DNA of 64,000 bases, from assembly GCA_016936395.1 (NCBI GenBank), contig JAFGXY010000004.1, positions 1 to 64,000 on the forward strand, in the 5' to 3' direction. A program made the translations under genes and the position numbers. This stretch comes from Paracoccaceae bacterium. GTDB lineage: Bacteria > Pseudomonadota > Alphaproteobacteria > Rhodobacterales > Rhodobacteraceae. The notes beneath the pieces were generated by a model. It was given only the letters and a program-made list of their open reading frames with translations, was not told where the DNA came from and did no database searches. How positions within the stretch are numbered: the stretch's first letter is position 1; every line of letters begins with the position of its first letter. Positions 1 through 64,000 of this stretch are shown piece by piece.

Positions 1-482
1 AACCGGCCCGCGCTTTGCAGATTATGCGCATGGCAAATGGCAATGGCCAAGGCATCCGCCGCATCGGCCCCGGCAATCTGCACACCGGGAAGATGCAGCC
101 GCACCATATGGTCCACCTGCACCTTGGCAGCATGGCCGACGCCGACAACCGTTTTTTTCACGGCATTTGGTGCATATTCCCCGACCGCCAGCCCGAACTG
201 CGCCGGCACCAGCAGGGCAATGCCCCGCGCCTGCCCCAGTTTCAGCGTGGCGACCGCATCCTTGTTGACAAAGGTATGCTCCACCGCTGCCGCGTCGGGG
301 GCATAGGTCTTGACCACCTCGGTCAGTTGCGCATGCAGGCTGCGCAGGCGTTCGGCCAGATCGCCATCTGCCGCATCGGAATGGCAGATGCCGTTGGCCA
401 CGTGGCTGATGCGGGTGCCGATCACGTCGATCAGGCCCCAGCCAAGGTTGCGCAACCCCGGATCAATTCCCAAAACCCGCAT
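1..482 (-). CDS. ruvC: Crossover junction endodeoxyribonuclease RuvC (3' end cut by window edge)
   Basis: RuvC resolves Holliday junctions with RuvAB during recombinational repair in the cytoplasm. The minus-strand reading begins [16 protein letters not shown], the RNase H-like fold entry with the first catalytic Asp at residue 7. [12 protein letters not shown] follows near residue 67 and supplies the catalytic Glu. The C-terminal stretch [16 protein letters not shown] supplies the last acidic residues. About 160 codons are visible against a usual 165-175, so only a few C-terminal residues are missing. The start at 482 is chosen because the family begins immediately before the IDPG motif. A plus-strand open frame over the same bases is a shadow of this gene. 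Confidence 0.93.
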
Positions 483-796
483 GCCCGCCCCGTTTTGTTT
501 TTGTTGCTTTCTTACGCATTAGCACGAAAGGGGAACATTCGCCAAGTCCCTTCCCGTCACCGGGGGGCTCGGCTTTCGCGCTGACCGGCACGGATCGACA
601 GGGACACCCGCCAACAAAAGCCCCGCATGCTGGCCCCCGAGCCACGCAAGCATGGCAATATTTCGGCAAAGCCCATGCAGCTGGCGCATGGCCGTCATTC
701 CGGGAGGCTGACTTGTGATCCACATCCTGCGTCGTTATCTGGCAGTCCACAGGCAGATTTGCCGACTCTATGAGCAGTTTGAAAAGGATCACCGCC
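483..796. other. Intergenic region between divergent ruvC and the DUF1127 gene
   Basis: This 314-bp stretch separates ruvC (minus) from the DUF1127 gene (plus), so it should hold two divergent promoters. I see no RNA gene and no convincing promoter hexamers. An AAAAGGAT ribosome-binding site sits just before the ATG at 797. The minus-strand open frame across 463-840 lacks family features and I do not accept it as a gene. Confidence 0.5.
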
Positions 797-1000
797 ATGG
801 CCGCCACAGACACGACCCGCCCGGCACCGTTTGGCGCCATTTCGATCTTCCGCGCCGTTCAGGGCGTCAGCGATCTGTTTGCCGCAATCGCCACCTGGAA
901 CGATGCCCGGGTGACCCGCAAGGCCCTGTCCAAACTCTCGGACCGTGAGTTGGACGACATTGGTCTGTGCCGGGGCGATATCGACGCACTGACCCGATAG
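797..1000 (+). CDS. DUF1127 domain small protein
   Basis: This is a 67-residue basic small protein whose C-terminal half carries the DUF1127 pattern, ending KLSDRELDDIGLCRGDIDAL. Such short arginine-rich proteins are common in Rhodobacteraceae. Some relatives in other alphaproteobacteria affect RNA turnover and phosphate or carbon metabolism, but the role of this one is not known. The ATG at 797 is preferred over the in-frame ATG at 770 because an AAAAGGAT site lies just upstream of 797. It is a single gene followed by a hairpin terminator. Confidence 0.8.
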   Translation: MAATDTTRPAPFGAISIFRAVQGVSDLFAAIATWNDARVTRKALSKLSDRELDDIGLCRGDIDALTR

Positions 1001-1023
1001 ATCAAGCCCAGCCTCCAACCGAA

Positions 1024-1060
1024 AAGGGCCGCCACGCATCGCGTCGGCGGCCTTGTGTTT
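1024..1060 (+). terminator. Intrinsic terminator of the DUF1127 gene
   Basis: GGCCGCC (1027-1033) pairs with GGCGGCC (1046-1052) around a 12-nt loop. TTGTGTTTT follows on the plus strand. It lies 24 bp after the stop codon of the DUF1127 gene. Confidence 0.7.
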
Positions 1061-1108
1061 TGGCGCAGGACGGCAGTCTGCAAGCAGCCTTGCAGACCAG
1101 CCCCGACG

Positions 1109-1471
1109 TCAGCCCCGACCAATCTGCGTGAAGGCCACAATCTGGCGAGCGGTCCAGGCGCTAAGCGGATCAACCTGCATCAACAGCCCGCCAACGCGGT
1201 CGAACCCCTGACCCTGCAACAGGTCATCCACCCGTGCCTCATAGGCTTCGATGCCAAGCTGGAACAGAAGAGACGCTTTGAGCGCGATACCAAGCACAAG
1301 CGCGGTGAGAACCGGCCGAACCACCGGGAAATCAAGTTTCCGTCTGGACATGCGGCGCGAGTAGAAGGACCGACCAAGCGTCCCCTCTGCCTCAAATCCA
1401 AAGCCTTTCGCCCGTGCCTTTTCGATGCGGGCGATCCGCTTGGTAAACTCAGCAATGCATGGGTCTGTCAT
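1109..1471 (-). CDS. Small conserved membrane protein, function unknown
   Basis: The protein has 120 residues starting MTDPCIAEFTKRIARIEKARAKG. A basic amphipathic N-terminus is followed by one likely membrane segment around residues 47-65 (PVLTALVLGIALKASLLFQLGI) and a soluble C-terminal tail. The start at 1471 is chosen over an upstream extension because the extension reads as low-quality sequence and the basic MTDP start fits a small single-pass protein. It lies downstream of prmA on the same strand with a gap of about 95 bp, so the two may be cotranscribed. I do not recognise a function. Confidence 0.65.
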   Translation of the reverse strand: MTDPCIAEFTKRIARIEKARAKGFGFEAEGTLGRSFYSRRMSRRKLDFPVVRPVLTALVLGIALKASLLFQLGIEAYEARVDDLLQGQGFDRVGGLLMQVDPLSAWTARQIVAFTQIGRG

Positions 1472-1565
1472 AATCGAATACTCCACAAACCCGCCACCCA
1501 AGATCAAGGTATTGGGCAATTGTGGCAACTTTGGGGCGGAACGAGCAATTTCAAGGCAAACTGCC

Positions 1566-2681
1566 TCAGACGCGCCGCAAAACCAGGGTGGACCACTCTC
1601 CGATATCGTCGCGCGACACCAGGTCATGCCCCAAAGCGACATAGGCCGCCGTCACCGCTTCGGCCTGCACCACCAGCAGGCCCGACAGGATACACAAACC
1701 GCCCCGGCCCAGATGCGCGGCCATCGGCGGGGCCAGTTCGATCAGCGGGCCTTTCAAGATGTTGGCAAAGACCAGATCATAGGGTGCAGCCTCGGCCAGA
1801 CGCGGATGGGCAAAACCCGCGGCCTCCAGACATTCGATCCGGCCCTGAAGTCCGTTGATCGCAACGTTTGCCTCGGCCACATCGACAGCAACTTCGTCGA
1901 TGTCACTGGCGATCACCAGCGCGTCGGGCAGAACGGCCGCAGCCGCCATTGCCAGCACGGCGGTGCCACAGCCGATGTCCGCAACCCTTGCCGGACGAAA
2001 GCCTGCGTCAAACAGCCGATCAAAGGCGCGCAGACAGCCCAGCGTGGTGCCGTGGTGCCCGGTGCCAAAGGCCACTGTCGCCTCGATCTGCAAGGCGACG
2101 CGGTCGGGGCCAAGCCCGGCAGCCCGGTCGGCATCATGGCTGCCATAGACAAAGAACCGACCGGCATCGACCGGTGACAGCTCACGCCGCACCTTGGCGA
2201 CCCAGTCAATCTCGGGCAGTTCCGAAATTGCAAACGGCCTCGCGCCATGTGCACTGGCAAGCGCGGCCAGCATGTCGGCATCGGGCGGATCAAGGAAATA
2301 GGAGCCAACCTCCCACAGACCGGACTCGTCCTCGATCTCGAACGCACCCACGCCGTAGGGGGCCGGTTCCAGCGCCTCAAGCGCATCAGCCAAGGCCTTG
2401 GCCGCGGCCTCGCCCGGCAGGGTGGTCAGCGCGGTGAAGGTGCGCTGCGCATGTTCGGTCACCTGAAACGGCGCAGCCCCGAAAGCGGCTGCCAGCACGT
2501 CCAGCAAGGCAGCTTCAGGCGCCTTGGCAAAGCTTGCAACAACGCGCAGACCCCCCGGCGTTTCAGCGTCGTCGAACAGTTCCACCTCCAGCGGCGCAGG
2601 CTGCATCCGCTCCAGCGCGTTGGCCAAAGCCTCGGCGGCATCTTCGCCGGTGATCGTGGTCAGGGCGGTATAGCTGGGCAT
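1566..2681 (-). CDS. prmA: Ribosomal protein L11 methyltransferase PrmA with duplicated N-terminal domain
   Basis: PrmA trimethylates ribosomal protein L11 using S-adenosylmethionine. The C-terminal methyltransferase domain is intact: TVAFGTGHHGTTLGCL, ADIGCGTAVLAMAAA (SAM-binding motif I), ASDIDEVAVDVA, and FANILKGPL, the NxxP-type loop. The protein is 371 residues, against about 290 in relatives. The extra length is a second copy of the N-terminal substrate-recognition domain: residues 1-76 (MPSYTALTTITGEDAAEALA) and 81-156 (RTFTALTTLPGEAAAKALAD) align along their whole length. Copy 2 joins the EIDWVAKVRRELSPV linker as in normal PrmA, so copy 1 is the added one. The frame is open throughout. 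Confidence 0.92.
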   Translation of the reverse strand: MPSYTALTTITGEDAAEALANALERMQPAPLEVELFDDAETPGGLRVVASFAKAPEAALLDVLAAAFGAAPFQVTEHAQRTFTALTTLPGEAAAKALADALEALEPAPYGVGAFEIEDESGLWEVGSYFLDPPDADMLAALASAHGARPFAISELPEIDWVAKVRRELSPVDAGRFFVYGSHDADRAAGLGPDRVALQIEATVAFGTGHHGTTLGCLRAFDRLFDAGFRPARVADIGCGTAVLAMAAAAVLPDALVIASDIDEVAVDVAEANVAINGLQGRIECLEAAGFAHPRLAEAAPYDLVFANILKGPLIELAPPMAAHLGRGGLCILSGLLVVQAEAVTAAYVALGHDLVSRDDIGEWSTLVLRRV

Positions 2682-2744
2682 GGCGAACCTATGGCAGTTG
2701 CTACCAGCGGCCTAGCGGGCATGCAGCCTGCCGTCAAGCGGCCC

Positions 2745-3890
2745 TCAGGCGCCGCCCCGCAACACCCGCCATGCGACGCCAAGCAAGCGGCGCGGGCCAA
2801 GGTCGGCATAATCCATCTCGCCGGCCAAAAGCGACAGGTAGCGGCGTTGCAGATGGTCAGACCGCGACAGCGCCCGCAACAGGCGTGGTTGCAGGCGCGG
2901 ATGATACACCAGATGCGTCAATAGCCGGGCCCGCAGCAGTTCGGCGCGGATCGGCTGCATCGCCTGATGATACAGGGCAAAGGCGCTGCCGGGGTCGCCG
3001 GCGGCAAGTGCGCGTGCGGCGGCCTCGGCGGCAAGGCGGCCTGACAAGATCGCCCAGCCGATGCCTTCACCGGTGATCGGGTCAACCAGCCCCGCCGCAT
3101 CGCCCGCCAGCAGCACAGCCCCCCGCCCCGGCCTTGGGCGCAGTGCCCCCGAAGGCAGGTGGTGGCCCTTGATCCTGACGGCTTCGGGGTCAACGCCGCG
3201 AGCGCGCAGCCACGCCTCGAACCGCGGGCGCAGATCGGCGTCTTGTGCGGCGATACCGCCGATGCCCAGGGTGCGGCCATGGGCTTTGGGGAAATCCCAG
3301 CCATACCCGCCGGGGGTGGCGGTCATGTCCAATTCGGTATGCGCACCGGGCGGGCCGGGCACTTCCACCTCCAGCGCAAAGCCCGTCGCGGCACGGCGTT
3401 TGCCTTGACCAAACAGCGCACGGGCCACGGCGGAATGCACGCCGTCCGCTCCGATCACCACCGGGGCAGACAGGTTCACCCCATCGGCAAGGCTGATGCG
3501 CCCCGCCTCGGGCGCACAACTGGCCATCCGATGACCGCAAAAATCCTCTGCGCCCGCAGCGATTGCCCGGGCGCGCAACGCGGCGTCAAACGCGGTGCGC
3601 ATCGTCATGTAGAAGCTTGGCGCATCGGCGACATCGGCCAAGGCGCGCGCGCCATCGGCAAAGCGCATGCTGCGGCTGACGTGGAACAGATCGTCCGGCA
3701 ACGCGCCAAACACCGCTGTTGCATAGCCATGGGCGCGCCCGGTGACGCCGCCCCCACACAGCTTGTTGCGCGGAAAGGCGGCCTTGTCGATCATGGCCAC
3801 CCGCAATCCGGCCTTGCGGGCGGTCATCGCTGCCGCAGAGCCGGCAGGCCCGGCACCGATCACCAGCAGATCATGGCTGGTCGCCGCCAA
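2745..3890 (-). CDS. NAD(P)/FAD-dependent oxidoreductase, geranylgeranyl reductase family
   Basis: The N-terminus DLLVIGAGPAGSAAAMTARKAG is a Rossmann FAD-binding GxGxxG motif. RNKLCGGGVTGRA follows and is typical of the geranylgeranyl reductase-like flavoprotein family. The motif LLAGDAAGLVDPITGEGIGWA near residue 270 contacts FAD. The substrate cannot be inferred: there are no bacteriochlorophyll or carotenoid genes beside it. No ATG lies near the family start. A TTG at 3890, overlapping the msrA stop at 3893, gives MAATSHDLLVIGAG and fits translational coupling. A CTG at 3896 is the alternative. The product has about 381 residues. Confidence 0.82.
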   Translation of the reverse strand: MAATSHDLLVIGAGPAGSAAAMTARKAGLRVAMIDKAAFPRNKLCGGGVTGRAHGYATAVFGALPDDLFHVSRSMRFADGARALADVADAPSFYMTMRTAFDAALRARAIAAGAEDFCGHRMASCAPEAGRISLADGVNLSAPVVIGADGVHSAVARALFGQGKRRAATGFALEVEVPGPPGAHTELDMTATPGGYGWDFPKAHGRTLGIGGIAAQDADLRPRFEAWLRARGVDPEAVRIKGHHLPSGALRPRPGRGAVLLAGDAAGLVDPITGEGIGWAILSGRLAAEAAARALAAGDPGSAFALYHQAMQPIRAELLRARLLTHLVYHPRLQPRLLRALSRSDHLQRRYLSLLAGEMDYADLGPRRLLGVAWRVLRGGA

Positions 3891-3892
3891 GA

Positions 3893-4549
3893 TCAGGCCG
3901 TGACGCCGGTGCCGATCGGACAGGCAACACCGGTGCCGCCGATGCCGCAATAGCCATTGGGGTTCTTGGCCAGATATTGCTGGTGGTAATCCTCGGCATA
4001 ATAGAACACTGGCGCCGGCAGGATCTCGGTGGTGATCGCGCCCTTGCCCGCCGCAGTCAACGCCGCCTGATACACGGCCTTGCTGGCCTGCGCCGCCGCG
4101 GCTTGCGCGTCGGTGTAGGTGTAGATGCCGCTGCGATAGGTGCTGCCCACGTCATTGCCCTGCCGCATGCCTTGGGTCGGGTCATGCCCCTCCCAGAACA
4201 GCTTCAGAAGCGCCGCGTAGCTGACCACGGCAGGGTCAAAGATCACCCTTACAACCTCGTTGTGGCCGGTCATCTGGGTGCAGGTTTCCTTGTAGGTCGG
4301 GTTCGGGGTAAAGCCGCCCGCATAGCCGACCATGGTCAGCCAGACGCCGGGCACCTGCCAGAACTTGCGCTCCACCCCCCAAAAGCAGCCCATGCCGAAC
4401 ATCGCCTGCTCCATGCCCTCGGGCACCGGAGATTTCAGCGGCAGGTTTGACACGAAATGCGCGTCTGCGGTCGGCAACGGGGTTGGTCGGCCCGGCAGCG
4501 CGTCTTTCGGGTCCACCATCTGCGTCTTGGATCGGCTGAGGAAGAACAT
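3893..4549 (-). CDS. msrA: Peptide-methionine (S)-S-oxide reductase MsrA
   Basis: MsrA repairs the S-epimer of oxidised methionine in proteins. The active-site motif GCFWG is present with catalytic Cys near residue 55. VGYAGGF and [12 protein letters not shown] follow, and the C-terminal stretch [18 protein letters not shown] carries the recycling cysteines. At 218 residues it has the usual length of the longer MsrA class. The ATG at 4549 is preferred because AAGGA lies about 7 nt upstream; the GTG just before it is less well placed. Its stop overlaps the start of the downstream flavoprotein gene. Confidence 0.94.
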
Positions 4550-4606
4550 CACGCATTCCTTCTGAACATGAACCCAGCATATAGGATCAGGCTGCCGTCC
4601 CGGCAG

Positions 4607-5839
4607 TCACTCGGCCGGTTGTGGGCGCAATCCGCCCAAAATCGTTTCATACCCCGGCGTGGGGTCGCGCGGCACCAGCATTGACAGTCCCAGCGACACC
4701 GCCGCCATGCCCGCCGCCAACATGAACACGCCCCCCGGCGACACCACCCACATATAGCCCAGCGCCGCAGGCAGGAACACCGCCGCGATATGGTTGATGG
4801 TAAAGGCCACGGCAGCGGTGGGGGCAATATCCGCGGGATCGGCAATCTTCTGGAAATAGGTCTTCAGCGTCAGGTTCATGGTGAAAAACACATGATCCAG
4901 CACATACAGCGCCGAGGCCACCACCACGCCCCAGCCAAAGGCATAGACCCCGCCATAGGCGAGAAACACCGCCATCAGCCCGGCATATTGCACGATGATC
5001 ATCGCCCGCTCGCCAAAGCGCGCTACCCAACCGCCGATGAACGGCCCCGCCGCCATGTTGGCCACATAGTTGATGATGAACAGCGCGGTGATCTGGTGAA
5101 CCTCCATCCCGAAGCGTTCCACCATCATGAAGGCGGCAAACACCACGAAAATCTGCCGCCGTGCACCTGCCATGAATTGCAGCGCATAATACAGCCAATA
5201 GCGGCGGCGCAGGACCATGCTTTTGTGCTGCGCCACAGGTGCCTCGAACTGCGGATAGGCCAGCAGCGCAAACACCGCAATCGCCGCCGTCAGCCCGCCC
5301 GACACCAGATAGACCACGTTGTAAGACAGGCCCAGACTGTCCCACAACGCCACCAAAGCCACATAGGCCAGCAGCGACGCGCCCGATCCTGCCGCCACGA
5401 TCCAGCCCAGCACCTGCGGCGCGCGGGCCTTGTCGATCCATTGCAGTTGCAACGACTGGTTCACCGTCTCGAAATAGTGAAACCCGATCGACGACAGCAG
5501 CGTCAGAAACAGGATGCCGCCAAAGGACGGGAACATCGCCGTCAGAGCTGATGCCACGCCAAGAAGGATCAGGCTGACCAGCGCCAGAACCTGTTCGCGC
5601 ATCACCAGCAGAACAAGGATCACACCGATGGCCAGAAAGCCCGGTATCTCGCGCACCGAATGCAGCCAGCCGATTTCGACCCCGGTAAAGCCCGCCACCT
5701 GAATGACAAAGTTGTTCAACAGCGCCGACCAGGTCGAAAACGCCAGCGGCATGGCGGCGGCCATCAGGAACAACAGGCTTTCCGGCCTGCGCCACAAGGG
5801 CAGGCTGGCAGCATCGGCAAGGGGCATGCGGGTGAACAT
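4607..5839 (-). CDS. MFS transporter
   Basis: The product is a polytopic inner-membrane protein of about 410 residues with roughly 12 hydrophobic segments, beginning LLFLMAAAMPLAFSTWSALLNNF and ending in a paired-helix block near AALGYMWVVSPGGVFMLAAGM. The spacing and the mid-protein cytoplasmic loop (VAQHKSMVLRRRYWLYY) fit the Major Facilitator Superfamily. The substrate is unknown. The ATG at 5839 (MFTRMPLADA) is chosen over the adjoining TTG. It stands alone between pcs and msrA on the same strand. Confidence 0.85.
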   Translation of the reverse strand: MFTRMPLADAASLPLWRRPESLLFLMAAAMPLAFSTWSALLNNFVIQVAGFTGVEIGWLHSVREIPGFLAIGVILVLLVMREQVLALVSLILLGVASALTAMFPSFGGILFLTLLSSIGFHYFETVNQSLQLQWIDKARAPQVLGWIVAAGSGASLLAYVALVALWDSLGLSYNVVYLVSGGLTAAIAVFALLAYPQFEAPVAQHKSMVLRRRYWLYYALQFMAGARRQIFVVFAAFMMVERFGMEVHQITALFIINYVANMAAGPFIGGWVARFGERAMIIVQYAGLMAVFLAYGGVYAFGWGVVVASALYVLDHVFFTMNLTLKTYFQKIADPADIAPTAAVAFTINHIAAVFLPAALGYMWVVSPGGVFMLAAGMAAVSLGLSMLVPRDPTPGYETILGGLRPQPAE

Positions 5840-5905
5840 CAAAGCGTCATATACGGCCCCCCGCCGCAGATAAAGCGCGCGATTGTGACCGATACAGCCG
5901 CGCGA

Positions 5906-6610
5906 TCAGGCCGGCGTGCGGGGGCGTTCAGGCAAAATCTGCTGCGCGATGCCCGCAAAGGTCAGATACAGCGAGGTGATGACCAACCCCCAATGCGCCC
6001 AAGACCCTTCCTGAAAGTTCACCGCCGCCGCCCAGCCCGCAAAGACGACCCAGGCCAGTGCCATGGGCAAGGACACAGCCCGCCAGCGTTTGGTGCGGGT
6101 GGGGTGGATGAACTTCAGATTGGTGAACATGGTGATGGTCAAGGCGATGACGATGGTCAGGATCAGCCCTTTGCTGGGGGCCACGGCAAACAGCACCAGC
6201 ACCACCATGTTCCAGCAGGCAGGAAAGCCGGCAAAGGATTTGTCCTTTGTCTTCATCCGCGTGTCGGCGAAATAGATCACGCTGCCATAGACGATGACAA
6301 TGATGGCCATCCAGCCAGTCCAGCCCGGCAGCAGGCCGGATTTGAACAGCGCATAGGCGGGGATGAAGACATAGGTCAGAAAGTCGATGATCAGGTCCAG
6401 CAGCACGCCGTCATAGGTGGGCCAATTCTTGTCCACCTCATAGCGCCGGGCAAGCGGGCCGTCGATGCCATCGACGATCAGCGCCAGCACCAGCCAGAGA
6501 AACATCAGGCTCCACTTTTCCTCGACCGCCGCCAGCATGGCAAACATCGACAACACCGCGCCGGTGGCGGTCAGCAGATGAACGGACAGGGCTTTGTATC
6601 GCAGGTGCAT
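5906..6610 (-). CDS. pcs: Phosphatidylcholine synthase Pcs
   Basis: Pcs condenses CDP-diacylglycerol directly with choline to make phosphatidylcholine in the inner membrane, a route mostly found in alphaproteobacteria and host-associated bacteria. The CDP-alcohol phosphotransferase signature is seen as DGIDGPLARRYEV followed by YDGVLLDLIIDF, with acidic residues at the DGxxAR and GxxxDxxxD positions. There are about eight hydrophobic segments in 234 residues, the usual size. KTKDKSFAGFPACWN is also characteristic of the Pcs branch. The start at 6610 is the family start. Confidence 0.92.
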   Translation of the reverse strand: MHLRYKALSVHLLTATGAVLSMFAMLAAVEEKWSLMFLWLVLALIVDGIDGPLARRYEVDKNWPTYDGVLLDLIIDFLTYVFIPAYALFKSGLLPGWTGWMAIIVIVYGSVIYFADTRMKTKDKSFAGFPACWNMVVLVLFAVAPSKGLILTIVIALTITMFTNLKFIHPTRTKRWRAVSLPMALAWVVFAGWAAAVNFQEGSWAHWGLVITSLYLTFAGIAQQILPERPRTPA

Positions 6611-6649
6611 CCGCGCTTAATGGCGCAATCCGCGTTGCCGTGCAACCGG

Positions 6650-7588
6650 TCAGGCGCGCGGATGGGCCTTTTCGTAAACCTCCATCAACCGTGCTGCATC
6701 CACCGCCGTGTAGGCCTGGGTGGTGGACAGCGAGGCATGGCCCAGCAGTTCCTGTATCGCCCGCAGATCGCCCCCGGCCGACAGAAGATGCGTGGCAAAG
6801 CTGTGGCGCATCGCATGCGGTGTGGCCGTCGCAGGCAAGCCCAACTGCATCCGGGCCTTTTCCATCACCAGCGCAATCAGGCGGGCATTCAAGGCCCCAC
6901 CCCGCGCGCCACGAAACAATGGCGCGTCGGACGACAGGTCATAGGGGCACAGGCGGGCATACTCGGCCACCGCCGCACGGGCCACCGGCAACACCGGCAC
7001 CAGCCGCGTCTTGCCGCCCTTGCCGGTGATGCGCAGCACCTCGGGCAAGGGATCCGCCGCCCCGGTCAGGCCCAGCGCCTCGGATATCCGCAAGCCACAA
7101 CCATAAAGCAGCGTGATCACCGCCCGGTCCCGCGCCGCGATCCAGTCTTCGGTGGCCTGACCGGCCACCGTATCCATCATGTCTTGCGCGCCCTGCACGC
7201 TCAGCGGGCGCGGCAGCTTGCGCTTGAAACGCGGCGCGCGGGCCGACAGCACCGTGGTGGCATCGACACCCGCGCGGTCCGCCACCCAAGCGGTGAAACT
7301 TTTCACCGCCGACAGTGCCCGTGCCAGCGACCGCGCCGACAGCCCGCGCGCGCGCTCATGCGCCATCCACGCCCGCAAATCACCTTGCGGCAGGCTGGCC
7401 AGATGCGCCAGACCCTCGCTGCCACCGCGGTGGATCGCCAGAAAATGCAGGTATCCCGCCACATCGCGCTGATACGCGACCACTGTGTTCTGCGCCGCAC
7501 CATGGATCGCCGAAAGCTGCTGGCCCCAGGTCGCCACAGCATCGCGCACTTGCGGCGAGATCGCCAACAGTGGCGAAACCTTTGTCAT
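6650..7588 (-). CDS. xerC: Tyrosine recombinase XerC
   Basis: XerC acts with XerD at dif to resolve chromosome dimers. All catalytic residues are visible: Arg167 in GLRISEAL, Lys193 in GKGGKTR, His258 and Arg261 in HAMRHSFATHLL, His284 in LLGHASLSTT, and Tyr293 in QAYT. The N-terminal SAM-like domain covers residues 15-105. At 312 residues the length is normal. Its start overlaps the stop of the upstream DUF484 gene, the same pairing known from many proteobacteria. It is a housekeeping recombinase, not part of the mobile elements further right. Confidence 0.95.
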   Translation of the reverse strand: MTKVSPLLAISPQVRDAVATWGQQLSAIHGAAQNTVVAYQRDVAGYLHFLAIHRGGSEGLAHLASLPQGDLRAWMAHERARGLSARSLARALSAVKSFTAWVADRAGVDATTVLSARAPRFKRKLPRPLSVQGAQDMMDTVAGQATEDWIAARDRAVITLLYGCGLRISEALGLTGAADPLPEVLRITGKGGKTRLVPVLPVARAAVAEYARLCPYDLSSDAPLFRGARGGALNARLIALVMEKARMQLGLPATATPHAMRHSFATHLLSAGGDLRAIQELLGHASLSTTQAYTAVDAARLMEVYEKAHPRA

Positions 7589-8277
7589 GACAGCCAGCGC
7601 CGCATGGTCCGTTCAAACACGCCGGCAAAGAAGGTCAGCAGGTCGGTGCCGTGCGTCGGTTTGAACTGATGCGGGTCTTCAGCCCCCAACACCAGCAACC
7701 CCGGCAGTCGGCCCTTGCCGAAATCCAGCTTCAACAAGGCCTCGGACCGAATCCACCCGGCACGGTCGCCGTAAATCTGGTCCGATGACGGGATGGTCTG
7801 GCGCAAAGTCACCGCCCGCAGTGGAATATTGCGCCCCGCCGTCAGATATTCGCCAATAAAGCCGGGCTCGGACACGAACAGCACATCGCCCAGCTTGCGC
7901 AAGGCAGGGTCATCGGCGCTTTGAACCGACTCCAGCACCAGACGGACACAATCGACCCGCAAGGTTGCGGCCACATCGCTTGCCATTGTCTTGAGGAAAT
8001 CTTCAAAATTCAGCGGGTCCAGCATTTGCAGAATGGCCCGGTGCACCTGATTGGTGCCCGCCAGGTTCTCATAAGCTGCCGCAATCACCGTGCGGTGGGT
8101 GTCCTCCAGCCGGTCCAGCCGGTTTTCCAGCCGTTCCATCGCGATGCCACGCAGATCGAAGATATTGCTGCCCATCGCCCGTTCATTCGCCCCGATCAGC
8201 GCCGACATCAGATCGCGGTCTTCCAGAATGGTTTCGGGTTCCGCAAGGATGCGGTCACGCAGGTCTTGTTCGATCAT
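7585..8277 (-). CDS. DUF484 family protein (GAF-like)
   Basis: The protein has about 230 residues. The N-terminus LRDRILAEPETILEDRDLMSALIGANE is typical of the DUF484 family. A coiled segment follows (MERLENRLDRLEDTHRTVI), then a GAF-like C-terminal domain ending TDLLTFFAGVFERTMRRWL. DUF484 genes commonly precede xerC and the family role is not settled. Start: ATG at 8277 (MIEQDLRD) or ATG at 8295 (MLGRVYMIEQ); neither has a strong ribosome-binding site. The much longer upstream extension runs into the divergent asparaginase gene region and is rejected. Confidence 0.82.
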   Translation of the reverse strand: MIEQDLRDRILAEPETILEDRDLMSALIGANERAMGSNIFDLRGIAMERLENRLDRLEDTHRTVIAAAYENLAGTNQVHRAILQMLDPLNFEDFLKTMASDVAATLRVDCVRLVLESVQSADDPALRKLGDVLFVSEPGFIGEYLTAGRNIPLRAVTLRQTIPSSDQIYGDRAGWIRSEALLKLDFGKGRLPGLLVLGAEDPHQFKPTHGTDLLTFFAGVFERTMRRWLS

Positions 8278-8439
8278 GTAAACTCTGCCCAGCATTTCTT
8301 GATGATTTGGCCGCCAATATAGCGGAAAGAGAAAAGCGCTGGAAAGCTTTTCCATCCGTCGGGCAGGGCGCAGTGCCATTCCGCGCGCAGGCTGTATCTG
8401 ATATGTCGCGCCGAAGAACGCGACTTGGGGGGCAAGACG

Positions 8440-9291
8440 ATGGCGGATATTTTGATCATCTACACCGGCGGCACCATCGGCATGGTGCCCGGCCCGGACG
8501 GCTTGGAACCGGGGCGCGGCGTGTTGCAAGCCGCCCTAGCCACCCTGCTGCCAAAGGGCGTGACGTCGGTGGTCGACAGCTTCGATCCGCTGATTGACAG
8601 CGCCAATATCCGCCCGACCGACTGGAACCTTATGCTGGACCGGATCGACGCCTTCGCGGGCAAGGGGGTGATCGTCGTGCACGGCACCGATACCATGGCC
8701 TTTACCGGTGCCGCTTTGGCCTCGGCGCTGGGGCAGCCCCGGGTTCCGGTGGTGTTGTGCGGGTCGATGCTGCCCTTGGGGTCCGGGGGCGATGCCGAGG
8801 CAAACCTGGCGCTGGCACTGCACACCGCTGTGTCGGGGCAAGCCGGGGTCTGGCTGGCCTTTGCAGGCCGTGTGCTGCCGGCGCTGGGGTTGGTCAAGCA
8901 TGACAGCCACCAAGCCGATGCGTTTCGCGCAACGCCGCAAACCGCTCTGCCGCCAACCGCCCGCCGCTTTGCCGACCGGCGTCTGGCGGTTCTGTCGCTG
9001 TCACCTGGCCTGCCCGCTGCCGCCCTTGACGCGGCCCTGTCGGAACTGGATGGCGCGGTGCTGCGGGTGTTCGGCGCGGGCACAATGATGCAAGACGCAC
9101 AGATCGAGGCCGCTTTGCGCCAAGCCATCGCCAAAGGCTGCCGCATCCGTGCGGTCAGCCAGTGCGAAACCGGCGGGCTGGAACCCGCCGCCTATGCCGC
9201 CGGGGCAGAGCTGTGGGCAGCGGGGGTTGAAAATGGCGGGACCGAGACGCCGGAACTGGCACTGGCAAGGTTGTTGTTGTCTTTGTCGTGA
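8440..9291 (+). CDS. Asparaginase, type I-like
   Basis: The protein hydrolyses asparagine or a related amide. The N-terminus ILIIYTGGTIGM holds the first nucleophile Thr, and VIVVHGTDTMAFTGAAL holds the second active-site Thr-Asp pair. LVKHDSHQADAFRA supplies another active-site loop, and AVSQCETGGL lies in the C-terminal domain. At 283 residues it is shorter than typical bacterial asparaginases (about 325-340), mainly at the C-terminus. The ATG at 8440 follows a GGGGGG run; the in-frame TTG at 8425 is less likely. It is divergent from DUF484-xerC. Confidence 0.87.
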   Translation: MADILIIYTGGTIGMVPGPDGLEPGRGVLQAALATLLPKGVTSVVDSFDPLIDSANIRPTDWNLMLDRIDAFAGKGVIVVHGTDTMAFTGAALASALGQPRVPVVLCGSMLPLGSGGDAEANLALALHTAVSGQAGVWLAFAGRVLPALGLVKHDSHQADAFRATPQTALPPTARRFADRRLAVLSLSPGLPAAALDAALSELDGAVLRVFGAGTMMQDAQIEAALRQAIAKGCRIRAVSQCETGGLEPAAYAAGAELWAAGVENGGTETPELALARLLLSLS

Positions 9292-9303
9292 CACCGATGG
9301 ATG

Positions 9304-9426
9304 CCCCCACCCCCATCCCCTCCCCACAAAGGGGGAGCGGGGGCCGAGCAACGGCAAAGTTCACGCACTGTGGCTGCGCTAAGGAAACCTCCCCTCCCCC
9401 TCGTGGGGAGGGGATGGGGGTGGGGG
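9304..9426. repeat. Perfect 23-bp inverted repeat between convergent genes
   Basis: The arms at 9304-9326 and 9404-9426 are exact reverse complements, with 77 bp between. Each arm is made of C or G runs broken by single A/T bases (CCCCCACCCCCATCCCC). The position between convergent genes suggests a two-way terminator or a dispersed palindromic element. Such C-rich arms are frequent between genes in high-GC alphaproteobacteria. The long loop itself holds smaller C-rich and G-rich tracts. Confidence 0.75.
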
Positions 9427-9445
9427 GCGACCGAGTAAACCGACC

Positions 9446-10099
9446 TTACAGAATCTTCTGCCCGGTCTTCGCCCAGTCCTTCATGAACTGCTCCAGCCCC
9501 TTGTCGGTCAGCACATGGCTGGCCATTGCCTTGATCACCGCGGGCGGGGCTGTCACCACATCGGCACCGATCAGCGCACATTGGGTGACGTGATTGGCAC
9601 TGCGCACCGAGGCCGCAAGGATTTGCGTCTCAAACCCATAGTTGTCATAGATCTGGCGGATGTCGCTGATCACCTCCAACCCGTCCAGATTGATATCATC
9701 CAGCCGTCCGATGAACGGGCTGATGAAGGTCGCCCCCGCCTTGGCGGCCAGCAGCGCCTGATTGGCCGAAAAGCACAAGGTCACATTGACCATGAAACCC
9801 TCGCCCGTCAGCACCTTGCAGGTCTTCAACCCATCCCATGTCAACGGCACCTTGACCGCGATATTGGGGGCAATGGCGGCCAGCTTGCGGCCTTCCGCGA
9901 TCATGTCGTCGGCACGCAGGGCAACCACTTCGGCCGATACCGGGCCCGAGACGATGGCGCAGATTTCCTTTGTCACCTCCAGAATATCGCGCCCCGATTT
10001 CAGGATCAGCGACGGGTTGGTCGTTACCCCGTCCACCATGCCCAGGTCGTTCAGCTCGGCAATGGCCGCGACATCGGCGGTATCGACAAAGAATCTCAT
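9446..10099 (-). CDS. fsa: Transaldolase / fructose-6-phosphate aldolase family protein
   Basis: The 217-residue protein belongs to the short transaldolase class, which cleaves or transfers three-carbon units in sugar phosphate metabolism. It starts [20 protein letters not shown] and carries [13 protein letters not shown]. The Schiff-base Lys lies in [32 protein letters not shown] and [11 protein letters not shown] follow, all diagnostic of the TalC/FSA group. Whether it is a true transaldolase or an aldolase cannot be told from sequence. The start at 10099 matches the family; the longer reading crosses into the divergent priA leader. Confidence 0.9.
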
Positions 10100-10177
10100 G
10101 GGTGCGTCCTTGGATGGGTTGCGAGGGGTCTGGTGCGGGTTTACCCCAAGACGGCAGCGAACGAAAGGCAGGCGTTG

Positions 10178-12388
10178 GTGACAAGGGCGGTGGATCGGGT
10201 CTACCAACAGGGGCAGACCGTGGGCGTGCTGACGACCGAACCTCTGGGCCGGTCGGGTCTTGGCGTGCTGGATTACCGCGCCCCCGAAGGCGGCTGCGGT
10301 GATGGCGATCTGGTCGAGGTGCCGCTGGGGCCCCGCCGCGTGCTGGGCGTGGTCTGGGGGCCGGGGACGGGCACGTTCGACCCGGCCAAACTGCGCAGCA
10401 TTGCCCGCGTGCTGGACATGCGCCCGCTGCGAGCCGAATTGCGCAGCTTTCTGACACGCGCCGCCGATTATACCCTGACCCCCCTGCCCGCGATGCTGCG
10501 CCTTGCCACCCGTGCGCCGGGGCTGATGGCGGCCCCTGCAACGCGCCGGGTCTACCGGCTGGCGGGCCCGGTGCCGAACCAGTTGACCGATGCCCGCTTT
10601 CGCGTGATCGAGGCCCTGCGCAGCTTTGGCGGATCGGCGGTGACACTGGCCGAGCTGACCGAGGCCGCCGCCTGCGGCGCATCGGTGGTCAAGGGTCTTG
10701 TCGCCATGGGCGTGCTTGCCGAAGAAGACGCGCCCAAGGACACCCCCTATCCCGCCCTGAACGCGCAGGCGCCGGGGCGGCTGGCGGGCGACCAGATCAC
10801 CGCGGGCGATGCGCTGGTGGCAGCGGTTGACCGGGGCGGCTATTCCTGCACGCTGCTGAAAGGCGTCACAGGGTCGGGTAAGACTGAAGTCTATCTAGAG
10901 GCCGTGGCCGAAACCCTGCGGCGCGGGCGGCAGGCCCTTGTTCTGCTTCCTGAAATCGCGCTGACCGCCGATTTTCTGACCCGGGTTGAGGCGCGCTTTG
11001 GCGCCCGCCCCGCCGAATGGCATTCGGGCGTCACCATGACCGAACGCCGCCGGCTGTGGCGCATGGTGGCCACCGGCGGCGCATCTTTCGTGGTGGGCGC
11101 GCGCTCTGCCCTTTTCCTGCCGTTTCAAGACCTTGGCCTTGTTGTGGTGGATGAGGAACACGACACCTCCTACAAGCAGGAGGAAGGTGTGCTCTACAAT
11201 GCCCGCGACATGGCGGTGCTGCGCGCCTCGATCGTGGGCTGCCCCGTGGTGCTGGCTTCGGCCACGCCCAGCTTGGAAAGCTGGGCCAATGCCGATCAGG
11301 GCAAATACCTGCGGCTGGACCTTGCCGCACGCTTCGGTGCCGCCGAACTGCCCGACATGCACGCCATCGACATGCGCGCCGAAAAGCTGGCGCATGACCG
11401 CTTCATCAGTGCAAGGCTGGCCGCCGAGGTGGCGGCACGGGTGGACAAGGGCGAACAATCGCTGCTGTTTCTGAACCGGCGCGGCTTTGCCCCGGTCACC
11501 ATCTGCCGGGCCTGCGGCCATCAGGTGGGCTGCGACCACTGTGACGCGCGAATGGTGGAACACCGCTTCCTCAAGCGCCTTGTCTGCCACCAATGCGGCG
11601 CGACCAAACCGGTCCCCACCGCCTGCCCCGCCTGCAAGGTCGAGGGCCGCATGGCCGCCGTCGGCCCGGGCGTTGAACGGCTGGCCGAAGAAGTGGCGGA
11701 ACGCTTTCCGGATGCACGGGTCGCCGTGCTGTCCTCGGATCTGTTCGGCTCGGCCCGCGCGCTGAAAGAGCAGATCGGCGTGATCGCAAACGGCGGGGCC
11801 GATATCATCATCGGCACGCAGATCGTGGCCAAAGGGCACAACTTCCCGCTTCTGACCCTTGTCGGCGTGATCGACGCCGACCTTGGCCTGCAAGGCTCAG
11901 ACATGCGCGCCGCCGAGCGGACATTTCAACTGATGCGCCAGGTTGCAGGCCGCGCCGGGCGGGCGAACCTGCGCGGCACGGCCCTGCTGCAAACCCACCA
12001 GCCCGACCATCCGGTGATCCGCGCCATCCTTGGCGGCGATGAAGAGGCGTTCTGGAAAGCCGAAGCCGCCGAACGTCAATCGGCGGGGGTGCCGCCTTAC
12101 GGTCGTATGGCCGGCATCATCCTGTCCGGCCCGGATGTGGCACAGGTGTTTGATTTCGGTGCCGAACTTGCCCGACGCGACTCGCCGTTGCGCCGCATCG
12201 GCGCTCAGGTCTTCGGCCCTGCCCCGGCCCCCATCGCCCGCGTGCGCGGACGCCACCGGGTGCGGCTGCTGGTCAAGGCCGACAAGGGGGCGGGATTCCA
12301 AGCGGCGGTGGCCGAGTGGATCGCACAACTGAAGCCCCCCGGCGCCTTGCGCGTGGCCATCGACATCGACCCGCAAAGTTTCTACTGA
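10178..12388 (+). CDS. priA: Primosomal replication protein PriA (helicase)
   Basis: PriA restarts stalled replication forks by binding D-loops and loading the primosome. Walker A is [11 protein letters not shown] near residue 230 and Walker B is VVVDEEHD near 322. Helicase motif III lies in [11 protein letters not shown] zinc-binding cysteine cluster ([19 protein letters not shown]) covers residues 443-487. The RecA-like second lobe ends with [12 protein letters not shown] and VAGRAGR. The predicted length is about 736 residues, normal for PriA. The start is GTG at 10178 ([13 protein letters not shown]) or TTG at 10175, with AAAGG upstream; the long N-terminal open extension lies over fsa and is rejected. 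Confidence 0.93.
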
Positions 12389-12536
12389 CCCATCCGCGCG
12401 CGGCCACGGTCAGGTGCCTCCGGCGGGAGTATTTTCAAAGCAGCAATTGCAAGGGCGTGCGCCCCCGAATTGCTGCTTGCCACATACGCCCGCGCAGCGC
12501 GCATCGCGGTTGGTTCCGGACCTTGCCGCCCGCCGT
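12389..12536. other. Convergent priA-ileS intergenic region with a degenerate repeat copy
   Basis: The gap holds a degenerate copy of the dispersed element, read here as GCCTCCGGCGGGAGTATTTT at 12416-12435 (reverse orientation). The bases that follow have a weak self-complementary run (AGCAGCAATTG with CAATTGC later). It probably ends one or both convergent transcripts. No gene is seen. Confidence 0.55.
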
Positions 12537-15473
12537 TCAGCCCAGAACCGTATTGCAGCGGCCACAGACGCCGGGGTGTCTGTGGGTGCCGACGTCGGGC
12601 AGGATCTGCCAGCAGCGTTGGCATTTTTCACCTTGGGCCAAGGCGAATTCCACGCCCACACCCGGCACTTCGGGCAGGGTGAAGGCCCCATCTGGGGCCA
12701 CCCCCCAGATCAGCGCTGTGGCCGAGGTGATGGTGACTTGCGCCATGTCCACCTTTTGCAGCGCCGCCTGCAACTCGGGGGCTGCGACATGGACCAAAGG
12801 GGCCGCCTCAAGCGAGGACCCGATCACCTTGGCGGTGCGCTGCACCTCCAGCGCCGCCGTTACCACGCGGCGCACTTGCCGCACCTGCGCCCATTTGGCC
12901 CCCAGCGCGTCATTGCGCCAGGCGGCAGGGGTTTCGGGAATGTCGATCAGGTGAACCGAGGAGTCTTCACCCGGGAAGCGCTCCAGCCAGACCTCTTCCA
13001 TCGTGAACACCAGGATCGGTGCCAGCCAGGTGGTCAGGCGGTGGAACAGGATATCCAGCACCGTGCGCGCCGCGCGACGGGTCAGGGCATCGGGCGCATC
13101 GCAATAGAGCGTGTCCTTGATCACGTCGAAATAGAAGGCCGACAGGTCCGTGGTGGCAAAGCTGAACAGCTTCTGGAACACGCCCTGAAAATCGTAGCGG
13201 GCATAGCCCTCGCGCACCTCGGTATCCAATTCGGCAAGTCGGTGCAGCACCCACGCCTCCAGTTCCGGCATCTGCTCGACCGGCAGGCGTTCGGCCTCGG
13301 CAAAGCCATGCAGCGCGCCCAGCAAGAAGCGCATGGTGTTGCGCAGCCGACGATAGCTGTCGGCCACGCCTTTGAGGATCTCCTTGCCGATCCGCAAATC
13401 CTGAGTGTAGTCGGACTGTGCCACCCACAACCGCAGGATATCGGCGCCATATTCGTCGATCACCTGTTGCGGCGCCACGGTGTTGCCCAGCGATTTGGAC
13501 ATTTTCAGGCCTTTTTCATCCAGCGTGAAGCCGTGGGTCAGCACACCGCGATAGGGCGCGCGGCCCTTGGTGCCGCAAGCTTGCAGCATGGACGAATGAA
13601 ACCATCCCCGATGCTGGTCGGTGCCTTCCAGATAAAGGTCGGCAATCCCGTCGCGGGCCCCGTCCTCGCGGTCGCGCAGCACGAAGGCATGGGTCGAGCC
13701 ACTATCGAACCACACGTCCAGCACATCAAAGACCTGTTCATATTGCAACGGATCGACGATGCCAGACAGCACGCGTTCCTTGAATCCTTGCACATACCAG
13801 ACATCGGCGCCTTCCGCCTCGAATGCGGCGGTGATGCGGGCGTTGACGACTTCGTTCTTCAGCAGAAAGTCCGGGTCATCCGGTTTGGCGCCTTTCTTGA
13901 CGAAACAGGTCAGCGGCACACCCCACGCCCGTTGGCGTGACAGCACCCAGTCAGGGCGGGTTTCGATCATCGAATACAGCCGGTTGCGCCCGGTTTGCGG
14001 AGTCCAGGTCACAAGCTCGTTGATCGAGGTCAGCGCCCGGGCGCGGATCGTGTCTCCATGCGCGCCCATACCATCGTCCAGCGGCTTGTCGATGGCGACA
14101 AACCACTGCGGCGTGTTGCGGAAGATCAAGGGCGCCTTCGACCGCCATGAATGCGGATAGCTGTGCTTCAGCTTGCCCTTGGCGAACAGCGCCCCCTGCG
14201 CTGCCAAGGCCTTGATGTTCGACACATTGGCCGGGCCTTCCTTGCCTTCGGGCGTCAGGATCGCCTGTCCGCCGAACACCGGCAGGTCGGTGCGATAGCT
14301 GCCATCCGCCTCGACGTTATAGGTCATCGGCAGGCCAAACTTCAGGCCCATCTGATAGTCGTCATCGCCATGGCTGGGCGCGGTGTGCACAAAGCCCGTG
14401 CCCGCATCATCGGTGACATGGTCGCCGGGAAGCAGCGGCACCTCAAAGTCCCATTCGCCCGCACCACCCTCGATGCCACGATACGGATGGGCGCACACCA
14501 GCCCCGCCAGATCGTCGGCCGAGACATCGCACAGCCGCCGCACCATCTCGGGCCCGGCCAGCTTGGCCTGCGCAAAGGCACTGTCGGCGAGGGCATCGGC
14601 AAGGATCAGACAATGCCCAATGGTCAACGGGCTGTCCTCAGGACGGCCGATGATCTCATACAGCCCGTAGGCAATGCCCGGCCCAAAGGCGATGGCCCGG
14701 TTTTGCGGGATGGTCCACGGCGTCGTGGTCCAGATCACCACATCGGTTTTCCTCTTGGTGAAAATACCCCCGCCGGAGGCATCCGACCGAATGACCGGGA
14801 ACCGCGCCCAGATCGTATGGCTGGTGTGGTCATGATACTCCACCTCGGCCTCGGCCAGCGCGGTCTTTTCCACCGGCGACCACATCACGGGTTTCGACCC
14901 CTGATAGAGCGAGCCGTTCATGAGAAACTTCATGAACTCGTCTGCGATCACCGCTTCGGCATGGAAGTCCATGGTCAGATAGGGTTTATCCCATTTTCCG
15001 GTGATGCCCAGCCGCTTGAACTCGGCACGTTGCACATCAATCCAGCCTTCGGCGAACTTGCGACATTCCTGCCGGAAGGCGACGATATCGACGTCGTCCT
15101 TGTTCAGGCCCTTGGCGCGGTATTGTTCCTCGATCTTCCATTCGATCGGCAACCCGTGGCAATCCCAGCCCGGCACATAGCGGGCGTCAAAACCCATCAT
15201 CTGCTGGCTGCGCACCACCATGTCTTTCAACACCTTGTTCAGTGCATGGCCGATGTGCAGATGACCGTTGGCATAGGGGGGGCCGTCGTGCAGCACAAAG
15301 GGCGCGCGGCCCGTCAGCGCGCGCAGCCGGTCATAAATGCCCATCGCCTCCCACCTTGCCAGCCAGTCGGGTTCGCGTGCAGGCAGGCCTGCGCGCATGG
15401 CAAAACCGGTTTCAGGCAGAAACACGGTGTCGCGGTAATCGGGCACGGTGGTGGCGGGCGTATCGGCGCACAT
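12537..15473 (-). CDS. ileS: Isoleucine--tRNA ligase
   Basis: IleRS charges tRNA-Ile and edits Val. The class I signature is PYANGHLHIGHALNK (HIGH at 73-76) and the second is GLKMSKSLGN (KMSKS near residue 655). GWDCHGLPIEWKIEE and VIWTTTPWTIPQNRAI mark the catalytic and editing domains. The C-terminal zinc finger CQRCWQILPDVG...CGRC closes the protein. Its length of 978 is slightly above usual. Residues about 231-242 (DASGGGIFTKRK) are encoded by an in-frame copy of the dispersed repeat. It is transcribed toward priA, convergently. Confidence 0.95.
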   Translation of the reverse strand: MCADTPATTVPDYRDTVFLPETGFAMRAGLPAREPDWLARWEAMGIYDRLRALTGRAPFVLHDGPPYANGHLHIGHALNKVLKDMVVRSQQMMGFDARYVPGWDCHGLPIEWKIEEQYRAKGLNKDDVDIVAFRQECRKFAEGWIDVQRAEFKRLGITGKWDKPYLTMDFHAEAVIADEFMKFLMNGSLYQGSKPVMWSPVEKTALAEAEVEYHDHTSHTIWARFPVIRSDASGGGIFTKRKTDVVIWTTTPWTIPQNRAIAFGPGIAYGLYEIIGRPEDSPLTIGHCLILADALADSAFAQAKLAGPEMVRRLCDVSADDLAGLVCAHPYRGIEGGAGEWDFEVPLLPGDHVTDDAGTGFVHTAPSHGDDDYQMGLKFGLPMTYNVEADGSYRTDLPVFGGQAILTPEGKEGPANVSNIKALAAQGALFAKGKLKHSYPHSWRSKAPLIFRNTPQWFVAIDKPLDDGMGAHGDTIRARALTSINELVTWTPQTGRNRLYSMIETRPDWVLSRQRAWGVPLTCFVKKGAKPDDPDFLLKNEVVNARITAAFEAEGADVWYVQGFKERVLSGIVDPLQYEQVFDVLDVWFDSGSTHAFVLRDREDGARDGIADLYLEGTDQHRGWFHSSMLQACGTKGRAPYRGVLTHGFTLDEKGLKMSKSLGNTVAPQQVIDEYGADILRLWVAQSDYTQDLRIGKEILKGVADSYRRLRNTMRFLLGALHGFAEAERLPVEQMPELEAWVLHRLAELDTEVREGYARYDFQGVFQKLFSFATTDLSAFYFDVIKDTLYCDAPDALTRRAARTVLDILFHRLTTWLAPILVFTMEEVWLERFPGEDSSVHLIDIPETPAAWRNDALGAKWAQVRQVRRVVTAALEVQRTAKVIGSSLEAAPLVHVAAPELQAALQKVDMAQVTITSATALIWGVAPDGAFTLPEVPGVGVEFALAQGEKCQRCWQILPDVGTHRHPGVCGRCNTVLG
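14749..14781. repeat. Dispersed repeat copy inside the ileS coding region
   Basis: This 33-bp copy shares its full length with 19157-19189 except at two or so positions. Both begin TTCCTCTTGG and end in AAATACCCCCGCCGGAGGCA. On the minus strand it reads in frame within ileS without a stop. Other copies in the window lie between genes, so this one has entered a protein-coding sequence. Confidence 0.85.
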
Positions 15474-15689
15474 CAGCGGAAATCCTGTGAAGGGGGCGTG
15501 GAAGGGGCGGCCATCGGAGCCGCGAAGGCGCGGGCGAGCATGCTCCCGGACGTTTCGACGGGTTCGTCAAAACGCCGGGCGGCTAATTCGCACTATGATC
15601 CGGGTCATCCACATACGCCGCCTTATATTCTGCGCAGCAATGGGTGTAAACTGCGGCAAAGCCGGTATCGGGCAGCGAAAGGAACGACA
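15474..15689. other. Divergent ileS / DUF2237 intergenic region
   Basis: This 216-bp gap must hold the ileS promoter (minus) and the DUF2237 promoter (plus). A GAAAGGAA ribosome-binding site precedes the ATG at 15690. I see no T-box leader or RNA gene. Confidence 0.45.
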
Positions 15690-16058
15690 ATGCAGGAACC
15701 TTCGGTCAATGTCCTGGGTGGCGTGCTGGAAAGCTGTTCCACCGCGCCGATGACGGGCTTTTTCCGCACCGGGTGCTGCGACACCGGGCCAATGGACCGT
15801 GGCCTGCACACGGTCTGCGCGGTGATGACGGCCGAGTTTCTGGCGCTGTCAAAATACCTGGGCAACGATCTATCCACCCCGCGCCCCGAATACGGCTTTG
15901 TCGGCCTGAAACCGGGTGACAACTGGTGCCTGTGCGCGGGCCGGTTTTTGCAAGCGCATGAGGAAGGCGCGGCCCCAAAGGTTCGGCTGGCGGCCACCCA
16001 TGCGGTCACCTTGCAGGTCGTCCCGATCGAGGTGCTTCAGCTTTACGCGACCGACTGA
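15690..16058 (+). CDS. DUF2237 family protein
   Basis: The 122-residue protein begins MQEPSVNVLGGVLESCSTAP. It carries the DUF2237 features TGFFRTGCCDTGPMDRGLHTVCA and STPRPEYGFVGLKPGDNWCLCA, then RWxEA-type residues in the LQAHEEGAAPKVRL helix. The conserved cysteines (TGCC, WCLC) suggest metal or redox chemistry, but no function is established. The ribosome-binding site is good. It is followed after 53 bp by a truncated haemoglobin gene on the same strand, so the pair may be cotranscribed. Confidence 0.87.
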   Translation: MQEPSVNVLGGVLESCSTAPMTGFFRTGCCDTGPMDRGLHTVCAVMTAEFLALSKYLGNDLSTPRPEYGFVGLKPGDNWCLCAGRFLQAHEEGAAPKVRLAATHAVTLQVVPIEVLQLYATD

Positions 16059-16111
16059 CCGCGACACCGCGCCCGCTTGCCCCTTTCATCCCAAATCCGC
16101 ATATACCTCTG

Positions 16112-16507
16112 ATGTCGCTTGCCCGCTTTCCCATCACCCCCGCCCAGATCGACGCCACCTTGGCCGAGTTCTATGCCTGCGTGCGCGAACATCCCGGCCT
16201 TGGCCCGGTGTTTGCCGCGCATGTCGAAGACTGGCCGGAACATGAGGCCAAGATCAGCCGCTTCTGGCGCAATGCCATTCTGCACGAGGGCGGTTATGAC
16301 GGCTTTCCGCAACGGGTGCATCTGGCCGCCAGCGACGTGCGCGCGCCGATGTTCGCTGACTGGCTGGGGCTGTTCGATTCCGTCCTGATCCGCACCTTGC
16401 CACCAGACACGGCGGCGGCGTGGTCTGACCTTGCCCACCGCATCGGGCGCGGATTTCACATGGCGGTGCAAGTGCGCGACGGCACCGGCGTGCCGGTGCT
16501 GCGCTAG
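16112..16507 (+). CDS. Group III truncated haemoglobin
   Basis: The 131-residue protein looks like a 2-over-2 globin of group III. It starts SLARFPITPAQIDATLAEFYACVREHPGLGPVFAAHV, the usual A-to-C helix region of this group. WPEHEAKISRFWRNAILHEGGYDGFPQRVHLAA follows, whose His in RVHL should be the proximal haem ligand. Such proteins bind oxygen or NO, and the exact role here is unknown. The start at 16112 is the first ATG fitting the family length. Confidence 0.85.
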   Translation: MSLARFPITPAQIDATLAEFYACVREHPGLGPVFAAHVEDWPEHEAKISRFWRNAILHEGGYDGFPQRVHLAASDVRAPMFADWLGLFDSVLIRTLPPDTAAAWSDLAHRIGRGFHMAVQVRDGTGVPVLR

Positions 16508-16509
16508 GC

Positions 16510-16866
16510 TCAGGGTTGGCACAGGGCAAAAGGCCCTGCCCCGCCGCGCCGTGCCTTTGCAACCGTGAAGCACGGCACGCGACCGTCAGGGGCCATGCTG
16601 ATTTGGGAATCTGTCCCGCTGCGATTGCCCCCCGACCCGCCAGAATCTCGCTTCGCAACCTCCGGCGCGCGCGCAACTTCGGCCACGGCTGTGGTGCCCG
16701 GATCAGGCCGATACCCCCCGTTATAGACAGGCTCGGCCTCAACCGGTGGTGCATCGACCACGATGTCCGGCACTTGAACCGGCACATCCATCCCCGCGGC
16801 ACCTGCGACCCGTGCCATCGCACACAGCAACACGGTGGCCGTCAGGCCTTTGATTTTTCGCGCCAT
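16510..16866 (-). CDS. Small predicted secreted protein, function unknown
   Basis: From the ATG at 16866 the reading is MARKIKGLTATVLLCAMARVAGAAGMDVPVQVPDIVV. This fits a signal peptide: two basic residues, a hydrophobic core, and an AxA-like cleavage site near residue 24. The mature part is low complexity, Pro/Val/Gly rich, with two cysteines. It ends at a TGA 3 bp from the truncated haemoglobin stop, so the two genes are convergent. ATGs at 16878 and 16920 are alternatives. No family is recognised and a spurious frame cannot be excluded. Confidence 0.5.
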   Translation of the reverse strand: MARKIKGLTATVLLCAMARVAGAAGMDVPVQVPDIVVDAPPVEAEPVYNGGYRPDPGTTAVAEVARAPEVAKRDSGGSGGNRSGTDSQISMAPDGRVPCFTVAKARRGGAGPFALCQP

Positions 16867-16924
16867 CCCAAACACCATCCCGTACCGCAGCCCCGGCCAG
16901 ACCGCCGGACCACGCCCCACAACG

Positions 16925-18157
<1,233 letters not shown>

Positions 18158-18332
18158 GGCCCGCCTCCCCTTGGTGCTGTTGCTTACCTAGCGCGCCCGG
18201 CCAAGCGGGTAAAGCGGCCCCGCGCCGCAGCAATAACGCTTTCGTTATCGCCACCCTGAAACTTCCCCACCCGCCGCATCCGTATCCAAGGCGCAACGGC
18301 CAATCCGGCCCTCTGTCAATAGGAGTGACCCC

Positions 18333-19121
18333 ATGACACGCACCCTCGCCAGTCTTCTGGCAACCGTCGCCGCGCCCATCCTCGCCGCCCCGGCCTTCGC
18401 CGAAACCACCATCGGCCTGACCGGCGAGCGCACGCTGGTGATGATCGACACCGCCACCGCCGCCGTGACCGGCACGGTCGAGGTGCAAGGTGTTGCCCGC
18501 CTGCACGGCATCGACTACCGCCCGAACACCATGACCGTGATCGGCGTCACCGAAGGGCAGGAAATTGTCGCCATCGACCCGATGACCGGTGCCACCGCGC
18601 CCTTGTCAAGCATGAACACCATGCTGGACATTGCCGACGGTGCTGCGGTGATCGTCGATGTGAACCCGGCGGCCGACCGTCTGCGCTTCATGTCGGGCAC
18701 CAGCAATCACCGCGTCGACATGGATACCGGCGAAGTGACCGTTGACGGCGCGCTGAACTGGGACGCCACTGATGCCAACGCCAAGGCGGGCCTGAAGGTG
18801 GCGGCTGCGGCCTATACCAACAGCCATGGCAAGCCGGAAAAGACCCAGATGTTCAACATCGACACCGGCCTGTCCGCGCTGCTGCACCAGACCGCGCCGA
18901 ATGATGGCACCAACAAGACCATCGGCATGATTGGCGTGAAACTGGAAGGCCCGGTGGCATTGGATGTGGCGACCACGGCAGACGGCACCAATACCGCATG
19001 GCTCATCGCCAATGGTGGGCTGCACACGGTTGACCTTGCCAGCGGCGCGCTGACCGGCACATGGTCGATCACCGGCATTGATCAGCCGATCCGCGATCTG
19101 ACCATCCTGCCCGCGATGTAA
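18333..19121 (+). CDS. DUF4394 domain exported protein
   Basis: The 262-residue protein has a clear signal peptide (MTRTLASLLATVAAPILAAPAFA, cleavage near residue 23). Beta-propeller-like strands follow: TTIGLTGERTLVMIDTATAA, VHGIDYRP-type motifs, GATAPLSSMNTML. These match the DUF4394 family of unknown role. AATAYTN-like and NVNPAADRLR-type motifs (VDVNPAADRLRFMSGTSNHRV) are conserved. AGGAG is well placed 7 nt before the ATG. It is a single plus-strand gene placed between trpF and trpB, which are both minus. Confidence 0.83.
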   Translation: MTRTLASLLATVAAPILAAPAFAETTIGLTGERTLVMIDTATAAVTGTVEVQGVARLHGIDYRPNTMTVIGVTEGQEIVAIDPMTGATAPLSSMNTMLDIADGAAVIVDVNPAADRLRFMSGTSNHRVDMDTGEVTVDGALNWDATDANAKAGLKVAAAAYTNSHGKPEKTQMFNIDTGLSALLHQTAPNDGTNKTIGMIGVKLEGPVALDVATTADGTNTAWLIANGGLHTVDLASGALTGTWSITGIDQPIRDLTILPAM

Positions 19122-19156
19122 CCGCAACCGAGCGTCCGGCACGCCAGACTTGCCCA

Positions 19157-19189
19157 TTCCTCTTGGCAAAAATACCCCCGCCGGAGGCA
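19157..19189. repeat. Dispersed repeat copy downstream of the DUF4394 gene
   Basis: This 33-bp copy (begins TTCCTCTTGGCA, ends CCGCCGGAGGCA) lies between convergent DUF4394 and trpF. It is nearly identical to the copy inside ileS. The position after genes is consistent with a terminator-associated element. Confidence 0.85.
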
Positions 19190-19245
19190 CCTGCCCCTTC
19201 GGCGGGGCGCTCCCCCAACAGACCACGAACCGCTCTCAAGCCAGC

Positions 19246-19908
19246 CTATCGCAGAACGGGAACCGCCGGGCCCATCGCAGCAGAAACAAAGGCCGACACC
19301 TTGGCCGCATCCTTCACCCCAGGCGCGGATTCCACACCGGACGACACATCCACCTGCCGCGCGTTGGTCAGGCGGATCGCATCGGCCACATTATCCGGCG
19401 TCAGCCCGCCCGCCAGCATCCAAGGACGCAGCCAGCGGCGCTGCGCCACCAGCCGCCAGTCAAACGACAGACCATTGCCGCCCGGCAAAGCGGCGTCTTT
19501 CGGCGGCTTGGCATCGACCAGAATCTGATCGGCCACCAGCGAATAGTCGAACACTGCCGCCAGATCGCCCTCATCCGCCACGCCAACCGCCTTCATCACC
19601 GGCAGGCCATAGCGGGCGCGCACCTGGGCCACGCGATCCGGCGTTTCGTGACCGTGAAGTTGCAGCATATCCAGGGGCATGGCTTCGGTGATCGCATCCA
19701 GCGTTGCGTCGTCGGCGTCCACCACCAAAGCCACCTTTGCCAGACCTACCGGGGCAGCAAGGGCCAAGGCACGGGCCTCGGGGATGGTCAGGTGCCTTGG
19801 GCTTTTTGGAAAGAACACAAATCCCGCGTAAGCCGCCCCCGCTGCTGCCGCGCAGGCGATATCGGAAAGGGTCCGCAGACCGCAGATCTTGACCCGGATA
19901 TCTGTCAC
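19246..19908 (-). CDS. trpF: Phosphoribosylanthranilate isomerase
   Basis: TrpF catalyses the Amadori rearrangement of phosphoribosylanthranilate in tryptophan synthesis. The N-terminal VKICGLRT carries the catalytic Cys near residue 9. [19 protein letters not shown] and ILVDAKP follow, and the phosphate-binding end is [10 protein letters not shown] and [15 protein letters not shown] with the catalytic Asp. At 220 residues it has the usual length. It begins 3 bp after the lapA stop on the same strand and is probably cotranscribed with lapA and perhaps ihfB. Confidence 0.95.
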
Positions 19909-19911
19909 AGA

Positions 19912-20271
19912 TCAGCTTGCTTTGCGCTGGTCCAGCAGGGCAAGGATATCATCCTTGTGCTCGGCCTTGGCGTCACGCATCACGGCCAACTCCCGCTCCA
20001 ACCGGGTCACCTGACGCGACTTCGACACAGCAACCGAGCGGTGCTTGTGCTCGCGCAGCCACTCCCAGAAAAAGCCGATCAGCAGACCCGCCGCGATGCT
20101 GGCAAAGATCACCGCATACAGCGGCAGGTCGATCTGCAGCCCGAACCCGGCAAAGGCTGCAAGATCGTCCGGCATCGCCTTCAGGGTGACAAGGTCACGA
20201 TTGCCCAAGGCAACGGTCAACAGCACGGCGGCAAGGGCAACCAGGAAAAGATAACGCAAGTAGCGGATCAT
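19912..20271 (-). CDS. lapA: LapA / DUF1049 family membrane protein
   Basis: The 119-residue protein has two membrane segments (YLFLVALAAVLLTVALGN and LYAVIFASIAAGLLIGFFWE) and a basic coiled C-terminal tail (RLERELAVMRDAKAEHKDDI). This is the LapA layout, linked in E. coli to LapB and control of lipopolysaccharide synthesis, though the role here is not shown. It lies between ihfB and trpF, the usual alphaproteobacterial arrangement. Confidence 0.85.
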   Translation of the reverse strand: MIRYLRYLFLVALAAVLLTVALGNRDLVTLKAMPDDLAAFAGFGLQIDLPLYAVIFASIAAGLLIGFFWEWLREHKHRSVAVSKSRQVTRLERELAVMRDAKAEHKDDILALLDQRKAS

Positions 20272-20348
20272 CGGGGGAACCTCCGAAAACGGACATTTTC
20301 TCTGACTATCGGACCCGGCGTGCCTGTGCGCAAGCCAAAAGGCATGGA

Positions 20349-20633
20349 TCAGCCCTTGCCGTTCAATCTGTCGCGGAGAAGCTTGCCGGTCTTGAAGAAC
20401 GGAACCTTCTTGTCTTCCACCTCGACCGCTTCGCCGGTGCGCGGGTTACGCCCGACCCGGGCATCGCGCGCCTTGACGGAAAACGCGCCAAAGCCGCGCA
20501 GTTCCACCCGGTCTCCCTTGGCGAGGGCCTCAATGATCTCTTCAAACACGGTGCTGACGATGCGCTCGACGTGGCGCTGCGTCAGATGCGGATTTTCATC
20601 CGCAATTTTCTGGATCAGTTCCGAACGGATCAT
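20349..20633 (-). CDS. ihfB: Integration host factor subunit beta
   Basis: IHF-beta forms with IHF-alpha a sequence-specific DNA-bending protein used in recombination, replication and promoter architecture. The 94-residue protein starts [19 protein letters not shown] and contains the HU/IHF signature [12 protein letters not shown]. Its beta arm includes the proline that intercalates, and [13 protein letters not shown] closes it. The start at 20633 is chosen from the family; the upstream extension has no support. IHF may also serve the tyrosine integrases of the two mobile elements. Confidence 0.95.
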
Positions 20634-20765
20634 CCGAAGTGTCCCCCCTGTGGTCGGTTCGCTGTCTTGCACAAGCTGCCGCCACTGTCATTGGTTCCGC
20701 TGACTATAGACAAAAATCATCTTGCCACACAAATGAAAATGCTGAAATCCCCGTGCCATACGGAT

Positions 20766-20789
20766 AGGCCCCACCTTTCGGCGGGGCCT
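20766..20789 (-). terminator. Hairpin downstream of rpsA
   Basis: AGGCCCC (20766-20772) pairs with GGGGCCT (20783-20789), with CC/GG pairs extending inward. It lies 26 bp past the rpsA stop. No clear T run follows on the minus strand, so termination strength is uncertain. Confidence 0.5.
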
Positions 20790-20814
20790 GTCTCAACCAA
20801 AACGGGTTATTTGA

Positions 20815-22497
20815 TCAGTTCTTGTCGGCTTTCAAAGCGGCGCTCAGAATATCGCCAAGGCTTGCGCCCGAATCGGACGAGCCATACTGCTCAACCGCTT
20901 CTTTCTCTTCGGCAATCTCACGTGCCTTGATCGACAGACCCAGACGGCGGGTTTTCGGGTCGATGTTGGTCACGCGCACGTCAACCTTGTCACCAACCGA
21001 GAACCGCTCGGGGCGTTGGTCGCCACGGTCACGGCTCAGGTCGCTGCGGCGGATGAACGACTTGGCGCCGTTGTATTCCACCTCAACACCACCGTCTTCG
21101 ATCGCGGTCACTTCGACCGTGATCACGGACCCGCGCTTCACGCCGTCAACCGCATCGGTAAAGGTGTCGTCGCCCAGTGCCTTGATCGACAGCGAGATAC
21201 GCTCTTTCTCGACATCAACCTCAGACACTGCGGCCTTGACGACATCGCCCTTGCGATAGTTGGCAATCGCGTCTTCGCCGCGCTGGTCCCACGACAGGTC
21301 GGACAGGTGAACCATGCCGTCGATGTCGTTGTCCAACCCGATGAACAGGCCGAATTCGGTGATGTTCTTGACTTCGCCCTCGATGGTCGAACCCACCGGG
21401 TTGTTCTCGGCGAACACTTCCCACGGGTTGCGCTGGGTTTGCTTAAGGCCCAACGACACGCGGCGCTTGGCGCTGTCGATTTCCAGCACCATGACGTCGA
21501 CTTCCTGGCTGGTCGAGACGATCTTGCCGGGGTGGACGTTTTTCTTGGTCCACGACATTTCCGAGACGTGCACAAGGCCCTCGACACCGGCCTCCAGCTC
21601 GACAAATGCGCCGTAATCGGTGATGTTGGTGACACGACCCTTGTGGACCGAGCCGATCGGATAGGCGCGTTCGACCGCATCCCACGGATCTTCCTGAAGC
21701 TGCTTCATGCCCAGGCTGATACGGTGGGTTTCCTTGTTGATCTTGATGACCTGCACTTTGACAGTTTCACCAATGGCAAGGATTTCCGACGGGTGGTTGA
21801 CACGACGCCACGCCATGTCGGTCACGTGCAGCAGGCCGTCAACGCCGCCCAGATCCACAAACGCACCGTATTCGGTGATGTTCTTGACCACGCCATCGAC
21901 GGTCTGACCTTCGGTCAGGTTGCCAATGACTTCGGCGCGCTGTTCGGCGCGGCTTTCTTCAAGGATGGCACGGCGCGAGACGACGATGTTGCCACGGCGA
22001 CGGTCCATTTTCAGGATCTGGAACGGCTGCTTCATGCCCATCAGGGGGCCGGCATCGCGCACGGGGCGCACATCGACCTGAGAGCCGGGCAAGAACGCCA
22101 CAGCGCCGCCAAGATCGACGGTGAAGCCACCCTTGACCCGGCCAAAGATCGCGCCTTCGACGCGGGTTTCCGAGGCATAGGCTTTTTCCAGACGGTCCCA
22201 AGCTTCTTCGCGCTTGGCCTTCTCACGGCTGATCTGGGCTTCACCGCGGCTGTTTTCAACTCGGTCCAGATAGACCTCGACTTCATCGCCGACATTGATG
22301 TCAGCCTGTTCGCCGGGGTTGGCAAATTCTTTCAGATCGATGCGGCCTTCCATTTTGTAGCCGACGTCGATGATGGCCTGGCCCGCTTCGATCGCGATGA
22401 CCCGGCCTTTGACAACAGACCCCTCTTCGGGTGTGTCAATTTCGAAGCTTTCCTTCAACAGGGCTTCGAAGTCTTCCATAGATGCTTTAGCGCACAT
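20815..22497 (-). CDS. rpsA: 30S ribosomal protein S1
   Basis: S1 helps the small subunit bind mRNA leaders. The 560-residue protein has six S1 OB-fold repeats. Examples are GRVIAIEAGQAIIDVGYKMEG, GAFVDLGGVDGLLHVTDMAW, GAFVELEAGVEGLVHVSEMSW and GLFIGLDNDIDGMVHLSDLSW. The acidic N-terminus MEDFEALLKESFEI is typical. The ATG at 22497 (MCAKASMEDF) has AAGGACT upstream; the internal ATG (MEDF) is an alternative. It lies downstream of cmk, with a nitroreductase gene inserted between, and upstream of ihfB. Confidence 0.96.
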   Translation of the reverse strand: MCAKASMEDFEALLKESFEIDTPEEGSVVKGRVIAIEAGQAIIDVGYKMEGRIDLKEFANPGEQADINVGDEVEVYLDRVENSRGEAQISREKAKREEAWDRLEKAYASETRVEGAIFGRVKGGFTVDLGGAVAFLPGSQVDVRPVRDAGPLMGMKQPFQILKMDRRRGNIVVSRRAILEESRAEQRAEVIGNLTEGQTVDGVVKNITEYGAFVDLGGVDGLLHVTDMAWRRVNHPSEILAIGETVKVQVIKINKETHRISLGMKQLQEDPWDAVERAYPIGSVHKGRVTNITDYGAFVELEAGVEGLVHVSEMSWTKKNVHPGKIVSTSQEVDVMVLEIDSAKRRVSLGLKQTQRNPWEVFAENNPVGSTIEGEVKNITEFGLFIGLDNDIDGMVHLSDLSWDQRGEDAIANYRKGDVVKAAVSEVDVEKERISLSIKALGDDTFTDAVDGVKRGSVITVEVTAIEDGGVEVEYNGAKSFIRRSDLSRDRGDQRPERFSVGDKVDVRVTNIDPKTRRLGLSIKAREIAEEKEAVEQYGSSDSGASLGDILSAALKADKN

Positions 22498-22650
22498 GCG
22501 TTGATCAGTCCTTTTTCATGGTTTTCTGGCCATGCGGTTGGCTCCGCCGGTCTTTGCTTGCCCTTCCAAAAACCACCAGACACCGGCAAAGCGGGCATGG
22601 CGAGTCCTGTCAGGATGCGCGCGTGTAGCCCGATCAGGCCTTGCTGGCAA

Positions 22651-22682
22651 GGAAAAGGCGGCTTCCAGACTCGGAAACCGCC
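22651..22682 (-). terminator. Intrinsic terminator of the nitroreductase gene
   Basis: On the minus strand GGCGGTTTCC pairs with GGAAGCCGCC (arms 22673-22682 and 22657-22666) around a 6-nt loop. TTTT (22653-22656) follows. It sits 19 bp past the stop at 22701 and isolates this gene from rpsA. Confidence 0.75.
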
Positions 22683-22700
22683 GCATCCCGAATGTGCTGG

Positions 22701-23330
22701 TCAGGCGACTTCGCTGACCATGGCATCCAGCGGTCGGCGCACCTTCTTGGCCCCAAGAAGCCAGTCGCCTTCGGTCGCGCGATAGCCCAGCGGCAACAGC
22801 GTGACCGACCGCAGGCCGCGCGCCCGCAGGTCAAGAATGTCATCCACCTGCGCCGGGTCAAAGCCTTCCATCGGGGTGCTGTCGACGCCTTCAAAGGCCG
22901 CCGCCGTCAGCGCCATGCCAAAGGCGATATAGGCTTGCCGCGCGGCATGCTCAAAGTTCACCTCGGGCGGACGCGGCAGATAGGTCGCCTTGAGCCGTTC
23001 ATAATAGCCGGTCAACGTCTCGGACGCGCCGCGCTCGGCCGCGGTCTGGGCCACCACCGCGTCAATCCGCTCGGCGGTGTAATTGTCCCATGCGGCGAAG
23101 ACCAGGACATGGCTGCCATCGGTGATCTGCGCCTGATCAAAGGCCACGGCGCGCAGCTTTGCCTTCACCTCGGGGTTGGTGACGACGATCACCTCGAACG
23201 GCTGCAACCCGCTGGAGGTCGGGGCAAGCTGCACCGCCTTCAGGATACGGTCCACCTTGTCTTGTGGCACGGCTTTGGCCGGGTCCATCTTTTTGGTGGC
23301 GTAGCGCCAGTTCAGCTTTTCAGTCAGCAT
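22701..23330 (-). CDS. Nitroreductase family NAD(P)H-dependent oxidoreductase
   Basis: The 209-residue flavoprotein begins MLTEKLNWRYATKKMDPAKAV. It shows the nitroreductase pattern: RYATKKMDP, then LAPTSSGLQPFEVIVVTNPEVK near residues 35-58 contacting FMN. EARQAYIAFG-like AARQAYIAFGMALTAA and PMEGFDP follow. The C-terminus SVTLLPLGYRATEGDWLLGAKKVRRP matches NfsB-like enzymes, which reduce quinones or nitro compounds; the true substrate is unknown. The ATG at 23330 is the family start. It sits between cmk and rpsA with its own terminator. Confidence 0.88.
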   Translation of the reverse strand: MLTEKLNWRYATKKMDPAKAVPQDKVDRILKAVQLAPTSSGLQPFEVIVVTNPEVKAKLRAVAFDQAQITDGSHVLVFAAWDNYTAERIDAVVAQTAAERGASETLTGYYERLKATYLPRPPEVNFEHAARQAYIAFGMALTAAAFEGVDSTPMEGFDPAQVDDILDLRARGLRSVTLLPLGYRATEGDWLLGAKKVRRPLDAMVSEVA

Positions 23331-23471
23331 CGGGGACGTCCTTTTCTGCAAGGCCTGCACGCTTGCAGGTCTTCTGTGTCAACGCACAGATAAGCATCCC
23401 GGTCCCGGCAACCATGGCCGTTCGCGCACAGGGACTGTGCTGACCGTGGCTTTATTGAAGCGTGGCCGAAT

Positions 23472-24071
23472 TCAACCGCGACGGTGTTCGCCGCGCCGGG
23501 CTGCAATCACAGCCACGGCGCGGTCAACGGCCTCGTCGATGGTCATGGCGCTGGTGTCCAGAATCACCGCATCCTGCGCCGGGCGCAGCGGGGCGTCGGC
23601 GCGGCCCATGTCGCGGGCATCGCGCTCTTGCACCTCGGCCAGAACCACGGCCTCGTCCCCCCCCACCTCGCACCAGCGACGGTGCGCGCGCACCTGCGGG
23701 CTGGCGGTGACATACAGCTTTGCCTCGGCCTCTGGGCAGATCACCGTGCCGATGTCACGGCCATCCAGCACGGCCCCGCCTTGCCGACGGGCAAAGCGGC
23801 GCTGGAAATCGACCAAAGCGGCCCGCACTTCGGGGATTGCCGCCACCCGCGAGGCTGCCTGGCCGGCCTCAAGGCTGCGCAGATCAGCACGGGTCAGGTC
23901 TTCGGGGCGCAAGCACCGCGCGGCCTGTGCCGGATCGCCACCCAGCACTCCCACCGCCCGATACAAAAGCCCGGTGTCCAGATGCGCAAAGCCGAACCGC
24001 GCCGCCACCGCCCGGCTGATGGTGCCCTTGCCCGCCGCCGCCGGACCGTCGATCGCGACTGTGAAGATCAT
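23472..24071 (-). CDS. cmk: Cytidylate kinase
   Basis: Cmk phosphorylates CMP and dCMP. The P-loop is [20 protein letters not shown] at the very start. [39 protein letters not shown] and the lid arginines follow. At 199 residues it is slightly short of the usual 210-225, with the N-terminal extension lacking. The start at 24071 places [10 protein letters not shown] as in relatives. cmk upstream of rpsA is a conserved order. Confidence 0.93.
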
Positions 24072-24159
24072 GCCACCCTCCTTGGAACGTGGGCTTCTTA
24101 GCGTCGGCACCGCATGCGGTAAAGCCGGCAGCACCGGGCAGGCAACCCTTGGGGCGATC

Positions 24160-24639
24160 TTACAGCCGCCTCAGGTATTCGTGCGCCCGGCATGCCGGAT
24201 CAGACAGGCGCACAGGCCGTTGGTCGATCTTGACCCACAAGTCCGGATCGAAGGCCGGAAAGAAGGTATCGGCATCCGCGACCTCAAGATCAACCTCGGA
24301 AATCAGCATCCGGTGGGCCAGCGGCAGCATCTCGGCATAGATTTGCGCGCCGCCGATGCCGTAGATGCGCGGGTGCCCCTGCTCTTGCGCCAAAGCAATC
24401 GCCGCCGCCACCGAAGGTGCCACAACCTCGGCCACCGTTGCATTTGCCGAAACCACGATGTTGAACCGCTTGGGCAGCGGCCTGACCGGCAGGCCCTCCC
24501 ATGTGGTGCGGCCCATGATCACCGCCCCGCCCAGCGTTTCGCGCTGAAAGAACTTCAGATCCTCGGGAACATCCCAAGGGATCGCCCCCTTCCGGCCAAT
24601 GGCACCGTTGCGGTCCCGCGCGACAATCAGCGTGATCAT
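24160..24639 (-). CDS. folA: Dihydrofolate reductase
   Basis: FolA regenerates tetrahydrofolate with NADPH. The 159-residue protein starts [30 protein letters not shown]. The [12 protein letters not shown] part carries the active-site acidic residue, and [12 protein letters not shown] and [14 protein letters not shown] contact NADPH. It begins 3 bp after the thyA stop (24643), so thyA and folA are almost certainly one transcript. That fits because thyA oxidises the folate that folA reduces. Confidence 0.95.
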
Positions 24640-24642
24640 GGC

Positions 24643-25476
24643 CTAGACCGCCACGGGTGCGGAAATCGCCGGATCGGGGACGTATCCCACCACCTCGAAA
24701 TCCTCATAGCGAAAGTCGAAGATCGACCGCACATCACGCATGATCCGCACCTGTGGCAGCGGCTTTGGGCTGCGTGACAATTGCAGGGCCACCTGATCAA
24801 GGTGGTTGGAGTAGATATGCGCATCACCGATGCTGTGCACGAAATCCCCCGGTTGATAGCCCGTCACATGTGCCAGCATCATCTGCAACAGCGCATAAGA
24901 CGCAATGTTGAACGGCACGCCAAGAAACATGTCCGCCGATCGCTGATAGAGTTGCAGGTGCAGCCGCCCGTTCAGAACCCGCACCTGCCACAGCGTGTGG
25001 CACGGCGGCAGCGCCATCCGCGGCACATCGCCGGGGTTCCAGGCCGAAACGATCATTCGGCGGCTGTCGGGGCTTGTCTTGATCGTGTCGATCAGCTGCG
25101 CGACCTGATCAATGCCGCGACCGAAATACAGCGGCTCGCCATCCTTGCTGTCGCCGGTCGGCACCAAAGCCGGAAACGCCCGCCATTGCTGGCCGTAGAC
25201 CGGGCCAAGGTCGCCATTTTCATCGGCCCATTCGTTCCAGATCGACACCCCGTTGTCGCGCAGATAGCGAATGTTGGTATCGCCGGACAGGAACCACAAC
25301 AGCTCATGAATGATTGACCGCAGATGCAGTTTCTTGGTGGTCACCAAAGGAAACCCATCCGACAGGCAATAGCGCGATTGCAGGCCGAAATACGAAATCG
25401 TGCCCGTTCCGGTCCGGTCTGTCGATGGCTCGCCGCAGTCAAGAACCGTGCGAAGCGCGTCGTGATACTGCTGCAA
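24643..25476 (-). CDS. thyA: Thymidylate synthase
   Basis: ThyA methylates dUMP using methylenetetrahydrofolate. Active-site Cys lies in [10 protein letters not shown], near residue 159. [40 protein letters not shown] and [12 protein letters not shown] are all present. No ATG lies at the family start; TTG at 25476 ([13 protein letters not shown], read as MQQYHDAL) has GGGAGACGAC upstream and gives 277 residues, close to the family norm. The longer reading to 25656 adds a 60-residue low-quality extension and is rejected. Confidence 0.93.
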
Positions 25477-25779
25477 GTCGTCTCCCGTCTCTTGGAATGC
25501 TCGGCCAGCAAATGGCCAAGGCTTGCCCCCGTCTTCCCTCAGATCGCCGCTGCCACGGCACCCGCTGATATTTCGCGTCTTGCGAAGATTTTTCGAATCC
25601 CCTGATTGTGGCAGATATAGCGTAAGCTGATCGTCAGGATACGAGAGGTTGGGCAATCATCGCAAGGGTGCGCGGCAATTCTGCATCACGAACGGATGCA
25701 GGGGCATGGATTCGTTGACAGATTGCCGGGTTGCAGGCACTTTTATCCACAAAAGAACACTTAAAACGAGCAGGTAATC
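25477..25779. promoter_or_regulatory. Divergent thyA / surface-lipoprotein intergenic region
   Basis: This 303-bp gap separates thyA (minus) from the lipoprotein-Slam pair (plus). TTGACA at 25715-25720 matches a -35 hexamer, but the following AT-rich ACTTTTATCC lies about 20 bp away, so the promoter call is weak. GAGCAGG precedes the ATG at 25780. No RNA gene is seen. Confidence 0.35.
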
Positions 25780-26844
25780 ATGTATTGGCGTCTGATAGCG
25801 GCCCTAGCGGCCGGGCTTGCCGTTGCCGGCTGTGACGGGAACCCATTTGGCAATGAGGCTGACTGCCGGGAGAACCCGTTCAGCGATCCGGCCGAGTGCA
25901 CAGACGAACCCGCGCCCGATGAAGGCAGTGTGGCGGAACTGCCCGGCACTGTCGCGCCAAGCGCTGCCACGCCGATCTCGCGCTACGAAGCAAGAGACAG
26001 TGGCACAGGCGCTGGCTACGCCGAGAACATCACCTTCGACGCGACAACCAATACATTCACCGTCGACAACCTCGGCTTTGATGGCGACAACGCCTACAGC
26101 CAGTTGTCCTTCGTCGGAACGCCTCTTGCCACGCCCCTTGGTGATTTCAAGGTGTATGAGGCCGCTCCCTTCATCACCGACCCGGTCACCGGTGCAACCA
26201 TTCAGCAGTTCCAGCACCGCCTGCTGGCAGGTGTCAGCCGGACCAACGAAACCGAATTCGCTTTGGTGCGCACCGGCGCTTACATCAACTACGGCTTTGG
26301 CGGTTTCATCCTGAAGCGCAATGTCGCGGTGACGCTGCCGACCAGTGGTCAGGCCGGCTATACGGGCGGCTACGCCGGTCTGCGCGACTTCGAGGGCCGC
26401 GGCGGTCTGGAATACACCACAGGCGACATGTCCATTGCCATCGACTTTGACGACTTCAACGACGGCGATGCGGTGCAGGGTCAGATCACAAACCGCCGCA
26501 TCTTTGACATGAGTGGCAACGACATCACCAACACGGTCCTGAATGCCTGGAACACCGACCCGTCGGGACGGTATGCCCCCGCAACCGCATTGCCCACACT
26601 GATCTTTACAGTTGGCCCGAATGTGATTGATGCAAACGGCGAGTTGAACGGAAAGCTGACAAGCACTGTCGCGATGGCGGACGGGTCACGTTCCGCCTAT
26701 GAGGCAGGCAATTACTACGCCATCGTGTCAGGCGACAATGCAGATGAAGTGGTTGGCGTCATCGTTGTGACTTCGGAAGATCCGCGCACCGACAACGTGA
26801 CCGCGCGTGAAACCGGCGGTTTCATCCTGTATCGCCAGCCCTGA
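25780..26844 (+). CDS. Predicted surface lipoprotein, TbpB-like (Slam substrate candidate)
   Basis: The signal peptide MYWRLIAALAAGLAVAGC ends in a lipobox with the lipidated Cys at residue 18. The mature protein has a Cys-rich, acidic leader (CDGNPFGNEADC...CTDEP) and then a mainly beta region. It ends in a Gly-rich barrel-like segment with ETGGFILYRQP, and FGGFILKRN lies midway. Those features resemble the C-terminal lobe and 8-strand barrel of transferrin-binding protein B-like lipoproteins. The cargo cannot be told. It is followed 8 bp later by a Slam-type gene, so it is probably the lipoprotein that Slam moves to the cell surface. Confidence 0.7.
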   Translation: MYWRLIAALAAGLAVAGCDGNPFGNEADCRENPFSDPAECTDEPAPDEGSVAELPGTVAPSAATPISRYEARDSGTGAGYAENITFDATTNTFTVDNLGFDGDNAYSQLSFVGTPLATPLGDFKVYEAAPFITDPVTGATIQQFQHRLLAGVSRTNETEFALVRTGAYINYGFGGFILKRNVAVTLPTSGQAGYTGGYAGLRDFEGRGGLEYTTGDMSIAIDFDDFNDGDAVQGQITNRRIFDMSGNDITNTVLNAWNTDPSGRYAPATALPTLIFTVGPNVIDANGELNGKLTSTVAMADGSRSAYEAGNYYAIVSGDNADEVVGVIVVTSEDPRTDNVTARETGGFILYRQP

Positions 26845-26852
26845 TCCAAGCA

Positions 26853-28223
26853 ATGGATTTGCGCAAGGCCATATGGGCAGCGACCCTTGTCTTGGCAGCA
26901 CTGTCGATGGGCCACGTCCGGCCCGCTTTGGCCCAGACGGTGGTCTTGACGCCAGACAACCTTGAGCGTGCCGCCTTTGTGTTGTTGCGGCAAGGCCAAC
27001 CGGCGCGGGCCCTGGCCTTTGCCGAGGCCTTGTTGACGCAGTTTCCGCAAGATGCGACCGCGCTGATGCTGAAGTCGCGCGCCCAGCGCGACATGGCGCG
27101 CTATCCCCAGGCCGTTCACACCGCGCGGTTGTCATGGAGGCATGCCCAAACCGATCAGGACCGCTTTGGCGCTGCCCTAGCGGCAGCACAGGGGCTTGCC
27201 TCGGACGACAAGCGGTTGCTGGCGCAACTGTGGCTGCGTCGGGCCATGGACGTGGCCCCCACCCCCGAGGCACGGCACATCGCCATCACCGATTTCATCT
27301 ATGTCCGGTCGCGCACCCGGCTGTCGGTCGATCTGGACCTGTCGGTTCGGCCCTCATCCAACGTGAACAACGGCTCAGAGTCCGACACGCTCTGGTTTCT
27401 GGGTCAGCCCTTCACCTTGTCTGGTGACGCCAGGGCCCTGTCCGGTGTGAAGGCTAATCTGGGCGCAAGATTTCGCTGGCGGCTGGCTGAAAGCGAGACC
27501 GAAAAGACCGATCTGCGCTTCGAGGTCCAGCAGCAGATCGTCGCCTTGTCCGAAGAGGCCAAGGCGCAGGCACCCGCGGCCAAGGGGTCGGATTACGCCC
27601 TGTCGGGGGTCGAGACCGGGCTGGACCGGTATTGGCGCCCCTCTGCCCGGGGCGAAGCGATCGCAAGCCTGACCCTCGGACGCAACTGGTATGGCGGTGA
27701 TCCGATGTCTGCCTATGGCCGGGTCGATCTGGCCTATCGCCACAGGCTGACGGACACGCTGCACCTGTCCGGCAGTCTTGGCCTTGAACGGCAGGACCGT
27801 CAGGACGACGACCTGCGTTCGGCGACCGTGCGCAGCATCAGCTTCTCGGCAGCGGAACAGCTTGCCAACAAGGACAAGCTTATTCTGTCCGTCGCTGCCA
27901 ACGACACGCAATCGGCCTCAAGCGACATCGACCATACCGAACTTTTCGCCCGTCTGGGCTGGGACAGGGCGGCCCCGGTCGGTCAGGCACGCTTGTCAAT
28001 GGGGATCAGCGCCGGGGTGCGTGACTATGACCAATCCAGCTACAGCAGCGATGGCCGTCAAGACAAGACGCTTGGGGCCGACCTGAGCCTGGCCTTCGAC
28101 CAGATGGACTACCGGGGCTTCATTCCGATACTCAGCTTTGAAGCCCGCAAGACCCGGTCGAACGTCAGCCTGTATGACAGCACGACCAGAGGCATCGCGC
28201 TGTCGATCCGGTCGAAGTTCTGA
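26853..28223 (+). CDS. Surface lipoprotein assembly modifier (Slam), outer membrane protein
   Basis: The 456-residue protein has a signal peptide ending near PALAQ (residue 28). An N-terminal TPR-like helical region follows (residues 33-145: LERAAFVLLRQGQPARALAFAEALL). A C-terminal beta-barrel from about 150 then has alternating aromatic strands and ends in ...SIRSKF with terminal Phe. This is the Slam (DUF560) layout. In Neisseria, Slam proteins are needed to display lipoproteins such as TbpB on the surface. The gene directly follows a TbpB-like lipoprotein gene, so the pair probably works together. Homology-level confirmation was not possible here. Confidence 0.75.
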   Translation: MDLRKAIWAATLVLAALSMGHVRPALAQTVVLTPDNLERAAFVLLRQGQPARALAFAEALLTQFPQDATALMLKSRAQRDMARYPQAVHTARLSWRHAQTDQDRFGAALAAAQGLASDDKRLLAQLWLRRAMDVAPTPEARHIAITDFIYVRSRTRLSVDLDLSVRPSSNVNNGSESDTLWFLGQPFTLSGDARALSGVKANLGARFRWRLAESETEKTDLRFEVQQQIVALSEEAKAQAPAAKGSDYALSGVETGLDRYWRPSARGEAIASLTLGRNWYGGDPMSAYGRVDLAYRHRLTDTLHLSGSLGLERQDRQDDDLRSATVRSISFSAAEQLANKDKLILSVAANDTQSASSDIDHTELFARLGWDRAAPVGQARLSMGISAGVRDYDQSSYSSDGRQDKTLGADLSLAFDQMDYRGFIPILSFEARKTRSNVSLYDSTTRGIALSIRSKF

Positions 28224-28290
28224 CGCATCCGCCCTTACCCTTGCCGTCACAGGTGGCTAGACTGCCACAAAGACCACAGGGAGAGATACA

Positions 28291-28719
28291 ATGACGATCC
28301 GATATCTGCATACGATGGTCCGGGTACTGGACCTGGACGCCTCGCTGGCATTCTACCGGCTGTTGGGTCTGGAAGAGACCCGCCGCACCGACAGTGAGGC
28401 CGGCCGCTTCACCCTGGTCTTCATGGCGCCGCCCGGCCAGCCCGAGTGCCCCGTCGAGTTGACCCACAACTGGGACGGCGACACAGGTCTGCCCTCGGAC
28501 AGCCGTCACTTCGGCCATCTGGCCTATGAGGTGGACGATATCTATGCCACCTGCGCCCATCTGCAGGCCAATGGCGTCACCATCAACCGCCCGCCCCGCG
28601 ATGGCCGCATGGCCTTTGTCCGCAGCCCCGACAATGTGTCGATCGAGCTGTTGCAAAAGGGCAGCGCCCTGCCCCCGGCCGAACCATGGCTCAGCATGGG
28701 CAACACCGGCCACTGGTAA
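28291..28719 (+). CDS. gloA: Lactoylglutathione lyase (glyoxalase I)
   Basis: Glyoxalase I converts the hemithioacetal of methylglyoxal and glutathione to lactoylglutathione. The 142-residue protein begins MTIRYLHTMVRVLDLDASLAFYRLLG. The four metal ligands are at the expected places: His7, Glu56 in CPVELTHN, His76 in FGHLAYEV, and Glu119 in NVSIELLQ. GRPARDGRMAF-type residues (PRDGRMAFVRSPDN) bind glutathione. The ribosome-binding site AGGGAGAG is strong. Confidence 0.93.
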   Translation: MTIRYLHTMVRVLDLDASLAFYRLLGLEETRRTDSEAGRFTLVFMAPPGQPECPVELTHNWDGDTGLPSDSRHFGHLAYEVDDIYATCAHLQANGVTINRPPRDGRMAFVRSPDNVSIELLQKGSALPPAEPWLSMGNTGHW

Positions 28720-29042
28720 GCCGCTGAAAAGGGACCACTGGCCAAAGATCTGCGTGCCCTGAGAAAGCTTGCGAAGCAAACCGCCACCGGACACATGCGA
28801 TGTCGCGCGGTTTCCTCGCGGTTTCCTCTGGGCCCAAATACCCCCGCCGGAGGCTGTTTCCCTTGCGTCAAATCCCGGCGTCGATCTGAAGGCACCGTTT
28901 TCACAGCGCCGTCCAGGGTTGCCCGATCCCGCCAAGGGACAGGGAAGCCCGCGCCGCGGCGGTCTGTTACGCCTGACTTGTCATCCAAATGTTACCATCA
29001 TGGCGGTATGTGACGCCCCAGTGCATTCATACGGGGGTTTTC
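28720..29042. other. Intergenic region with dispersed repeat (28823-28855)
   Basis: This 323-bp gap holds a 33-bp copy of the dispersed repeat (28823-28855, core AAATACCCCCGCCGGAGGC). An 11-bp tandem GCGGTTTCCTC duplicated at about 28807-28828 precedes it. The repeat probably ends gloA transcription. The promoter of the VPLPA gene should lie in the last 100 bp; I see no certain hexamers. Confidence 0.55.
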
Positions 29043-30122
29043 ATGCGCAGGTCTTTGTTTGCAGGCAGCATTGCGTTGCTTTTGGGGTCGACGGCAGCCT
29101 ATGCCGATTGCGTTCAGACCGGGTTGGACGTCACCTGCACCGGCATTGACGCCGATGGCTTTGGCGACGGCAGTGGTGCGACCGATGATCTGACGATCAC
29201 CGTCAAGTCAGGCGCGACGGTGGAAGGTGGCGCCACCGGGCGGGCGTTCGAGGTGGATGACAAGACTTCGATCACGGTCGAAGCCGGGGCAAGCGTGATG
29301 TCGCAGGCCAATGAAGGCATCGAAGGCGACAATGACATCACGATCAACAATGCCGGGGTGATCGAGGCGTTTGACGATGCGATTCAGGTCAATGACGGCG
29401 CGATGATCGTCAACTCTGGCCGGATCGAGAACATCGGCGACAATGTCGACCCGCAAGATGCCATCGACATCGACTCGGGCACGATCACCAACACCGCAAC
29501 CGGCATCATCCGGTCCACCGAAGATGCGGCGATCGACGTGGATGGCGGCGAAAAGGGCGATGTCACCGTCAATAACGCGGGCTTGATCCAGGGGACCATT
29601 GCTGTCTTGAAAGACCCCAGCAACGAGGCTGGACAGTTGGTTTACAATACGGGCAGCGTGATCGGCACCAGCGGCGTGGCACTGGATTTGGGCGAAGGCA
29701 GCGATCTTTACCGCCATTCTTCCGGCGCGATCCTGATCGGGTCGGCACTGCTGGGCAACGGCGACGACCTGTTCGAGATGTTTGCGGTTGAAGGCACCGG
29801 GCGCTTTGGTGGAACTGGCGCCGTCATGGATGGTGGCGTTGGCACCGACCTTTTCGACTTCGGGTCGCTGGATATCATGTCCGCCTTGTCTGCAAGCTTC
29901 GACGGTCTGGAATTGTTGCTGAATTTCGGGACCCTGGACGGCGAGCTTGAAGTTCTGCTGACCAACTGGGAAACCGTGCGCTTCCGCGACTTTTCCGGCG
30001 ATCAGGCCGCAGTGGCAGCGGCGGTCAATTCCCCGGCGGTGGTTCCGCTGCCCGCAACCATGTGGATGCTGGGGGCCGGGCTTGGTTTGCTGGGGGCGGC
30101 ATCGCGCCGTCGCCGGGCCTGA
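29043..30122 (+). CDS. VPLPA-CTERM surface protein with beta-helix-like repeats
   Basis: The 359-residue protein has a signal peptide (MRRSLFAGSIALLLGSTAAYA). Repeated short strands follow (ITINNAGVIEAFDDA, IVNSGRIENIGD, TITNTATGIIRS, VTVNNAGLIQG) that suggest a parallel beta-helix. The C-terminus is a sorting domain: VPLPATMWMLGAGLGLLGAAS then RRRRA. That tripartite VPLPA/hydrophobic/basic tail is the target of a dedicated exosortase (XrtD) in Rhodobacteraceae. The start at 29043 is chosen because it begins the signal peptide. No exosortase gene is in the window. Confidence 0.82.
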   Translation: MRRSLFAGSIALLLGSTAAYADCVQTGLDVTCTGIDADGFGDGSGATDDLTITVKSGATVEGGATGRAFEVDDKTSITVEAGASVMSQANEGIEGDNDITINNAGVIEAFDDAIQVNDGAMIVNSGRIENIGDNVDPQDAIDIDSGTITNTATGIIRSTEDAAIDVDGGEKGDVTVNNAGLIQGTIAVLKDPSNEAGQLVYNTGSVIGTSGVALDLGEGSDLYRHSSGAILIGSALLGNGDDLFEMFAVEGTGRFGGTGAVMDGGVGTDLFDFGSLDIMSALSASFDGLELLLNFGTLDGELEVLLTNWETVRFRDFSGDQAAVAAAVNSPAVVPLPATMWMLGAGLGLLGAASRRRRA

Positions 30123-30145
30123 TCTGAACCGAACCGATCCGGCCA

Positions 30146-30163
30146 GGGCCGCCCACGCGGCCC
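30146..30163. terminator. Hairpin between convergent VPLPA gene and glutamate dehydrogenase
   Basis: GGGCCGC (30146-30152) pairs with GCGGCCC (30157-30163) around CCAC. It lies between the stops at 30122 and 30180, so it may serve both convergent transcripts. No long T run is seen on either side. Confidence 0.6.
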
Positions 30164-30179
30164 CGGTATGATCTTTCCC

Positions 30180-31610
30180 TTACAACCCTTTGGACCGATA
30201 GGCTTTTGCCACGCGGTCAATTGACACGATATAGGCTGCGGTGCGCAGGTCATTGACATCGTCGCGCCCGTGCCAGACCGCGCGCATCGCCTGATAGGCG
30301 GTGCGCATGGTGTCATCCAGCCCTGACCGCACCAGCGCCAACTCATCCGAGCCGGTCAGAAACCGGTCCTTGAAATCTTCGGTCAGGGTCCAGCCAAGGC
30401 CCTTGTCGGCCGAAAGCCGCTCCAGCTCTTCCACCAGCAGCAGCGAGCGGGCCTCTTCGGCACGGCGCTGCATGCGGCCAAAGCGGATGTGCGACAGGTT
30501 CTTGACCCATTCGAAATAGCTGACCGTCACCCCGCCCGCATTGGCATACATGTCGGGGATGATGACCACACCCTTTTCACGCAATATCTCGTCGGCGCCA
30601 AAGGTGATCGGTCCGTTGGCCGCCTCGATGATCAGCGGGGCCTTGATCCGGGGCGCATTGCCCATGTGGATCACGCCTTCCAACGCGGCGGGGATCAGGA
30701 TGTCACACGCGGCCTCCAGCAAGGCGCTGCCATCTTCGGTGTAGGCCGCAGAGGGATAGCCCTTGATGCTGCCGCGTTTCACCATCCATTGCCGGATGTC
30801 CTCGATGCACAGGCCCCGGTCATCATGCAAGGCCCCGTCGCGTTCGATCACCGCGGTGATGATGCAGCCGTCTTCCTCGGACAGGAACTTGGCCGCGTGA
30901 TAGCCGACGTTGCCAAGGCCCTGCACGATGACCCGCTTGCCCTCCAGCCCGCCGGAAAGGCCAGCCTTGGCGGTGTCCTCCGGATAGCGAAAAAACACGC
31001 GCAGCGCGTATTGCACGCCGCGCCCCGTTGCTTCGACGCGGCCCTGTATCCCCCCCGCATGCGGCGGCTTGCCGGTCACACAGGCGCGGCTGTTGATGTC
31101 GGTGGTATTCATCCGCGTGTATTGATCGGCGATCCAAGCCATCTCGCGCTCGCCGGTGCCCATGTCGGGTGCGGGGACGTTCTGCGCCGGGTGGATCAGA
31201 TTGCGCTTGATCAGCTCATAGGCGAAGCGGCGGGTGATCTGTTCCAGCTCATGCTCTTCCCAGGCGCGGGGGTCGATGCACAAGCCCCCCTTGGAGCCGC
31301 CAAACGGCGTTTCCACCAGCGCGCATTTGTAGGTCATCAGCGCGGCCAGCGCCTCGACCTCATCCTGATTGACCGACAGGGCATAGCGGATGCCGCCCTT
31401 GACCGGTTCCATATGTTCGGAATGCACCGAACGATAGCCGGTGAAGGTTTCGATCTTGCCGCGCAGACGCACCCCGAAGCGCACGATGTAGGTTGAATTG
31501 CAGACCCTGATCTTCTGTTCCAACCCGGGGCTGAGGTCCATCAGCCGCATGGCACGATTGACCATCAGATCGACCGAGTCGCGAAAGCTCGGCTCTTCAT
31601 CCGTTTGCAT
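30180..31610 (-). CDS. Glutamate dehydrogenase (Glu/Leu/Phe/Val family)
   Basis: The 476-residue enzyme oxidatively deaminates an amino acid, most likely glutamate, with NAD(P). The substrate site includes PVKGGIRYALSV and the catalytic lysine in LMTYKCALVETPFGGSKGG. VPAPDMGTGEREMAWI and a Rossmann motif VQGLGNVGYHAAKFL follow. The C-terminus ends in a regulatory helix. Leu or Phe specificity cannot be excluded from sequence. It is a single gene. The divergent gene on the right is the TadG-like gene, with a 380-bp spacer. Confidence 0.92.
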   Translation of the reverse strand: MQTDEEPSFRDSVDLMVNRAMRLMDLSPGLEQKIRVCNSTYIVRFGVRLRGKIETFTGYRSVHSEHMEPVKGGIRYALSVNQDEVEALAALMTYKCALVETPFGGSKGGLCIDPRAWEEHELEQITRRFAYELIKRNLIHPAQNVPAPDMGTGEREMAWIADQYTRMNTTDINSRACVTGKPPHAGGIQGRVEATGRGVQYALRVFFRYPEDTAKAGLSGGLEGKRVIVQGLGNVGYHAAKFLSEEDGCIITAVIERDGALHDDRGLCIEDIRQWMVKRGSIKGYPSAAYTEDGSALLEAACDILIPAALEGVIHMGNAPRIKAPLIIEAANGPITFGADEILREKGVVIIPDMYANAGGVTVSYFEWVKNLSHIRFGRMQRRAEEARSLLLVEELERLSADKGLGWTLTEDFKDRFLTGSDELALVRSGLDDTMRTAYQAMRAVWHGRDDVNDLRTAAYIVSIDRVAKAYRSKGL

Positions 31611-31990
31611 GCCATTCCCTCCCGTCAGGCAAGGCGCAATTCAGTTGCGCCCAGCGCAAGCCTAGCGCGGCATCGCGCCGCGGGCACGCCAAAAGGTGAA
31701 GGCACGCCAAAAGGTGACGGGTAATGCAGAAAATACGAATCGAATCGATTGCTTTAAGCGATTGTCAGGATTGGCATCGGTCTTGCACCGATACGACGCG
31801 TTTCGTTTGCGTTACCGATTGGTCTACAATCATCTGCACAGGCCCGGATCGTTTCCTGCACCGCGCGCTGGCTCGTCGGCCATGGGCGTTTGCCACAATT
31901 TTGCCCTGCTTGATGCGTCTGCTCTCGGACATATCGTGTGGCCAGCAGTCCGTGGGGGCGGATCCAATGGCATTTAGGGGACCAGAGAGC
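31611..31990. promoter_or_regulatory. Divergent gdh / tad-like promoter region with tandem repeat
   Basis: This 380-bp spacer separates gdh (minus) from the Tad-like genes (plus). A 17-bp unit GGCACGCCAAAAGGTGA is repeated exactly at 31683-31699 and 31701-31717, and could be a regulator site. A short palindrome AATCGATT lies at about 31742. AGGGGACC precedes the ATG at 31991. Open frames starting at 31696 and 31724 read as low-quality sequence and are rejected. Confidence 0.45.
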
Positions 31991-33592
31991 ATGGACCGCG
32001 TAAGTAAAATTGCTGCAAGACTTGGATCACCGCGCCACGTGCAGCGGTTCGTCAAGGAAGAAGACGGCTATATCGTTGTATTCACGGTGGTCATTTTCAC
32101 ACTGATGCTGGCGTTTGCCGGGTTTGGTCTGGACATCATCCAATTTGAAACCACGCGCACCAAGCTGCAACAGACATCAGATCGCGCCACGCTGGCCGCA
32201 GCCTCGCTGACGCAGAAAAAGGACGCCAAGCTTCTGGTGGAGGATTATTTCGACAAGGCCGGCCTCGGTGACAGCCTCAAGTCGGTGGTTACGGAAAAAC
32301 TGTTGAACTCCTCCGTCGTCTCGACCGAAGCCCAGATTGTCCTGACGCCGACGTTCATGAACCTTTGGGATCTGGAAAACAAACTCAAGCTGACTGCCAA
32401 CGCCAAGTCGCGGGCCGAACAGCGCATCAATAACATCGAGATCGTGCTGGTGCTGGACGTGTCGGGGTCGATGGTCCGGGACAGGTATAATAACCCTCTC
32501 CCCAAGCTGGCAAACCTGAAAACGGCAGCGAGCGAGTTCATCGACACGGTTCTGGCTCAGGACACCGAAAACCGCGTGTCCATCGCCATCGTTCCGTACA
32601 ACGGACAGGTCAACCTGCCGGAATATTTGCAGCAGGCATTCACAAATCGCATCGGTGATCATGGCGTGGCTAACGTCAACTGTTTTGACCTGCCACCTGA
32701 AACCTATTCCAGTCTTGGCCTGCCAGCTGACACCGAGCTGCCTGTCACGGCCCATGCCGATACCCGTTCCGACCGCTACAGTGCCGCGCCAAACCCGGGC
32801 AACCGGTGGTGTCCGCCATCGACCAAGAATGTCATACGCGCTCCGACAAATGACGGTGCGGCGCTCAAGGCCCACATCAATGGGCTGGAAGGCAACGGGG
32901 CCACGTCCATCAATGCGGGTCTGAAATGGGGACTTGCATTGCTGGACCCAAGTTCGGCCAGTTTGATCGACACAATGGTCGGGGCTGGTCAGACACCCAG
33001 CAATTTCTCGAACCGTCCGTTCGCTTATAACGCCAGGGAAGCGATGAAAATCGTTGTTCTGATGACCGACGGCGAACACTTTGAGGAAGAACGCATGAAT
33101 GCCGACTATCGCACCGGCATATCAAACATCTGGTATGACAGTGCAAGCAAGCGGTATTCGGTGTACCACGACAAGTCGGGCGATAAAGACTATTTCTACC
33201 CCCATACCGGCTATTGGTATACTGCGCCCTCCGGCAGCGGTGCTGTTCAACAGACCTGGCCGCAGGTATGGGAAAAGCTGCGCGTGTCGTATGTAGCCTA
33301 TAACATGTGGGTGCGGCCTTTGGGCGGAACACTCAACAGCCGCTGGAACATGTTCCGCTCGAAAACGCCCGTTGCCACGATGAACGCGCAATTGCAGCAG
33401 GTGTGTGACGCGGCCCATGCGAAGGATGTGATTGTCTACGGCATCGCATTCGAGGCCCCAACGAACGGCCAGACAGCCATCGCCAACTGCGCAAGTTCGC
33501 CTGCACATTACTTCAACGCCGCCGGGCTTGAAATCACCACCGCCTTCCGGTCAATCGCCACCAACATCAGCCAGTTGAAGTTGACCCAATGA
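31991..33592 (+). CDS. TadG-like pilus assembly protein with VWA domain
   Basis: The 533-residue protein has a pseudopilin-like N-terminus: basic residues, then EEDGYIVVFTVVIFTLMLAFAGFGLDI, a single membrane segment near residues 27-45. A long extracellular region contains a VWA domain opened by the MIDAS motif VLVLDVSGSMVRD near residue 150. KIVVLMTDGEHFEEE follows and AHAKDVIVYGIAFEAP lies late. TadG proteins belong to the Tad (Flp pilus) apparatus. The start at 31991 is chosen because of an upstream AGGGGA. Its stop overlaps the next gene start (33589). Confidence 0.82.
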   Translation: MDRVSKIAARLGSPRHVQRFVKEEDGYIVVFTVVIFTLMLAFAGFGLDIIQFETTRTKLQQTSDRATLAAASLTQKKDAKLLVEDYFDKAGLGDSLKSVVTEKLLNSSVVSTEAQIVLTPTFMNLWDLENKLKLTANAKSRAEQRINNIEIVLVLDVSGSMVRDRYNNPLPKLANLKTAASEFIDTVLAQDTENRVSIAIVPYNGQVNLPEYLQQAFTNRIGDHGVANVNCFDLPPETYSSLGLPADTELPVTAHADTRSDRYSAAPNPGNRWCPPSTKNVIRAPTNDGAALKAHINGLEGNGATSINAGLKWGLALLDPSSASLIDTMVGAGQTPSNFSNRPFAYNAREAMKIVVLMTDGEHFEEERMNADYRTGISNIWYDSASKRYSVYHDKSGDKDYFYPHTGYWYTAPSGSGAVQQTWPQVWEKLRVSYVAYNMWVRPLGGTLNSRWNMFRSKTPVATMNAQLQQVCDAAHAKDVIVYGIAFEAPTNGQTAIANCASSPAHYFNAAGLEITTAFRSIATNISQLKLTQ

Positions 33593-34128
33593 CACGCCGC
33601 ATCACCCAAATGCTTGCCCGGTTCCGCAAGGACGAGAAGGGACTGGCCGCCATCGAGTTCGCCCTGTTCTTTCCGCTGTTCATGGGAATGTTCTTCTGGG
33701 CGGTCGAACTTGGCATCATGCAGATCAAGTCGGTGATGCTGGATCACGCGCTGGATGTATCGATTCGCGAGATCCGGCTGGGGATGGTGGAGGATCCTTC
33801 GCCAGAGAAGCTGAAAACGGCGATTTGCAGCCGGGCGCGGATCATCGGCGACTGCGCGGACCAGTTGATGATCGACCTGCGACCGGTATCGACCACAACT
33901 TGGGCCATGCCGAATACGCCGGTGGCCTGCGTGAACAATGATGACGAGGACATGCAACCCACGGTGACGTTCGATCCCGGGCGTCAAAATGAAATCATGC
34001 TGGTGCGTGCCTGTGTCAACATTCCGGTGACATTCCCGAACCTGATGTTTGGGCGGCAGTTGCACAAGGACAGTTCGGGCCGGATCAGCATTGCCTCGAT
34101 TACCGCCTTCGTGAACGAGCCGTCGTGA
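33589..34128 (+). CDS. TadE-like pseudopilin
   Basis: The 179-residue protein begins MTRRITQMLARFRKDEKGLAAIEFALFFPLFMGMFFWAVELG. The sequence before the membrane helix (KGLAAIEFAL) is the TadE consensus, with a Glu four residues into the mature protein. The rest is an extracellular domain with three or four cysteines. It overlaps the preceding TadG-like gene by 4 bp and is followed by another TadE/F-like gene, so all three are one operon. The other Tad genes (cpaABC, tadA, tadBC) are not nearby. Confidence 0.83.
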   Translation: MTRRITQMLARFRKDEKGLAAIEFALFFPLFMGMFFWAVELGIMQIKSVMLDHALDVSIREIRLGMVEDPSPEKLKTAICSRARIIGDCADQLMIDLRPVSTTTWAMPNTPVACVNNDDEDMQPTVTFDPGRQNEIMLVRACVNIPVTFPNLMFGRQLHKDSSGRISIASITAFVNEPS

Positions 34129-34148
34129 AGACGGATAGGGGTGAACAA

Positions 34149-34739
34149 ATGAAACGCATCTCGGATTTGATGAAAAAGGCTGGTCGCGGCTTCGCACGCG
34201 AGGAAGACGGTCTGGTGGCAACAGAGATGATCCTGATGTTTCCGCTGTATCTTTTCGCCATCATGGGCACCTATACCTATTGGGATGCCTGGGATGTGGT
34301 GAACCGCTCGCAAAAGGCGGCCTACACGGTTTCGGACCTGATCACGCGACAATACGCCCCTGTCAGCGAAGACTACGTCGAGGGCCTGTTCGGCACGATG
34401 TCCTACATGATGGGTCCAAGCCTGCCGACAGAGACGCGGATCACCAGCATTTTCTACAACGGCACCGATGACACATACGAGGTGATCTGGTCACGGGCCA
34501 GCGGCGGGACGTTTTCCCCGCTGACAACCGACACGGTTCTGACAATCGAAAGCCATCTGCCCGATCTGGCCGATGGCGATTCGATTGTCGTGGTCGAGAC
34601 CATTACCGATTTTGAGCCGCTGATGGGAGAATCGGTCTATGCCTTTATCGAGCCCTTGGCCGGCGACAAGAAACATGTCGTGGTAACCCGGCCGCGCTTT
34701 GTGCCCAAGATCTGCATGCTCGACGTGGCCTGCGGCTAA
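34149..34739 (+). CDS. TadE/TadF-like pseudopilin
   Basis: The 196-residue protein begins MKRISDLMKKAGRGFAREEDGLVATEMILMFPLYLFAIMGTYTYW, again a pseudopilin-type signal (EDGLVATEMILMFP) and one membrane helix. The C-terminal extracellular part ends in RPRFVPKICMLDVACG with paired cysteines. The ATG at 34149 has GGATAGGGG upstream, and the GTG at 34125 is rejected. It is the last gene of the Tad-like trio. Confidence 0.8.
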   Translation: MKRISDLMKKAGRGFAREEDGLVATEMILMFPLYLFAIMGTYTYWDAWDVVNRSQKAAYTVSDLITRQYAPVSEDYVEGLFGTMSYMMGPSLPTETRITSIFYNGTDDTYEVIWSRASGGTFSPLTTDTVLTIESHLPDLADGDSIVVVETITDFEPLMGESVYAFIEPLAGDKKHVVVTRPRFVPKICMLDVACG

Positions 34740-35239
34740 TCAGGCAGCTTGCCGCCGCGCGATGGACGCAACTGGTCCAGCACTTCGGCCATGTAGCGCG
34801 CTTCGTGCCGGTGCGTGACACCCCCGACCCCGACCCGGCGGCCGATACGCCACCAAAGGCCCGGCGCCCAGGCGCGCGGGCCCGCCTCGCTCAGCACCAG
34901 GGTAAAGCCACCTGCCGGCTTGAAGGCAAACACGCCGCGATTGACGGCCCGGACCATGTCAACCCGGGCCAGCACCCTGCCTTCTGCGTCACACAGCGCA
35001 TCCGCGGTCAGAACCAGTCTGCCCTCGGTCGCCGTCCACATCCGCAGCGACAACCAAAGCGACAGACCGCCGAAACCCAGCAGGAACACGGTCCAGCCCA
35101 GATCCGCAACCGGCAGCGACAGCCCCAGATACAGCAGGGCAGCGCCAAGGATCAGCAAGACGCCCACCCCCACCACACGACGCGGCGGTGAGGCGCGCAG
35201 TTCTGCAAGAACGGCGGGGCGGTCATCTGGGGCGGTCAT
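34736..35239 (-). CDS. Predicted two-segment membrane protein, function unknown
   Basis: The 167-residue protein has a soluble N-terminus (MTAPDDRPAVLAELRASPPRR). Two adjacent membrane segments follow (VVGVGVLLILGAALLYLGLSL and LGWTVFLLGFGGLSLWLSLRM), then a beta-rich C-terminal domain (RLVLTADALCDAEGRVLARVDMVRAV) resembling PH-like membrane proteins. No named family is certain. It overlaps the end of the Tad-like operon by 4 bp in convergent orientation. Confidence 0.75.
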   Translation of the reverse strand: MTAPDDRPAVLAELRASPPRRVVGVGVLLILGAALLYLGLSLPVADLGWTVFLLGFGGLSLWLSLRMWTATEGRLVLTADALCDAEGRVLARVDMVRAVNRGVFAFKPAGGFTLVLSEAGPRAWAPGLWWRIGRRVGVGGVTHRHEARYMAEVLDQLRPSRGGKLPD

Positions 35240-35455
35240 CTGCGTCTCCCTCGGCTTCGGGAACGATGCCCCGGCCCGACCCCTTAGCCGAACCACGCCT
35301 CGGGGTCGAGGGGGCGGGCGATCCCGGAACTGCCTGTGGCAGGCGCAAGAGCATGACCCAAGGCAGAATCAAGCTGTCTTGCCCCGCTGCCTCAGGGCTC
35401 CTAGGGTCTCGTCCAGCACAAACCCAGTGCGTGCCCTTACGACCGGAAGCCAAGA
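35240..35455. other. Intergenic region before the small lipoprotein
   Basis: This 216-bp gap is divergent between the two-segment membrane protein and the small lipoprotein. GGAAG sits before the ATG at 35456. No RNA gene or strong repeat is seen. Confidence 0.4.
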
Positions 35456-35692
35456 ATGCGCCCTCTCGCCTGTGTTGCCTGCCTGATCGGATGCGCCGCG
35501 CTTGCGGCCTGTGCCCCGTTGCCTGATCTGGCGGCGGGCCGGGCCGCCCCCGGCCCTGCCGCCGTTCTGGTGCCGATCGAGGGGATATTGGCACAGGCCG
35601 ATGCCATCGGGCCAGCCGAGGAGGTGACCGGTCCGGTCGACGCGCGGGCCGCCCGGTTGCGCGCCAAGGCGGCCCGACTGCGCAGCCAATAG
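35456..35692 (+). CDS. Small predicted lipoprotein
   Basis: The 78-residue protein has a lipobox: MRPLACVACLIGCAALAACAPLPDL, with the likely lipidated Cys at residue 19. The short mature part is Ala/Arg rich (DARAARLRAKAARLRSQ). It resembles the many small lipoproteins of Rhodobacteraceae. There is no sequence hint of function. It lies upstream of hom on the same strand with a gap of about 108 bp. Confidence 0.7.
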   Translation: MRPLACVACLIGCAALAACAPLPDLAAGRAAPGPAAVLVPIEGILAQADAIGPAEEVTGPVDARAARLRAKAARLRSQ

Positions 35693-35800
35693 GCTGCCCG
35701 CCCGATTTGCAGATTTTGCTGCGATGCGCCCAGCCCCTCGCGTTGCCATGGCAGGGCGAACGGTCTATGACCACAGTGAAAACGACGAACGGAGTGCCCC

Positions 35801-37096
35801 ATGTCTGCCCCCTTGCGAATTGGCCTTGCCGGGTTGGGCACGGTTGGGATCGGCGTCGTCAAGATCATCCAGCGCCATGCCGATCTGATCAGTGCCCGCG
35901 CCGGTCGCCCGGTGCGGATCACCGCGGTATCTGCGCGGGATCGCACGAAAAACCGTGACGCCGACCTTTCGGGCTTCGCGTGGGAGGCCGACCCCGTTGC
36001 CTTGGCCGCGCGCGACGATGTGGATGTGCTGGTCGAGGTGATGGGCGGCCATGACGGCCCGGCCAAACTGGCAACCGAGGCCGCGATTGCGGCCGGCAAG
36101 GATGTGGTCACCGCCAACAAGGCGCTGTTGGCGCATCACGGCCAGGCTCTCGCCGAAGCCGCCGAGGCGAGGGGCCGGGTGATCCGGTTCGAGGCGGCGG
36201 TGGCAGGCGGCATCCCGGTGATCAAGACCCTGACCGAAGGGCTGGCCGGCAACCAGATGCGCCGCGTCATGGGCGTGATGAACGGCACCTGCAACTACAT
36301 CCTGACCCGGATGCAGGCCGCCGGCCTGCCCTATGAGGTGGTGTTTGAAGAGGCCCGGCAACTGGGCTATCTGGAGGCGGACCCCAACCTTGACGTCGGT
36401 GGCATCGACGCGGGCCACAAGCTGGCGTTGCTGGCCGCCATTGCCTTTGGCACCCGGGTGTCGTTCGACAAGGTCGAGTTGGAAGGCATCGGCAATGTGT
36501 CGATCGACGATATCAATCTGGCCGATGACATGGGCTATCACATCAAGTTGCTGGGCGTGGCGCAAATGACCGGCCGGGGGCTGGAACAGCGGATGACGCC
36601 CTGCCTTGTGCCTGCCGAAAGCCCGCTGGGGCAGTTGCAGGGCGGCACCAACATGGTGGTGCTGGAAGGCGACAGCGTCGGCCAGATCGTGATGCGCGGT
36701 GCCGGTGCCGGTGAAGGCCCGACCGCCACTGCCGTGATGGCCGATGTGATCGACATCGCGCGCGGCATAAGGGTCTCGACCTTTGGCCGCCCGGCCAGCA
36801 CGCTGGCCACCCCGATTGCCGCGAAGTCCGCCACCCCCGCGCCCTACTACCTGCGTATGACGCTGCTGGACAAGCCCGGTGCCTTGGCCAAGATCGCCAC
36901 CGCCCTGGGCGAGGCGGGCATCTCGATCGACCAGATGCGCCAGTTGAACCAACCCGGTGAGGCGGACAACAAGGCCACGGTTCTGATCGTCACACACAAG
37001 GCCTCCCCCTCGGATGTGGCCTTTGCGATGGCACAATTCGACACCACCGGCGTCCTCGTCAGCGCCCCCGTCGCCATCCGCATCGAAGAGGTGTGA
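35801..37096 (+). CDS. hom: Homoserine dehydrogenase
   Basis: Hom reduces aspartate semialdehyde to homoserine for threonine and methionine. The Rossmann motif is RIGLAGLGTVGIGVVKII. VTANKALLAHHG and the catalytic region GGIPVIKTLTEGLAGN and NGTCNYILTRM with FEEARQLGYLEADP are present. A C-terminal ACT domain (LRMTLLDKPGALAKIATALGE) covers residues about 350-431 and suggests allosteric control by threonine. The length of 431 is normal. hom-glpX-recJ is a conserved order. Confidence 0.96.
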   Translation: MSAPLRIGLAGLGTVGIGVVKIIQRHADLISARAGRPVRITAVSARDRTKNRDADLSGFAWEADPVALAARDDVDVLVEVMGGHDGPAKLATEAAIAAGKDVVTANKALLAHHGQALAEAAEARGRVIRFEAAVAGGIPVIKTLTEGLAGNQMRRVMGVMNGTCNYILTRMQAAGLPYEVVFEEARQLGYLEADPNLDVGGIDAGHKLALLAAIAFGTRVSFDKVELEGIGNVSIDDINLADDMGYHIKLLGVAQMTGRGLEQRMTPCLVPAESPLGQLQGGTNMVVLEGDSVGQIVMRGAGAGEGPTATAVMADVIDIARGIRVSTFGRPASTLATPIAAKSATPAPYYLRMTLLDKPGALAKIATALGEAGISIDQMRQLNQPGEADNKATVLIVTHKASPSDVAFAMAQFDTTGVLVSAPVAIRIEEV

Positions 37097-37219
37097 TGTG
37101 ACCCACAGGACGAGGCCGGTCGCCGCAGGGCGCGCCCGTCCCTCTGTTGGCGCCATCACACTTGCCGCAAAGGCATGGTTCGCGCTAAGTCGGCTCAGCC
37201 CCTGACAAAAGGAAAGATC

Positions 37220-38197
37220 ATGGCCGTTGCCCAGACCCAGGTTGCCGAGTTTCAAGACCGCCTTCTGTCGCTGGGCCTTGCCCGCGTCTCGGAAGCGGCA
37301 GCCCTTGCCAGCGCGGCGCTGGTCGGGCGCGGCGATGAAAAGGCCGCCGATCAGGCCGCCGTCAACGCCATGCGCGACCAGTTGAACCTGCTCGACATCG
37401 CCGGCGTCGTGGTGATCGGCGAGGGAGAGCGCGATGAGGCCCCGATGCTGTTCATCGGCGAAGAGGTCGGCACCGGCAAAGGCCCGGCGGTCGATATCGC
37501 GCTCGACCCGCTCGAAGGCACCACGCTGACCGCCAAGGACATGCCCAACGCCCTGACCGTGATCGCCATGGCCCCGCGCGGCAGCCTGCTGCATGCGCCC
37601 GATGTCTACATGGAAAAGCTGGCCATCGGGCCGGGCCATCGCCCCGGCACCGTCACACTGTCCATGACCCCATCCGAGCGGGTCTCGGCTCTCGCCTCTG
37701 CCAAGGGATGCTCGACCAAGGACATCACGGTCTGCGTCCTCGAGCGCCCGCGCCACGAAGCGATGATCGAGGAAATCCGCTCCACCGGGGCGGCGATCCG
37801 GCTGATCACCGATGGCGATGTGGCGGGTGTGATGCATTGCGCCGAACCGCACCTGACCGGGATCGACATGTACATGGGCTCGGGCGGGGCCCCCGAGGGC
37901 GTGCTGGCGGCCGCAGCACTCAAGTGCATGGGCGGCCAGTTCTATGGCAAACTGCTGTTTCGCAACGATGACGAACGCGCCCGCGCCCGCAAGGCCGGGA
38001 TCGAGAACTTCGACCGCGTCTACACCCGCGACGATCTGGTGCGCGGCGATGTGATCTTTGCCGCCACCGGCGTGACCGACGGCAGCCTGCTGGCCGGAAT
38101 CAAGCGCGAGCCCGAGCATCTGACCACAGAAACCATCCTGATGCGGTCGAAAACCGGTTCGGTGCGCCGGATGACCTACCGCAACCCGATCCGTTAA
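37220..38197 (+). CDS. glpX: Class II fructose-1,6-bisphosphatase
   Basis: GlpX removes a phosphate from fructose 1,6-bisphosphate in gluconeogenesis and the Calvin cycle. The 325-residue protein has the metal-binding GEGERDEAPMLFIGEEVG and DIALDPLEGTT. SGGAPEGVLAAAALKCMGGQ is diagnostic of the GlpX family. The ATG at 37220 is preferred because AAAGGAAAG lies just before it; an upstream in-frame start at 37175 is not supported. It is followed by a hairpin. Confidence 0.95.
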   Translation: MAVAQTQVAEFQDRLLSLGLARVSEAAALASAALVGRGDEKAADQAAVNAMRDQLNLLDIAGVVVIGEGERDEAPMLFIGEEVGTGKGPAVDIALDPLEGTTLTAKDMPNALTVIAMAPRGSLLHAPDVYMEKLAIGPGHRPGTVTLSMTPSERVSALASAKGCSTKDITVCVLERPRHEAMIEEIRSTGAAIRLITDGDVAGVMHCAEPHLTGIDMYMGSGGAPEGVLAAAALKCMGGQFYGKLLFRNDDERARARKAGIENFDRVYTRDDLVRGDVIFAATGVTDGSLLAGIKREPEHLTTETILMRSKTGSVRRMTYRNPIR

Positions 38198-38227
38198 GCC
38201 CGACCTGAGGGGGCAAGCCTGATCGGC

Positions 38228-38250
38228 GCCGAGGGGCTCTGCCCCTCGGC
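38228..38250 (+). terminator. Terminator hairpin downstream of glpX
   Basis: GCCGAGGGGC (38228-38237) pairs perfectly with GCCCCTCGGC (38241-38250) around TCT, 31 bp after the glpX stop. No T run follows. Confidence 0.65.
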
Positions 38251-38264
38251 CTGCGGCCTCACCC

Positions 38265-38332
38265 CGGGATATTTGGGGAAAGAGAAAGCCGCAAAGACCT
38301 TTCTCTTTCTGCAAATATCCCCGCCGGAGGCA
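38265..38332. repeat. Dispersed repeat copy forming a long stem-loop
   Basis: GGATATTT and AAAGAGAAAG on the left pair with CTTTCTCTTT and AAATATCC on the right. This gives a stem across 38267-38320 interrupted by a small loop. The right arm is a copy of the dispersed element (38300-38332, ending CCGCCGGAGGCA). This shows the full palindromic form of the element, whose other copies in the window look like one arm only. Confidence 0.75.
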
Positions 38333-38399
38333 TCCGACCTTGGCCCAGAGCGCGGCGTCCGGGGTTGAAGCGCCCGGCCGCTTGGTGCAGACCGTGGCC

Positions 38400-40148
38400 A
38401 TGACCGTGCGCGCTTTTCTGAATGTCGAAGCCTCGGTGACAGGCCGCCGCTGGGTGGGCCCGTCGGTCGAGGAGGAGCGTCTGGCCGAGGCCATGGCACA
38501 ATACAGCCATTTGCCGATGGCGTTGTGCCACATTCTGGTCCGTCGGGGGGTGGCCCCGGCCGATGCGGCAAGCTTTCTGTCGCCCGCCCTGCGCGACCTG
38601 TTGCCCGATCCGCTGCGCCTGCGCGACATGGGGCTGGCCGCCGGGCGGTTTGTGAGAGCGGTCACCGCGCAGGAGCGGATCGCCGTCCTTGCCGATTATG
38701 ACGTTGATGGCGGGGCGTCTGCGGCGCTTCTGATAGACTGGCTGCGCGCCATGGGTCGGACAGCCACGCTGTATATCCCGGACCGGATCGACGAAGGCTA
38801 TGGCCCCAATGTTCCTGCCATGGCCGCTTTGGGGGCTTCGCATGATCTGATCATCTGCGTGGATTGCGGCACCCTTTCGCATGATCCGATCGCGGCGGCG
38901 GGGTGTGACGTGGTGGTGCTGGATCACCACCTTGGGGCCGAGACATTGCCGCCCGCCGTGGCCGTGGTGAACCCCAACCGGCAGGACGAATCGGGCGATC
39001 TGGCGCATCTTTGCGCGGCCTCGGTCGTGTTCCTGATGCTGGTCGAGGCGAACCGGCGGTTGCGCGCCGAGGGCGTGGTCGGCCCCGACCTGATGGCGAT
39101 GCTTGATCTGGTGGCCCTTGCCACCGTGGCCGATGTGGCCCCCCTGATCGGCGTCAACCGCGCGTTGGTGCGGCAGGGGCTGAAGGTCATGGCCCGGCGC
39201 GAGCGGGTGGGTTTGGTGGCGCTGGCCGATGTGGCGCGGATGGAACAGGCCCCCACGCCCTATGCGCTTGGCTTTGTGCTGGGGCCGCGGGTCAACGCCG
39301 GCGGGAGGATCGGTCAGGCCGACCTTGGCGCGCGTCTGTTGGCCAGCGACAATGCCCGCGAGGCCGCTGCCATGGCGGCGCGGCTGGATCAGTTGAACAC
39401 CGAACGGCGCGTTCTGACCGAGGCTGTGCGCGACGAGGCGATGGCGCAGGCCGAAGCGCGTGGTCTTGATGCGCCGCTGGTCTGGGCGGCGGGCGAGGGT
39501 TGGCATCCCGGTGTGGTCGGGATTGTGGCGGCGCGGCTGAAGGAGGCCTTCAACCGCCCCGCCATCGTCATCGGGCTGGAGGGAGGCGAGGGCAAAGGCT
39601 CGGGCCGGTCGGTCTCCGGTGTTGACCTTGGAGCCGCGGTGCAGCGTCTGGCGGCCGAGGGGTTGCTGATCAAGGGCGGCGGGCATCGGATGGCCGCAGG
39701 GTTGACGGTGGCGCGCGATCAACTGGACGCGGCGATGGCCCGGCTGTCGGACCTTCTTGGCCGACAAGGCGCGGGCAGCGAAGGCCCGCGCGAGATGCGG
39801 ATCGACAGCCTGCTGATGCCATTTGCCGCCACACCTGGCTTTGTTGAACAGATCGACGCCGCGGGGCCGTTTGGCCAAGGGGCCCCGGCACCACGCTTTG
39901 CCTTTGCCGATGTGGCGATCGCCCCGCGCCGGATTGGTGAAAAGCACCTGAAACTTGCCATCTCGGACGGCACGGGCGCACCGATCGAGGCGATGGCATT
40001 CGGGGCCTTTGACGGGGCCCTTGGCCCCGCGCTGATCTCTGCGGGTCACCGCCGTTTTCACCTGTGCGGGCGGTTGGAGGTCAATCACTGGGGCGGGCGC
40101 AGCAAGGTGCAGCTGCGCCTCGAAGACGCCGCGTTTTCCGCGCCGTAA
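38400..40148 (+). CDS. recJ: Single-stranded-DNA-specific exonuclease RecJ
   Basis: RecJ degrades single-stranded DNA 5' to 3' in recombination and mismatch repair. The 582-residue reading carries DHH-family motifs: LADYDVDGGASAALLIDWL, CVDCGTLSH, VVLDHHLGAETLPP, and in the DHHA1 domain GEGWHPGVVGIVAARL and IKGGGHRMAAGLTV. The ATG at 38400 (MTVRAFLNVEASVTGRRW) is chosen because relatives start just before that region. A TTG at 38340 would sit in the repeat. The gene ends 62 bp before tRNA-Glu. Confidence 0.93.
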   Translation: MTVRAFLNVEASVTGRRWVGPSVEEERLAEAMAQYSHLPMALCHILVRRGVAPADAASFLSPALRDLLPDPLRLRDMGLAAGRFVRAVTAQERIAVLADYDVDGGASAALLIDWLRAMGRTATLYIPDRIDEGYGPNVPAMAALGASHDLIICVDCGTLSHDPIAAAGCDVVVLDHHLGAETLPPAVAVVNPNRQDESGDLAHLCAASVVFLMLVEANRRLRAEGVVGPDLMAMLDLVALATVADVAPLIGVNRALVRQGLKVMARRERVGLVALADVARMEQAPTPYALGFVLGPRVNAGGRIGQADLGARLLASDNAREAAAMAARLDQLNTERRVLTEAVRDEAMAQAEARGLDAPLVWAAGEGWHPGVVGIVAARLKEAFNRPAIVIGLEGGEGKGSGRSVSGVDLGAAVQRLAAEGLLIKGGGHRMAAGLTVARDQLDAAMARLSDLLGRQGAGSEGPREMRIDSLLMPFAATPGFVEQIDAAGPFGQGAPAPRFAFADVAIAPRRIGEKHLKLAISDGTGAPIEAMAFGAFDGALGPALISAGHRRFHLCGRLEVNHWGGRSKVQLRLEDAAFSAP

Positions 40149-40210
40149 AGATGCGTTTTTCCTCTTGCGAGTCAGTGGGAAGGCAACTAAACACCGCCCA
40201 CCGACAGTGT

Positions 40211-40285
40211 GGCCCGTTCGTCTATCGGTTAGGACACCAGGTTTTCAACCTGGGAAGAGGGGTTCGACTCCCCTACGGGCTGCCA
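40211..40285 (+). tRNA. tRNA-Glu (anticodon TTC)
   Basis: The 75-nt sequence starts GGCCCGT and ends ACGGGCTGCCA with CCA encoded. The anticodon stem CCAGG/CCTGG flanks loop TTTTCAA, giving anticodon TTC. The T arm reads GAGGGGTTCGACTCCCC. The acceptor stem pairs fully with one G-U. The last 15 bases are the attachment core used by the elements to the right, so the gene stays intact after integration. Confidence 0.97.
40271..40285. other. Attachment site core, left (within tRNA-Glu 3' end)
   Basis: CCCTACGGGCTGCCA occurs here, again at 51092-51106, and with one change (T to C) at 61164-61178. The left copy is the tRNA 3' end, a classic target of tyrosine integrases. It marks the left boundary of element 1. 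Confidence 0.9.
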
Positions 40286-40810
40286 CAAATCCCCTCAAAA
40301 AGCGTTTAGATTCAACGCACTAGGTGAGGGGTGGCAAACCTGTCCCACCACATATGCCACCACGCGGAACAGGTCAGAATCCACCACCTGACACCACTGC
40401 CTCAATCGGTGCAGCGCACCCCGGCAGATACCGCCACAACGCAACACCCCCTAAAAACGGCCCTACAGCGCCCTTGCGGGGGCGGGGGTAGGCACCCATA
40501 CCCGGCGGGGGCGGAAGGCCCCTGTGCGGCCCGCCTATGCTGCCGCAGGCATATGGAGTCCCCGCGCGTGGCAAGGTCCGCAGGGCGGGTGCGCTTCGCG
40601 CTTGCGGCGCGGCTACGCCGATGCAGCGCCAGCCCGCTACGCGGCTGGCAGGCAGATAGCAGCAAGAACACTTCCCCCGCTGCATGGTCTGTATCTGGAA
40701 GCGATGCCACACGGCGCGCAGCGCCGGGGGGCGTTCTTGTTCCTTCCATGCGGAATCTTCCTTGCTCAGGTAATGGAAGGAACAAGAACAGTGTTACTAC
40801 CATTCTATCC
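40286..40810. other. Left end of element 1: no gene, repeats and inverted repeats
   Basis: This 525-bp stretch carries an arm-type repeat (40339-40370) and nested inverted repeats (40733-40832). Between them is very GC-rich sequence with short G and C runs. The open frames here (for example minus 40402-41031) are high-GC shadows with no domain. It is probably the noncoding attachment and replication end of the element. Confidence 0.55.
40339..40370. repeat. Direct repeat, left copy (possible integrase arm site)
   Basis: This 32-bp repeat matches 50948-50979 at 28 of 32 positions. It begins CCTGTCCCACCA and ends in ACCACGCGG followed by three bases. It lies 54 bp inside the left att core, while the other copy lies 113 bp inside the right core. 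The symmetric placement is that of arm-type binding sites of a tyrosine integrase or excisionase. Confidence 0.7.
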
Positions 40811-40832
40811 TCAGGAAGAAGATTCCGCATGG
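40733..40832. repeat. Nested, mutually exclusive inverted repeats
   Basis: Pair 1 has 17-bp perfect arms at 40733-40749 and 40773-40789 (GTTCTTGTTCCTTCCAT). Pair 2 has 15-bp perfect arms at 40746-40760 and 40818-40832 (CCATGCGGAATCTTC). The left arms overlap at 40746-40749, so both cannot form at the same time. The right arm of pair 2 overlaps the last codons of the gene at 40811. Confidence 0.75.
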
Positions 40833-41593
40833 CGCACCCCGGTGCGCTGCCGGGGCACGCTCCACCGCTGCCAGACACGTTCCGGGTGCACGCGCCGGTG
40901 ACGCTGCCGATGGTCGATGAACAGTTCCACCGCCACCGGCCAGAAGCGCCGCAACAGGGGGATGAACGGGCGTCGATAGACCCGAAGGGACAGCTTGTCC
41001 CGCTCCGGCCACATACGCCGCGCCGTCGCATACAGCGGGTCGGCCAGAAGTTCCCGGTGGAAAGGGCTTTGCCGCGTGTCCCGCAGGTCTATGGCCAACT
41101 CCACCTCTAGCTTCACATCGTCCATGAAGTCAGGCCAGTGAATCAGCGTGTGCCGGAAAATCTCCACCTGCCAGCCATCTGGCCAGTCACGGGCCAGCCC
41201 GCACAACATGCCGAACTCGCCACCGCTCACCTTTGCTTCCTTGGTCGCGCCGCACCAGTAGGCTTGCATCCCTTTGGCAATGGCCTTGGCCTGTTCCGCA
41301 CCCGGTTCGCCTACCCGCACAAGCGTCGTGATCCTGCCATTGATCGTGCAACGCAGCCGCACGATAGGCGGAACCTTGATCAACTCTTGGAACGTCCGAA
41401 GGCGAAAGTCGCCCGCCCTGCACCACGCCTCTTGCGAAAGCGGCTTTGCCCATATTTCCCCTTGGTGCTCAAATGGCGATGCTTCCTGCGCGCCCCGGAT
41501 CAACTCCACAAGCTGCGCGTGAATTAACTGCATCGCCGCCGATAAACCGACAGCCGAATTGCAATCTGACACGGGTTTTGATATATGGGGCAT
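40811..41593 (-). CDS. Element 1 conserved-looking protein, possible replication or regulatory role
   Basis: The 260-residue protein begins MPHISKPVSDCNSAVGLSAAMQLIHAQLV. It has a helical N-terminus with AKPLSQEAWCRAGDFRLRTFQELI, which resembles a winged-helix recognition segment. A basic middle and a Trp/Arg-rich C-terminus (LRRFWPVAVELFIDHRQRHRRV) follow. AGGACAAC is well placed before the ATG at 41593. I do not recognise a family. As the last gene of the element, next to att, with inverted repeats at its end, a replication role is possible but unproven. Confidence 0.6.
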   Translation of the reverse strand: MPHISKPVSDCNSAVGLSAAMQLIHAQLVELIRGAQEASPFEHQGEIWAKPLSQEAWCRAGDFRLRTFQELIKVPPIVRLRCTINGRITTLVRVGEPGAEQAKAIAKGMQAYWCGATKEAKVSGGEFGMLCGLARDWPDGWQVEIFRHTLIHWPDFMDDVKLEVELAIDLRDTRQSPFHRELLADPLYATARRMWPERDKLSLRVYRRPFIPLLRRFWPVAVELFIDHRQRHRRVHPERVWQRWSVPRQRTGVRHAESSS

Positions 41594-41652
41594 TGCGTTA
41601 GTTGTCCTACCTGCCCCGTCCGCGATTGGTCCTCGCGGGCGGGGTTTCCATT

Positions 41653-41997
41653 TCAGTGAATCGTTTCCGCATACATGGCGACAATATCGTGATCCACCGT
41701 GTAGGTCCGGGCGGTGCGGTTTGAATGAGGCGTGTAGCGGATCATGCCCCGACACTCCAAAGCGTGCAGCGCGCGGCGCACGGCCCCTTCGGACAGGTCC
41801 GTGAGTGCCTCAAGGTCATGTAAAGAAAGGGTAACGCACTCAGGCTTGCGCCCCGCGCTCAAGGCCATGATGTTCAACAGCACCTTGGTTTCGCTGCCGT
41901 TCAAGATGCGTGTTGCCTCCACCAGATTTGTCACCCGGTTGGCAAAAGTGACCAATTCGGCATCGTCCATTTCAATCGGGTTTTGCAGTGCGTTCAT
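41653..41997 (-). CDS. Winged-helix DNA-binding protein
   Basis: The 114-residue protein has a helix-turn-helix core: LNGSETKVLLNIMALSAGRKPECVTLSLHDLEALTDLSEGAVRRALHALECRGMIRYTPH. This is a winged-helix arrangement with wing residues RYTPHSNRTARTY. Such proteins often control phage or satellite genes. The ATG at 41997 is preferred because GGAGG lies 7 nt before it; the ATG at 42009 overlaps that site. It is upstream of the 40811 gene, so the two may be cotranscribed. Confidence 0.72.
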   Translation of the reverse strand: MNALQNPIEMDDAELVTFANRVTNLVEATRILNGSETKVLLNIMALSAGRKPECVTLSLHDLEALTDLSEGAVRRALHALECRGMIRYTPHSNRTARTYTVDHDIVAMYAETIH

Positions 41998-42068
41998 TTT
42001 AACCTCCATTGTGAGGCTTCAAATTAGCAAGAAAGCGATTCCAATAATAGGGGGTGCCGGATTAGTGG

Positions 42069-42494
42069 TCAGCCCGACTTTCGCACGCGGGTGCGATTGC
42101 GCGGGGTCGGTTTCGCACCGGGTGCGGGCAAGAATCCATATTGCCGCATTGCCGCACAGATCAGCAGAATGAACGGCACTCGATAGCCCCGCGACATTTT
42201 AAGCGCAGTGTCCATACGCAGATTTTTTGAATCGCCGCGCTCCTGCGCACTGATGATGGACGGTGCAAGGGTGCAGGCATCGGACACCTGTTTGCGGCCC
42301 CGCCCCGCCCGCGCTATGCGCAGCACCCGCGCAAGGGTCATGGTGCGCAGCCCATACCCGCCCGCCGCTTCCTTGGCCTTAAGCACCGCCGCTACATCGT
42401 CGCGGATGCCGAACTCTGCCGCCAGTTCCAAGAGCATGGCGCGGGGAATGTCGGCTTCGGGAATCTGGTCAAAGTCGGGCGTCGGGGACGGCAC
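42069..42494 (-). CDS. Helix-turn-helix protein (XRE-like)
   Basis: The 141-residue protein begins PSPTPDFDQIPEADIPRAMLLELAAEFGIRDDVA and carries TLARVLRIARAGRGRKQVSDACTLAPSIISAQERGDSKNLRMDTALKMSRGYRVPF. The latter fits an XRE-type helix-turn-helix. The C-terminus is basic (PTPRNRTRVRKSG). The GTG start at 42494 lies 1 bp after the stop of the 42496 gene. It may regulate the element, but the target is unknown. Confidence 0.68.
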   Translation of the reverse strand: MPSPTPDFDQIPEADIPRAMLLELAAEFGIRDDVAAVLKAKEAAGGYGLRTMTLARVLRIARAGRGRKQVSDACTLAPSIISAQERGDSKNLRMDTALKMSRGYRVPFILLICAAMRQYGFLPAPGAKPTPRNRTRVRKSG

Positions 42495-42495
42495 A

Positions 42496-42873
42496 TCACG
42501 GCCCGCCTTGCACCGTGGGCGGGGTGCCTGTCCAGCGCATCACCGCCACCTTCACCGCCATGCCCATGGCATCGCGGCCCGCTACGCCCTTCACCAAGAG
42601 GAACGCACCGTCCGCCATCTGGATCAGGTCAGGCAAAGCGCCGACAGGTGCCACCAGCACCGCCACGCCGTCCCCCACATCACCCCCGCCAAGGTTGGAC
42701 ACTTCGTCCAGATCGCGCCACCGCACGCTTCCCCTGACTGTCTCGGCATAGTCGAACAGGTTTGGCGTCGGGCGGTTGTGCACCGGGTCAGCGGCGCGGG
42801 TGTAGAGGTGCATCACCCCCATGCCGGGGATGAACCGCGCAGCGCGGCGCATGGCATCGGCGGGGGAAGTCAT
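42496..42873 (-). CDS. Small phage-type structural protein, possibly head-tail joining
   Basis: The 125-residue protein begins MTSPADAMRRAARFIPGMGVMHLYTRAADP and has a beta-rich middle (VAVLVAPVGALPDLIQMADGAFLLVKGVAG). The position directly after the portal, sharing TGA/ATG, suggests a head-tail stopper or joining protein. No residue-level match to a named family is seen. The ATG at 42873 overlaps the portal stop; the GTG at 42882 is an alternative. Confidence 0.62.
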   Translation of the reverse strand: MTSPADAMRRAARFIPGMGVMHLYTRAADPVHNRPTPNLFDYAETVRGSVRWRDLDEVSNLGGGDVGDGVAVLVAPVGALPDLIQMADGAFLLVKGVAGRDAMGMAVKVAVMRWTGTPPTVQGGP

Positions 42874-43895
42874 TCGTTCCACCCCACCAGCGCCAAGGCT
42901 TTCTCAAGGGACATGCCCGCCCCCACCAGCGTGCCAACGGCCCGCGCCCGGCCCGCCACATCCGCAGACATCATGCTACCCGTGGACAGGGATGTGACAC
43001 CGATCTTTGCCAGTTCCGGCAACAGCGTCCGGGCCAAAGGTTCCACCGTTTGCAGGCAGAACAGGCGATAGGCTTCCCGCATGGCCCCAGCGTTCCCGCT
43101 GGGGGTCAGCAGCGCGGGCGGGATGCCCGCCGCCGCCAAGAGCCGCACATGCAGGGCTTCCACCGTGGCAGGCAGTTCGGCTTGCTCAAGGTCAGGGGTC
43201 AGTTCCACCCGCCGGAACTCGTTCGCCCGGTTGTTCCCGGTGGACGTGGCGAAGTCGGCTTTACTGCGAATCGCGGCCAGCATCCCGCCGCCTTTCAGAC
43301 CACGGATTGCGGCGGTTTGCTGTTCCTCTGGCACCGTGTCCGGGAAAGGCAGGACACCCCGCCCCACCCAATCCATTGCGCCCGACACCGCGCTTTCCAC
43401 TTCTGCCATGAGCCGGGGCGATGCCCCCATGAGCCGGAAAGGGCTGCGCCCGCGCCATGGCTGTTCCGCCGGGGCGTTGATCACCAGCCGCAGCACTTCG
43501 CCTTCAAGCGCCCGCACCGTCTCTGTAGAGGCAGGGTGCGCGATGTGCAGGTGATACCGCCCGCCGCCAAGTTCATCCCAATACGCGGCCCGGACAAGCC
43601 GCAGGCTGTTGCCCTGCACGCGGATGTGGAAGCAGGCTTCGCCGCGCAAGCACAGGTCCAGCCCGATTGCCGCAAGGTCCGCAGCCGTCAGCGGGTTGGG
43701 GTCCGGGTTGGCGTCCAGCATGGCGAAGGCCCGCGACCACGTTTGCGCGATTGCCGCGATGGTCGCAGACAAGGGCACCGCGCCATCGGACAAGACACCA
43801 GCCCGCCGCCCGGCAAGGTGTTCTGCCGTTACGCTGGGGAAGGCTGCGCGGGTTTCCAGCGGTTCCCGCCGCTTGAAGGGCCAAAGGTTCACCAT
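42870..43895 (-). CDS. Phage portal protein (HK97 family), element 1
   Basis: The portal forms the dodecameric DNA entry ring of the capsid. The 341-residue protein begins MVNLWPFKRREPLETRAAFPSV, the short basic start typical of HK97-type portals. LCLRGEACFHIRVQGN near residue 80 is another recognisable block. EFRRVELTPDLEQAELPATVEALHVRLLAAAGIPPALLTPSGNAGAMREAYRLF is the strongest part: the clip-and-stem region with an Ile-Pro-Pro turn. It is shorter than classic HK97 portals (about 400), mainly in the N-terminal wing. It overlaps the connector stop (43889). Confidence 0.85.
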   Translation of the reverse strand: MVNLWPFKRREPLETRAAFPSVTAEHLAGRRAGVLSDGAVPLSATIAAIAQTWSRAFAMLDANPDPNPLTAADLAAIGLDLCLRGEACFHIRVQGNSLRLVRAAYWDELGGGRYHLHIAHPASTETVRALEGEVLRLVINAPAEQPWRGRSPFRLMGASPRLMAEVESAVSGAMDWVGRGVLPFPDTVPEEQQTAAIRGLKGGGMLAAIRSKADFATSTGNNRANEFRRVELTPDLEQAELPATVEALHVRLLAAAGIPPALLTPSGNAGAMREAYRLFCLQTVEPLARTLLPELAKIGVTSLSTGSMMSADVAGRARAVGTLVGAGMSLEKALALVGWNE

Positions 43896-44440
43896 CTGAC
43901 TTCCCCCGCCAAGACAATCCCCGCGCCAGAGGCTTGGAACAGCCCACCCATGGCTTCGCGGGTCAAGGTGGAGTCACCCGCCTGCACTTGTCTGAACTCC
44001 CTCCGGGCGGCGCTGTTTATGGCCTGATAAAGGGCCAAGGCCCGGACAGCTTCCACCACATGCGCACCGGGTGCGGGCGTGACAGTGCCCACCTGTGTGA
44101 CGCGGTAGCGCGCGCCCGGTGCACAGAACGCAAGATGCCCGGAAGGCGCGTCATACATCGGGCCATCATCGGGCACCCATTGCCGCCCGGACAGCCGTTC
44201 CACCATCACCGAAACAGGCGCGGGCGAACGTGGCCACCACAGTTCGCAGGCTTCGCCCGCTTCCGCCGTGAACTGTGCCGCCGTGACGGGCCAATAGTTC
44301 CGGCCCGTGAAGGTTTCGGCCATCGCCCAGCTTGTCGCAATCAGCGCCGCTGCCCGGTCTTGGGTCACTGCCGCTTCAAGGGCCACTTCGCCGGGCGCGG
44401 GATAAGCGGGGGTGGCCCCGCGTGTCTGTGTGAAGTTCAT
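43889..44440 (-). CDS. Head-tail connector (gp6-like), element 1
   Basis: This 183-residue protein starts MNFTQTRGATPAYP. It shows the connector pattern: ALEAAVTQDRAAALIATSWAMAETFTGRNYWPVTAAQ, then a beta region. A helical C-terminus follows (VVEAVRALALYQAINSAARREFRQVQAGDSTLTREAMG). Family members sit under the portal and form the first neck ring. The ATG at 44440 overlaps the protease stop at 44437 as ATGA. Confidence 0.75.
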   Translation of the reverse strand: MNFTQTRGATPAYPAPGEVALEAAVTQDRAAALIATSWAMAETFTGRNYWPVTAAQFTAEAGEACELWWPRSPAPVSVMVERLSGRQWVPDDGPMYDAPSGHLAFCAPGARYRVTQVGTVTPAPGAHVVEAVRALALYQAINSAARREFRQVQAGDSTLTREAMGGLFQASGAGIVLAGEVRW

Positions 44441-45024
44441 GGAAGCCAAATCCTTTCCGGCTGCACCGGGTGCAGCGTTTGCATGGCGCGAAGTTCGGCT
44501 TGGCTGGCCTCATAGGCCGGGCGGGTGACAAGCGACAACTCCACCAGCAAGAGGTGAAGCAAGGTGCGGATGAACACGCCGGGGTTGCCCGGTTCCGGGT
44601 CCAGCCGTTCCGCGTTCGGCACCACGTCCTTCGGGGGGACGCGAAAGCCGGGACTGATACCCGTCACCAGCCCCGCCGCGACCATGGCCAGCGCGTCCCG
44701 AATGTGGGTCACGTCTTGCAGTTCTTCGGCAATCGCCGCCGTGAAGGTCAGGGCTTCGTCACTGTCCGACAGCACAAGCGAACCGTTGCGCCGGGACGCA
44801 AGGGGCGTGTCAAAGCTGTGCCCATAGAGCAAGTGAATGTCGCGTTCTTCATCTGCCAGGGCGAACTTAAAGGCCCCCGGCATGATGCGCTCTTTCCTCA
44901 CCTGCCCACGGTCAGCCATCACGGCAAGCGCGCCATAGGGGAACCGCCCGGCAATTACCGGGCGGCGTCCTTCGCGCCGCAGTTCAAGGCCCGCGCCGGG
45001 CCATGTCGCGCGCGTTTCCATCAT
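44437..45024 (-). CDS. HK97-family prohead protease, element 1
   Basis: The protease cleaves the capsid N-terminal delta domain during assembly. The 195-residue protein has YGHSFDTPLASR, containing the catalytic His near residue 68. AAGLVTGISPGFRV follows. The catalytic Ser lies in VELSLVTRPAY. The ATG at 45024 overlaps the capsid stop as TGATG. The same arrangement occurs in element 2. Confidence 0.88.
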   Translation of the reverse strand: MMETRATWPGAGLELRREGRRPVIAGRFPYGALAVMADRGQVRKERIMPGAFKFALADEERDIHLLYGHSFDTPLASRRNGSLVLSDSDEALTFTAAIAEELQDVTHIRDALAMVAAGLVTGISPGFRVPPKDVVPNAERLDPEPGNPGVFIRTLLHLLLVELSLVTRPAYEASQAELRAMQTLHPVQPERIWLP

Positions 45025-46292
45025 CAGGCCCGATCTTGAACAGCGGTCAGCTTGAAGAAGTGCGTGGCGGTGCGCTGGAACAGCAGATCAAGGAAGGCAA
45101 AGGTCGTGATCGCCACCTTGCCCGACTTGCTTTCCGAATAGGGGTCAATGATCACTTCCACCCCGCCCCACGTCGGCATCAGGGCGTGCCCGTCACCCGC
45201 CGCGAAGAACACCGTGGACGCGCCTTTGCCCGTGCCATCCCGCGCGCCCCGCGCCGATACCTGCGAACTCCACAGGGGGGCGAAGCCAAAGGCTTTCAGG
45301 CGGTCCAGTTCCGACACCGCAGTGCCTGCAATCAGGCTATCGGCAAGGGTCTGTGCCACAATGGGCGCACCCGCAATGCGGATGCCCGATGCGTCCGACA
45401 GCTTGGCGGTTTCTTGCAGTTCCACCGCCCGTTGCAGGAAGGCAGAGAACGAAGCCTTGCCCGTCAGTGCAGCCGTGCGCGCACCCGTCAGCATCGCACC
45501 AAGGCCCGCAGGTTCTTCACCCACGCCCGTGCCCCGGAACACGGCAAGGTCGATGCCCTGCCGCATGATTTCCGACAGGTCACGCCGCAGGATGGATTCC
45601 AGCGCCGGATTCTGCCGGGTCGCCTGCCGGGTCATGACGTAGCGGGCGGTCGCGGTGTGGATTGCGGGCGAAGTCGCCGTGGTCGTGATCGCGGCGCTAT
45701 CGGCACCGTCACCTTCCGCCACCCACGAAAGGCCACCGCCCCCGGTGATTTCGGGGAAGGACGGGGTGCCGGTGACTTGCAGCGCCCGGACGCCGAACCG
45801 CTGCGCGGCGCTGTTCTCAAAGAACCGCTCAAGGGCGTTCATCACCGGGCGCGCTTGCAACTCGCCCGTGGTGCCGGGCGCGGTATCGGTGACAGCATCG
45901 GCCCGCGTCTCAAGGGCGAAGGCTTCCCACGGGATCACCACGCCGCCCCGCTGGGGCGTCATGCCGCGCGTTTCCAGTTCGGCCACCACTTCCGCTTCGC
46001 GCCCGGACAGCGCCTTGCCTTCGGTGATCGCACCCACCAGCCCGGACAGGCTGAACGAACGGCACTCAAGGGCGAAGTCGGATTGCGCCTTGTCGGTGCC
46101 CTTGATGGTGGCGCGTTCCGCCCCTTCCACCAGCAGCGCGGCGCGAAGTTCCACCTCTGCCCCTTCGTATGCGTCCGCAAGCGAACGCAGTTCGGTGCGG
46201 CCTTCATCGCTCAGGGTTTCGGTTTTCTGGATTGCGGCCATACGTTCGCGGCGGCGCGATTGCGCAAGGGTGATTTCTTGGCTCTTGAGCAT
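45024..46292 (-). CDS. Phage major capsid protein (HK97 fold), element 1
   Basis: The 422-residue protein begins MLKSQEITLAQSRRRERMAAIQKTE, a helical delta domain up to about residue 110. The main HK97 domain follows, with ELETRGMTPQRGGVVIPWEAF, SFPEITGGGGLSWVAEGDGAD, LESILRRDLSEIMRQGIDLAVFRGTG and the P-domain. The C-terminus ends with FFAAGDGHALMPTWGGVEVIIDPYS. ATG at 46292 is preferred because it opens the helical domain; the longer reading overlaps HNH. HK97 capsids assemble with portal and protease, both adjacent. Confidence 0.88.
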   Translation of the reverse strand: MLKSQEITLAQSRRRERMAAIQKTETLSDEGRTELRSLADAYEGAEVELRAALLVEGAERATIKGTDKAQSDFALECRSFSLSGLVGAITEGKALSGREAEVVAELETRGMTPQRGGVVIPWEAFALETRADAVTDTAPGTTGELQARPVMNALERFFENSAAQRFGVRALQVTGTPSFPEITGGGGLSWVAEGDGADSAAITTTATSPAIHTATARYVMTRQATRQNPALESILRRDLSEIMRQGIDLAVFRGTGVGEEPAGLGAMLTGARTAALTGKASFSAFLQRAVELQETAKLSDASGIRIAGAPIVAQTLADSLIAGTAVSELDRLKAFGFAPLWSSQVSARGARDGTGKGASTVFFAAGDGHALMPTWGGVEVIIDPYSESKSGKVAITTFAFLDLLFQRTATHFFKLTAVQDRA

Positions 46293-46303
46293 TTCAGTTC
46301 CTT

Positions 46304-46639
46304 TCAGGTTGCAGGGATGCCAGTCGCGGCCAAGAAGGCATCGCGTCCGGGGACGTTGCTTCGGTTGTGGGGTTTCGGGGGTTTCTTCTCGTGCCCGTGC
46401 CACCGCTCGCGGTTGGACTTTTCCGAATGGCATGACGTGCACAGGTATTGCAGGTTGGACGGGTCAAACACGCCGATGCCCAGCAAGCCAATGTCGCGGC
46501 GCGGGATCACATGATCCGCTTGCCCCGTCATGCCCAAGAACACGTTGCAGCACTCGCACCGGAAGGAAGCGCGATGCGCCACCATGGCCCGGACTTCGGC
46601 CCAGCGGGCGGTTTTCAGGGGGGCGGTGTTCGTCCTCAT
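46304..46639 (-). CDS. HNH endonuclease, element 1
   Basis: The 111-residue protein has the HNH zinc-finger motif: RCECCNVFLGMTGQADHVIPRRDIG, then FDPSNLQYLCTSCHSEKSN. The CxCC, DH, N and CxxCH positions fit a structural zinc with the catalytic His. Phage HNH proteins next to the large terminase assist cos-site cleavage in HK97-like packaging. It overlaps the terminase stop by 4 bp. Confidence 0.87.
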   Translation of the reverse strand: MRTNTAPLKTARWAEVRAMVAHRASFRCECCNVFLGMTGQADHVIPRRDIGLLGIGVFDPSNLQYLCTSCHSEKSNRERWHGHEKKPPKPHNRSNVPGRDAFLAATGIPAT

Positions 46640-48186
46640 AGGATTTCTACCTCGTATGTCGGTTTCACTTCGTCCCGCGCCCGCAACAGCGCGCTACAGG
46701 CCAAGACAAGACTGGACGCCACGTCGATGCGCGCGTGCGGGTGCGATTTGGAAAGCTGGCAAGCGCCCGTGGCAGACACCTTCACGTCCGCTTCGGCCAT
46801 GCTGCCTTCAAGCAGAAGGCTGCGCGCCATGGTGACGGCACCCGCAAGGAACAGCCGCCGCGTAGCGCGTATGTCCGCGTCCCCGTCCTTCGGCCCCGTC
46901 CCCCGGTAGATCACGGGCCACGCCAAGCGCGCCCGCGCCAAGGCGGTTTCAAACTCTGCCTGCCTGTAGCGGTCACAGGACACCGAACGCACCGGGTGCG
47001 GCCCGATCATGGCCACCAGCGCGGGGAAGAACTCGCCCAAGTCGGACACGCTGCCGCTTGTCTCGATCAACTCCCCAGCGATTGCGCAGCGTTCCCAAAG
47101 ATCGCCCACCAGATCACGCTTGCCGCGTTCGCGCAGGGTCAGGTCCGCGCCGGGGAAAGCCCCCAGCACCTTGACCACGCCGGACAGTTCATAGGCCACG
47201 GTTGCAGCCGTCATGCTGGCACTGCCGCCCAGATCAATCCCGATGTGAACAGGTTCGCCGGGGATGGTTTCTGGGTTGTCTGCATAGGACTTCCGCAGGG
47301 TGTCATAGTCCAAGAGCAGTTCGCGCCCCGGCTGTAGCGGGACGTTCAACTGCCACGCTTGGAACTCCACAAGACTGCCGGACTGTTCCGCCTTGGCGTG
47401 CGCGTCCTGCATGAAGCGCAAGGGCTTGATGGTGCCCAATCCGGGGTTGGCCTTCGCCCACACGTCCGGGTCGCCGGGATCATCGCCCTTGTCGGCTGCA
47501 TACAGCGTCACATGCGTGCGGGCGTCCGGGCGGTCGATCAGTTCATTGAACGAAGGGCTATCGCCCCGCGTCCCGGTTAAGATCAACTGCCCGCCCCGCG
47601 TGGCCAGACTGTCAAAGTAAGCCGTGATCAACTCGCCTTGGTTCTGGGTGATCAAGCCGCACTCGTCTATCACCGCAAGGTCAAGGTCCAAGCCGTGCCC
47701 CTGCGCGCGGGTGCCACTGGACAGCCACAGGTTGCCGCCGCCCAATTCGATGCGCCCCGGCTTGGGGTCCGCCCGCCGCTTGATTTCCTTTTCGCGGCCC
47801 GCTGCCTTCATGATTTCCACCATGGCGCGGGCGATGTAGGTGCAGTGCTTTTCCGATGGTGCCGCAACAGCCCCGTTGAAGCCGGGGATGTAGATGGGCG
47901 AATCCGGGCACATGCGCCCCAAGAACAGCGCGCCCAAGAGGGTGGACTTCCCCAGCTTTCGGGGCGTGCTGTAAATCGCCGTCCGGTAAACAGGTCCATC
48001 CGCTTCGCGGGCGAGGTAGCTTTTCAGGAAGGCCAGTTGGAAAGGTTCAAGGGCGAAGGGTGCCCCCGCGTTCATGCCAGACGGGATTTTGAACTTGGTC
48101 CGCAGCCAAAACGCAAAGCGCGCCTCAATTGAGGGGCGTTCACGATAGCGCACCGGGTGCGTAAAATGGCCTTCGCCGCCGTCCAT
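46636..48186 (-). CDS. Terminase large subunit (TerL), element 1
   Basis: TerL is the packaging motor and nuclease. The 516-residue protein begins MDGGEGHFTHPVRYRERPSIEARFAF. The ATPase has TPRKLGKSTLLG (Walker A) and LDLAVIDECG (Walker B with catalytic Glu). The nuclease has IGIDLGGSASM, SCDRYRQAEFE and ARIDVASSLVLA with acidic metal ligands. The ATG at 48186 has GGAAGG upstream. No small terminase is recognised upstream; the genes before it are tail-completion-like. Confidence 0.9.
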   Translation of the reverse strand: MDGGEGHFTHPVRYRERPSIEARFAFWLRTKFKIPSGMNAGAPFALEPFQLAFLKSYLAREADGPVYRTAIYSTPRKLGKSTLLGALFLGRMCPDSPIYIPGFNGAVAAPSEKHCTYIARAMVEIMKAAGREKEIKRRADPKPGRIELGGGNLWLSSGTRAQGHGLDLDLAVIDECGLITQNQGELITAYFDSLATRGGQLILTGTRGDSPSFNELIDRPDARTHVTLYAADKGDDPGDPDVWAKANPGLGTIKPLRFMQDAHAKAEQSGSLVEFQAWQLNVPLQPGRELLLDYDTLRKSYADNPETIPGEPVHIGIDLGGSASMTAATVAYELSGVVKVLGAFPGADLTLRERGKRDLVGDLWERCAIAGELIETSGSVSDLGEFFPALVAMIGPHPVRSVSCDRYRQAEFETALARARLAWPVIYRGTGPKDGDADIRATRRLFLAGAVTMARSLLLEGSMAEADVKVSATGACQLSKSHPHARIDVASSLVLACSALLRARDEVKPTYEVEIL

Positions 48187-48341
48187 AAGCCGCCTTCCAA
48201 TCCGGGCGGCGCAGACTCCTTTGCCCGCCCGCACTCCGCTCCTACTCCCCCCATAGTTGCCCGGCAGGGTTCCCTTAGGGGTTTGGGATTGAGTGCGAAC
48301 GTATCAGAGTCAGGGCTTTCGCATAATGGTGCGGCGGGTTT

Positions 48342-48932
48342 TCAAACAGCCCCCGCGACCAATCCCTTAATACCCGCGCGCACCTCACGCATTAGGCGGG
48401 GACGGTCTTTCTTCAATTCCTTCCGCAATCCCAATCTTTCAGGGATGCGCACCTCTTTCTTGAGCACATATAGCGGTGTCCATGCCCGCCCATTGCGCAC
48501 CGCAATCAGTAAGTTCCCCCGCCGCGATTTGATCACGCGCGCTTTCTTCCATAGCAGGGCACTTGGTTTCTTTGGCGTGCCATCCGCATTTAGCGCCGCA
48601 GGCAAGGGGACAGTCAGATAGCCCGCGCCCTTCGCCTTGATCACCTCCCCGAACTCATGCACCGCCATGGCTTGTGTGAGGGGGATAGAGCCATAGACTT
48701 CCCGGCCATCGTTCACCACGTCCGCTTCCTGCAAACGCTTGATGCCCCCGCCCGTGATCCGGGCCAGCGCCCCCGCGCCCGTCGCACCCGGTGCGCGGCT
48801 GTGCCGCTTGGCCAGCTTGTCAGTCACCCGCTCCAAGTGCCCGCGCATCGCGCGCTCGCCAACGGCGAGTATGTTCTTGGCAGTGAAGCGGGACAGGTCC
48901 GGGAACTTGCCGTTGCGGTCTAGCTTGATCAT
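48342..48932 (-). CDS. Tail-completion-like phage protein (HK97 gp10 family-like)
   Basis: The 196-residue protein carries EVYGSIPLTQAMAVHEFGEVIKAKGAGYLTVPLPAAL and a C-terminus TPLYVLKKEVRIPERLGLRKELKK. The VHEFG and the VRIPERLGLR region resemble phage neck proteins of the gp10 group, which close the head and attach the tail. The call is from motif style only. It lies between the 49418 gene and TerL. Confidence 0.6.
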   Translation of the reverse strand: MIKLDRNGKFPDLSRFTAKNILAVGERAMRGHLERVTDKLAKRHSRAPGATGAGALARITGGGIKRLQEADVVNDGREVYGSIPLTQAMAVHEFGEVIKAKGAGYLTVPLPAALNADGTPKKPSALLWKKARVIKSRRGNLLIAVRNGRAWTPLYVLKKEVRIPERLGLRKELKKDRPRLMREVRAGIKGLVAGAV

Positions 48933-48941
48933 GGCACGGCC

Positions 48942-49418
48942 CTACTGCACCAGCGCGAACGGGTCGCGGGTATGTGTCCGATAGGCAAGGCGGAACTCCA
49001 CTGTTGCCATTGCACATTCGTCTGTGTCCGCCATCACGTTCGGTTCGGTCGCAACAGGGGTGAAGATGCAGGACAGCGCCGCGCCATCCCCGCCTTCCCG
49101 CATGTCGTGCTGCCCGGACAGGGCTTTCACCAGTTCCGCACTCAGGTTGTTGGATAGGGTCTGACCAACTTCCCCCGGTGCCAGTGGCACCGCGAACGCA
49201 AGGAACACCTCAAGTTCTTTCTGCCCGGCCCGGCCCGCCGTCGCGCCGTGATCCTCTCGCCCTTCCAAGACGGCAAGCACGCTGCCCTGTGCCCCTGTGT
49301 AGTCGTCGGGGATTTCCCCGCGCGTGATCTTATGGAACTTCACGCTTTCAAAGGTCATGCCCTCAATCCGGCGGATAACTTCCCGGATGATGCGTTCGCG
49401 GATGCTGTTGCCGTTCAT
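48942..49418 (-). CDS. Tail-terminator-like phage protein
   Basis: The 158-residue protein is mixed alpha/beta: MNGNSIRERIIREVIRRIEGMTFESVKFH, then GSVLAVLEGREDH, ending ATVEFRLAYRTHTRDPFALVQ. The ending resembles tail-terminator proteins that cap a tail. Together with the gp10-like gene it would be a neck module able to join a foreign tail. It overlaps alpA by 4 bp. The family call is weak. Confidence 0.5.
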   Translation of the reverse strand: MNGNSIRERIIREVIRRIEGMTFESVKFHKITRGEIPDDYTGAQGSVLAVLEGREDHGATAGRAGQKELEVFLAFAVPLAPGEVGQTLSNNLSAELVKALSGQHDMREGGDGAALSCIFTPVATEPNVMADTDECAMATVEFRLAYRTHTRDPFALVQ

Positions 49419-49648
49419 GCTGTGGCCCTTTTACGTTCGCGGGGTTGCGGTTTCAATTCGGGCGCGGTCTTTTCCGCCGCCCGATCAATTGCAGTTTGAA
49501 TGTCCGAAAGCCGCCATCTGGACATGGAACCGATTTTAACGGGGGCGGGAATCTTTCCCGCTTTGACCAATGCCCAGACAGTCGCACGGGAACAGCCCAG
49601 AATTGCCGCCGTCTCCGTATCGCGGATCAATCTCAGTGCGTTTTCCAT
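49415..49648 (-). CDS. AlpA-family / MerR-type regulator
   Basis: The 77-residue protein starts MENALRLIRDTETAAILGCSRATVWALVKAGKIPAPVKIGSMSRWRLSDIQTAID. This is the AlpA-type helix-turn-helix used as excisionase or as master regulator in Gram-negative satellites and islands. GAGGGC precedes the ATG at 49648. It lies just downstream of the integrase, a usual position in phage-inducible islands. Confidence 0.85.
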   Translation of the reverse strand: MENALRLIRDTETAAILGCSRATVWALVKAGKIPAPVKIGSMSRWRLSDIQTAIDRAAEKTAPELKPQPRERKRATA

Positions 49649-49747
49649 TGCGTCTGCCCTCAATCATTTTCGACGGGCCTAGACTCGCACAGACAATTAA
49701 AACACGCAAGTAGTTGATTTTATGGACTTTCGCACATCGGTGCGAAA

Positions 49748-50932
49748 CTATTCGCCTTGGGTTTCAATGGCTTTAGGCGTGTCAATAACAAATGCAGACC
49801 ATTGGTCCATCAATTCGCGGCGTCGGTCGAATAGGTCAGACCGGGCGTAGGCACGATCCACCGCCGTGCCCACTTGGTGCGCAAGGCAGGCTTGCGACAC
49901 CTCAAACTGCGCCCGCGCGCTTTCGTTTGCCCAATCGGTGAAGGTCGAACGGAAGCCATGCGTGACGAAGCCCGCCCGCCCCATGCGCTCATACAGCGGG
50001 CGGAAGCAGTTCACCGACAGTTCCTTGCCCCTGCCCACCCCGGCCTTCTGGGGGGACGGGAACAGCAACACCGGATCAAGCCCGCGCACCCGGTGCGCAA
50101 TCGCCAAGGCTTCCTCGGACAGCGGGATACTGTGCGGGCGTTCCATCTTGATCCGGTCTGCCGGGATGGTCCACACCCCGGCCTGCAAGTCTATCTCTGA
50201 CCACCGCGCGCCCCGCGCTTCACCCGAACGGGTTGCAGTCAGGATCAGGAACCGCAGGCACAGTGCCGCCGTCGCTTCCCGGTCGCACAGTTCCTTGTAG
50301 AAGGCAGGCAGTTCCTTCCATGGCAGTGCCGCCATGTGTTCGGTTGAACGCTTGGACTTGGGCAAGGACTTCATCAGCGCCTTGTCCACCGGGTTTGCCC
50401 CGCTGTAGTGGCCCCGGCCAATCGCCCAATCGAACACCGTGGCAATCCGCTGTTTCACCCGCCGCGCCGTGTCCGGGGTCTTGAGCCATATCCCTTCAAG
50501 CGCCGTCACCACGTCCGCCCGGCCCAGCCCCTCAATCGACTTGTCCCCGATGTGGGGGAACACATGCAGGTCCAGCGACGACAGCCACAGCGCCGCGTGC
50601 TTGGGGTTCTTGAATGTCGGTGCCACCTGCGCGTGCGTTTCTGTCGCGGCTTCCTTGAAGGTCAGGGCGCGCTTGTCCCGCCGCTTGATGGGGTTCCGGC
50701 CTTCCTTGGCTTCCTTGCGCAGTTCCCGCGCCTTGTCGCGCGCTTCGGCAAGCGACAGGGTGGCAACGCTGCCTAAGCCGATTTCGCGGCGCGCAGTCTC
50801 CCCCGCGATGCGCACGCGAAGAATCCATGACTTCGTGCCGCTCGGGCTGATACGAAGGTAAAGCCCGTCGCCGTCGCCGTGCATCCCCGGCTCTTTCAGG
50901 GCTTCCACCCGCTTCACATTCAGGCCCGCCAT
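49748..50932 (-). CDS. int: Tyrosine integrase with DUF4102 arm-binding domain (integrase 1)
   Basis: The 394-residue integrase belongs to the P4-like class. An N-terminal arm-binding domain (MAGLNVKRVEALKEPGMHGDGDGLYLRISP) is followed by a core-binding region and a catalytic domain. Catalytic residues are Arg in ATRSGEARG, Lys in MERPHSIPLS-adjacent strand, His-x-x-Arg in THGFRSTF, the second His in LAHQVG and Tyr in AYARSD. It lies at the right end of element 1 and is transcribed away from att. P4-like integrases usually target tRNA 3' ends, as here. Confidence 0.9.
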   Translation of the reverse strand: MAGLNVKRVEALKEPGMHGDGDGLYLRISPSGTKSWILRVRIAGETARREIGLGSVATLSLAEARDKARELRKEAKEGRNPIKRRDKRALTFKEAATETHAQVAPTFKNPKHAALWLSSLDLHVFPHIGDKSIEGLGRADVVTALEGIWLKTPDTARRVKQRIATVFDWAIGRGHYSGANPVDKALMKSLPKSKRSTEHMAALPWKELPAFYKELCDREATAALCLRFLILTATRSGEARGARWSEIDLQAGVWTIPADRIKMERPHSIPLSEEALAIAHRVRGLDPVLLFPSPQKAGVGRGKELSVNCFRPLYERMGRAGFVTHGFRSTFTDWANESARAQFEVSQACLAHQVGTAVDRAYARSDLFDRRRELMDQWSAFVIDTPKAIETQGE

Positions 50933-50947
50933 GCCGTTCCCCTTTCG

Positions 50948-50979
50948 CCTGTCCCACCATATTTACCACCACGCGGGAC
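50948..50979. repeat. Direct repeat, right copy (possible integrase arm site)
   Basis: This copy matches 40339-40370 at 28 of 32 positions, beginning CCTGTCCCACCA. It lies in the 159-bp spacer between integrase 1 and the middle att core. Nearby sequence (50980-51091) has no gene. Confidence 0.7.
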
Positions 50980-51091
50980 TAGACACAGGCATACAGAAGC
51001 CGACACGGGCTGACAAGCGCAGACTGTAAACCCTTAGATTTACAAGACTTTTATGGACAGCAGGCGACATTCCTAGACGGTAGTTAAGTAG

Positions 51092-51106
51092 CCCTACGGG
51101 CTGCCA
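51092..51106. other. Attachment site core, middle
   Basis: CCCTACGGGCTGCCA is identical to the tRNA 3' end. The following CTCAA is shared with the right copy (61179-61183) but not with the left one. This site is the junction of element 1 and element 2. The tRNA 5' part is absent, so it is not a tRNA gene. Confidence 0.9.
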
Positions 51107-51111
51107 CTCAA

Positions 51112-52206
51112 TCATTTTTTCGCTTTCCTTCCAATGGGTTGCGTGGTGGTTGTGTCCAATGTGGTAGCAATGTTGGACAAGTTTTGTTCCTGTTTCACCC
51201 CTGACAGCTTGGCCATGCCGCTATCTGCAAGGCGTGATCGGTCGGCTTTTCCGGTGTAGGTCGATCCTTCCTTGTTGGTCGCATGGGCAAGGAAAGCCCG
51301 GATTTCGTCCGGGGTAGCGCCAGCATTGGCCAGACGGGTTGCCCCGGCTTTTCGTAAGCCATGCAGAGAGCCGGGAACGCCAGCAGCGCGGCATTGATCC
51401 CGGAACCAGTTGCCCAGGGTTTCCGGCTTGTATGGTCGGCCTTGGCCATGGGTGAGGAACAGAAGGGTATCGGCAGGCAACCGCTGCAATTCGGCCCGTA
51501 GAGCGTCCAGGATAGGCAGATCGGCCCCCACATGGGTCTTACCCCTGCGATAGGCAATCCGGCCCCCGGTGACGTTCTGCCAGCCCATGCGCGACAGGTC
51601 TTGCCGTGATGCTCCGGTATTGAGTGCCAGCAGGCAGGCAAGCCTTGCTTTGGTGCCTTCGCCGTGATGGTCGAGGAAGCGGTCAATCTCGGACTCGGTC
51701 CAAGTGTGGTATCCGTCCGGGTTTTCCTTCAACCTGTCAGCATAGCGGGCGGGGTTGAACGTGACGCCCATTTCCCGCTTGATCGCAAAATTGAACAGCA
51801 GCGACAGGTTCTTCTTGACGGTGTTTGCAGCGGTTGGGCCGGTCTTCTTGCCCATCAACGCCTCGATATGCCGGGTGCCTAACTTGGCAAAGGGCAGATC
51901 GCCCGCGATACCTCGCAGCCAATCCATCTCGCCCCGGATGCTGCGCTTGCGACTGTCCGACAGGTTGCGATACTTCGGACTGCCAAGATATGCCTCGATC
52001 AGCCAGGCCAAGGTTCCTTGTGGCGTGGTGCTGCGATTAGGGGTCTTTGCGCCTTCGACAGCCGCGTCATACGCCGCGCGAAAGGCCACAGAGGCATAAG
52101 GGCCCGGCAAATAGGTGCTAAAGCCCTTGCAGCGATAGCGAAAGCGCGTGGTGCCGTGTTGATCGACAATCCGCGTGACGCCCGGAAAGGGGTTTTTGCG
52201 CTTCAT
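51112..52206 (-). CDS. int: Tyrosine integrase (integrase 2)
   Basis: The 364-residue integrase has an N-terminal arm (MKRKNPFPGVTRIVDQHGTTRFRYRCKGF), a SAM-like region and a catalytic domain. Arg is in TGASRQDLSR, Lys in YRRGKTHVG, His-x-x-Arg in LHGLRKAGAT, His in LAHATN and Tyr in STYTGKAD. It ends 6 bp from the middle att core, the arrangement of an integrase abutting its target tRNA. It belongs to a different subfamily from integrase 1 (no DUF4102 domain). Its start overlaps the stop of the 59-residue gene. Confidence 0.9.
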   Translation of the reverse strand: MKRKNPFPGVTRIVDQHGTTRFRYRCKGFSTYLPGPYASVAFRAAYDAAVEGAKTPNRSTTPQGTLAWLIEAYLGSPKYRNLSDSRKRSIRGEMDWLRGIAGDLPFAKLGTRHIEALMGKKTGPTAANTVKKNLSLLFNFAIKREMGVTFNPARYADRLKENPDGYHTWTESEIDRFLDHHGEGTKARLACLLALNTGASRQDLSRMGWQNVTGGRIAYRRGKTHVGADLPILDALRAELQRLPADTLLFLTHGQGRPYKPETLGNWFRDQCRAAGVPGSLHGLRKAGATRLANAGATPDEIRAFLAHATNKEGSTYTGKADRSRLADSGMAKLSGVKQEQNLSNIATTLDTTTTQPIGRKAKK

Positions 52207-52382
52207 TCCAAGAGCCTGTCACAAGGGTTTGGCCCGCTGGCGTCGTCACTCTTGCCCGCGACGATAGAGACGGTGCCATCGGGCTTCACGTCCACACGCC
52301 ACTCCTGAACGCCAGCCGCCCGCATAGCTTTCGCATACCGGGTCAGATCAGACTGTTTCAGGGTTGCGGGACGGTTGGCCAT
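52203..52382 (-). CDS. Small protein coupled to integrase 2, function unknown
   Basis: The 59-residue protein (MANRPATLKQSDLTRYAKAMRAAGVQEWRVDVKPDGTVSIVAG) starts with TGATG coupling to the 52382 gene and ends with ATGA coupling to integrase 2. Its TLKQSDLTRYAKAMRAAG part could be a short DNA-binding helix, so it may be an excisionase-like accessory. A family call is not possible. Confidence 0.65.
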   Translation of the reverse strand: MANRPATLKQSDLTRYAKAMRAAGVQEWRVDVKPDGTVSIVAGKSDDASGPNPCDRLLE

Positions 52383-53185
52383 CAGTCGTCGGCCTCCATG
52401 CCACACAGGACAGCCCGCGCAAGTTGGTGCTTGTCGGCAAGGGACACAGAACGCTCTAGATCGTCGCCAAAAATGCGCGGCCTATCCACGTAGCCCAGTT
52501 CGTCGCCGTCCAGTTTCCAGCCTTGAAGGTCCATGTATTCGCGGGTTTCATCCAGCGTTAGGCCCACCAAAAGCCAGTTTCCCGCTTCGTCCTTTTCCCA
52601 CATGCGGAAAAAGTTTGATGCAGGCCCATAAGGGTTTGGCTCTGGCTCAATGTCGGGAATGTCGAATGTCGGAAAATCCAAGCCGTCCACGATAGCTTCA
52701 AGCTGCGCTTTGGTTTCCGACACCAGCCTGTCAACATCCAGCATCTGAAAGGCGACAGGCAGTTTTCGCGCCGGTGCTTTGTCGCCATAGACCGGGATTA
52801 CAGCCCAGTCGCCGTTCGTCATCGGATAAGTGATCAACACCATGTCGGGTTCAAGCGCCAGTCCGGTCGCCAAACTTGTTGCGCGACGTTCGACACTTTC
52901 CGACATGACGCGGGAAAACCGCTGCGGAAAGCCAAGTGCGTTCATTGTGTATGCAGCCTTGATCATCAGGACTTGCCCGCCGGTGAATATCCGGCGCTTT
53001 CCTTTTCCGGGGTTCGCAAGATTTCCTGACAGGCGAACCATATCGCGCTTGGGGTCCACGAAGTGTTCCACAGCTTTCGGGGTCGCCCCTGTAACCTGAC
53101 ATACATCCGCAACGGTGAATTGCGGATGCCGCCAAATGTTGTTGGCTTCGTCCAGTTCCAAGAATTGTTTGTCTAGGTCGATCAT
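52382..53185 (-). CDS. MerR-like regulator candidate, element 2
   Basis: From the ATG at 53185 the 267-residue protein is MIDLDKQFLELDEANNIWRHPQFTVADVCQVTGATPKAVEHFVDPKRD. The latter half of that stretch resembles a MerR-type helix-turn-helix and its wing (GKGKRRIFTGGQVLMIKAAYTMNALG). The rest is an acidic effector-like domain. A strong palindrome lies immediately before the start, so the protein may control itself. A GTG at 53197 would put the start inside that palindrome. Confidence 0.68.
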   Translation of the reverse strand: MIDLDKQFLELDEANNIWRHPQFTVADVCQVTGATPKAVEHFVDPKRDMVRLSGNLANPGKGKRRIFTGGQVLMIKAAYTMNALGFPQRFSRVMSESVERRATSLATGLALEPDMVLITYPMTNGDWAVIPVYGDKAPARKLPVAFQMLDVDRLVSETKAQLEAIVDGLDFPTFDIPDIEPEPNPYGPASNFFRMWEKDEAGNWLLVGLTLDETREYMDLQGWKLDGDELGYVDRPRIFGDDLERSVSLADKHQLARAVLCGMEADD

Positions 53186-53188
53186 CTG

Positions 53189-53233
53189 AAACCCCACGCC
53201 ATGGGATTAACATAATCCCATTGCATGGGGTTT
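53189..53233. promoter_or_regulatory. Operator-like palindrome upstream of the element 2 regulator
   Basis: ATGGGATTA (53201-53209) and TAATCCCAT (53213-53221) are perfect reverse complements around ACA. Outer arms AAACCCCA (53189-53196) and TGGGGTTT (53226-53233) extend the symmetry. It lies between the regulator start (53185) and the 53254 gene. A control site for the regulator-integrase operon is the simplest reading. Confidence 0.72.
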
Positions 53234-53253
53234 GCAATACCCAAGTGTTGCCA

Positions 53254-53508
53254 TCAATTCGGATCGCGCGCGAGTTTCCCACCAGCCGCGACCCATTCCT
53301 TGCTGCGAAGTTCGGCAAGTTCCAAGACCTTGGCGCTGATCACATCAGCCAGCGCCATCAATGCCCCGTCCTTGGCGTGGATTGATCCTTCCAACCTCTC
53401 GTAACAGACCTGATTCAAGAGGAAGACCAGCCCTTCCAGCGTGGAAAACTGATAGTCATAGGCGTCAACAGCTTTGCGCAGTACCGCACAGTTTCGGGGT
53501 TTGCCCAC
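53254..53508 (-). CDS. Small protein, function unknown, element 2
   Basis: The 84-residue protein begins GKPRNCAVLRKAVDAYDYQFSTLEGLVFLLNQVCYERL and is largely helical. A GTG start at 53508 is the likely start. No family is recognised. It lies between the portal gene and the operator palindrome, so it ends the structural operon. Confidence 0.6.
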   Translation of the reverse strand: MGKPRNCAVLRKAVDAYDYQFSTLEGLVFLLNQVCYERLEGSIHAKDGALMALADVISAKVLELAELRSKEWVAAGGKLARDPN

Positions 53509-53568
53509 GTCCGACTAACGGGATTGCTTTCGGTGACTGAAAAACCAAGGCGCAATCTGCCTATTCCT

Positions 53569-54672
53569 TCACGCCAGACCGTCGCCGCCGCCCCAGTTCA
53601 CCGAAGTGAACGCCGCGCCCAATTCCGCCGGGGTCAGTCCGAGTTCCTTGGCCCGCCCCATGGCCTCGATCAGTTGCGACAGCGCCCGCGCCCGCCCGCC
53701 TGCGTCGAAGGCTTGCAACGGTCTGCCAACGTCGATCACCACAGATGCGCCTAGTTTGCGGGTCGCTTCCTCTGCCAGCACTTCGGCCATGGGCTGCAAC
53801 ACCCATCCCGCAAGGTGGCGCTGTGCCTCCCTGACAAGCGGTCCCTGTGCCAATGGTGTCAGCAGGGCAGGCAGGACACCGAAAGCGGCACAGACCGCCC
53901 CGCGCGCCGCTTCCAGCGTTTGCGGGGTCATGCTCATGGACAGGTTAGGCGACAGGTCTTCGGGCAATTTGCTTTGGTTCGGGTGCATCCCCGCTGCCAC
54001 CGCCAGCGCCTGGCCCTCGATCAATAGCGTTGCCCCGCGCTTGCCCCGGAACGCCCGCCGCATGCTTTCCATGTCATCGGCAGAGCCTTCGGGAACATGC
54101 ACGATCTTTGAGCCAAGGGGCGCGTCCCGGTAAACGTCGCGCAGCGCGGTTTCGACTTCATTCAACAGCGAAGCCGACAGCGCAGCCCGCCGAAGCGGTG
54201 CCTGCCCCGCCCAGGGCGCCACGGGGTCCGATGCAATCCGAAAGTGCAGCACTTCGGCGGCAAGGGCGGTTTCAGATCGAGAGCCGCCCGCCTCTGACAC
54301 GCTGACACGATAGGCGCGCGGTTCGCCGTCGCGGGTGGATAAATCCCAATCCGCGCAGGGGATCAGCCTATCATCCCGGATCAGGAAGACACCTTCGCCC
54401 CTAAGCGCCACAGAGCGCGCCAGAAGGCCCATTGTGCGCCGATCTAGCAGCGTGGTGCCTGACACGTCCGCAAGGCTGAAAGCGCCCTCCCAGAGCGTCA
54501 CACAGGCTTGCACGGTGCTTGTGAGTTCGGCCAAGCCAGATCGGCCGGAAATGTAGCTTTCCCGCGCTGCCATGATTTCGGCGGTAAAGCCTGCCGCCAT
54601 TGCCGAACGGGTTTCAACTTTCTGGACGGTGGCGTCCTGAATGTTGCGTCGGAAAATATCAAGAATGCCCAT
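53569..54672 (-). CDS. Phage portal protein (HK97 family), element 2
   Basis: The 367-residue portal starts MGILDIFRRNIQDATVQKVETRSAM. It has ALRGEGVFLIRDDRLIPCADWDLSTRDGEPRAYRV and KLPEDLSPNLSMSMTPQTLEAARGAVCAAFGVLPALLTPL. The second block corresponds to the Ile-Pro-Pro turn region of element 1's portal (here LPALL). GGAGG precedes ATG at 54672, which overlaps the protease stop. Sequence identity to the element 1 portal looks low over most of the length. Confidence 0.85.
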   Translation of the reverse strand: MGILDIFRRNIQDATVQKVETRSAMAAGFTAEIMAARESYISGRSGLAELTSTVQACVTLWEGAFSLADVSGTTLLDRRTMGLLARSVALRGEGVFLIRDDRLIPCADWDLSTRDGEPRAYRVSVSEAGGSRSETALAAEVLHFRIASDPVAPWAGQAPLRRAALSASLLNEVETALRDVYRDAPLGSKIVHVPEGSADDMESMRRAFRGKRGATLLIEGQALAVAAGMHPNQSKLPEDLSPNLSMSMTPQTLEAARGAVCAAFGVLPALLTPLAQGPLVREAQRHLAGWVLQPMAEVLAEEATRKLGASVVIDVGRPLQAFDAGGRARALSQLIEAMGRAKELGLTPAELGAAFTSVNWGGGDGLA

Positions 54673-55244
54673 CACAGCCTCCATCGGTTCAGGTGGTCTA
54701 ACCTCGGGACGGTGCCGTCCCCAGGTTGCCAGTTGCGCGCCGTGATCTGTGCATCTGGATAGGCGGGACGGGTGACCGCGCTAATCTCGAACAGATCGGC
54801 CCGCCGGATCGTGCGCAGAATGGCGTTGCCGCGCTTTTCGACACCTTCGGCCCCAGGTGCCACGACAAAGCCCGGTGACAGGCCGGTGATCAGCCCCGCC
54901 GCATGCGATGCCAGGAAGTCCGCGACATAGGACACCGCCCGCAATTCGGCGGAAATGGTGGCCTCGATCACAAGCGCCGCGTCGGTGTCGGTGAGTTCCA
55001 GCGTCCCGGCAGATCGGGACGCCAGAGGCTTGTTGTAATCATGCCCGCTCAGGAAGTGGATTTCCTCCCCGCGCGCAATCCGATCACCGAAGGCCCGCGC
55101 CGCGATGATCTCTTTCCGGGTCATTCCAGAGCGCCCGCCATCCGACAGCACGGTTTCCCGGCCATAGGGGAAGGTGGCCCGAAGGCGAGTTTCCCCGCCT
55201 TCGTTGCGCAGCTCTAGCCCGCCAAGGTGAGCGCCCCAGAGCAT
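54672..55244 (-). CDS. HK97-family prohead protease, element 2
   Basis: The 190-residue protease has HFLSGHDYNKPLASR with the catalytic His, ASHAAGLITGLSPGFVV and EISAVTRPAYPDA with the catalytic Ser. It aligns well with element 1's protease across these blocks. The ATG at 55244 overlaps the capsid stop. The product is clearly the same family as in element 1 with many changes. Confidence 0.88.
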   Translation of the reverse strand: MLWGAHLGGLELRNEGGETRLRATFPYGRETVLSDGGRSGMTRKEIIAARAFGDRIARGEEIHFLSGHDYNKPLASRSAGTLELTDTDAALVIEATISAELRAVSYVADFLASHAAGLITGLSPGFVVAPGAEGVEKRGNAILRTIRRADLFEISAVTRPAYPDAQITARNWQPGDGTVPRLDHLNRWRL

Positions 55245-56509
55245 CACGCGCCCGCCAGTTCCAGCCCGGTCAGGACTTCAAGCTGTGCAGGGCGCGCGAC
55301 GGTCAGGTCAATCGTCGCCAGAGCGGTCAGACGAAGCCCGCCCGACTGTGCATCGCTGTAGGGGTCGCGGATCACGTCCACCGCACCCCATGCCCCGACG
55401 AAGATCGGCGCAACGCCGCCCGATGCCGTGGTCAGCAGAGCCGACACCGCAAGGGGAGTGCCAGCCGGTGCCGCCAGCGCATTCGGCGACATGGCGATGT
55501 TTTCCGGCGAGATAAAGCGGGTCAGGCGGTCCCACTCGGTCAGATCGAGAAGGATGGATTGCTGTTCGTCCAGGTATTCCCAAGCCTCAGGCCGCAGCAG
55601 CAGATTGACCGCGCCGGGACCGCTTGCCGCGTTGGCGACAAGGAACCGGGTGACAGCCGAACGGAAAGCCGAATTGGTGATTTCCGCGTCAACCGCCGTT
55701 GCCGTGATGCCGTAGGTCGCGGCCCCGGTGATCACGCCCAAAGGCTGACCATTCGCCCCGGTGCCACGAAACACCGCCTTGTCCATTTCAGCGCCCATCG
55801 CGCTTTGCATGTCGCGCCGAATGGCCGCTTCCAGCGCATCGCCCGACTGTTTCAGGGCTTTGCGGGTCACGCGCATGTGGATGCCAAGGTTATGATCCGG
55901 CGACAGCGCCCGGTCTGCCGTGGTGTATTGCGTCGGCCCCGGCACGTTTGCCGCTTCGCCGTCTGCCCAGCCCGCAGACACCGCCGAAGTGGTGACAGGC
56001 CATTCCACCGCGCCCGCGTCAATGCTGATCATCTGCGCGCCCATGCGGCCCGCCACAGAGGCAGGAAACAGGCGGTCGATGATCGGGCGGGTGTCGATCG
56101 GGTTCGGGGTTCCGCTAGCAACGGTGTTGCGCTGTTCCAGCGCCTGCCACGGAACCGGGAACCCACGGAAGCCGCCCGTGCTGCGAAGTTCCTGCACGAT
56201 TTCCGCCGTCGCGCCGTCCAGGTTGCGGCCTTCGTCCAGAGCCAAGGCGACTTGCCGCAGTTCAAAGCCATTGACCAGATCGGCCCATTGACGGCCTGCG
56301 CGGGTTTCCAGATCGGCCCCGGCCTCGCGCCGTTCCTGATCTTCGGTGATCAGCGCGGCCCGGTAGCGGGTTTCGTTGCCGCGATATTCCGCATCCATGG
56401 CTTCCATGTTGCGCAGTTCGTCGGCGGTCGCATCGGTCTTGCCGACAAGGCCCGCAAGAGCCTGACGGATTTCCGACTGACGCCGCGCGATTTTAACAGA
56501 GTCAAGCAT
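55244..56509 (-). CDS. Phage major capsid protein (HK97 fold), element 2
   Basis: The 421-residue capsid starts MLDSVKIARRQSEIRQALAGLV, a helical delta domain. ELRSTGGFRGFPVPWQALEQRN and MQSAMGAEMDKAVFRGTGANGQP then mark the HK97 core. The C-terminus is PIFVGAWGAVDVIRDPYSDAQSGGLRLTALATIDLTV. Its layout matches element 1's capsid closely. The long N-terminal open extension to 56764 lies over HNH and is rejected. Confidence 0.88.
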   Translation of the reverse strand: MLDSVKIARRQSEIRQALAGLVGKTDATADELRNMEAMDAEYRGNETRYRAALITEDQERREAGADLETRAGRQWADLVNGFELRQVALALDEGRNLDGATAEIVQELRSTGGFRGFPVPWQALEQRNTVASGTPNPIDTRPIIDRLFPASVAGRMGAQMISIDAGAVEWPVTTSAVSAGWADGEAANVPGPTQYTTADRALSPDHNLGIHMRVTRKALKQSGDALEAAIRRDMQSAMGAEMDKAVFRGTGANGQPLGVITGAATYGITATAVDAEITNSAFRSAVTRFLVANAASGPGAVNLLLRPEAWEYLDEQQSILLDLTEWDRLTRFISPENIAMSPNALAAPAGTPLAVSALLTTASGGVAPIFVGAWGAVDVIRDPYSDAQSGGLRLTALATIDLTVARPAQLEVLTGLELAGA

Positions 56510-56852
56510 CGTCAATATCCTTCTGTATGATGCCTCGATCATCCCCGCGCGACAGCGCAAGGACACAGTCCCGCCATTCTTGGCGGTCTTCAGGAAGCGG
56601 AGCGTGTCCGACTTCCAATCTCGTTTTTCGGGTGTGGCAGGGCTGACACCGAACGGCGCAATTCCCCGGCTGGAATGCCAGTTCGGGGTGCGTCCGAACC
56701 GGCTTGATATGGTCGATTTCCAGCCGCCCGCGACGGGTGCCACAGTCAACACAGGCGTAGCCATCCCGCTCTAGGATTGCCGCCCGCAGGATCTTCCACC
56801 GCTTTGTGGCGGTCACGCGCTTGGAGTGGCGCGCGTAGTCGTCGCGCGTCAT
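56502..56852 (-). CDS. HNH endonuclease, element 2
   Basis: The 116-residue protein has CVDCGTRRGRLEIDHIKPV, then GNCAVRCQPCHTRKTRLE: HNH zinc-finger and catalytic DH. The ATG at 56852 shares ATGA with the terminase stop; ATG at 56858 is an alternative. The position next to TerL and capsid matches element 1. Confidence 0.87.
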   Translation of the reverse strand: MTRDDYARHSKRVTATKRWKILRAAILERDGYACVDCGTRRGRLEIDHIKPVRTHPELAFQPGNCAVRCQPCHTRKTRLEVGHAPLPEDRQEWRDCVLALSRGDDRGIIQKDIDDA

Positions 56853-58456
56853 ACCCATTCCAGCTTCGCCTTTCGCTTTGGTGCAGCCATGCGCCGCTGA
56901 CCTTCGGCCACCGCAAGGACGGTTGCCGCCGCCGCGTCGATCCGGCCAAGGCTTCTGGCTTTCGCCAGCTTGTGATTGTTTGCCGGGTCGATCAGCGTGA
57001 TTGCGTCCGAGAAGGCAGAGCGCAGCAGCAGGCTAGGAGCCGCCTTCACTTCGCCGTCGAACAAGGCCCGCCGGAAGCGTTCAATGTCTTCGCTGCCATC
57101 CTTCCAGCCGAAGCCGCGCCAGATGAACGGGACGCGCAGCCCCGCCTTGTTCATGGCCTCGGCAAACTCGGCATGCCGGAAGCGGTCACCCACAATGCAG
57201 GCGATTTCAGCGTCACCAGCCAAGCGCACCAGAGAGGCAAGCCACGGCCCCGGCGGGACGGTGTTTTCGCCCATCACCGACAATTCGCCCCGGTCGTGCA
57301 TTTCGTTGTATCGCCCAGACACGCCGTCAGCCGCGCCCCTATCGCCTAGCGACGGAATGGCGGGGAAGGTGCCGACAGCTTCCAAGCGCCCGCTTTCCGG
57401 CCAGTAGAACGCCGCTGCCGACATGCTGCGAGAGCCGCCCAGGTCAACGCCCAGGATGCACTGACCTTGCCGGGGTGGCAGGTCATCGGGTGCCACCTCA
57501 GAGGCAAGCCATTCGTCCACGGTGATCAACACAGATCGGTCTTCGGTGCTGACACGCTCGTTGCGGTTCAAGTTGCGGAACGAAGCCAGCGCAGAGCCGC
57601 CCCGCGCGATAGCCCGCCGCGCCTGTGCCACCAGCCAGTCAGGGCTTGCGCCGATGCCTTCGGCGGAGCCGGGGTTAGCGACCAGCAGGCTTTCCAGATC
57701 ATCCGCAGGAAGCCCGAAGGCGGGTCGATGTTCCTGCACATAGGTGCCGGGTGGCGGGTCATCCATCCAGCGCGAAAAGGTGTTGGCGTCGTCAGGTGCC
57801 GATGTGCTGATGATCAGCGCCCGCCCGTCGCGCTTGCCCAAGCCCGACAGGATAGCGTTCTCAAGAGCATCGCCCTTGTCAGCGGTCCAGGCTGCGCGCT
57901 CGTCCATGATTGCCAGCGTGGGCGCACCTCCGAGAATGGATTTCCCATCGGCGGGGATCACGCGCAGCAGCCCGCCGCCGTTGGCGCTGTATTCGATTTC
58001 TAGCTTGTAGCCCCGGCGGATCACGAACAGTTCCTGTTCCGCCTCGGGCAAGCCTTCCACAAAGCCCGCGACAAACTGGAATGCGGTCTTCGCTTGGTCC
58101 CGGTTGCGGGCTGCGATGATCACTTCCCGCTTGGGCTGATCATCCCAAACGCCCATAAGCGCGCCCAGACCGATGCCCGCAGATGTCGCGGTCTTCGCGT
58201 TGCCGCGTCCGATTGACAGCAGCCCGACCATCACACCCTCGGCCATAGCGCCGCGAATGAACCGCTTTTGATACTCGGCCAGGACCAGCTTTTCGCCTGC
58301 CTTCGGCCCCTCGGGGATGCGCAGAGTTTGCAGAAACTCGATCACCGTTGCCGCAATTCCCCCCCCGGATTTTTCCGTGAGGGAAAGCGAATGACTCAAC
58401 CCGCCGGTCTTCTGTTGCCCCCCCTTGCGTGGCATTGGGACCATTTTCCGGGTCAT
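56849..58456 (-). CDS. Terminase large subunit (TerL), element 2
   Basis: The 535-residue protein has LSIGRGNAKTATSAGIG (Walker A type loop) and PTLAIMDERAAW (Walker B). The nuclease residues are in CILGVDLGGSRSMSAAAFYW, VGDRFRHAEFAEA and GRIDAAAATVLA. The ATG at 58456 shares ATGA with the connector stop. The protein is recognisably related to element 1's TerL but diverged. No small terminase is identified nearby. Confidence 0.9.
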   Translation of the reverse strand: MTRKMVPMPRKGGQQKTGGLSHSLSLTEKSGGGIAATVIEFLQTLRIPEGPKAGEKLVLAEYQKRFIRGAMAEGVMVGLLSIGRGNAKTATSAGIGLGALMGVWDDQPKREVIIAARNRDQAKTAFQFVAGFVEGLPEAEQELFVIRRGYKLEIEYSANGGGLLRVIPADGKSILGGAPTLAIMDERAAWTADKGDALENAILSGLGKRDGRALIISTSAPDDANTFSRWMDDPPPGTYVQEHRPAFGLPADDLESLLVANPGSAEGIGASPDWLVAQARRAIARGGSALASFRNLNRNERVSTEDRSVLITVDEWLASEVAPDDLPPRQGQCILGVDLGGSRSMSAAAFYWPESGRLEAVGTFPAIPSLGDRGAADGVSGRYNEMHDRGELSVMGENTVPPGPWLASLVRLAGDAEIACIVGDRFRHAEFAEAMNKAGLRVPFIWRGFGWKDGSEDIERFRRALFDGEVKAAPSLLLRSAFSDAITLIDPANNHKLAKARSLGRIDAAAATVLAVAEGQRRMAAPKRKAKLEWV

Positions 58457-59028
58457 ACGCGCACCTTGCGATAACGCGAACAAATGCGAATTGTTTGAGG
58501 CGCGAGAGTGATACCACTCCCCCCCCGCCCCACCCCTGGCCCATGGGGTGAGGGGTCATCCCCCCGCATGCTGTATGACCGCACGGCCTGTGCCGCTATG
58601 GCATGCAGCAGGTCTATGGGCAGGGTGGTGTGGTCATCCCCATAGCCTGCCACATAGGTGACGCGCAGGGGTGCGCCCGGTGTGGTGGTGAAGTGCAGGC
58701 GAGGGTATCGGCCCGCTTCCAGCCACCAGCCCGAAGGCACAGGCGTTGTGGTGCCGTCTGCCTCGATCACGTCAACAGACACGGTCGCGCCATCCTGCAC
58801 AGGCCCGACAGGCAAGGCGATGATGCAGCCCGGCCATTGGTCGGTAGTTGCCGTGATGGTCTGGCTTAGAAGGGCAAGATCGCAATAGCCCTCGATTTCC
58901 GCCGCTGCCGTTCTGGCAAGGCCGGTAATCACGCCATCCTCGAAGCTGTGAGTGACGCGCAGGTAATCCTTCACTGCCACCAGCGAAAAGGCGTCTGCCA
59001 TGGCAATGGGGGTGCGATTGTAATTCAT
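58453..59028 (-). CDS. Head-tail connector (gp6-like), element 2
   Basis: The 191-residue protein begins MNYNRTPIAMADAFSLVAVKDYLRVTHSFEDGVITGLARTAAAEIEGYCDLALLSQTITAT. The helix pair with VKDYLRVTH...DGVITGLARTA is the gp6-like connector pattern. A beta domain and a helical C-terminus follow. AAAGGCC precedes the ATG. In element 2 it lies upstream of TerL, whereas in element 1 it lies after the protease. Confidence 0.8.
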   Translation of the reverse strand: MNYNRTPIAMADAFSLVAVKDYLRVTHSFEDGVITGLARTAAAEIEGYCDLALLSQTITATTDQWPGCIIALPVGPVQDGATVSVDVIEADGTTTPVPSGWWLEAGRYPRLHFTTTPGAPLRVTYVAGYGDDHTTLPIDLLHAIAAQAVRSYSMRGDDPSPHGPGVGRGGSGITLAPQTIRICSRYRKVRV

Positions 59029-59161
59029 GGCTTTGGCCTTTCTTTTGATGCCGGGTCACCGTTCCCACCGTTCCCGCTCTTAAGAGCGCGGGAACGAAGG
59101 GAACGCTGGATTGACCGCGTTTCGTTTTGTTGCCGGAACGGTTTGGGAACGATGGGAACGG

Positions 59162-60433
59162 TCATTCCGCGACCCTCCAGGCAAAGCCATCAAGGACACG
59201 GATCACGCCCCGCTCTTGCAGGCCCTTCCATGCCTTGTGGAAGGCAGTGCGCTTGCTACTGTCACCCTCACCAGCAGACAGCGAATGGCGGTCGCAGGCT
59301 TCGCGCCAATCCTCCAAGGACACGCACTTGCGATTGGTTGGGAAGTCTTCGCCGCCTTTGGTGACGCCGTGATCTTTGACCGCATCGGAGAAAGCCTGCA
59401 TGGCAATCAGGGCTTGGCCCTTAAGCCGTGGTGGACGCTTGGCAGGTGCTTCGGTCGGTAAAACGACAGCCGAAAAGACCTTGTCGCCGTCTTCGTCGTT
59501 GCCAAGAAAGACGCTCTTGAGGGTGTAGGCGAAAGGCTTGCCGACCTGCATGTCGCGTTGCTTGCGCTGTGTGGCGACGATCACTTCACCATCGCGCGTC
59601 AGTTCGATTTCAGTGTCAGACGCGCCCCGAAGTGAGCCGCTACCCCGCGCCCCCTTGGTCGTGTCCTTGCCTGAATGGTGAATGACCATCACATGCGCGC
59701 CCGTAGCGGTTCGGATGTGACGGCAGTTCTGGACGAAAGCGCCCATGTCCTTGGCGGTGTTTTCATCGCCGCTGCCAAAGGCCATGGCCAGGGTGTCGAT
59801 GATGATCAGAATGGGGTCGATGAAGTCATCCTTGAGGGCTTCGCATAGAGCCGCCGCGTCGGTTGCGCCGCAAAGATCAAGCGCGGTCTTCATCAGGATG
59901 AAGTCGCCGCCGTCCATGGCCTGCATCATATCAGCGTAGTGAAGGCGCATTGCCTCGATACGGTTATTGATCCCCGAACCGCCTTCGCCCGCGATGTAAA
60001 CCACGTTGCCGCCGTTCACGCGGATGCCGTGCCAGTCTTCGCCGGATGCAACGTGCATCGCCAGATCGAGCGCCAGGAAGGTCTTCCCCACGTTGCTTTC
60101 GCCGTAGAGAACAGAGAACGCTTCACGGTCTAGCCAGCCCTTGACCATGTATCTGGATTTCAGAACCGGCTTTAGATCGTGAAGCCCGACCATCTGGGAT
60201 TGCAGGTCTTCCATCCTGCCCTTTGCGGTTGGAACGATGTAGCGCGGTTTGCCGACATTCTGGCGATGTGCAGCATCCCGCGCGCCCATGCCTTCGAATG
60301 GAGCCATGAATAGGGGATCGCCCGGCTTTGCGTTTGGCCGGGGAACCGCGTAAGGCGTTGGGTTGACAGGCGGATGATCGAAGGTTGACGGATCGCGCCT
60401 GCCCGCGCCTGGGATGTGGTTGCCATCGGCCAT
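59162..60433 (-). CDS. RepA-like RecA-fold replicative helicase, element 2
   Basis: The 423-residue ATPase has Walker A GESNVGKTFLALDLAM near residue 110 and Walker B PILIIIDTLAMAF near 205. A hexameric helicase motif MVIHHSGKDTTKGARGSGSLRGASD follows. This is the RepA/AAA_25 class of phage and plasmid helicases. The C-terminus is a small winged-helix-like part (KRTAFHKAWKGLQERGVIRVLDGF). The ATG at 60433 overlaps the 60433-60711 gene stop. It gives the satellite its own replication function. Confidence 0.83.
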   Translation of the reverse strand: MADGNHIPGAGRRDPSTFDHPPVNPTPYAVPRPNAKPGDPLFMAPFEGMGARDAAHRQNVGKPRYIVPTAKGRMEDLQSQMVGLHDLKPVLKSRYMVKGWLDREAFSVLYGESNVGKTFLALDLAMHVASGEDWHGIRVNGGNVVYIAGEGGSGINNRIEAMRLHYADMMQAMDGGDFILMKTALDLCGATDAAALCEALKDDFIDPILIIIDTLAMAFGSGDENTAKDMGAFVQNCRHIRTATGAHVMVIHHSGKDTTKGARGSGSLRGASDTEIELTRDGEVIVATQRKQRDMQVGKPFAYTLKSVFLGNDEDGDKVFSAVVLPTEAPAKRPPRLKGQALIAMQAFSDAVKDHGVTKGGEDFPTNRKCVSLEDWREACDRHSLSAGEGDSSKRTAFHKAWKGLQERGVIRVLDGFAWRVAE

Positions 60434-60711
60434 CACACGCCCCCCCGCTCTTGTGCCGACATGTGCGCTCGGAACAGGTCCGCCGCCGCCTCGGGGTTTT
60501 TCGACAAGACTTCAAAAAGGTTCGCGGCGTCAGTCAGGTTCTTGGCTAAGCCCGCCGCTTCCTCTTGGCTGATGGTCACCCACCAATCCGGGTTGTAATA
60601 CTTGCCAGAGCCTTCGGACGTCTCGCGGCACATTTCGACATTCCGCTGCACCATGCGTTCGGAAGAGCGCAGTACATCGGCGGCTAGATTGCAGTATTCC
60701 TTGAGGTCCAT
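60433..60711 (-). CDS. Small helical protein, function unknown
   Basis: The 92-residue protein (MDLKEYCNLAADVLRSSERMVQRNVEMC, then ISQEEAAGLAKNLTDAANLFEVL) is helical with heptad-like pattern. It is coupled by TGATG-type overlap to the helicase downstream and to the 60711 gene upstream. No family is recognised. Confidence 0.65.
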   Translation of the reverse strand: MDLKEYCNLAADVLRSSERMVQRNVEMCRETSEGSGKYYNPDWWVTISQEEAAGLAKNLTDAANLFEVLSKNPEAAADLFRAHMSAQERGGV

Positions 60712-61076
60712 CATGCCGCCCCCTGCACATAGGCCAGGAACGCCCGCTGATCGGCCCCAGACAGCCGGTTGAAACAGGCCAGCGCATAGGCTTTCAGTTC
60801 AGCAGGGGTGGCATAATCGGCCCACCAGGACGCATCATCCATGACGTGGAACAGCGTCGGGCGCGGTTCGCCGAAGGTCAGATCGGACAGCGCCTTTTCA
60901 ATGATCAACGCCGCGTCGTGCGGGTCGCATTTCACGATTGCGAGGCACAAAGCCATTGTCGGAGACAGGTTTGTGGAGTAGTATTCTGGAATACCGCTTT
61001 TAAACTGATCAGCCCCGGTTGCGCCCGCCAGCGCGCCGGGGTTTTCGTTTGCCGAACCTTCGGAACGGTTGGACAA
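60711..61076 (-). CDS. First gene of the element 2 operon, function unknown
   Basis: The 121-residue protein (MSNRSEGSANENPGALAGATGADQFKSGI, then a helical part with EKALSDLTFGEPRPTLFHVMDDASWWADYATPAELKAYALACF) has a low-complexity start and a helical C-terminal half. ATG at 61076 is the first candidate. No family is recognised. The gene lies just inside the right att site, so its promoter must be in the short 61077-61163 stretch. Confidence 0.65.
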   Translation of the reverse strand: MSNRSEGSANENPGALAGATGADQFKSGIPEYYSTNLSPTMALCLAIVKCDPHDAALIIEKALSDLTFGEPRPTLFHVMDDASWWADYATPAELKAYALACFNRLSGADQRAFLAYVQGAA

Positions 61077-61163
61077 ATCGCCATATTCGCCAATGTTATC
61101 AAAGGGGCGATTATCAGGGGTTGGACGTGCTAACCCTCTTGAAATTACAGGATAGTTTTCGCC

Positions 61164-61178
61164 CCCTACGGGCCGCCA
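61164..61178. other. Attachment site core, right
   Basis: CCCTACGGGCCGCCA differs from the other cores at one base. The following CTCAA matches the middle core's flank. It marks the right boundary of the whole accessory block. Confidence 0.85.
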
Positions 61179-61477
61179 CTCAACCTATGTAAGTTGTTGA
61201 TTTTACTCAATAATCTGCAAGGTCGAAAATCTCTACCCACAATCTACCCATGACAGATTGCCCCCTGAAAGCGGCCCTTCGGGCGCTGCGACAGGCTGGA
61301 AACGATCACGCGAACGTGAACGGGGCGACCGTCACCAAGACTTCGACAAACGTTCCGATGCCTGCTTCGACGCAACTTCGAAGGCGTCGCGACAGCATTC
61401 GTAGCCTAGAATGCCGAAAATCTTCATGCTAGCCTTCATGAGTAGTTTGAACCCAAAATTCGGCGGAGTAGACCTTC
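61179..61477. other. Junction region right of the elements
   Basis: This 299-bp stretch between the right att core and the NYN gene is AT-rich near att (TTGATTTTACTCAATAATC) and has no gene I can support. The 60-residue open frame at 61250 reads as low-quality sequence. GCGGAG precedes the NYN ATG at 61478. Confidence 0.45.
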
Positions 61478-62008
61478 ATGGCGACGTATGCATACATTGA
61501 TAATTCAAATATCTATATTGAAGGATGCCGCGTATCCGCTGTTAAAAAGGGACTAGCCAAGAACATCTACGACGCGATGGGTAGCGGAATTGTAGATCAC
61601 ACTTGGCAACTGGATTACGGCAGACTTTACGACTTTCTTTGCGCCGAAGGTGACGTGGCAAGGTTGTGGGGATCACCACCGCCCGGCGATACGTTTTGGG
61701 ACATGCTGAAAAGAAAAGGATTTAATCCAACGGTTTACGACAAGAACTTTGCCAATCAAGAAAAGAAAGTTGACGTGGCAATAGCGCACAGGATTACAAA
61801 AGGCGCTTATACCATGATGGATCGAACGAAAGACGAAATTTTACTTGTGGCGGGCGATACCGACTACGTTCCGGTCATAACCGATCTAATTTCAGAAGGC
61901 TTCAAAGTTGAAATAGCTTTCTGGGACCACCTTGCGCGCGAATTGAAAGAAGTTTCGACCAAACACATACCGTTGAATGCCCATCACGATCATTTAACTA
62001 GGAAGTGA
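61478..62008 (+). CDS. NYN-domain (PIN-like) nuclease-family protein
   Basis: The 176-residue protein has the NYN layout: MATYAYIDNSNIYIEGCR with the first acidic/Asn pair, KKVDVAIAHRITKGAY with a central Asp, and DEILLVAGDTDYVPVITDLISEG with the last acidic pair. NYN/LabA proteins are metal-dependent RNases, and some act in defence. Base use is distinctly AT-rich compared with its GC-rich neighbours, so it was probably acquired. It lies just outside the right att core. Confidence 0.85.
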   Translation: MATYAYIDNSNIYIEGCRVSAVKKGLAKNIYDAMGSGIVDHTWQLDYGRLYDFLCAEGDVARLWGSPPPGDTFWDMLKRKGFNPTVYDKNFANQEKKVDVAIAHRITKGAYTMMDRTKDEILLVAGDTDYVPVITDLISEGFKVEIAFWDHLARELKEVSTKHIPLNAHHDHLTRK

Positions 62009-62032
62009 AAGTGTTGCTTCGAAACTTGGCAT

Positions 62033-62068
62033 AAAAAAGACCCCCGAAACCTTGCGGCAACGGGGGTC
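62033..62068 (-). terminator. Intrinsic terminator (minus strand)
   Basis: GACCCCCG (62039-62046) pairs with CGGGGGTC (62061-62068). On the minus strand TTTTTT (62033-62038) follows the hairpin. It serves the remnant gene at 62102 and also ends just past the convergent NYN gene. Confidence 0.85.
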
Positions 62069-62101
62069 AGGTAGCTTCCTCAGTGGCCCTGTGGAAGATC
62101 G

Positions 62102-62441
62102 TTAGAAGGCGGCTGCGGGGATGCCCACAAGGGGCGCGTCGGGGTCGATGCCCGCAGCGGTGCAGGCTTGGCGCATGGTGGCCCCTGTGGCGACCCGCAG
62201 CACGGCAACAGGGGGGAAATCGGGCCGTCCTGCCCCTGCCAGCCAAGCGACGTGTGCGCCCTGTCTGCAAGGCGTTGCTGCCCCTCTGGCGCGGCCCATG
62301 TGGGCACATAGCCCGATGCCAGGGTGAACAGAGGGGCAGACAGCCCGCAGGCGCTTCGGGCGGCACGTCGTCAAGCCCGACCGTGACCAATTCCCCGAAC
62401 GGCCCCCGAAGGATCAAATCGCCCTTGGAGATCAGCAGACT
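62102..62441 (-). pseudogene. Frameshifted remnant, function unknown
   Basis: Protein-like sequence continues only by changing frame. SKGDLILRGPFGELVTVGLDDVPPEAP is in one frame (near 62441-62345). GLSAPLFTLASGYVPTWAAPEGQQRLADRA is in a second. FPPVAVLRVATGATMRQACTAAGIDPDAPLVGIPAAAF is in a third, ending at 62102. At least one shift, probably two, breaks it. A good terminator follows. A run of six C lies near the second shift. Confidence 0.45.
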
Positions 62442-62588
62442 TCAGATCGTAGCTTCCATCGCTGTCCGATTTTCGGGGGAGCTCAGGCCTGAGAAGGCAG
62501 CGTCAAACGGACGGCGCGGCCGGGCGAGTTGACCCGCCGCTCCCTTGTGGCGCGGGGCAAACCTTGCAAGGCAAATCCACCTTGCGGG
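62442..62588. other. Intergenic region before the GtrA-GT2 pair
   Basis: This 147-bp stretch lies between the GtrA stop and the remnant. I see no gene, repeat or RNA in it. Confidence 0.35.
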
Positions 62589-63026
62589 TCACTGTGGGAA
62601 CGGTGCGATCAGCACAACCAGCGCAATCAGCGCGTGCCGCGTGGCAAAGACCCAACGGTTCATGACCTGATAACTGATCACCGCCGCCAGAAGCGTGACG
62701 CTCAGTTTGGCAATCGCGACAGGTGCGCCGAAGTCTATGGCGCGGTGCAACAGGCCGCTGGCCGTCAGCGCGATGGCCGACATCCAAAAGACAAAGGCCA
62801 GCGCTGATCCCCGCCGACGGTCCCCGAAGGTCCACAGACGGTTGATCAAGAAGCTGACGCACACGGCCACGCCAAAGGCGATCAAGTTGGCTTTGAACGG
62901 CCCCAGATCGGACCACCGCAAAATGGCTGCGAAACACGCAAAGTCGACACCGGTGTTGATGCTGCCGGTGATGAGGAACCGGACCCACCGCTTGCGGTCT
63001 GCCGGGGCGCCGGCCAGCGCCCTCAT
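62589..63026 (-). CDS. GtrA-family membrane protein
   Basis: The 145-residue protein has four hydrophobic segments. It begins MRALAGAPADRKRWVRFLITGSINTGVDFACFAAIL, the GtrA consensus with a conserved RF.xxG start. FLINRLWTFGDRRRG near residue 75 is also typical. GtrA proteins help flip lipid-linked sugars or act in cell-wall glycan modification. The ATG at 63026 overlaps the glycosyltransferase stop by 4 bp, so the two are a functional pair. Confidence 0.85.
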   Translation of the reverse strand: MRALAGAPADRKRWVRFLITGSINTGVDFACFAAILRWSDLGPFKANLIAFGVAVCVSFLINRLWTFGDRRRGSALAFVFWMSAIALTASGLLHRAIDFGAPVAIAKLSVTLLAAVISYQVMNRWVFATRHALIALVVLIAPFPQ

Positions 63027-64000
63027 TCCGCCACCAAGTTCAAGGATGCCACTGTTGGTGCGCCACGGTCTGTCACCCGGGCGCCGCCTGCATCCGACCA
63101 TGTGACGCTTTCCGTCAGAAACAACGGTCGGCGCTTGGTCTCGATGAAAACCCGGCCAAGGTATTCGCCGATCACGCCAAGGGCGATCATCTGGGTGCCC
63201 CCCAAAAGCAGGATCGTCAGGAACAGCGTGGGGAAGCCCTGAACCTCATCGCCATAAACCAGCGTGCGCACCAAGTAGAAAGCACCGCCGACAAAGGACA
63301 GAAATGAGATCGTGAACCCCAGATAGGTCGTCAGTCGCAGCGGTGCGGTGGTGAAAGACGTGAGCCCTTCGATCGACAGGTTGACCAGCTTGCCGTAATT
63401 CCACTTCGTCTTGCCCGAAAAGCGCGGCTCGCGGATGTAATCGACCGCAACGGATGGATAGCCGATCCAGACAAACAACCCCTTCATGAAGCGATGCGTT
63501 TCGGGAAGACGCAGCAGGGCATCGACAGACCTGCGACTCATGATGCGAAAATCGCCGACATTCTCGGGCAAGGCCACAGGTCCGACGTGTTTCATCAGCC
63601 GGTAGAACGCGCCAGCCGTCGTCCGCTTCAGCCAACTGTCACCGTTGCGCTGGGTGCGGCGGCCATAGGCGATGTCATACCCCTCACAGTATTTTGCAAG
63701 GAAGGTTGGGATCAGGTCGGGCGGGTCTTGCAGGTCGGCGTCAATCACCACGACCGCATCGCCAATGGCGTGACACAGCCCGGCGGTCAAAGCGATCTCC
63801 TTGCCAAAATTCCGGGTCAGGTTGACGATCGTGATGTTGCCGGCGGTCTGCGCCAGAACGTGCATTTCTGCCAGTGTTCCGTCGTTGCTGCCATCATTGA
63901 TGAAGACGATCTCGTAGGCCTGACCCTGCGGTGCAAGACAGTCCTTGATCCTTGCGGCAAATTCCGTCAGGCCGCCTTGCTCATTGTAGCAAGGACATAC
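63023..64000 (-). CDS. Glycosyltransferase family 2, DPM1/GtrB-like (5' end beyond window)
   Basis: At the window edge the frame is already open. It starts with VCPCYNEQGGLTEFAARIKD, then EIVFINDGSNDGT, both typical GT2 motifs. VVVIDADLQDPPDL carries the DxD metal site. Two C-terminal membrane segments follow (LTTYLGFTISFLSFVGGAFYL and LFLTILLLGGTQMIALGVIGEYLGR), the polyprenyl-phosphate GtrB layout. It probably transfers a sugar to undecaprenyl phosphate and works with GtrA. Only the first few N-terminal residues lie outside the window. Confidence 0.9.
   Translation of the reverse strand, partial: VCPCYNEQGGLTEFAARIKDCLAPQGQAYEIVFINDGSNDGTLAEMHVLAQTAGNITIVNLTRNFGKEIALTAGLCHAIGDAVVVIDADLQDPPDLIPTFLAKYCEGYDIAYGRRTQRNGDSWLKRTTAGAFYRLMKHVGPVALPENVGDFRIMSRRSVDALLRLPETHRFMKGLFVWIGYPSVAVDYIREPRFSGKTKWNYGKLVNLSIEGLTSFTTAPLRLTTYLGFTISFLSFVGGAFYLVRTLVYGDEVQGFPTLFLTILLLGGTQMIALGVIGEYLGRVFIETKRRPLFLTESVTWSDAGGARVTDRGAPTVASLNLVAE

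Follow-up and report, generated by a model that had tools for sequence, protein, structure and literature searches.

The window analysed here (the whole stretch of 64,000 nucleotides) contains a tRNA-Glu(TTC) gene followed by two adjacent islands, A and B (Table 1). The 16-base att core, CCCTACGGGCTGCCAC, coincides with the 3' end of the tRNA gene, recurs unchanged at the A/B junction and is present with one change at the right end of B; the chance recurrence of a given 16-mer here is about 5e-6 by simple arithmetic (22,500 / 4^16). The cores delimit blocks of 10.82 kb (A) and 10.07 kb (B), in agreement with the original prediction of three att cores and two blocks of 10.8 and 10.1 kb. Immediately beyond the last core, positions 61180-61320 are 90.8% identical to the sequence directly after tRNA-Glu in a same-genus genome (G005).

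Table 1. Features of the tRNA-Glu locus and of islands A and B (positions in the window)
Feature	Position	Strand	Basis or remark
tRNA-Glu(TTC), attachment gene	40211..40285	+	ARAGORN; Rfam
att core, left end of A	40271..40286	+	tRNA 3' end
Putative integrase arm-type repeat close to the left end of A	40339..40370	+	88% to 50948-50979
A: 314-aa ORF, possible replication protein	40811..41755	-	29% to ORF in one A relative; no Pfam/PHROG match
A: 118-aa helix-turn-helix protein	41653..42009	-	matches below Pfam cut-offs
A: 141-aa protein, repressor-like by eye	42069..42494	-	in some A relatives
A: 128-aa protein	42496..42882	-	in some A relatives
A: portal	42870..43895	-	similarity to B-family portals only; no HMM match
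A: head-tail adaptor	43889..44449	-	predicted fold nearest GTA neck adaptor
A: prohead protease S78	44437..45024	-	profile match
A: major capsid protein	45024..46292	-	likely start M51 of long ORF to 46442
A: HNH endonuclease	46304..46639	-	profile scan
A: terminase large subunit (TerL)	46636..48234	-	profile scan
A_196: junction (neck) protein	48342..48932	-	homologue of RcZahn gp22
A_158: divergent RcZahn gp23 homologue	48942..49418	-	putative terminator, from position
A: AlpA-like regulator	49415..49663	-	25.7 bits, cut-off 21
A: tyrosine integrase	49748..50932	-	profile scan
Putative arm-type repeat close to the right end of A	50948..50979	+	pairs with 40339-40370
att core, A/B junction	51092..51107	+	
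B: tyrosine integrase	51112..52206	-	profile scan
B: 67-aa ORF beside integrase	52203..52406	-	in 6/80 genome loci
B: 271-aa protein	52382..53197	-	
B: 84-aa protein	53254..53508	-	
B: portal	53569..54684	-	Pfam
B: prohead protease S78	54672..55247	-	profile scan
B: major capsid protein	55244..56509	-	likely start M86 of long ORF to 56764
B: HNH endonuclease	56502..56858	-	profile scan
B: TerL	56849..58483	-	profile scan
B_Ad1: head-tail adaptor	58453..59028	-	similar to GTA adaptor
B: AAA_25 replication helicase	59162..60436	-	related to primase/helicase PHROGs
B: 93-aa ORF	60433..60714	-	
B: 121-aa protein	60711..61076	-	in 24/80 genome loci
att core, right end of B	61164..61179	+	15/16; boundary backed by G005 flank match

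Each island encodes an integrase, TerL, an HNH endonuclease, capsid, protease, portal and head-tail joining proteins, recognised by Pfam, PHROGs or similarity, with the head genes in the order TerL-HNH-capsid-protease-portal in both. The HNH ORFs are overlapped by over-long capsid ORFs, the likelier capsid starts lying near 46292 (A) and 56509 (B). All tabulated island ORFs were scanned against Pfam, PHROGs or both, and none matched a lysis, tail-shaft or baseplate family, so that the claim of two islands devoid of tail and lysis genes holds. A_196 does weakly match a family labelled 'tail completion or Neck1', and the RcZahn counterparts of both A junction proteins are annotated as minor tail proteins; we count A_196 as a putative head-tail junction protein. 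The capsid-packaging set had also been called complete: integrase, portal, protease, capsid, HNH, TerL and connectors are indeed present in both islands, but no small terminase (TerS) was recognised in either by Pfam or PHROGs, a search that a diverged TerS could escape. Matches to phrog_4581, 'terminase small subunit', were dropped because the aligned region is the HNH domain. Neither a packaging site nor the Pri-Rep replication initiator was found in A or B; B carries the AAA_25 helicase, nothing comparable was recognised in A, and B gave no AlpA match in the Pfam/PHROGs scan.

Relatives and capsid clades

B is a member of a large, mainly alphaproteobacterial family. From 155 relatives 80 genome loci were kept, and 42 of these have a tRNA-derived repeat 9.4-11 kb away; the islands so bounded, at many different tRNAs, measure 9,414-10,991 bp (mean 10,276, sd 386), a spread partly conditioned on size by the selection on repeat spacing. 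L096 and L121, with 14-base repeats, are included, four loci with 12-14-base repeats at other spacings (L054, L079, L094, L126) are excluded, and six with repeats about 10.0-11.3 kb apart (L058, L076, L093, L101, L113, L117) were left outside the set. TerL, capsid, protease and portal are present in 42/42, the capsid being guaranteed by the search design. B-type viral contigs (80 kept of 405) span 4.1-15.2 kb. Redundancy makes the A and B sets non-independent: of the 42 islands, 11 turn up again as viral contigs, and L036 and L211 are practically a single element. The distribution of the islands is patchy (47/390 genomes). Of the 15 other members of the genus, two alone have strong capsid matches, G002 with the A type on contig C1 and G004 (8% contamination listed) with the B type on contig C12; in neither does the match lie on the contig with the homologous tRNA-Glu locus (C76, C37).

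In a 28-row tree the capsids of A and B fall into two distinct clades (100/100 each), the A clade being the rarer one; the tree does not settle how A and B are related with respect to phage capsids. Both capsids are less than 28% identical to any match among 50,697 phage records. Eighteen tail queries found nothing in the 80 genome loci or in 99 viral contigs, against positive controls (n=7) in which most matches were to self and cross matches were confined to L046, L317 and L318. Scans of 123 non-core ORFs from 18 islands (153 were listed) gave matches to 19 Pfam families, with no tail-shaft or lysis family among them; for PHROGs, 25 of the 105 matched families are listed and tail families are possible among the remainder. 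Relatives of A and B occur as free-standing islands of about 10 kb and, contrary to one outcome that would have told against the original prediction, no relative was seen within a full-length prophage; one A relative, L306, is ambiguous, since its 21.5-kb contig holds further ORFs that look phage-like by eye. Terminal repeats of 15-300 bases, as in circular contigs, were absent from the 99 viral contigs. No second stacked pair was seen among 164 loci in a search for A/B-type modules only, for which just 45 of the 80 genome loci were long enough (20 kb or more).

Junction proteins and candidate tail donors

A_196 matches 12 phage records, in seven cases with 37-42% identity across 77-80% of the protein (best E 1e-26), and its counterpart gp22 of RcZahn, annotated 'minor tail protein', lies between the adaptor gp21 and gp23. 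A_158 alone has no phage match; against a gp23 profile it scores 17.9 bits, the best of 500 shuffles reaching 6.8, and its gene position suggests a terminator. A fold search with A_196 returned nothing informative. The A head-tail adaptor has no phage match, and its predicted fold resembles 6toa, the GTA adaptor (TM about 0.5, 14% identity). gp22-like proteins occur in 11/19 A sets and gp23-like ones in 7/19, most of these matches being the very sequences used to build the profiles, and both are absent from the 96 B sets; the gp22-like match is missing in 8/19 A sets, including the close relative in G002. Conversely, a B_Ad1-like adaptor is present in 60/96 B sets and 0/19 A sets. The A sets exclude the short contigs L210, L297 and L308 and the B sets exclude viral contigs under 8.5 kb (26/80).

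RcZahn (Rhodobacter) and the Rhizobium phages RHph_Y1_11 and RHph_I4, with genomes of 100-108 kb, share gp22/gp23-type junction proteins with A; the portal, protease, capsid and adaptor of RcZahn match no island protein, the likeness being confined to the junction genes. Such putative junction genes in an island of this kind are new here. Given the unlike junction genes, of gp22/gp23 type in A and a GTA-like adaptor in B, the two islands probably use different tails: the one or two RcZahn-type junction proteins point to a large siphophage of the RcZahn kind as the probable helper of A, and the GTA/HK97-type adaptor to the tail of another long-tailed phage as the probable one used by B. A more specific version, in which A docks on tails of virulent RcZahn-like phages through captured junction genes and B on host GTA tails through its GTA-like adaptor, we regard as quite improbable; were the GTA part true, B could be mobilised in the absence of phage infection.

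Tail and lysis genes of the same phage elsewhere in the genome, with matching att sites, would have told against the original prediction. Contig scans located tail modules on C49, C63 and C72, in each case next to other head genes (the C63 module is cut by the contig end and its head set partly visible), and tail modules devoid of head genes were not seen in the source genome, so that the idea of a detached tail module from the same phage was rejected. A PF10145 (tape measure) profile search of the source genome gave no match; this negative is misleading, since PHROGs name tape measures on C49 and C63.

Competing readings and known capsid-encoding elements

An RcGTA cluster, by definition, holds its head and tail genes together. 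The GTA-type cluster on C72, with its own capsid, portal and tail genes, is a locus separate from the islands, which have integrases, att sites and a patchy distribution and in which tail genes were not found; that A and B are relatives or parts of a host gene-transfer agent is therefore extremely unlikely, despite the resemblance of B_Ad1 and of the A adaptor model (6toa) to GTA adaptors. Hardly more probable is a stack, by chance, of two decayed prophages that lost their tails and lysis genes. It would account for head genes of HK97 phage type (TerL, S78 protease and phage capsid families; the island TerL has a profile match to 6z6d, E 4e-62, and is 29% identical to HK97), for the missing TerS and for several small ORFs without a family. 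Yet decay is not expected to yield 42 islands that measure 10.3 +/- 0.4 kb and share one core at many different tRNAs, the capsid and TerL frames are open, and no phage record has a capsid more than 28% identical; we rejected it on the constant length and conserved core. In HK97 the order is TerS-TerL-portal-protease-capsid-connectors-tail, and it differs from that of the islands, in which TerS, tail and lysis genes were not recognised.

A doubtful but possible history is that A and B are satellites stacked by recombination between two tRNA-Glu loci with one island each. The left flank, up to 40285, is one tRNA-Glu locus of relatives (long matches in 14/16 genus genomes, 11 reaching the tRNA), whereas 61180-61320 and 62032-62350 look like the surroundings of their second tRNA-Glu copy (G005, G002), so that a rearrangement here is possible as well. 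Only one tRNA-Glu was found in the source genome, and the gene on C63 that stands before copy 2 in relatives is not followed by a tRNA. Against this, right flanks are variable at both tRNA-Glu loci, 62029-62428 may be mobile since it is also present in the G003 and G012 loci (no tRNA in the portion examined), and the assembly consists of 77 contigs with 91.5% completeness.

That A and B are capsid-making, tail-stealing satellites is well supported. Capsids of the capsid-forming phage-inducible chromosomal islands (cf-PICIs) form three published clades. As described in excerpts of PMC10690885, PMC10803314, PMC11389934 and PMC10448857, cf-PICIs are likewise integrated islands with their own capsid, protease, portal, connectors, TerL and HNH and no tails; A also has AlpA. 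By the same excerpts, A and B differ in lacking a recognised TerS and Pri-Rep (the initiator named in PMC10448857), in their alphaproteobacterial hosts, in size (about 10 kb against a mean of 14 kb; PMC10803314) and, for A, in the gp22/gp23-type junction genes; B gave no AlpA match, and the gene order is counted as differing, a contrast drawn against the HK97 order. The excerpted PMC10803314 places cf-PICIs mainly in Enterobacteriaceae, Pasteurella, Morganellaceae and Gram-positive groups, and that of PMC10690885 calls them widely distributed across Bacteria. The 'exact content' of cf-PICIs that had been claimed is not borne out, and of the claim that both are cf-PICI satellites the integrated, capsid-encoding, tail-less satellite survives, as does the likely Rhodobacteraceae host; strict membership of the described family, compared by description only, is not supported and seems to us rather unlikely.

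According to an excerpt of PMC10690885, the Streptomyces phage satellites MulchRoom and MiniFlayer are also capsid-encoding, one with an integrase, and have virulent helpers, which for A are only conjectured; they differ in hosts, linear genomes with ~1-kb terminal repeats and a scaffolding protein. In the literature searched, a weak negative, we found no satellite of this kind in Rhodobacteraceae, nor is one mentioned in the excerpt of PMC8682789.

Proposed life cycle

We consider it quite likely that A and B are two distinct integrated satellites with their own HK97-type heads and foreign tails, a reading that includes the helpers proposed above. Judging from the att copies, each would enter by its own tyrosine integrase at the tRNA-Glu 3' end. 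The gene content suggests that upon induction or superinfection the island would excise and replicate, B with its AAA helicase; capsid, protease and portal would build a head for about 10 kb, TerL and HNH would package the island DNA, and the island's own connector would be presented so that a foreign tail docks, with A adding the two RcZahn gp22/gp23-type junction proteins and B presenting its GTA/HK97-type adaptor.

The islands represent a common alphaproteobacterial lineage of capsid-encoding elements of very constant size and their own gene order. The Rhodobacter capsulatus DSM 1710 record carries a B-type copy (L097), located at a tRNA-Thr, which opens the lineage to experiment, and if junction genes mark the tail that a satellite uses, helpers could become predictable from sequence.

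Gene content of the two islands and their likeness to cf-PICIs

Three copies of the tRNA-Glu 3' end delimit two islands between 40271 and 61179, A of 10.8 kb and B of 10.1 kb; in both, the assigned genes lie on the minus strand. In order of transcription, A encodes an integrase, an AlpA-like regulator, proteins resembling gp23 and gp22 of the ~100-kb Rhodobacter phage RcZahn, the large terminase (TerL), an HNH protein, capsid, protease, adaptor, portal, and small proteins and regulators; B encodes two small proteins, an AAA_25 helicase, the adaptor Ad1, TerL, HNH protein, capsid, protease, portal, small proteins and an integrase. The HNH genes, which the original prediction had placed in both islands and which are overlapped in each by over-long capsid ORFs, are borne out by Pfam matches to PF01844 (31.7 and 29.5 bits in A and B, respectively; cut-off 21.4).

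Coordinates of features of islands A and B and of related loci
Feature	Position	Strand
tRNA-Glu(TTC)	40211-40285	
Copies of tRNA-Glu 3' end (starts)	40271; 51092; 61164	
Paired repeats close to the ends of A	40339; 50948	
A_196, gp22-like protein	48342-48932	minus
A_158, protein in the place of gp23	48942-49418	minus
B_Ad1, adaptor	58453-59028	minus
Sequence right of B with counterpart in G005	61180-61320	
Right flank	61180-62350	
Third island, contig C59 (in locus L044)	1572-10537	
PF05521 protein, Rhodobacter capsulatus island (in locus L097)	9324-9665	

The cf-PICIs are described as carrying capsid, protease, portal, connectors, both terminases and HNH (PMC10690885), along with AlpA and a Pri-Rep initiator (PMC10448857). 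Of these, the small terminase TerS (none recognised by profile scans among the ORFs of A or B) and Pri-Rep were found in neither island, and AlpA was found in A only. Judged by described gene content, the predicted cf-PICI identity is supported as a likeness in capsid, protease, portal, connector, TerL and HNH genes, but strict membership is not shown.

Relatives of the islands and the search for tail genes

A search with capsid B aligned with six relatives recovered 155 relatives in genome contigs and 405 in viral contigs, 80 of each being kept. Going by record titles, the genome loci are mostly from Rhodobacteraceae, with smaller numbers from Hyphomicrobiales, Sphingomonadales and Reyranella, plus a single MAG under the name Oceanospirillaceae; the kept viral contigs span 4.1-15.2 kb, many being short and maybe fragments, and 11 viral contigs repeat bounded genome islands. 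Among the 80 genome loci, 42 have an island delimited by a tRNA-derived repeat (9,414-10,991 bp, mean 10,276, sd 386), and all 42 encode TerL, capsid, protease and portal, joined by an Ad1-like protein in 21, a B-type integrase in 24 and an AAA helicase in 12. Capsid A has 17 relatives in viral contigs. Across the order, 47 of 390 genomes encode a broad-family capsid at E <= 1e-15, and four of these, the source genome counted, are of the A type by score. The capsid tree puts A and B in two clades, each fully supported; it does not fix their place relative to phage capsids, and its outgroup branches are long. The phage-record capsids matching them are <28% identical. Both types keep the order TerL-HNH-capsid-protease-portal, which differs from the head gene order of HK97.

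Eighteen tail queries, taken from three tail-bearing regions of the source genome and from RcZahn, matched none of 80 genome loci and 99 viral contigs (E <= 1e-6). The reach of this search is moderate, since the controls (7/7 loci matched) were recovered mostly by their own proteins, with cross matches only in L046, L317 and L318. Among 123 non-core ORFs of 18 islands, Pfam recognised 19 families, including two head-completion proteins and one connector, and none for tail shaft or lysis.

The source genome contains another, third island at a tRNA-Phe on contig C59, 8.97 kb long and with a 50-base att repeat. It encodes an integrase, an HTH protein, a fused protease-capsid, a major-tail-like protein (phrog_1407) and a protein of 499 aa belonging to phrog_6841; its ten scanned ORFs include no recognised terminase or portal. 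The same-genus genomes G010 (L048, tRNA-Cys, 47-base repeat) and G003 (L049, tRNA-Glu) have fused capsids similar to this one close to a tRNA gene.

Boundaries and stacking

Near the ends of B only a 9-base repeat pair was found; its right end is supported by the same-genus genome G005, where the 90.8% identical counterpart of the adjoining sequence directly follows tRNA-Glu. To the left, 14 of 16 genus genomes (its own included) match the flank over long stretches, in 11 of the 14 as far as into the tRNA, and the right flank is similar to sequence adjoining a second tRNA-Glu copy in relatives. In the source genome one tRNA-Glu copy was found, and the gene preceding the second copy in relatives lies on contig C63 near 41800 with no tRNA after it; hence, one copy seems to have been lost or moved. 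Given the resemblance of the right flank to the second-copy surroundings and the one copy found here, recombination between two tRNA-Glu loci may have been involved in the stacking.

The tandem arrangement appears uncommon: none of the 45 genome loci long enough to show a neighbour, though not all of it, held another. Several genomes have more than one capsid of the A or B kind at separate places; a Roseovarius sp. SP300 MAG (L094, L095, L122) and Tropicibacter alexandrii (L065, L129) each have several separate B-type capsid loci. One 21.5-kb viral record (L306 and L320) has an A-type cassette, then ORFs that by eye resemble an integrase, a primase and, farther on, another terminase pair. It is possibly a second stacked element, and L306 is the one A relative that might not be free-standing.

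Connectors and possible sources of tails

Ad1-like proteins occur in 60 of 96 B-type protein sets and in none of 19 A-type sets. B_Ad1 is similar to the adaptor of the gene transfer agent (GTA)-type cluster on contig C72 of the source genome (phmmer 2.4e-13) and to adaptors in seven phage records; nothing comparable was found within the stretches compared on contigs C49 and C63. In Rhodobacter capsulatus DSM 1710, the B-type island (L097) additionally encodes a head-completion (stopper) protein, PF05521, not found in the window's island B; connector sets thus vary within the B family.

The modelled adaptor of A (pLDDT 84.6) has as its nearest structure the GTA particle neck, 6toa (E 7.7e-4, probability 1.0, TM about 0.5). 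Twelve phage records contain matches to A_196, the strongest in Rhizobium phage RHph_Y1_11 (39.6%, 1e-26); RcZahn gp22 (38.5%, 2e-22) is the best from a Rhodobacter phage. In RcZahn the head-to-tail adaptor gp21 is followed by gp22 and gp23, each annotated 'minor tail protein'; the HK97 order and a weak Neck1 match of A_196 suggest that gp22 may be the neck and gp23 the terminator. In six A relatives a homologue of gp23 (profile E 1.5e-21 to 8.5e-29) sits directly upstream of that of gp22, the place occupied in the window by A_158, which was missed by a phage-only gp23 profile (E 0.04) and scored 17.9 bits against a combined profile (best of 500 shuffles, 6.8). Proteins like gp22 and gp23 occur in 11 and 7 of the 19 A sets, mostly as sequences behind the profiles themselves, and in none of the 96 B sets; the eight A sets lacking a gp22-like protein include a close relative in G002.

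RcZahn itself appears virulent (PMC8601537). In the source genome, contig C49 (loci L314 and L315) has lambda-type phage genes, among them those for a GpA terminase, a lambda-family portal, capsid E, a tape measure and a GTA-like tail tip, and the start of C63 has Mu-like ones (Mu-like protease, tape measure, tail genes); we infer both to be prophages. The putative C49 phage, with unrelated head genes, is a candidate helper; A_196 scores a weak 18.6 bits against its DUF6441 protein versus 94.6 bits against RcZahn gp22. A and B would work like cf-PICIs, and we infer that the connector decides which tail gets stolen, with A and B using different tails.
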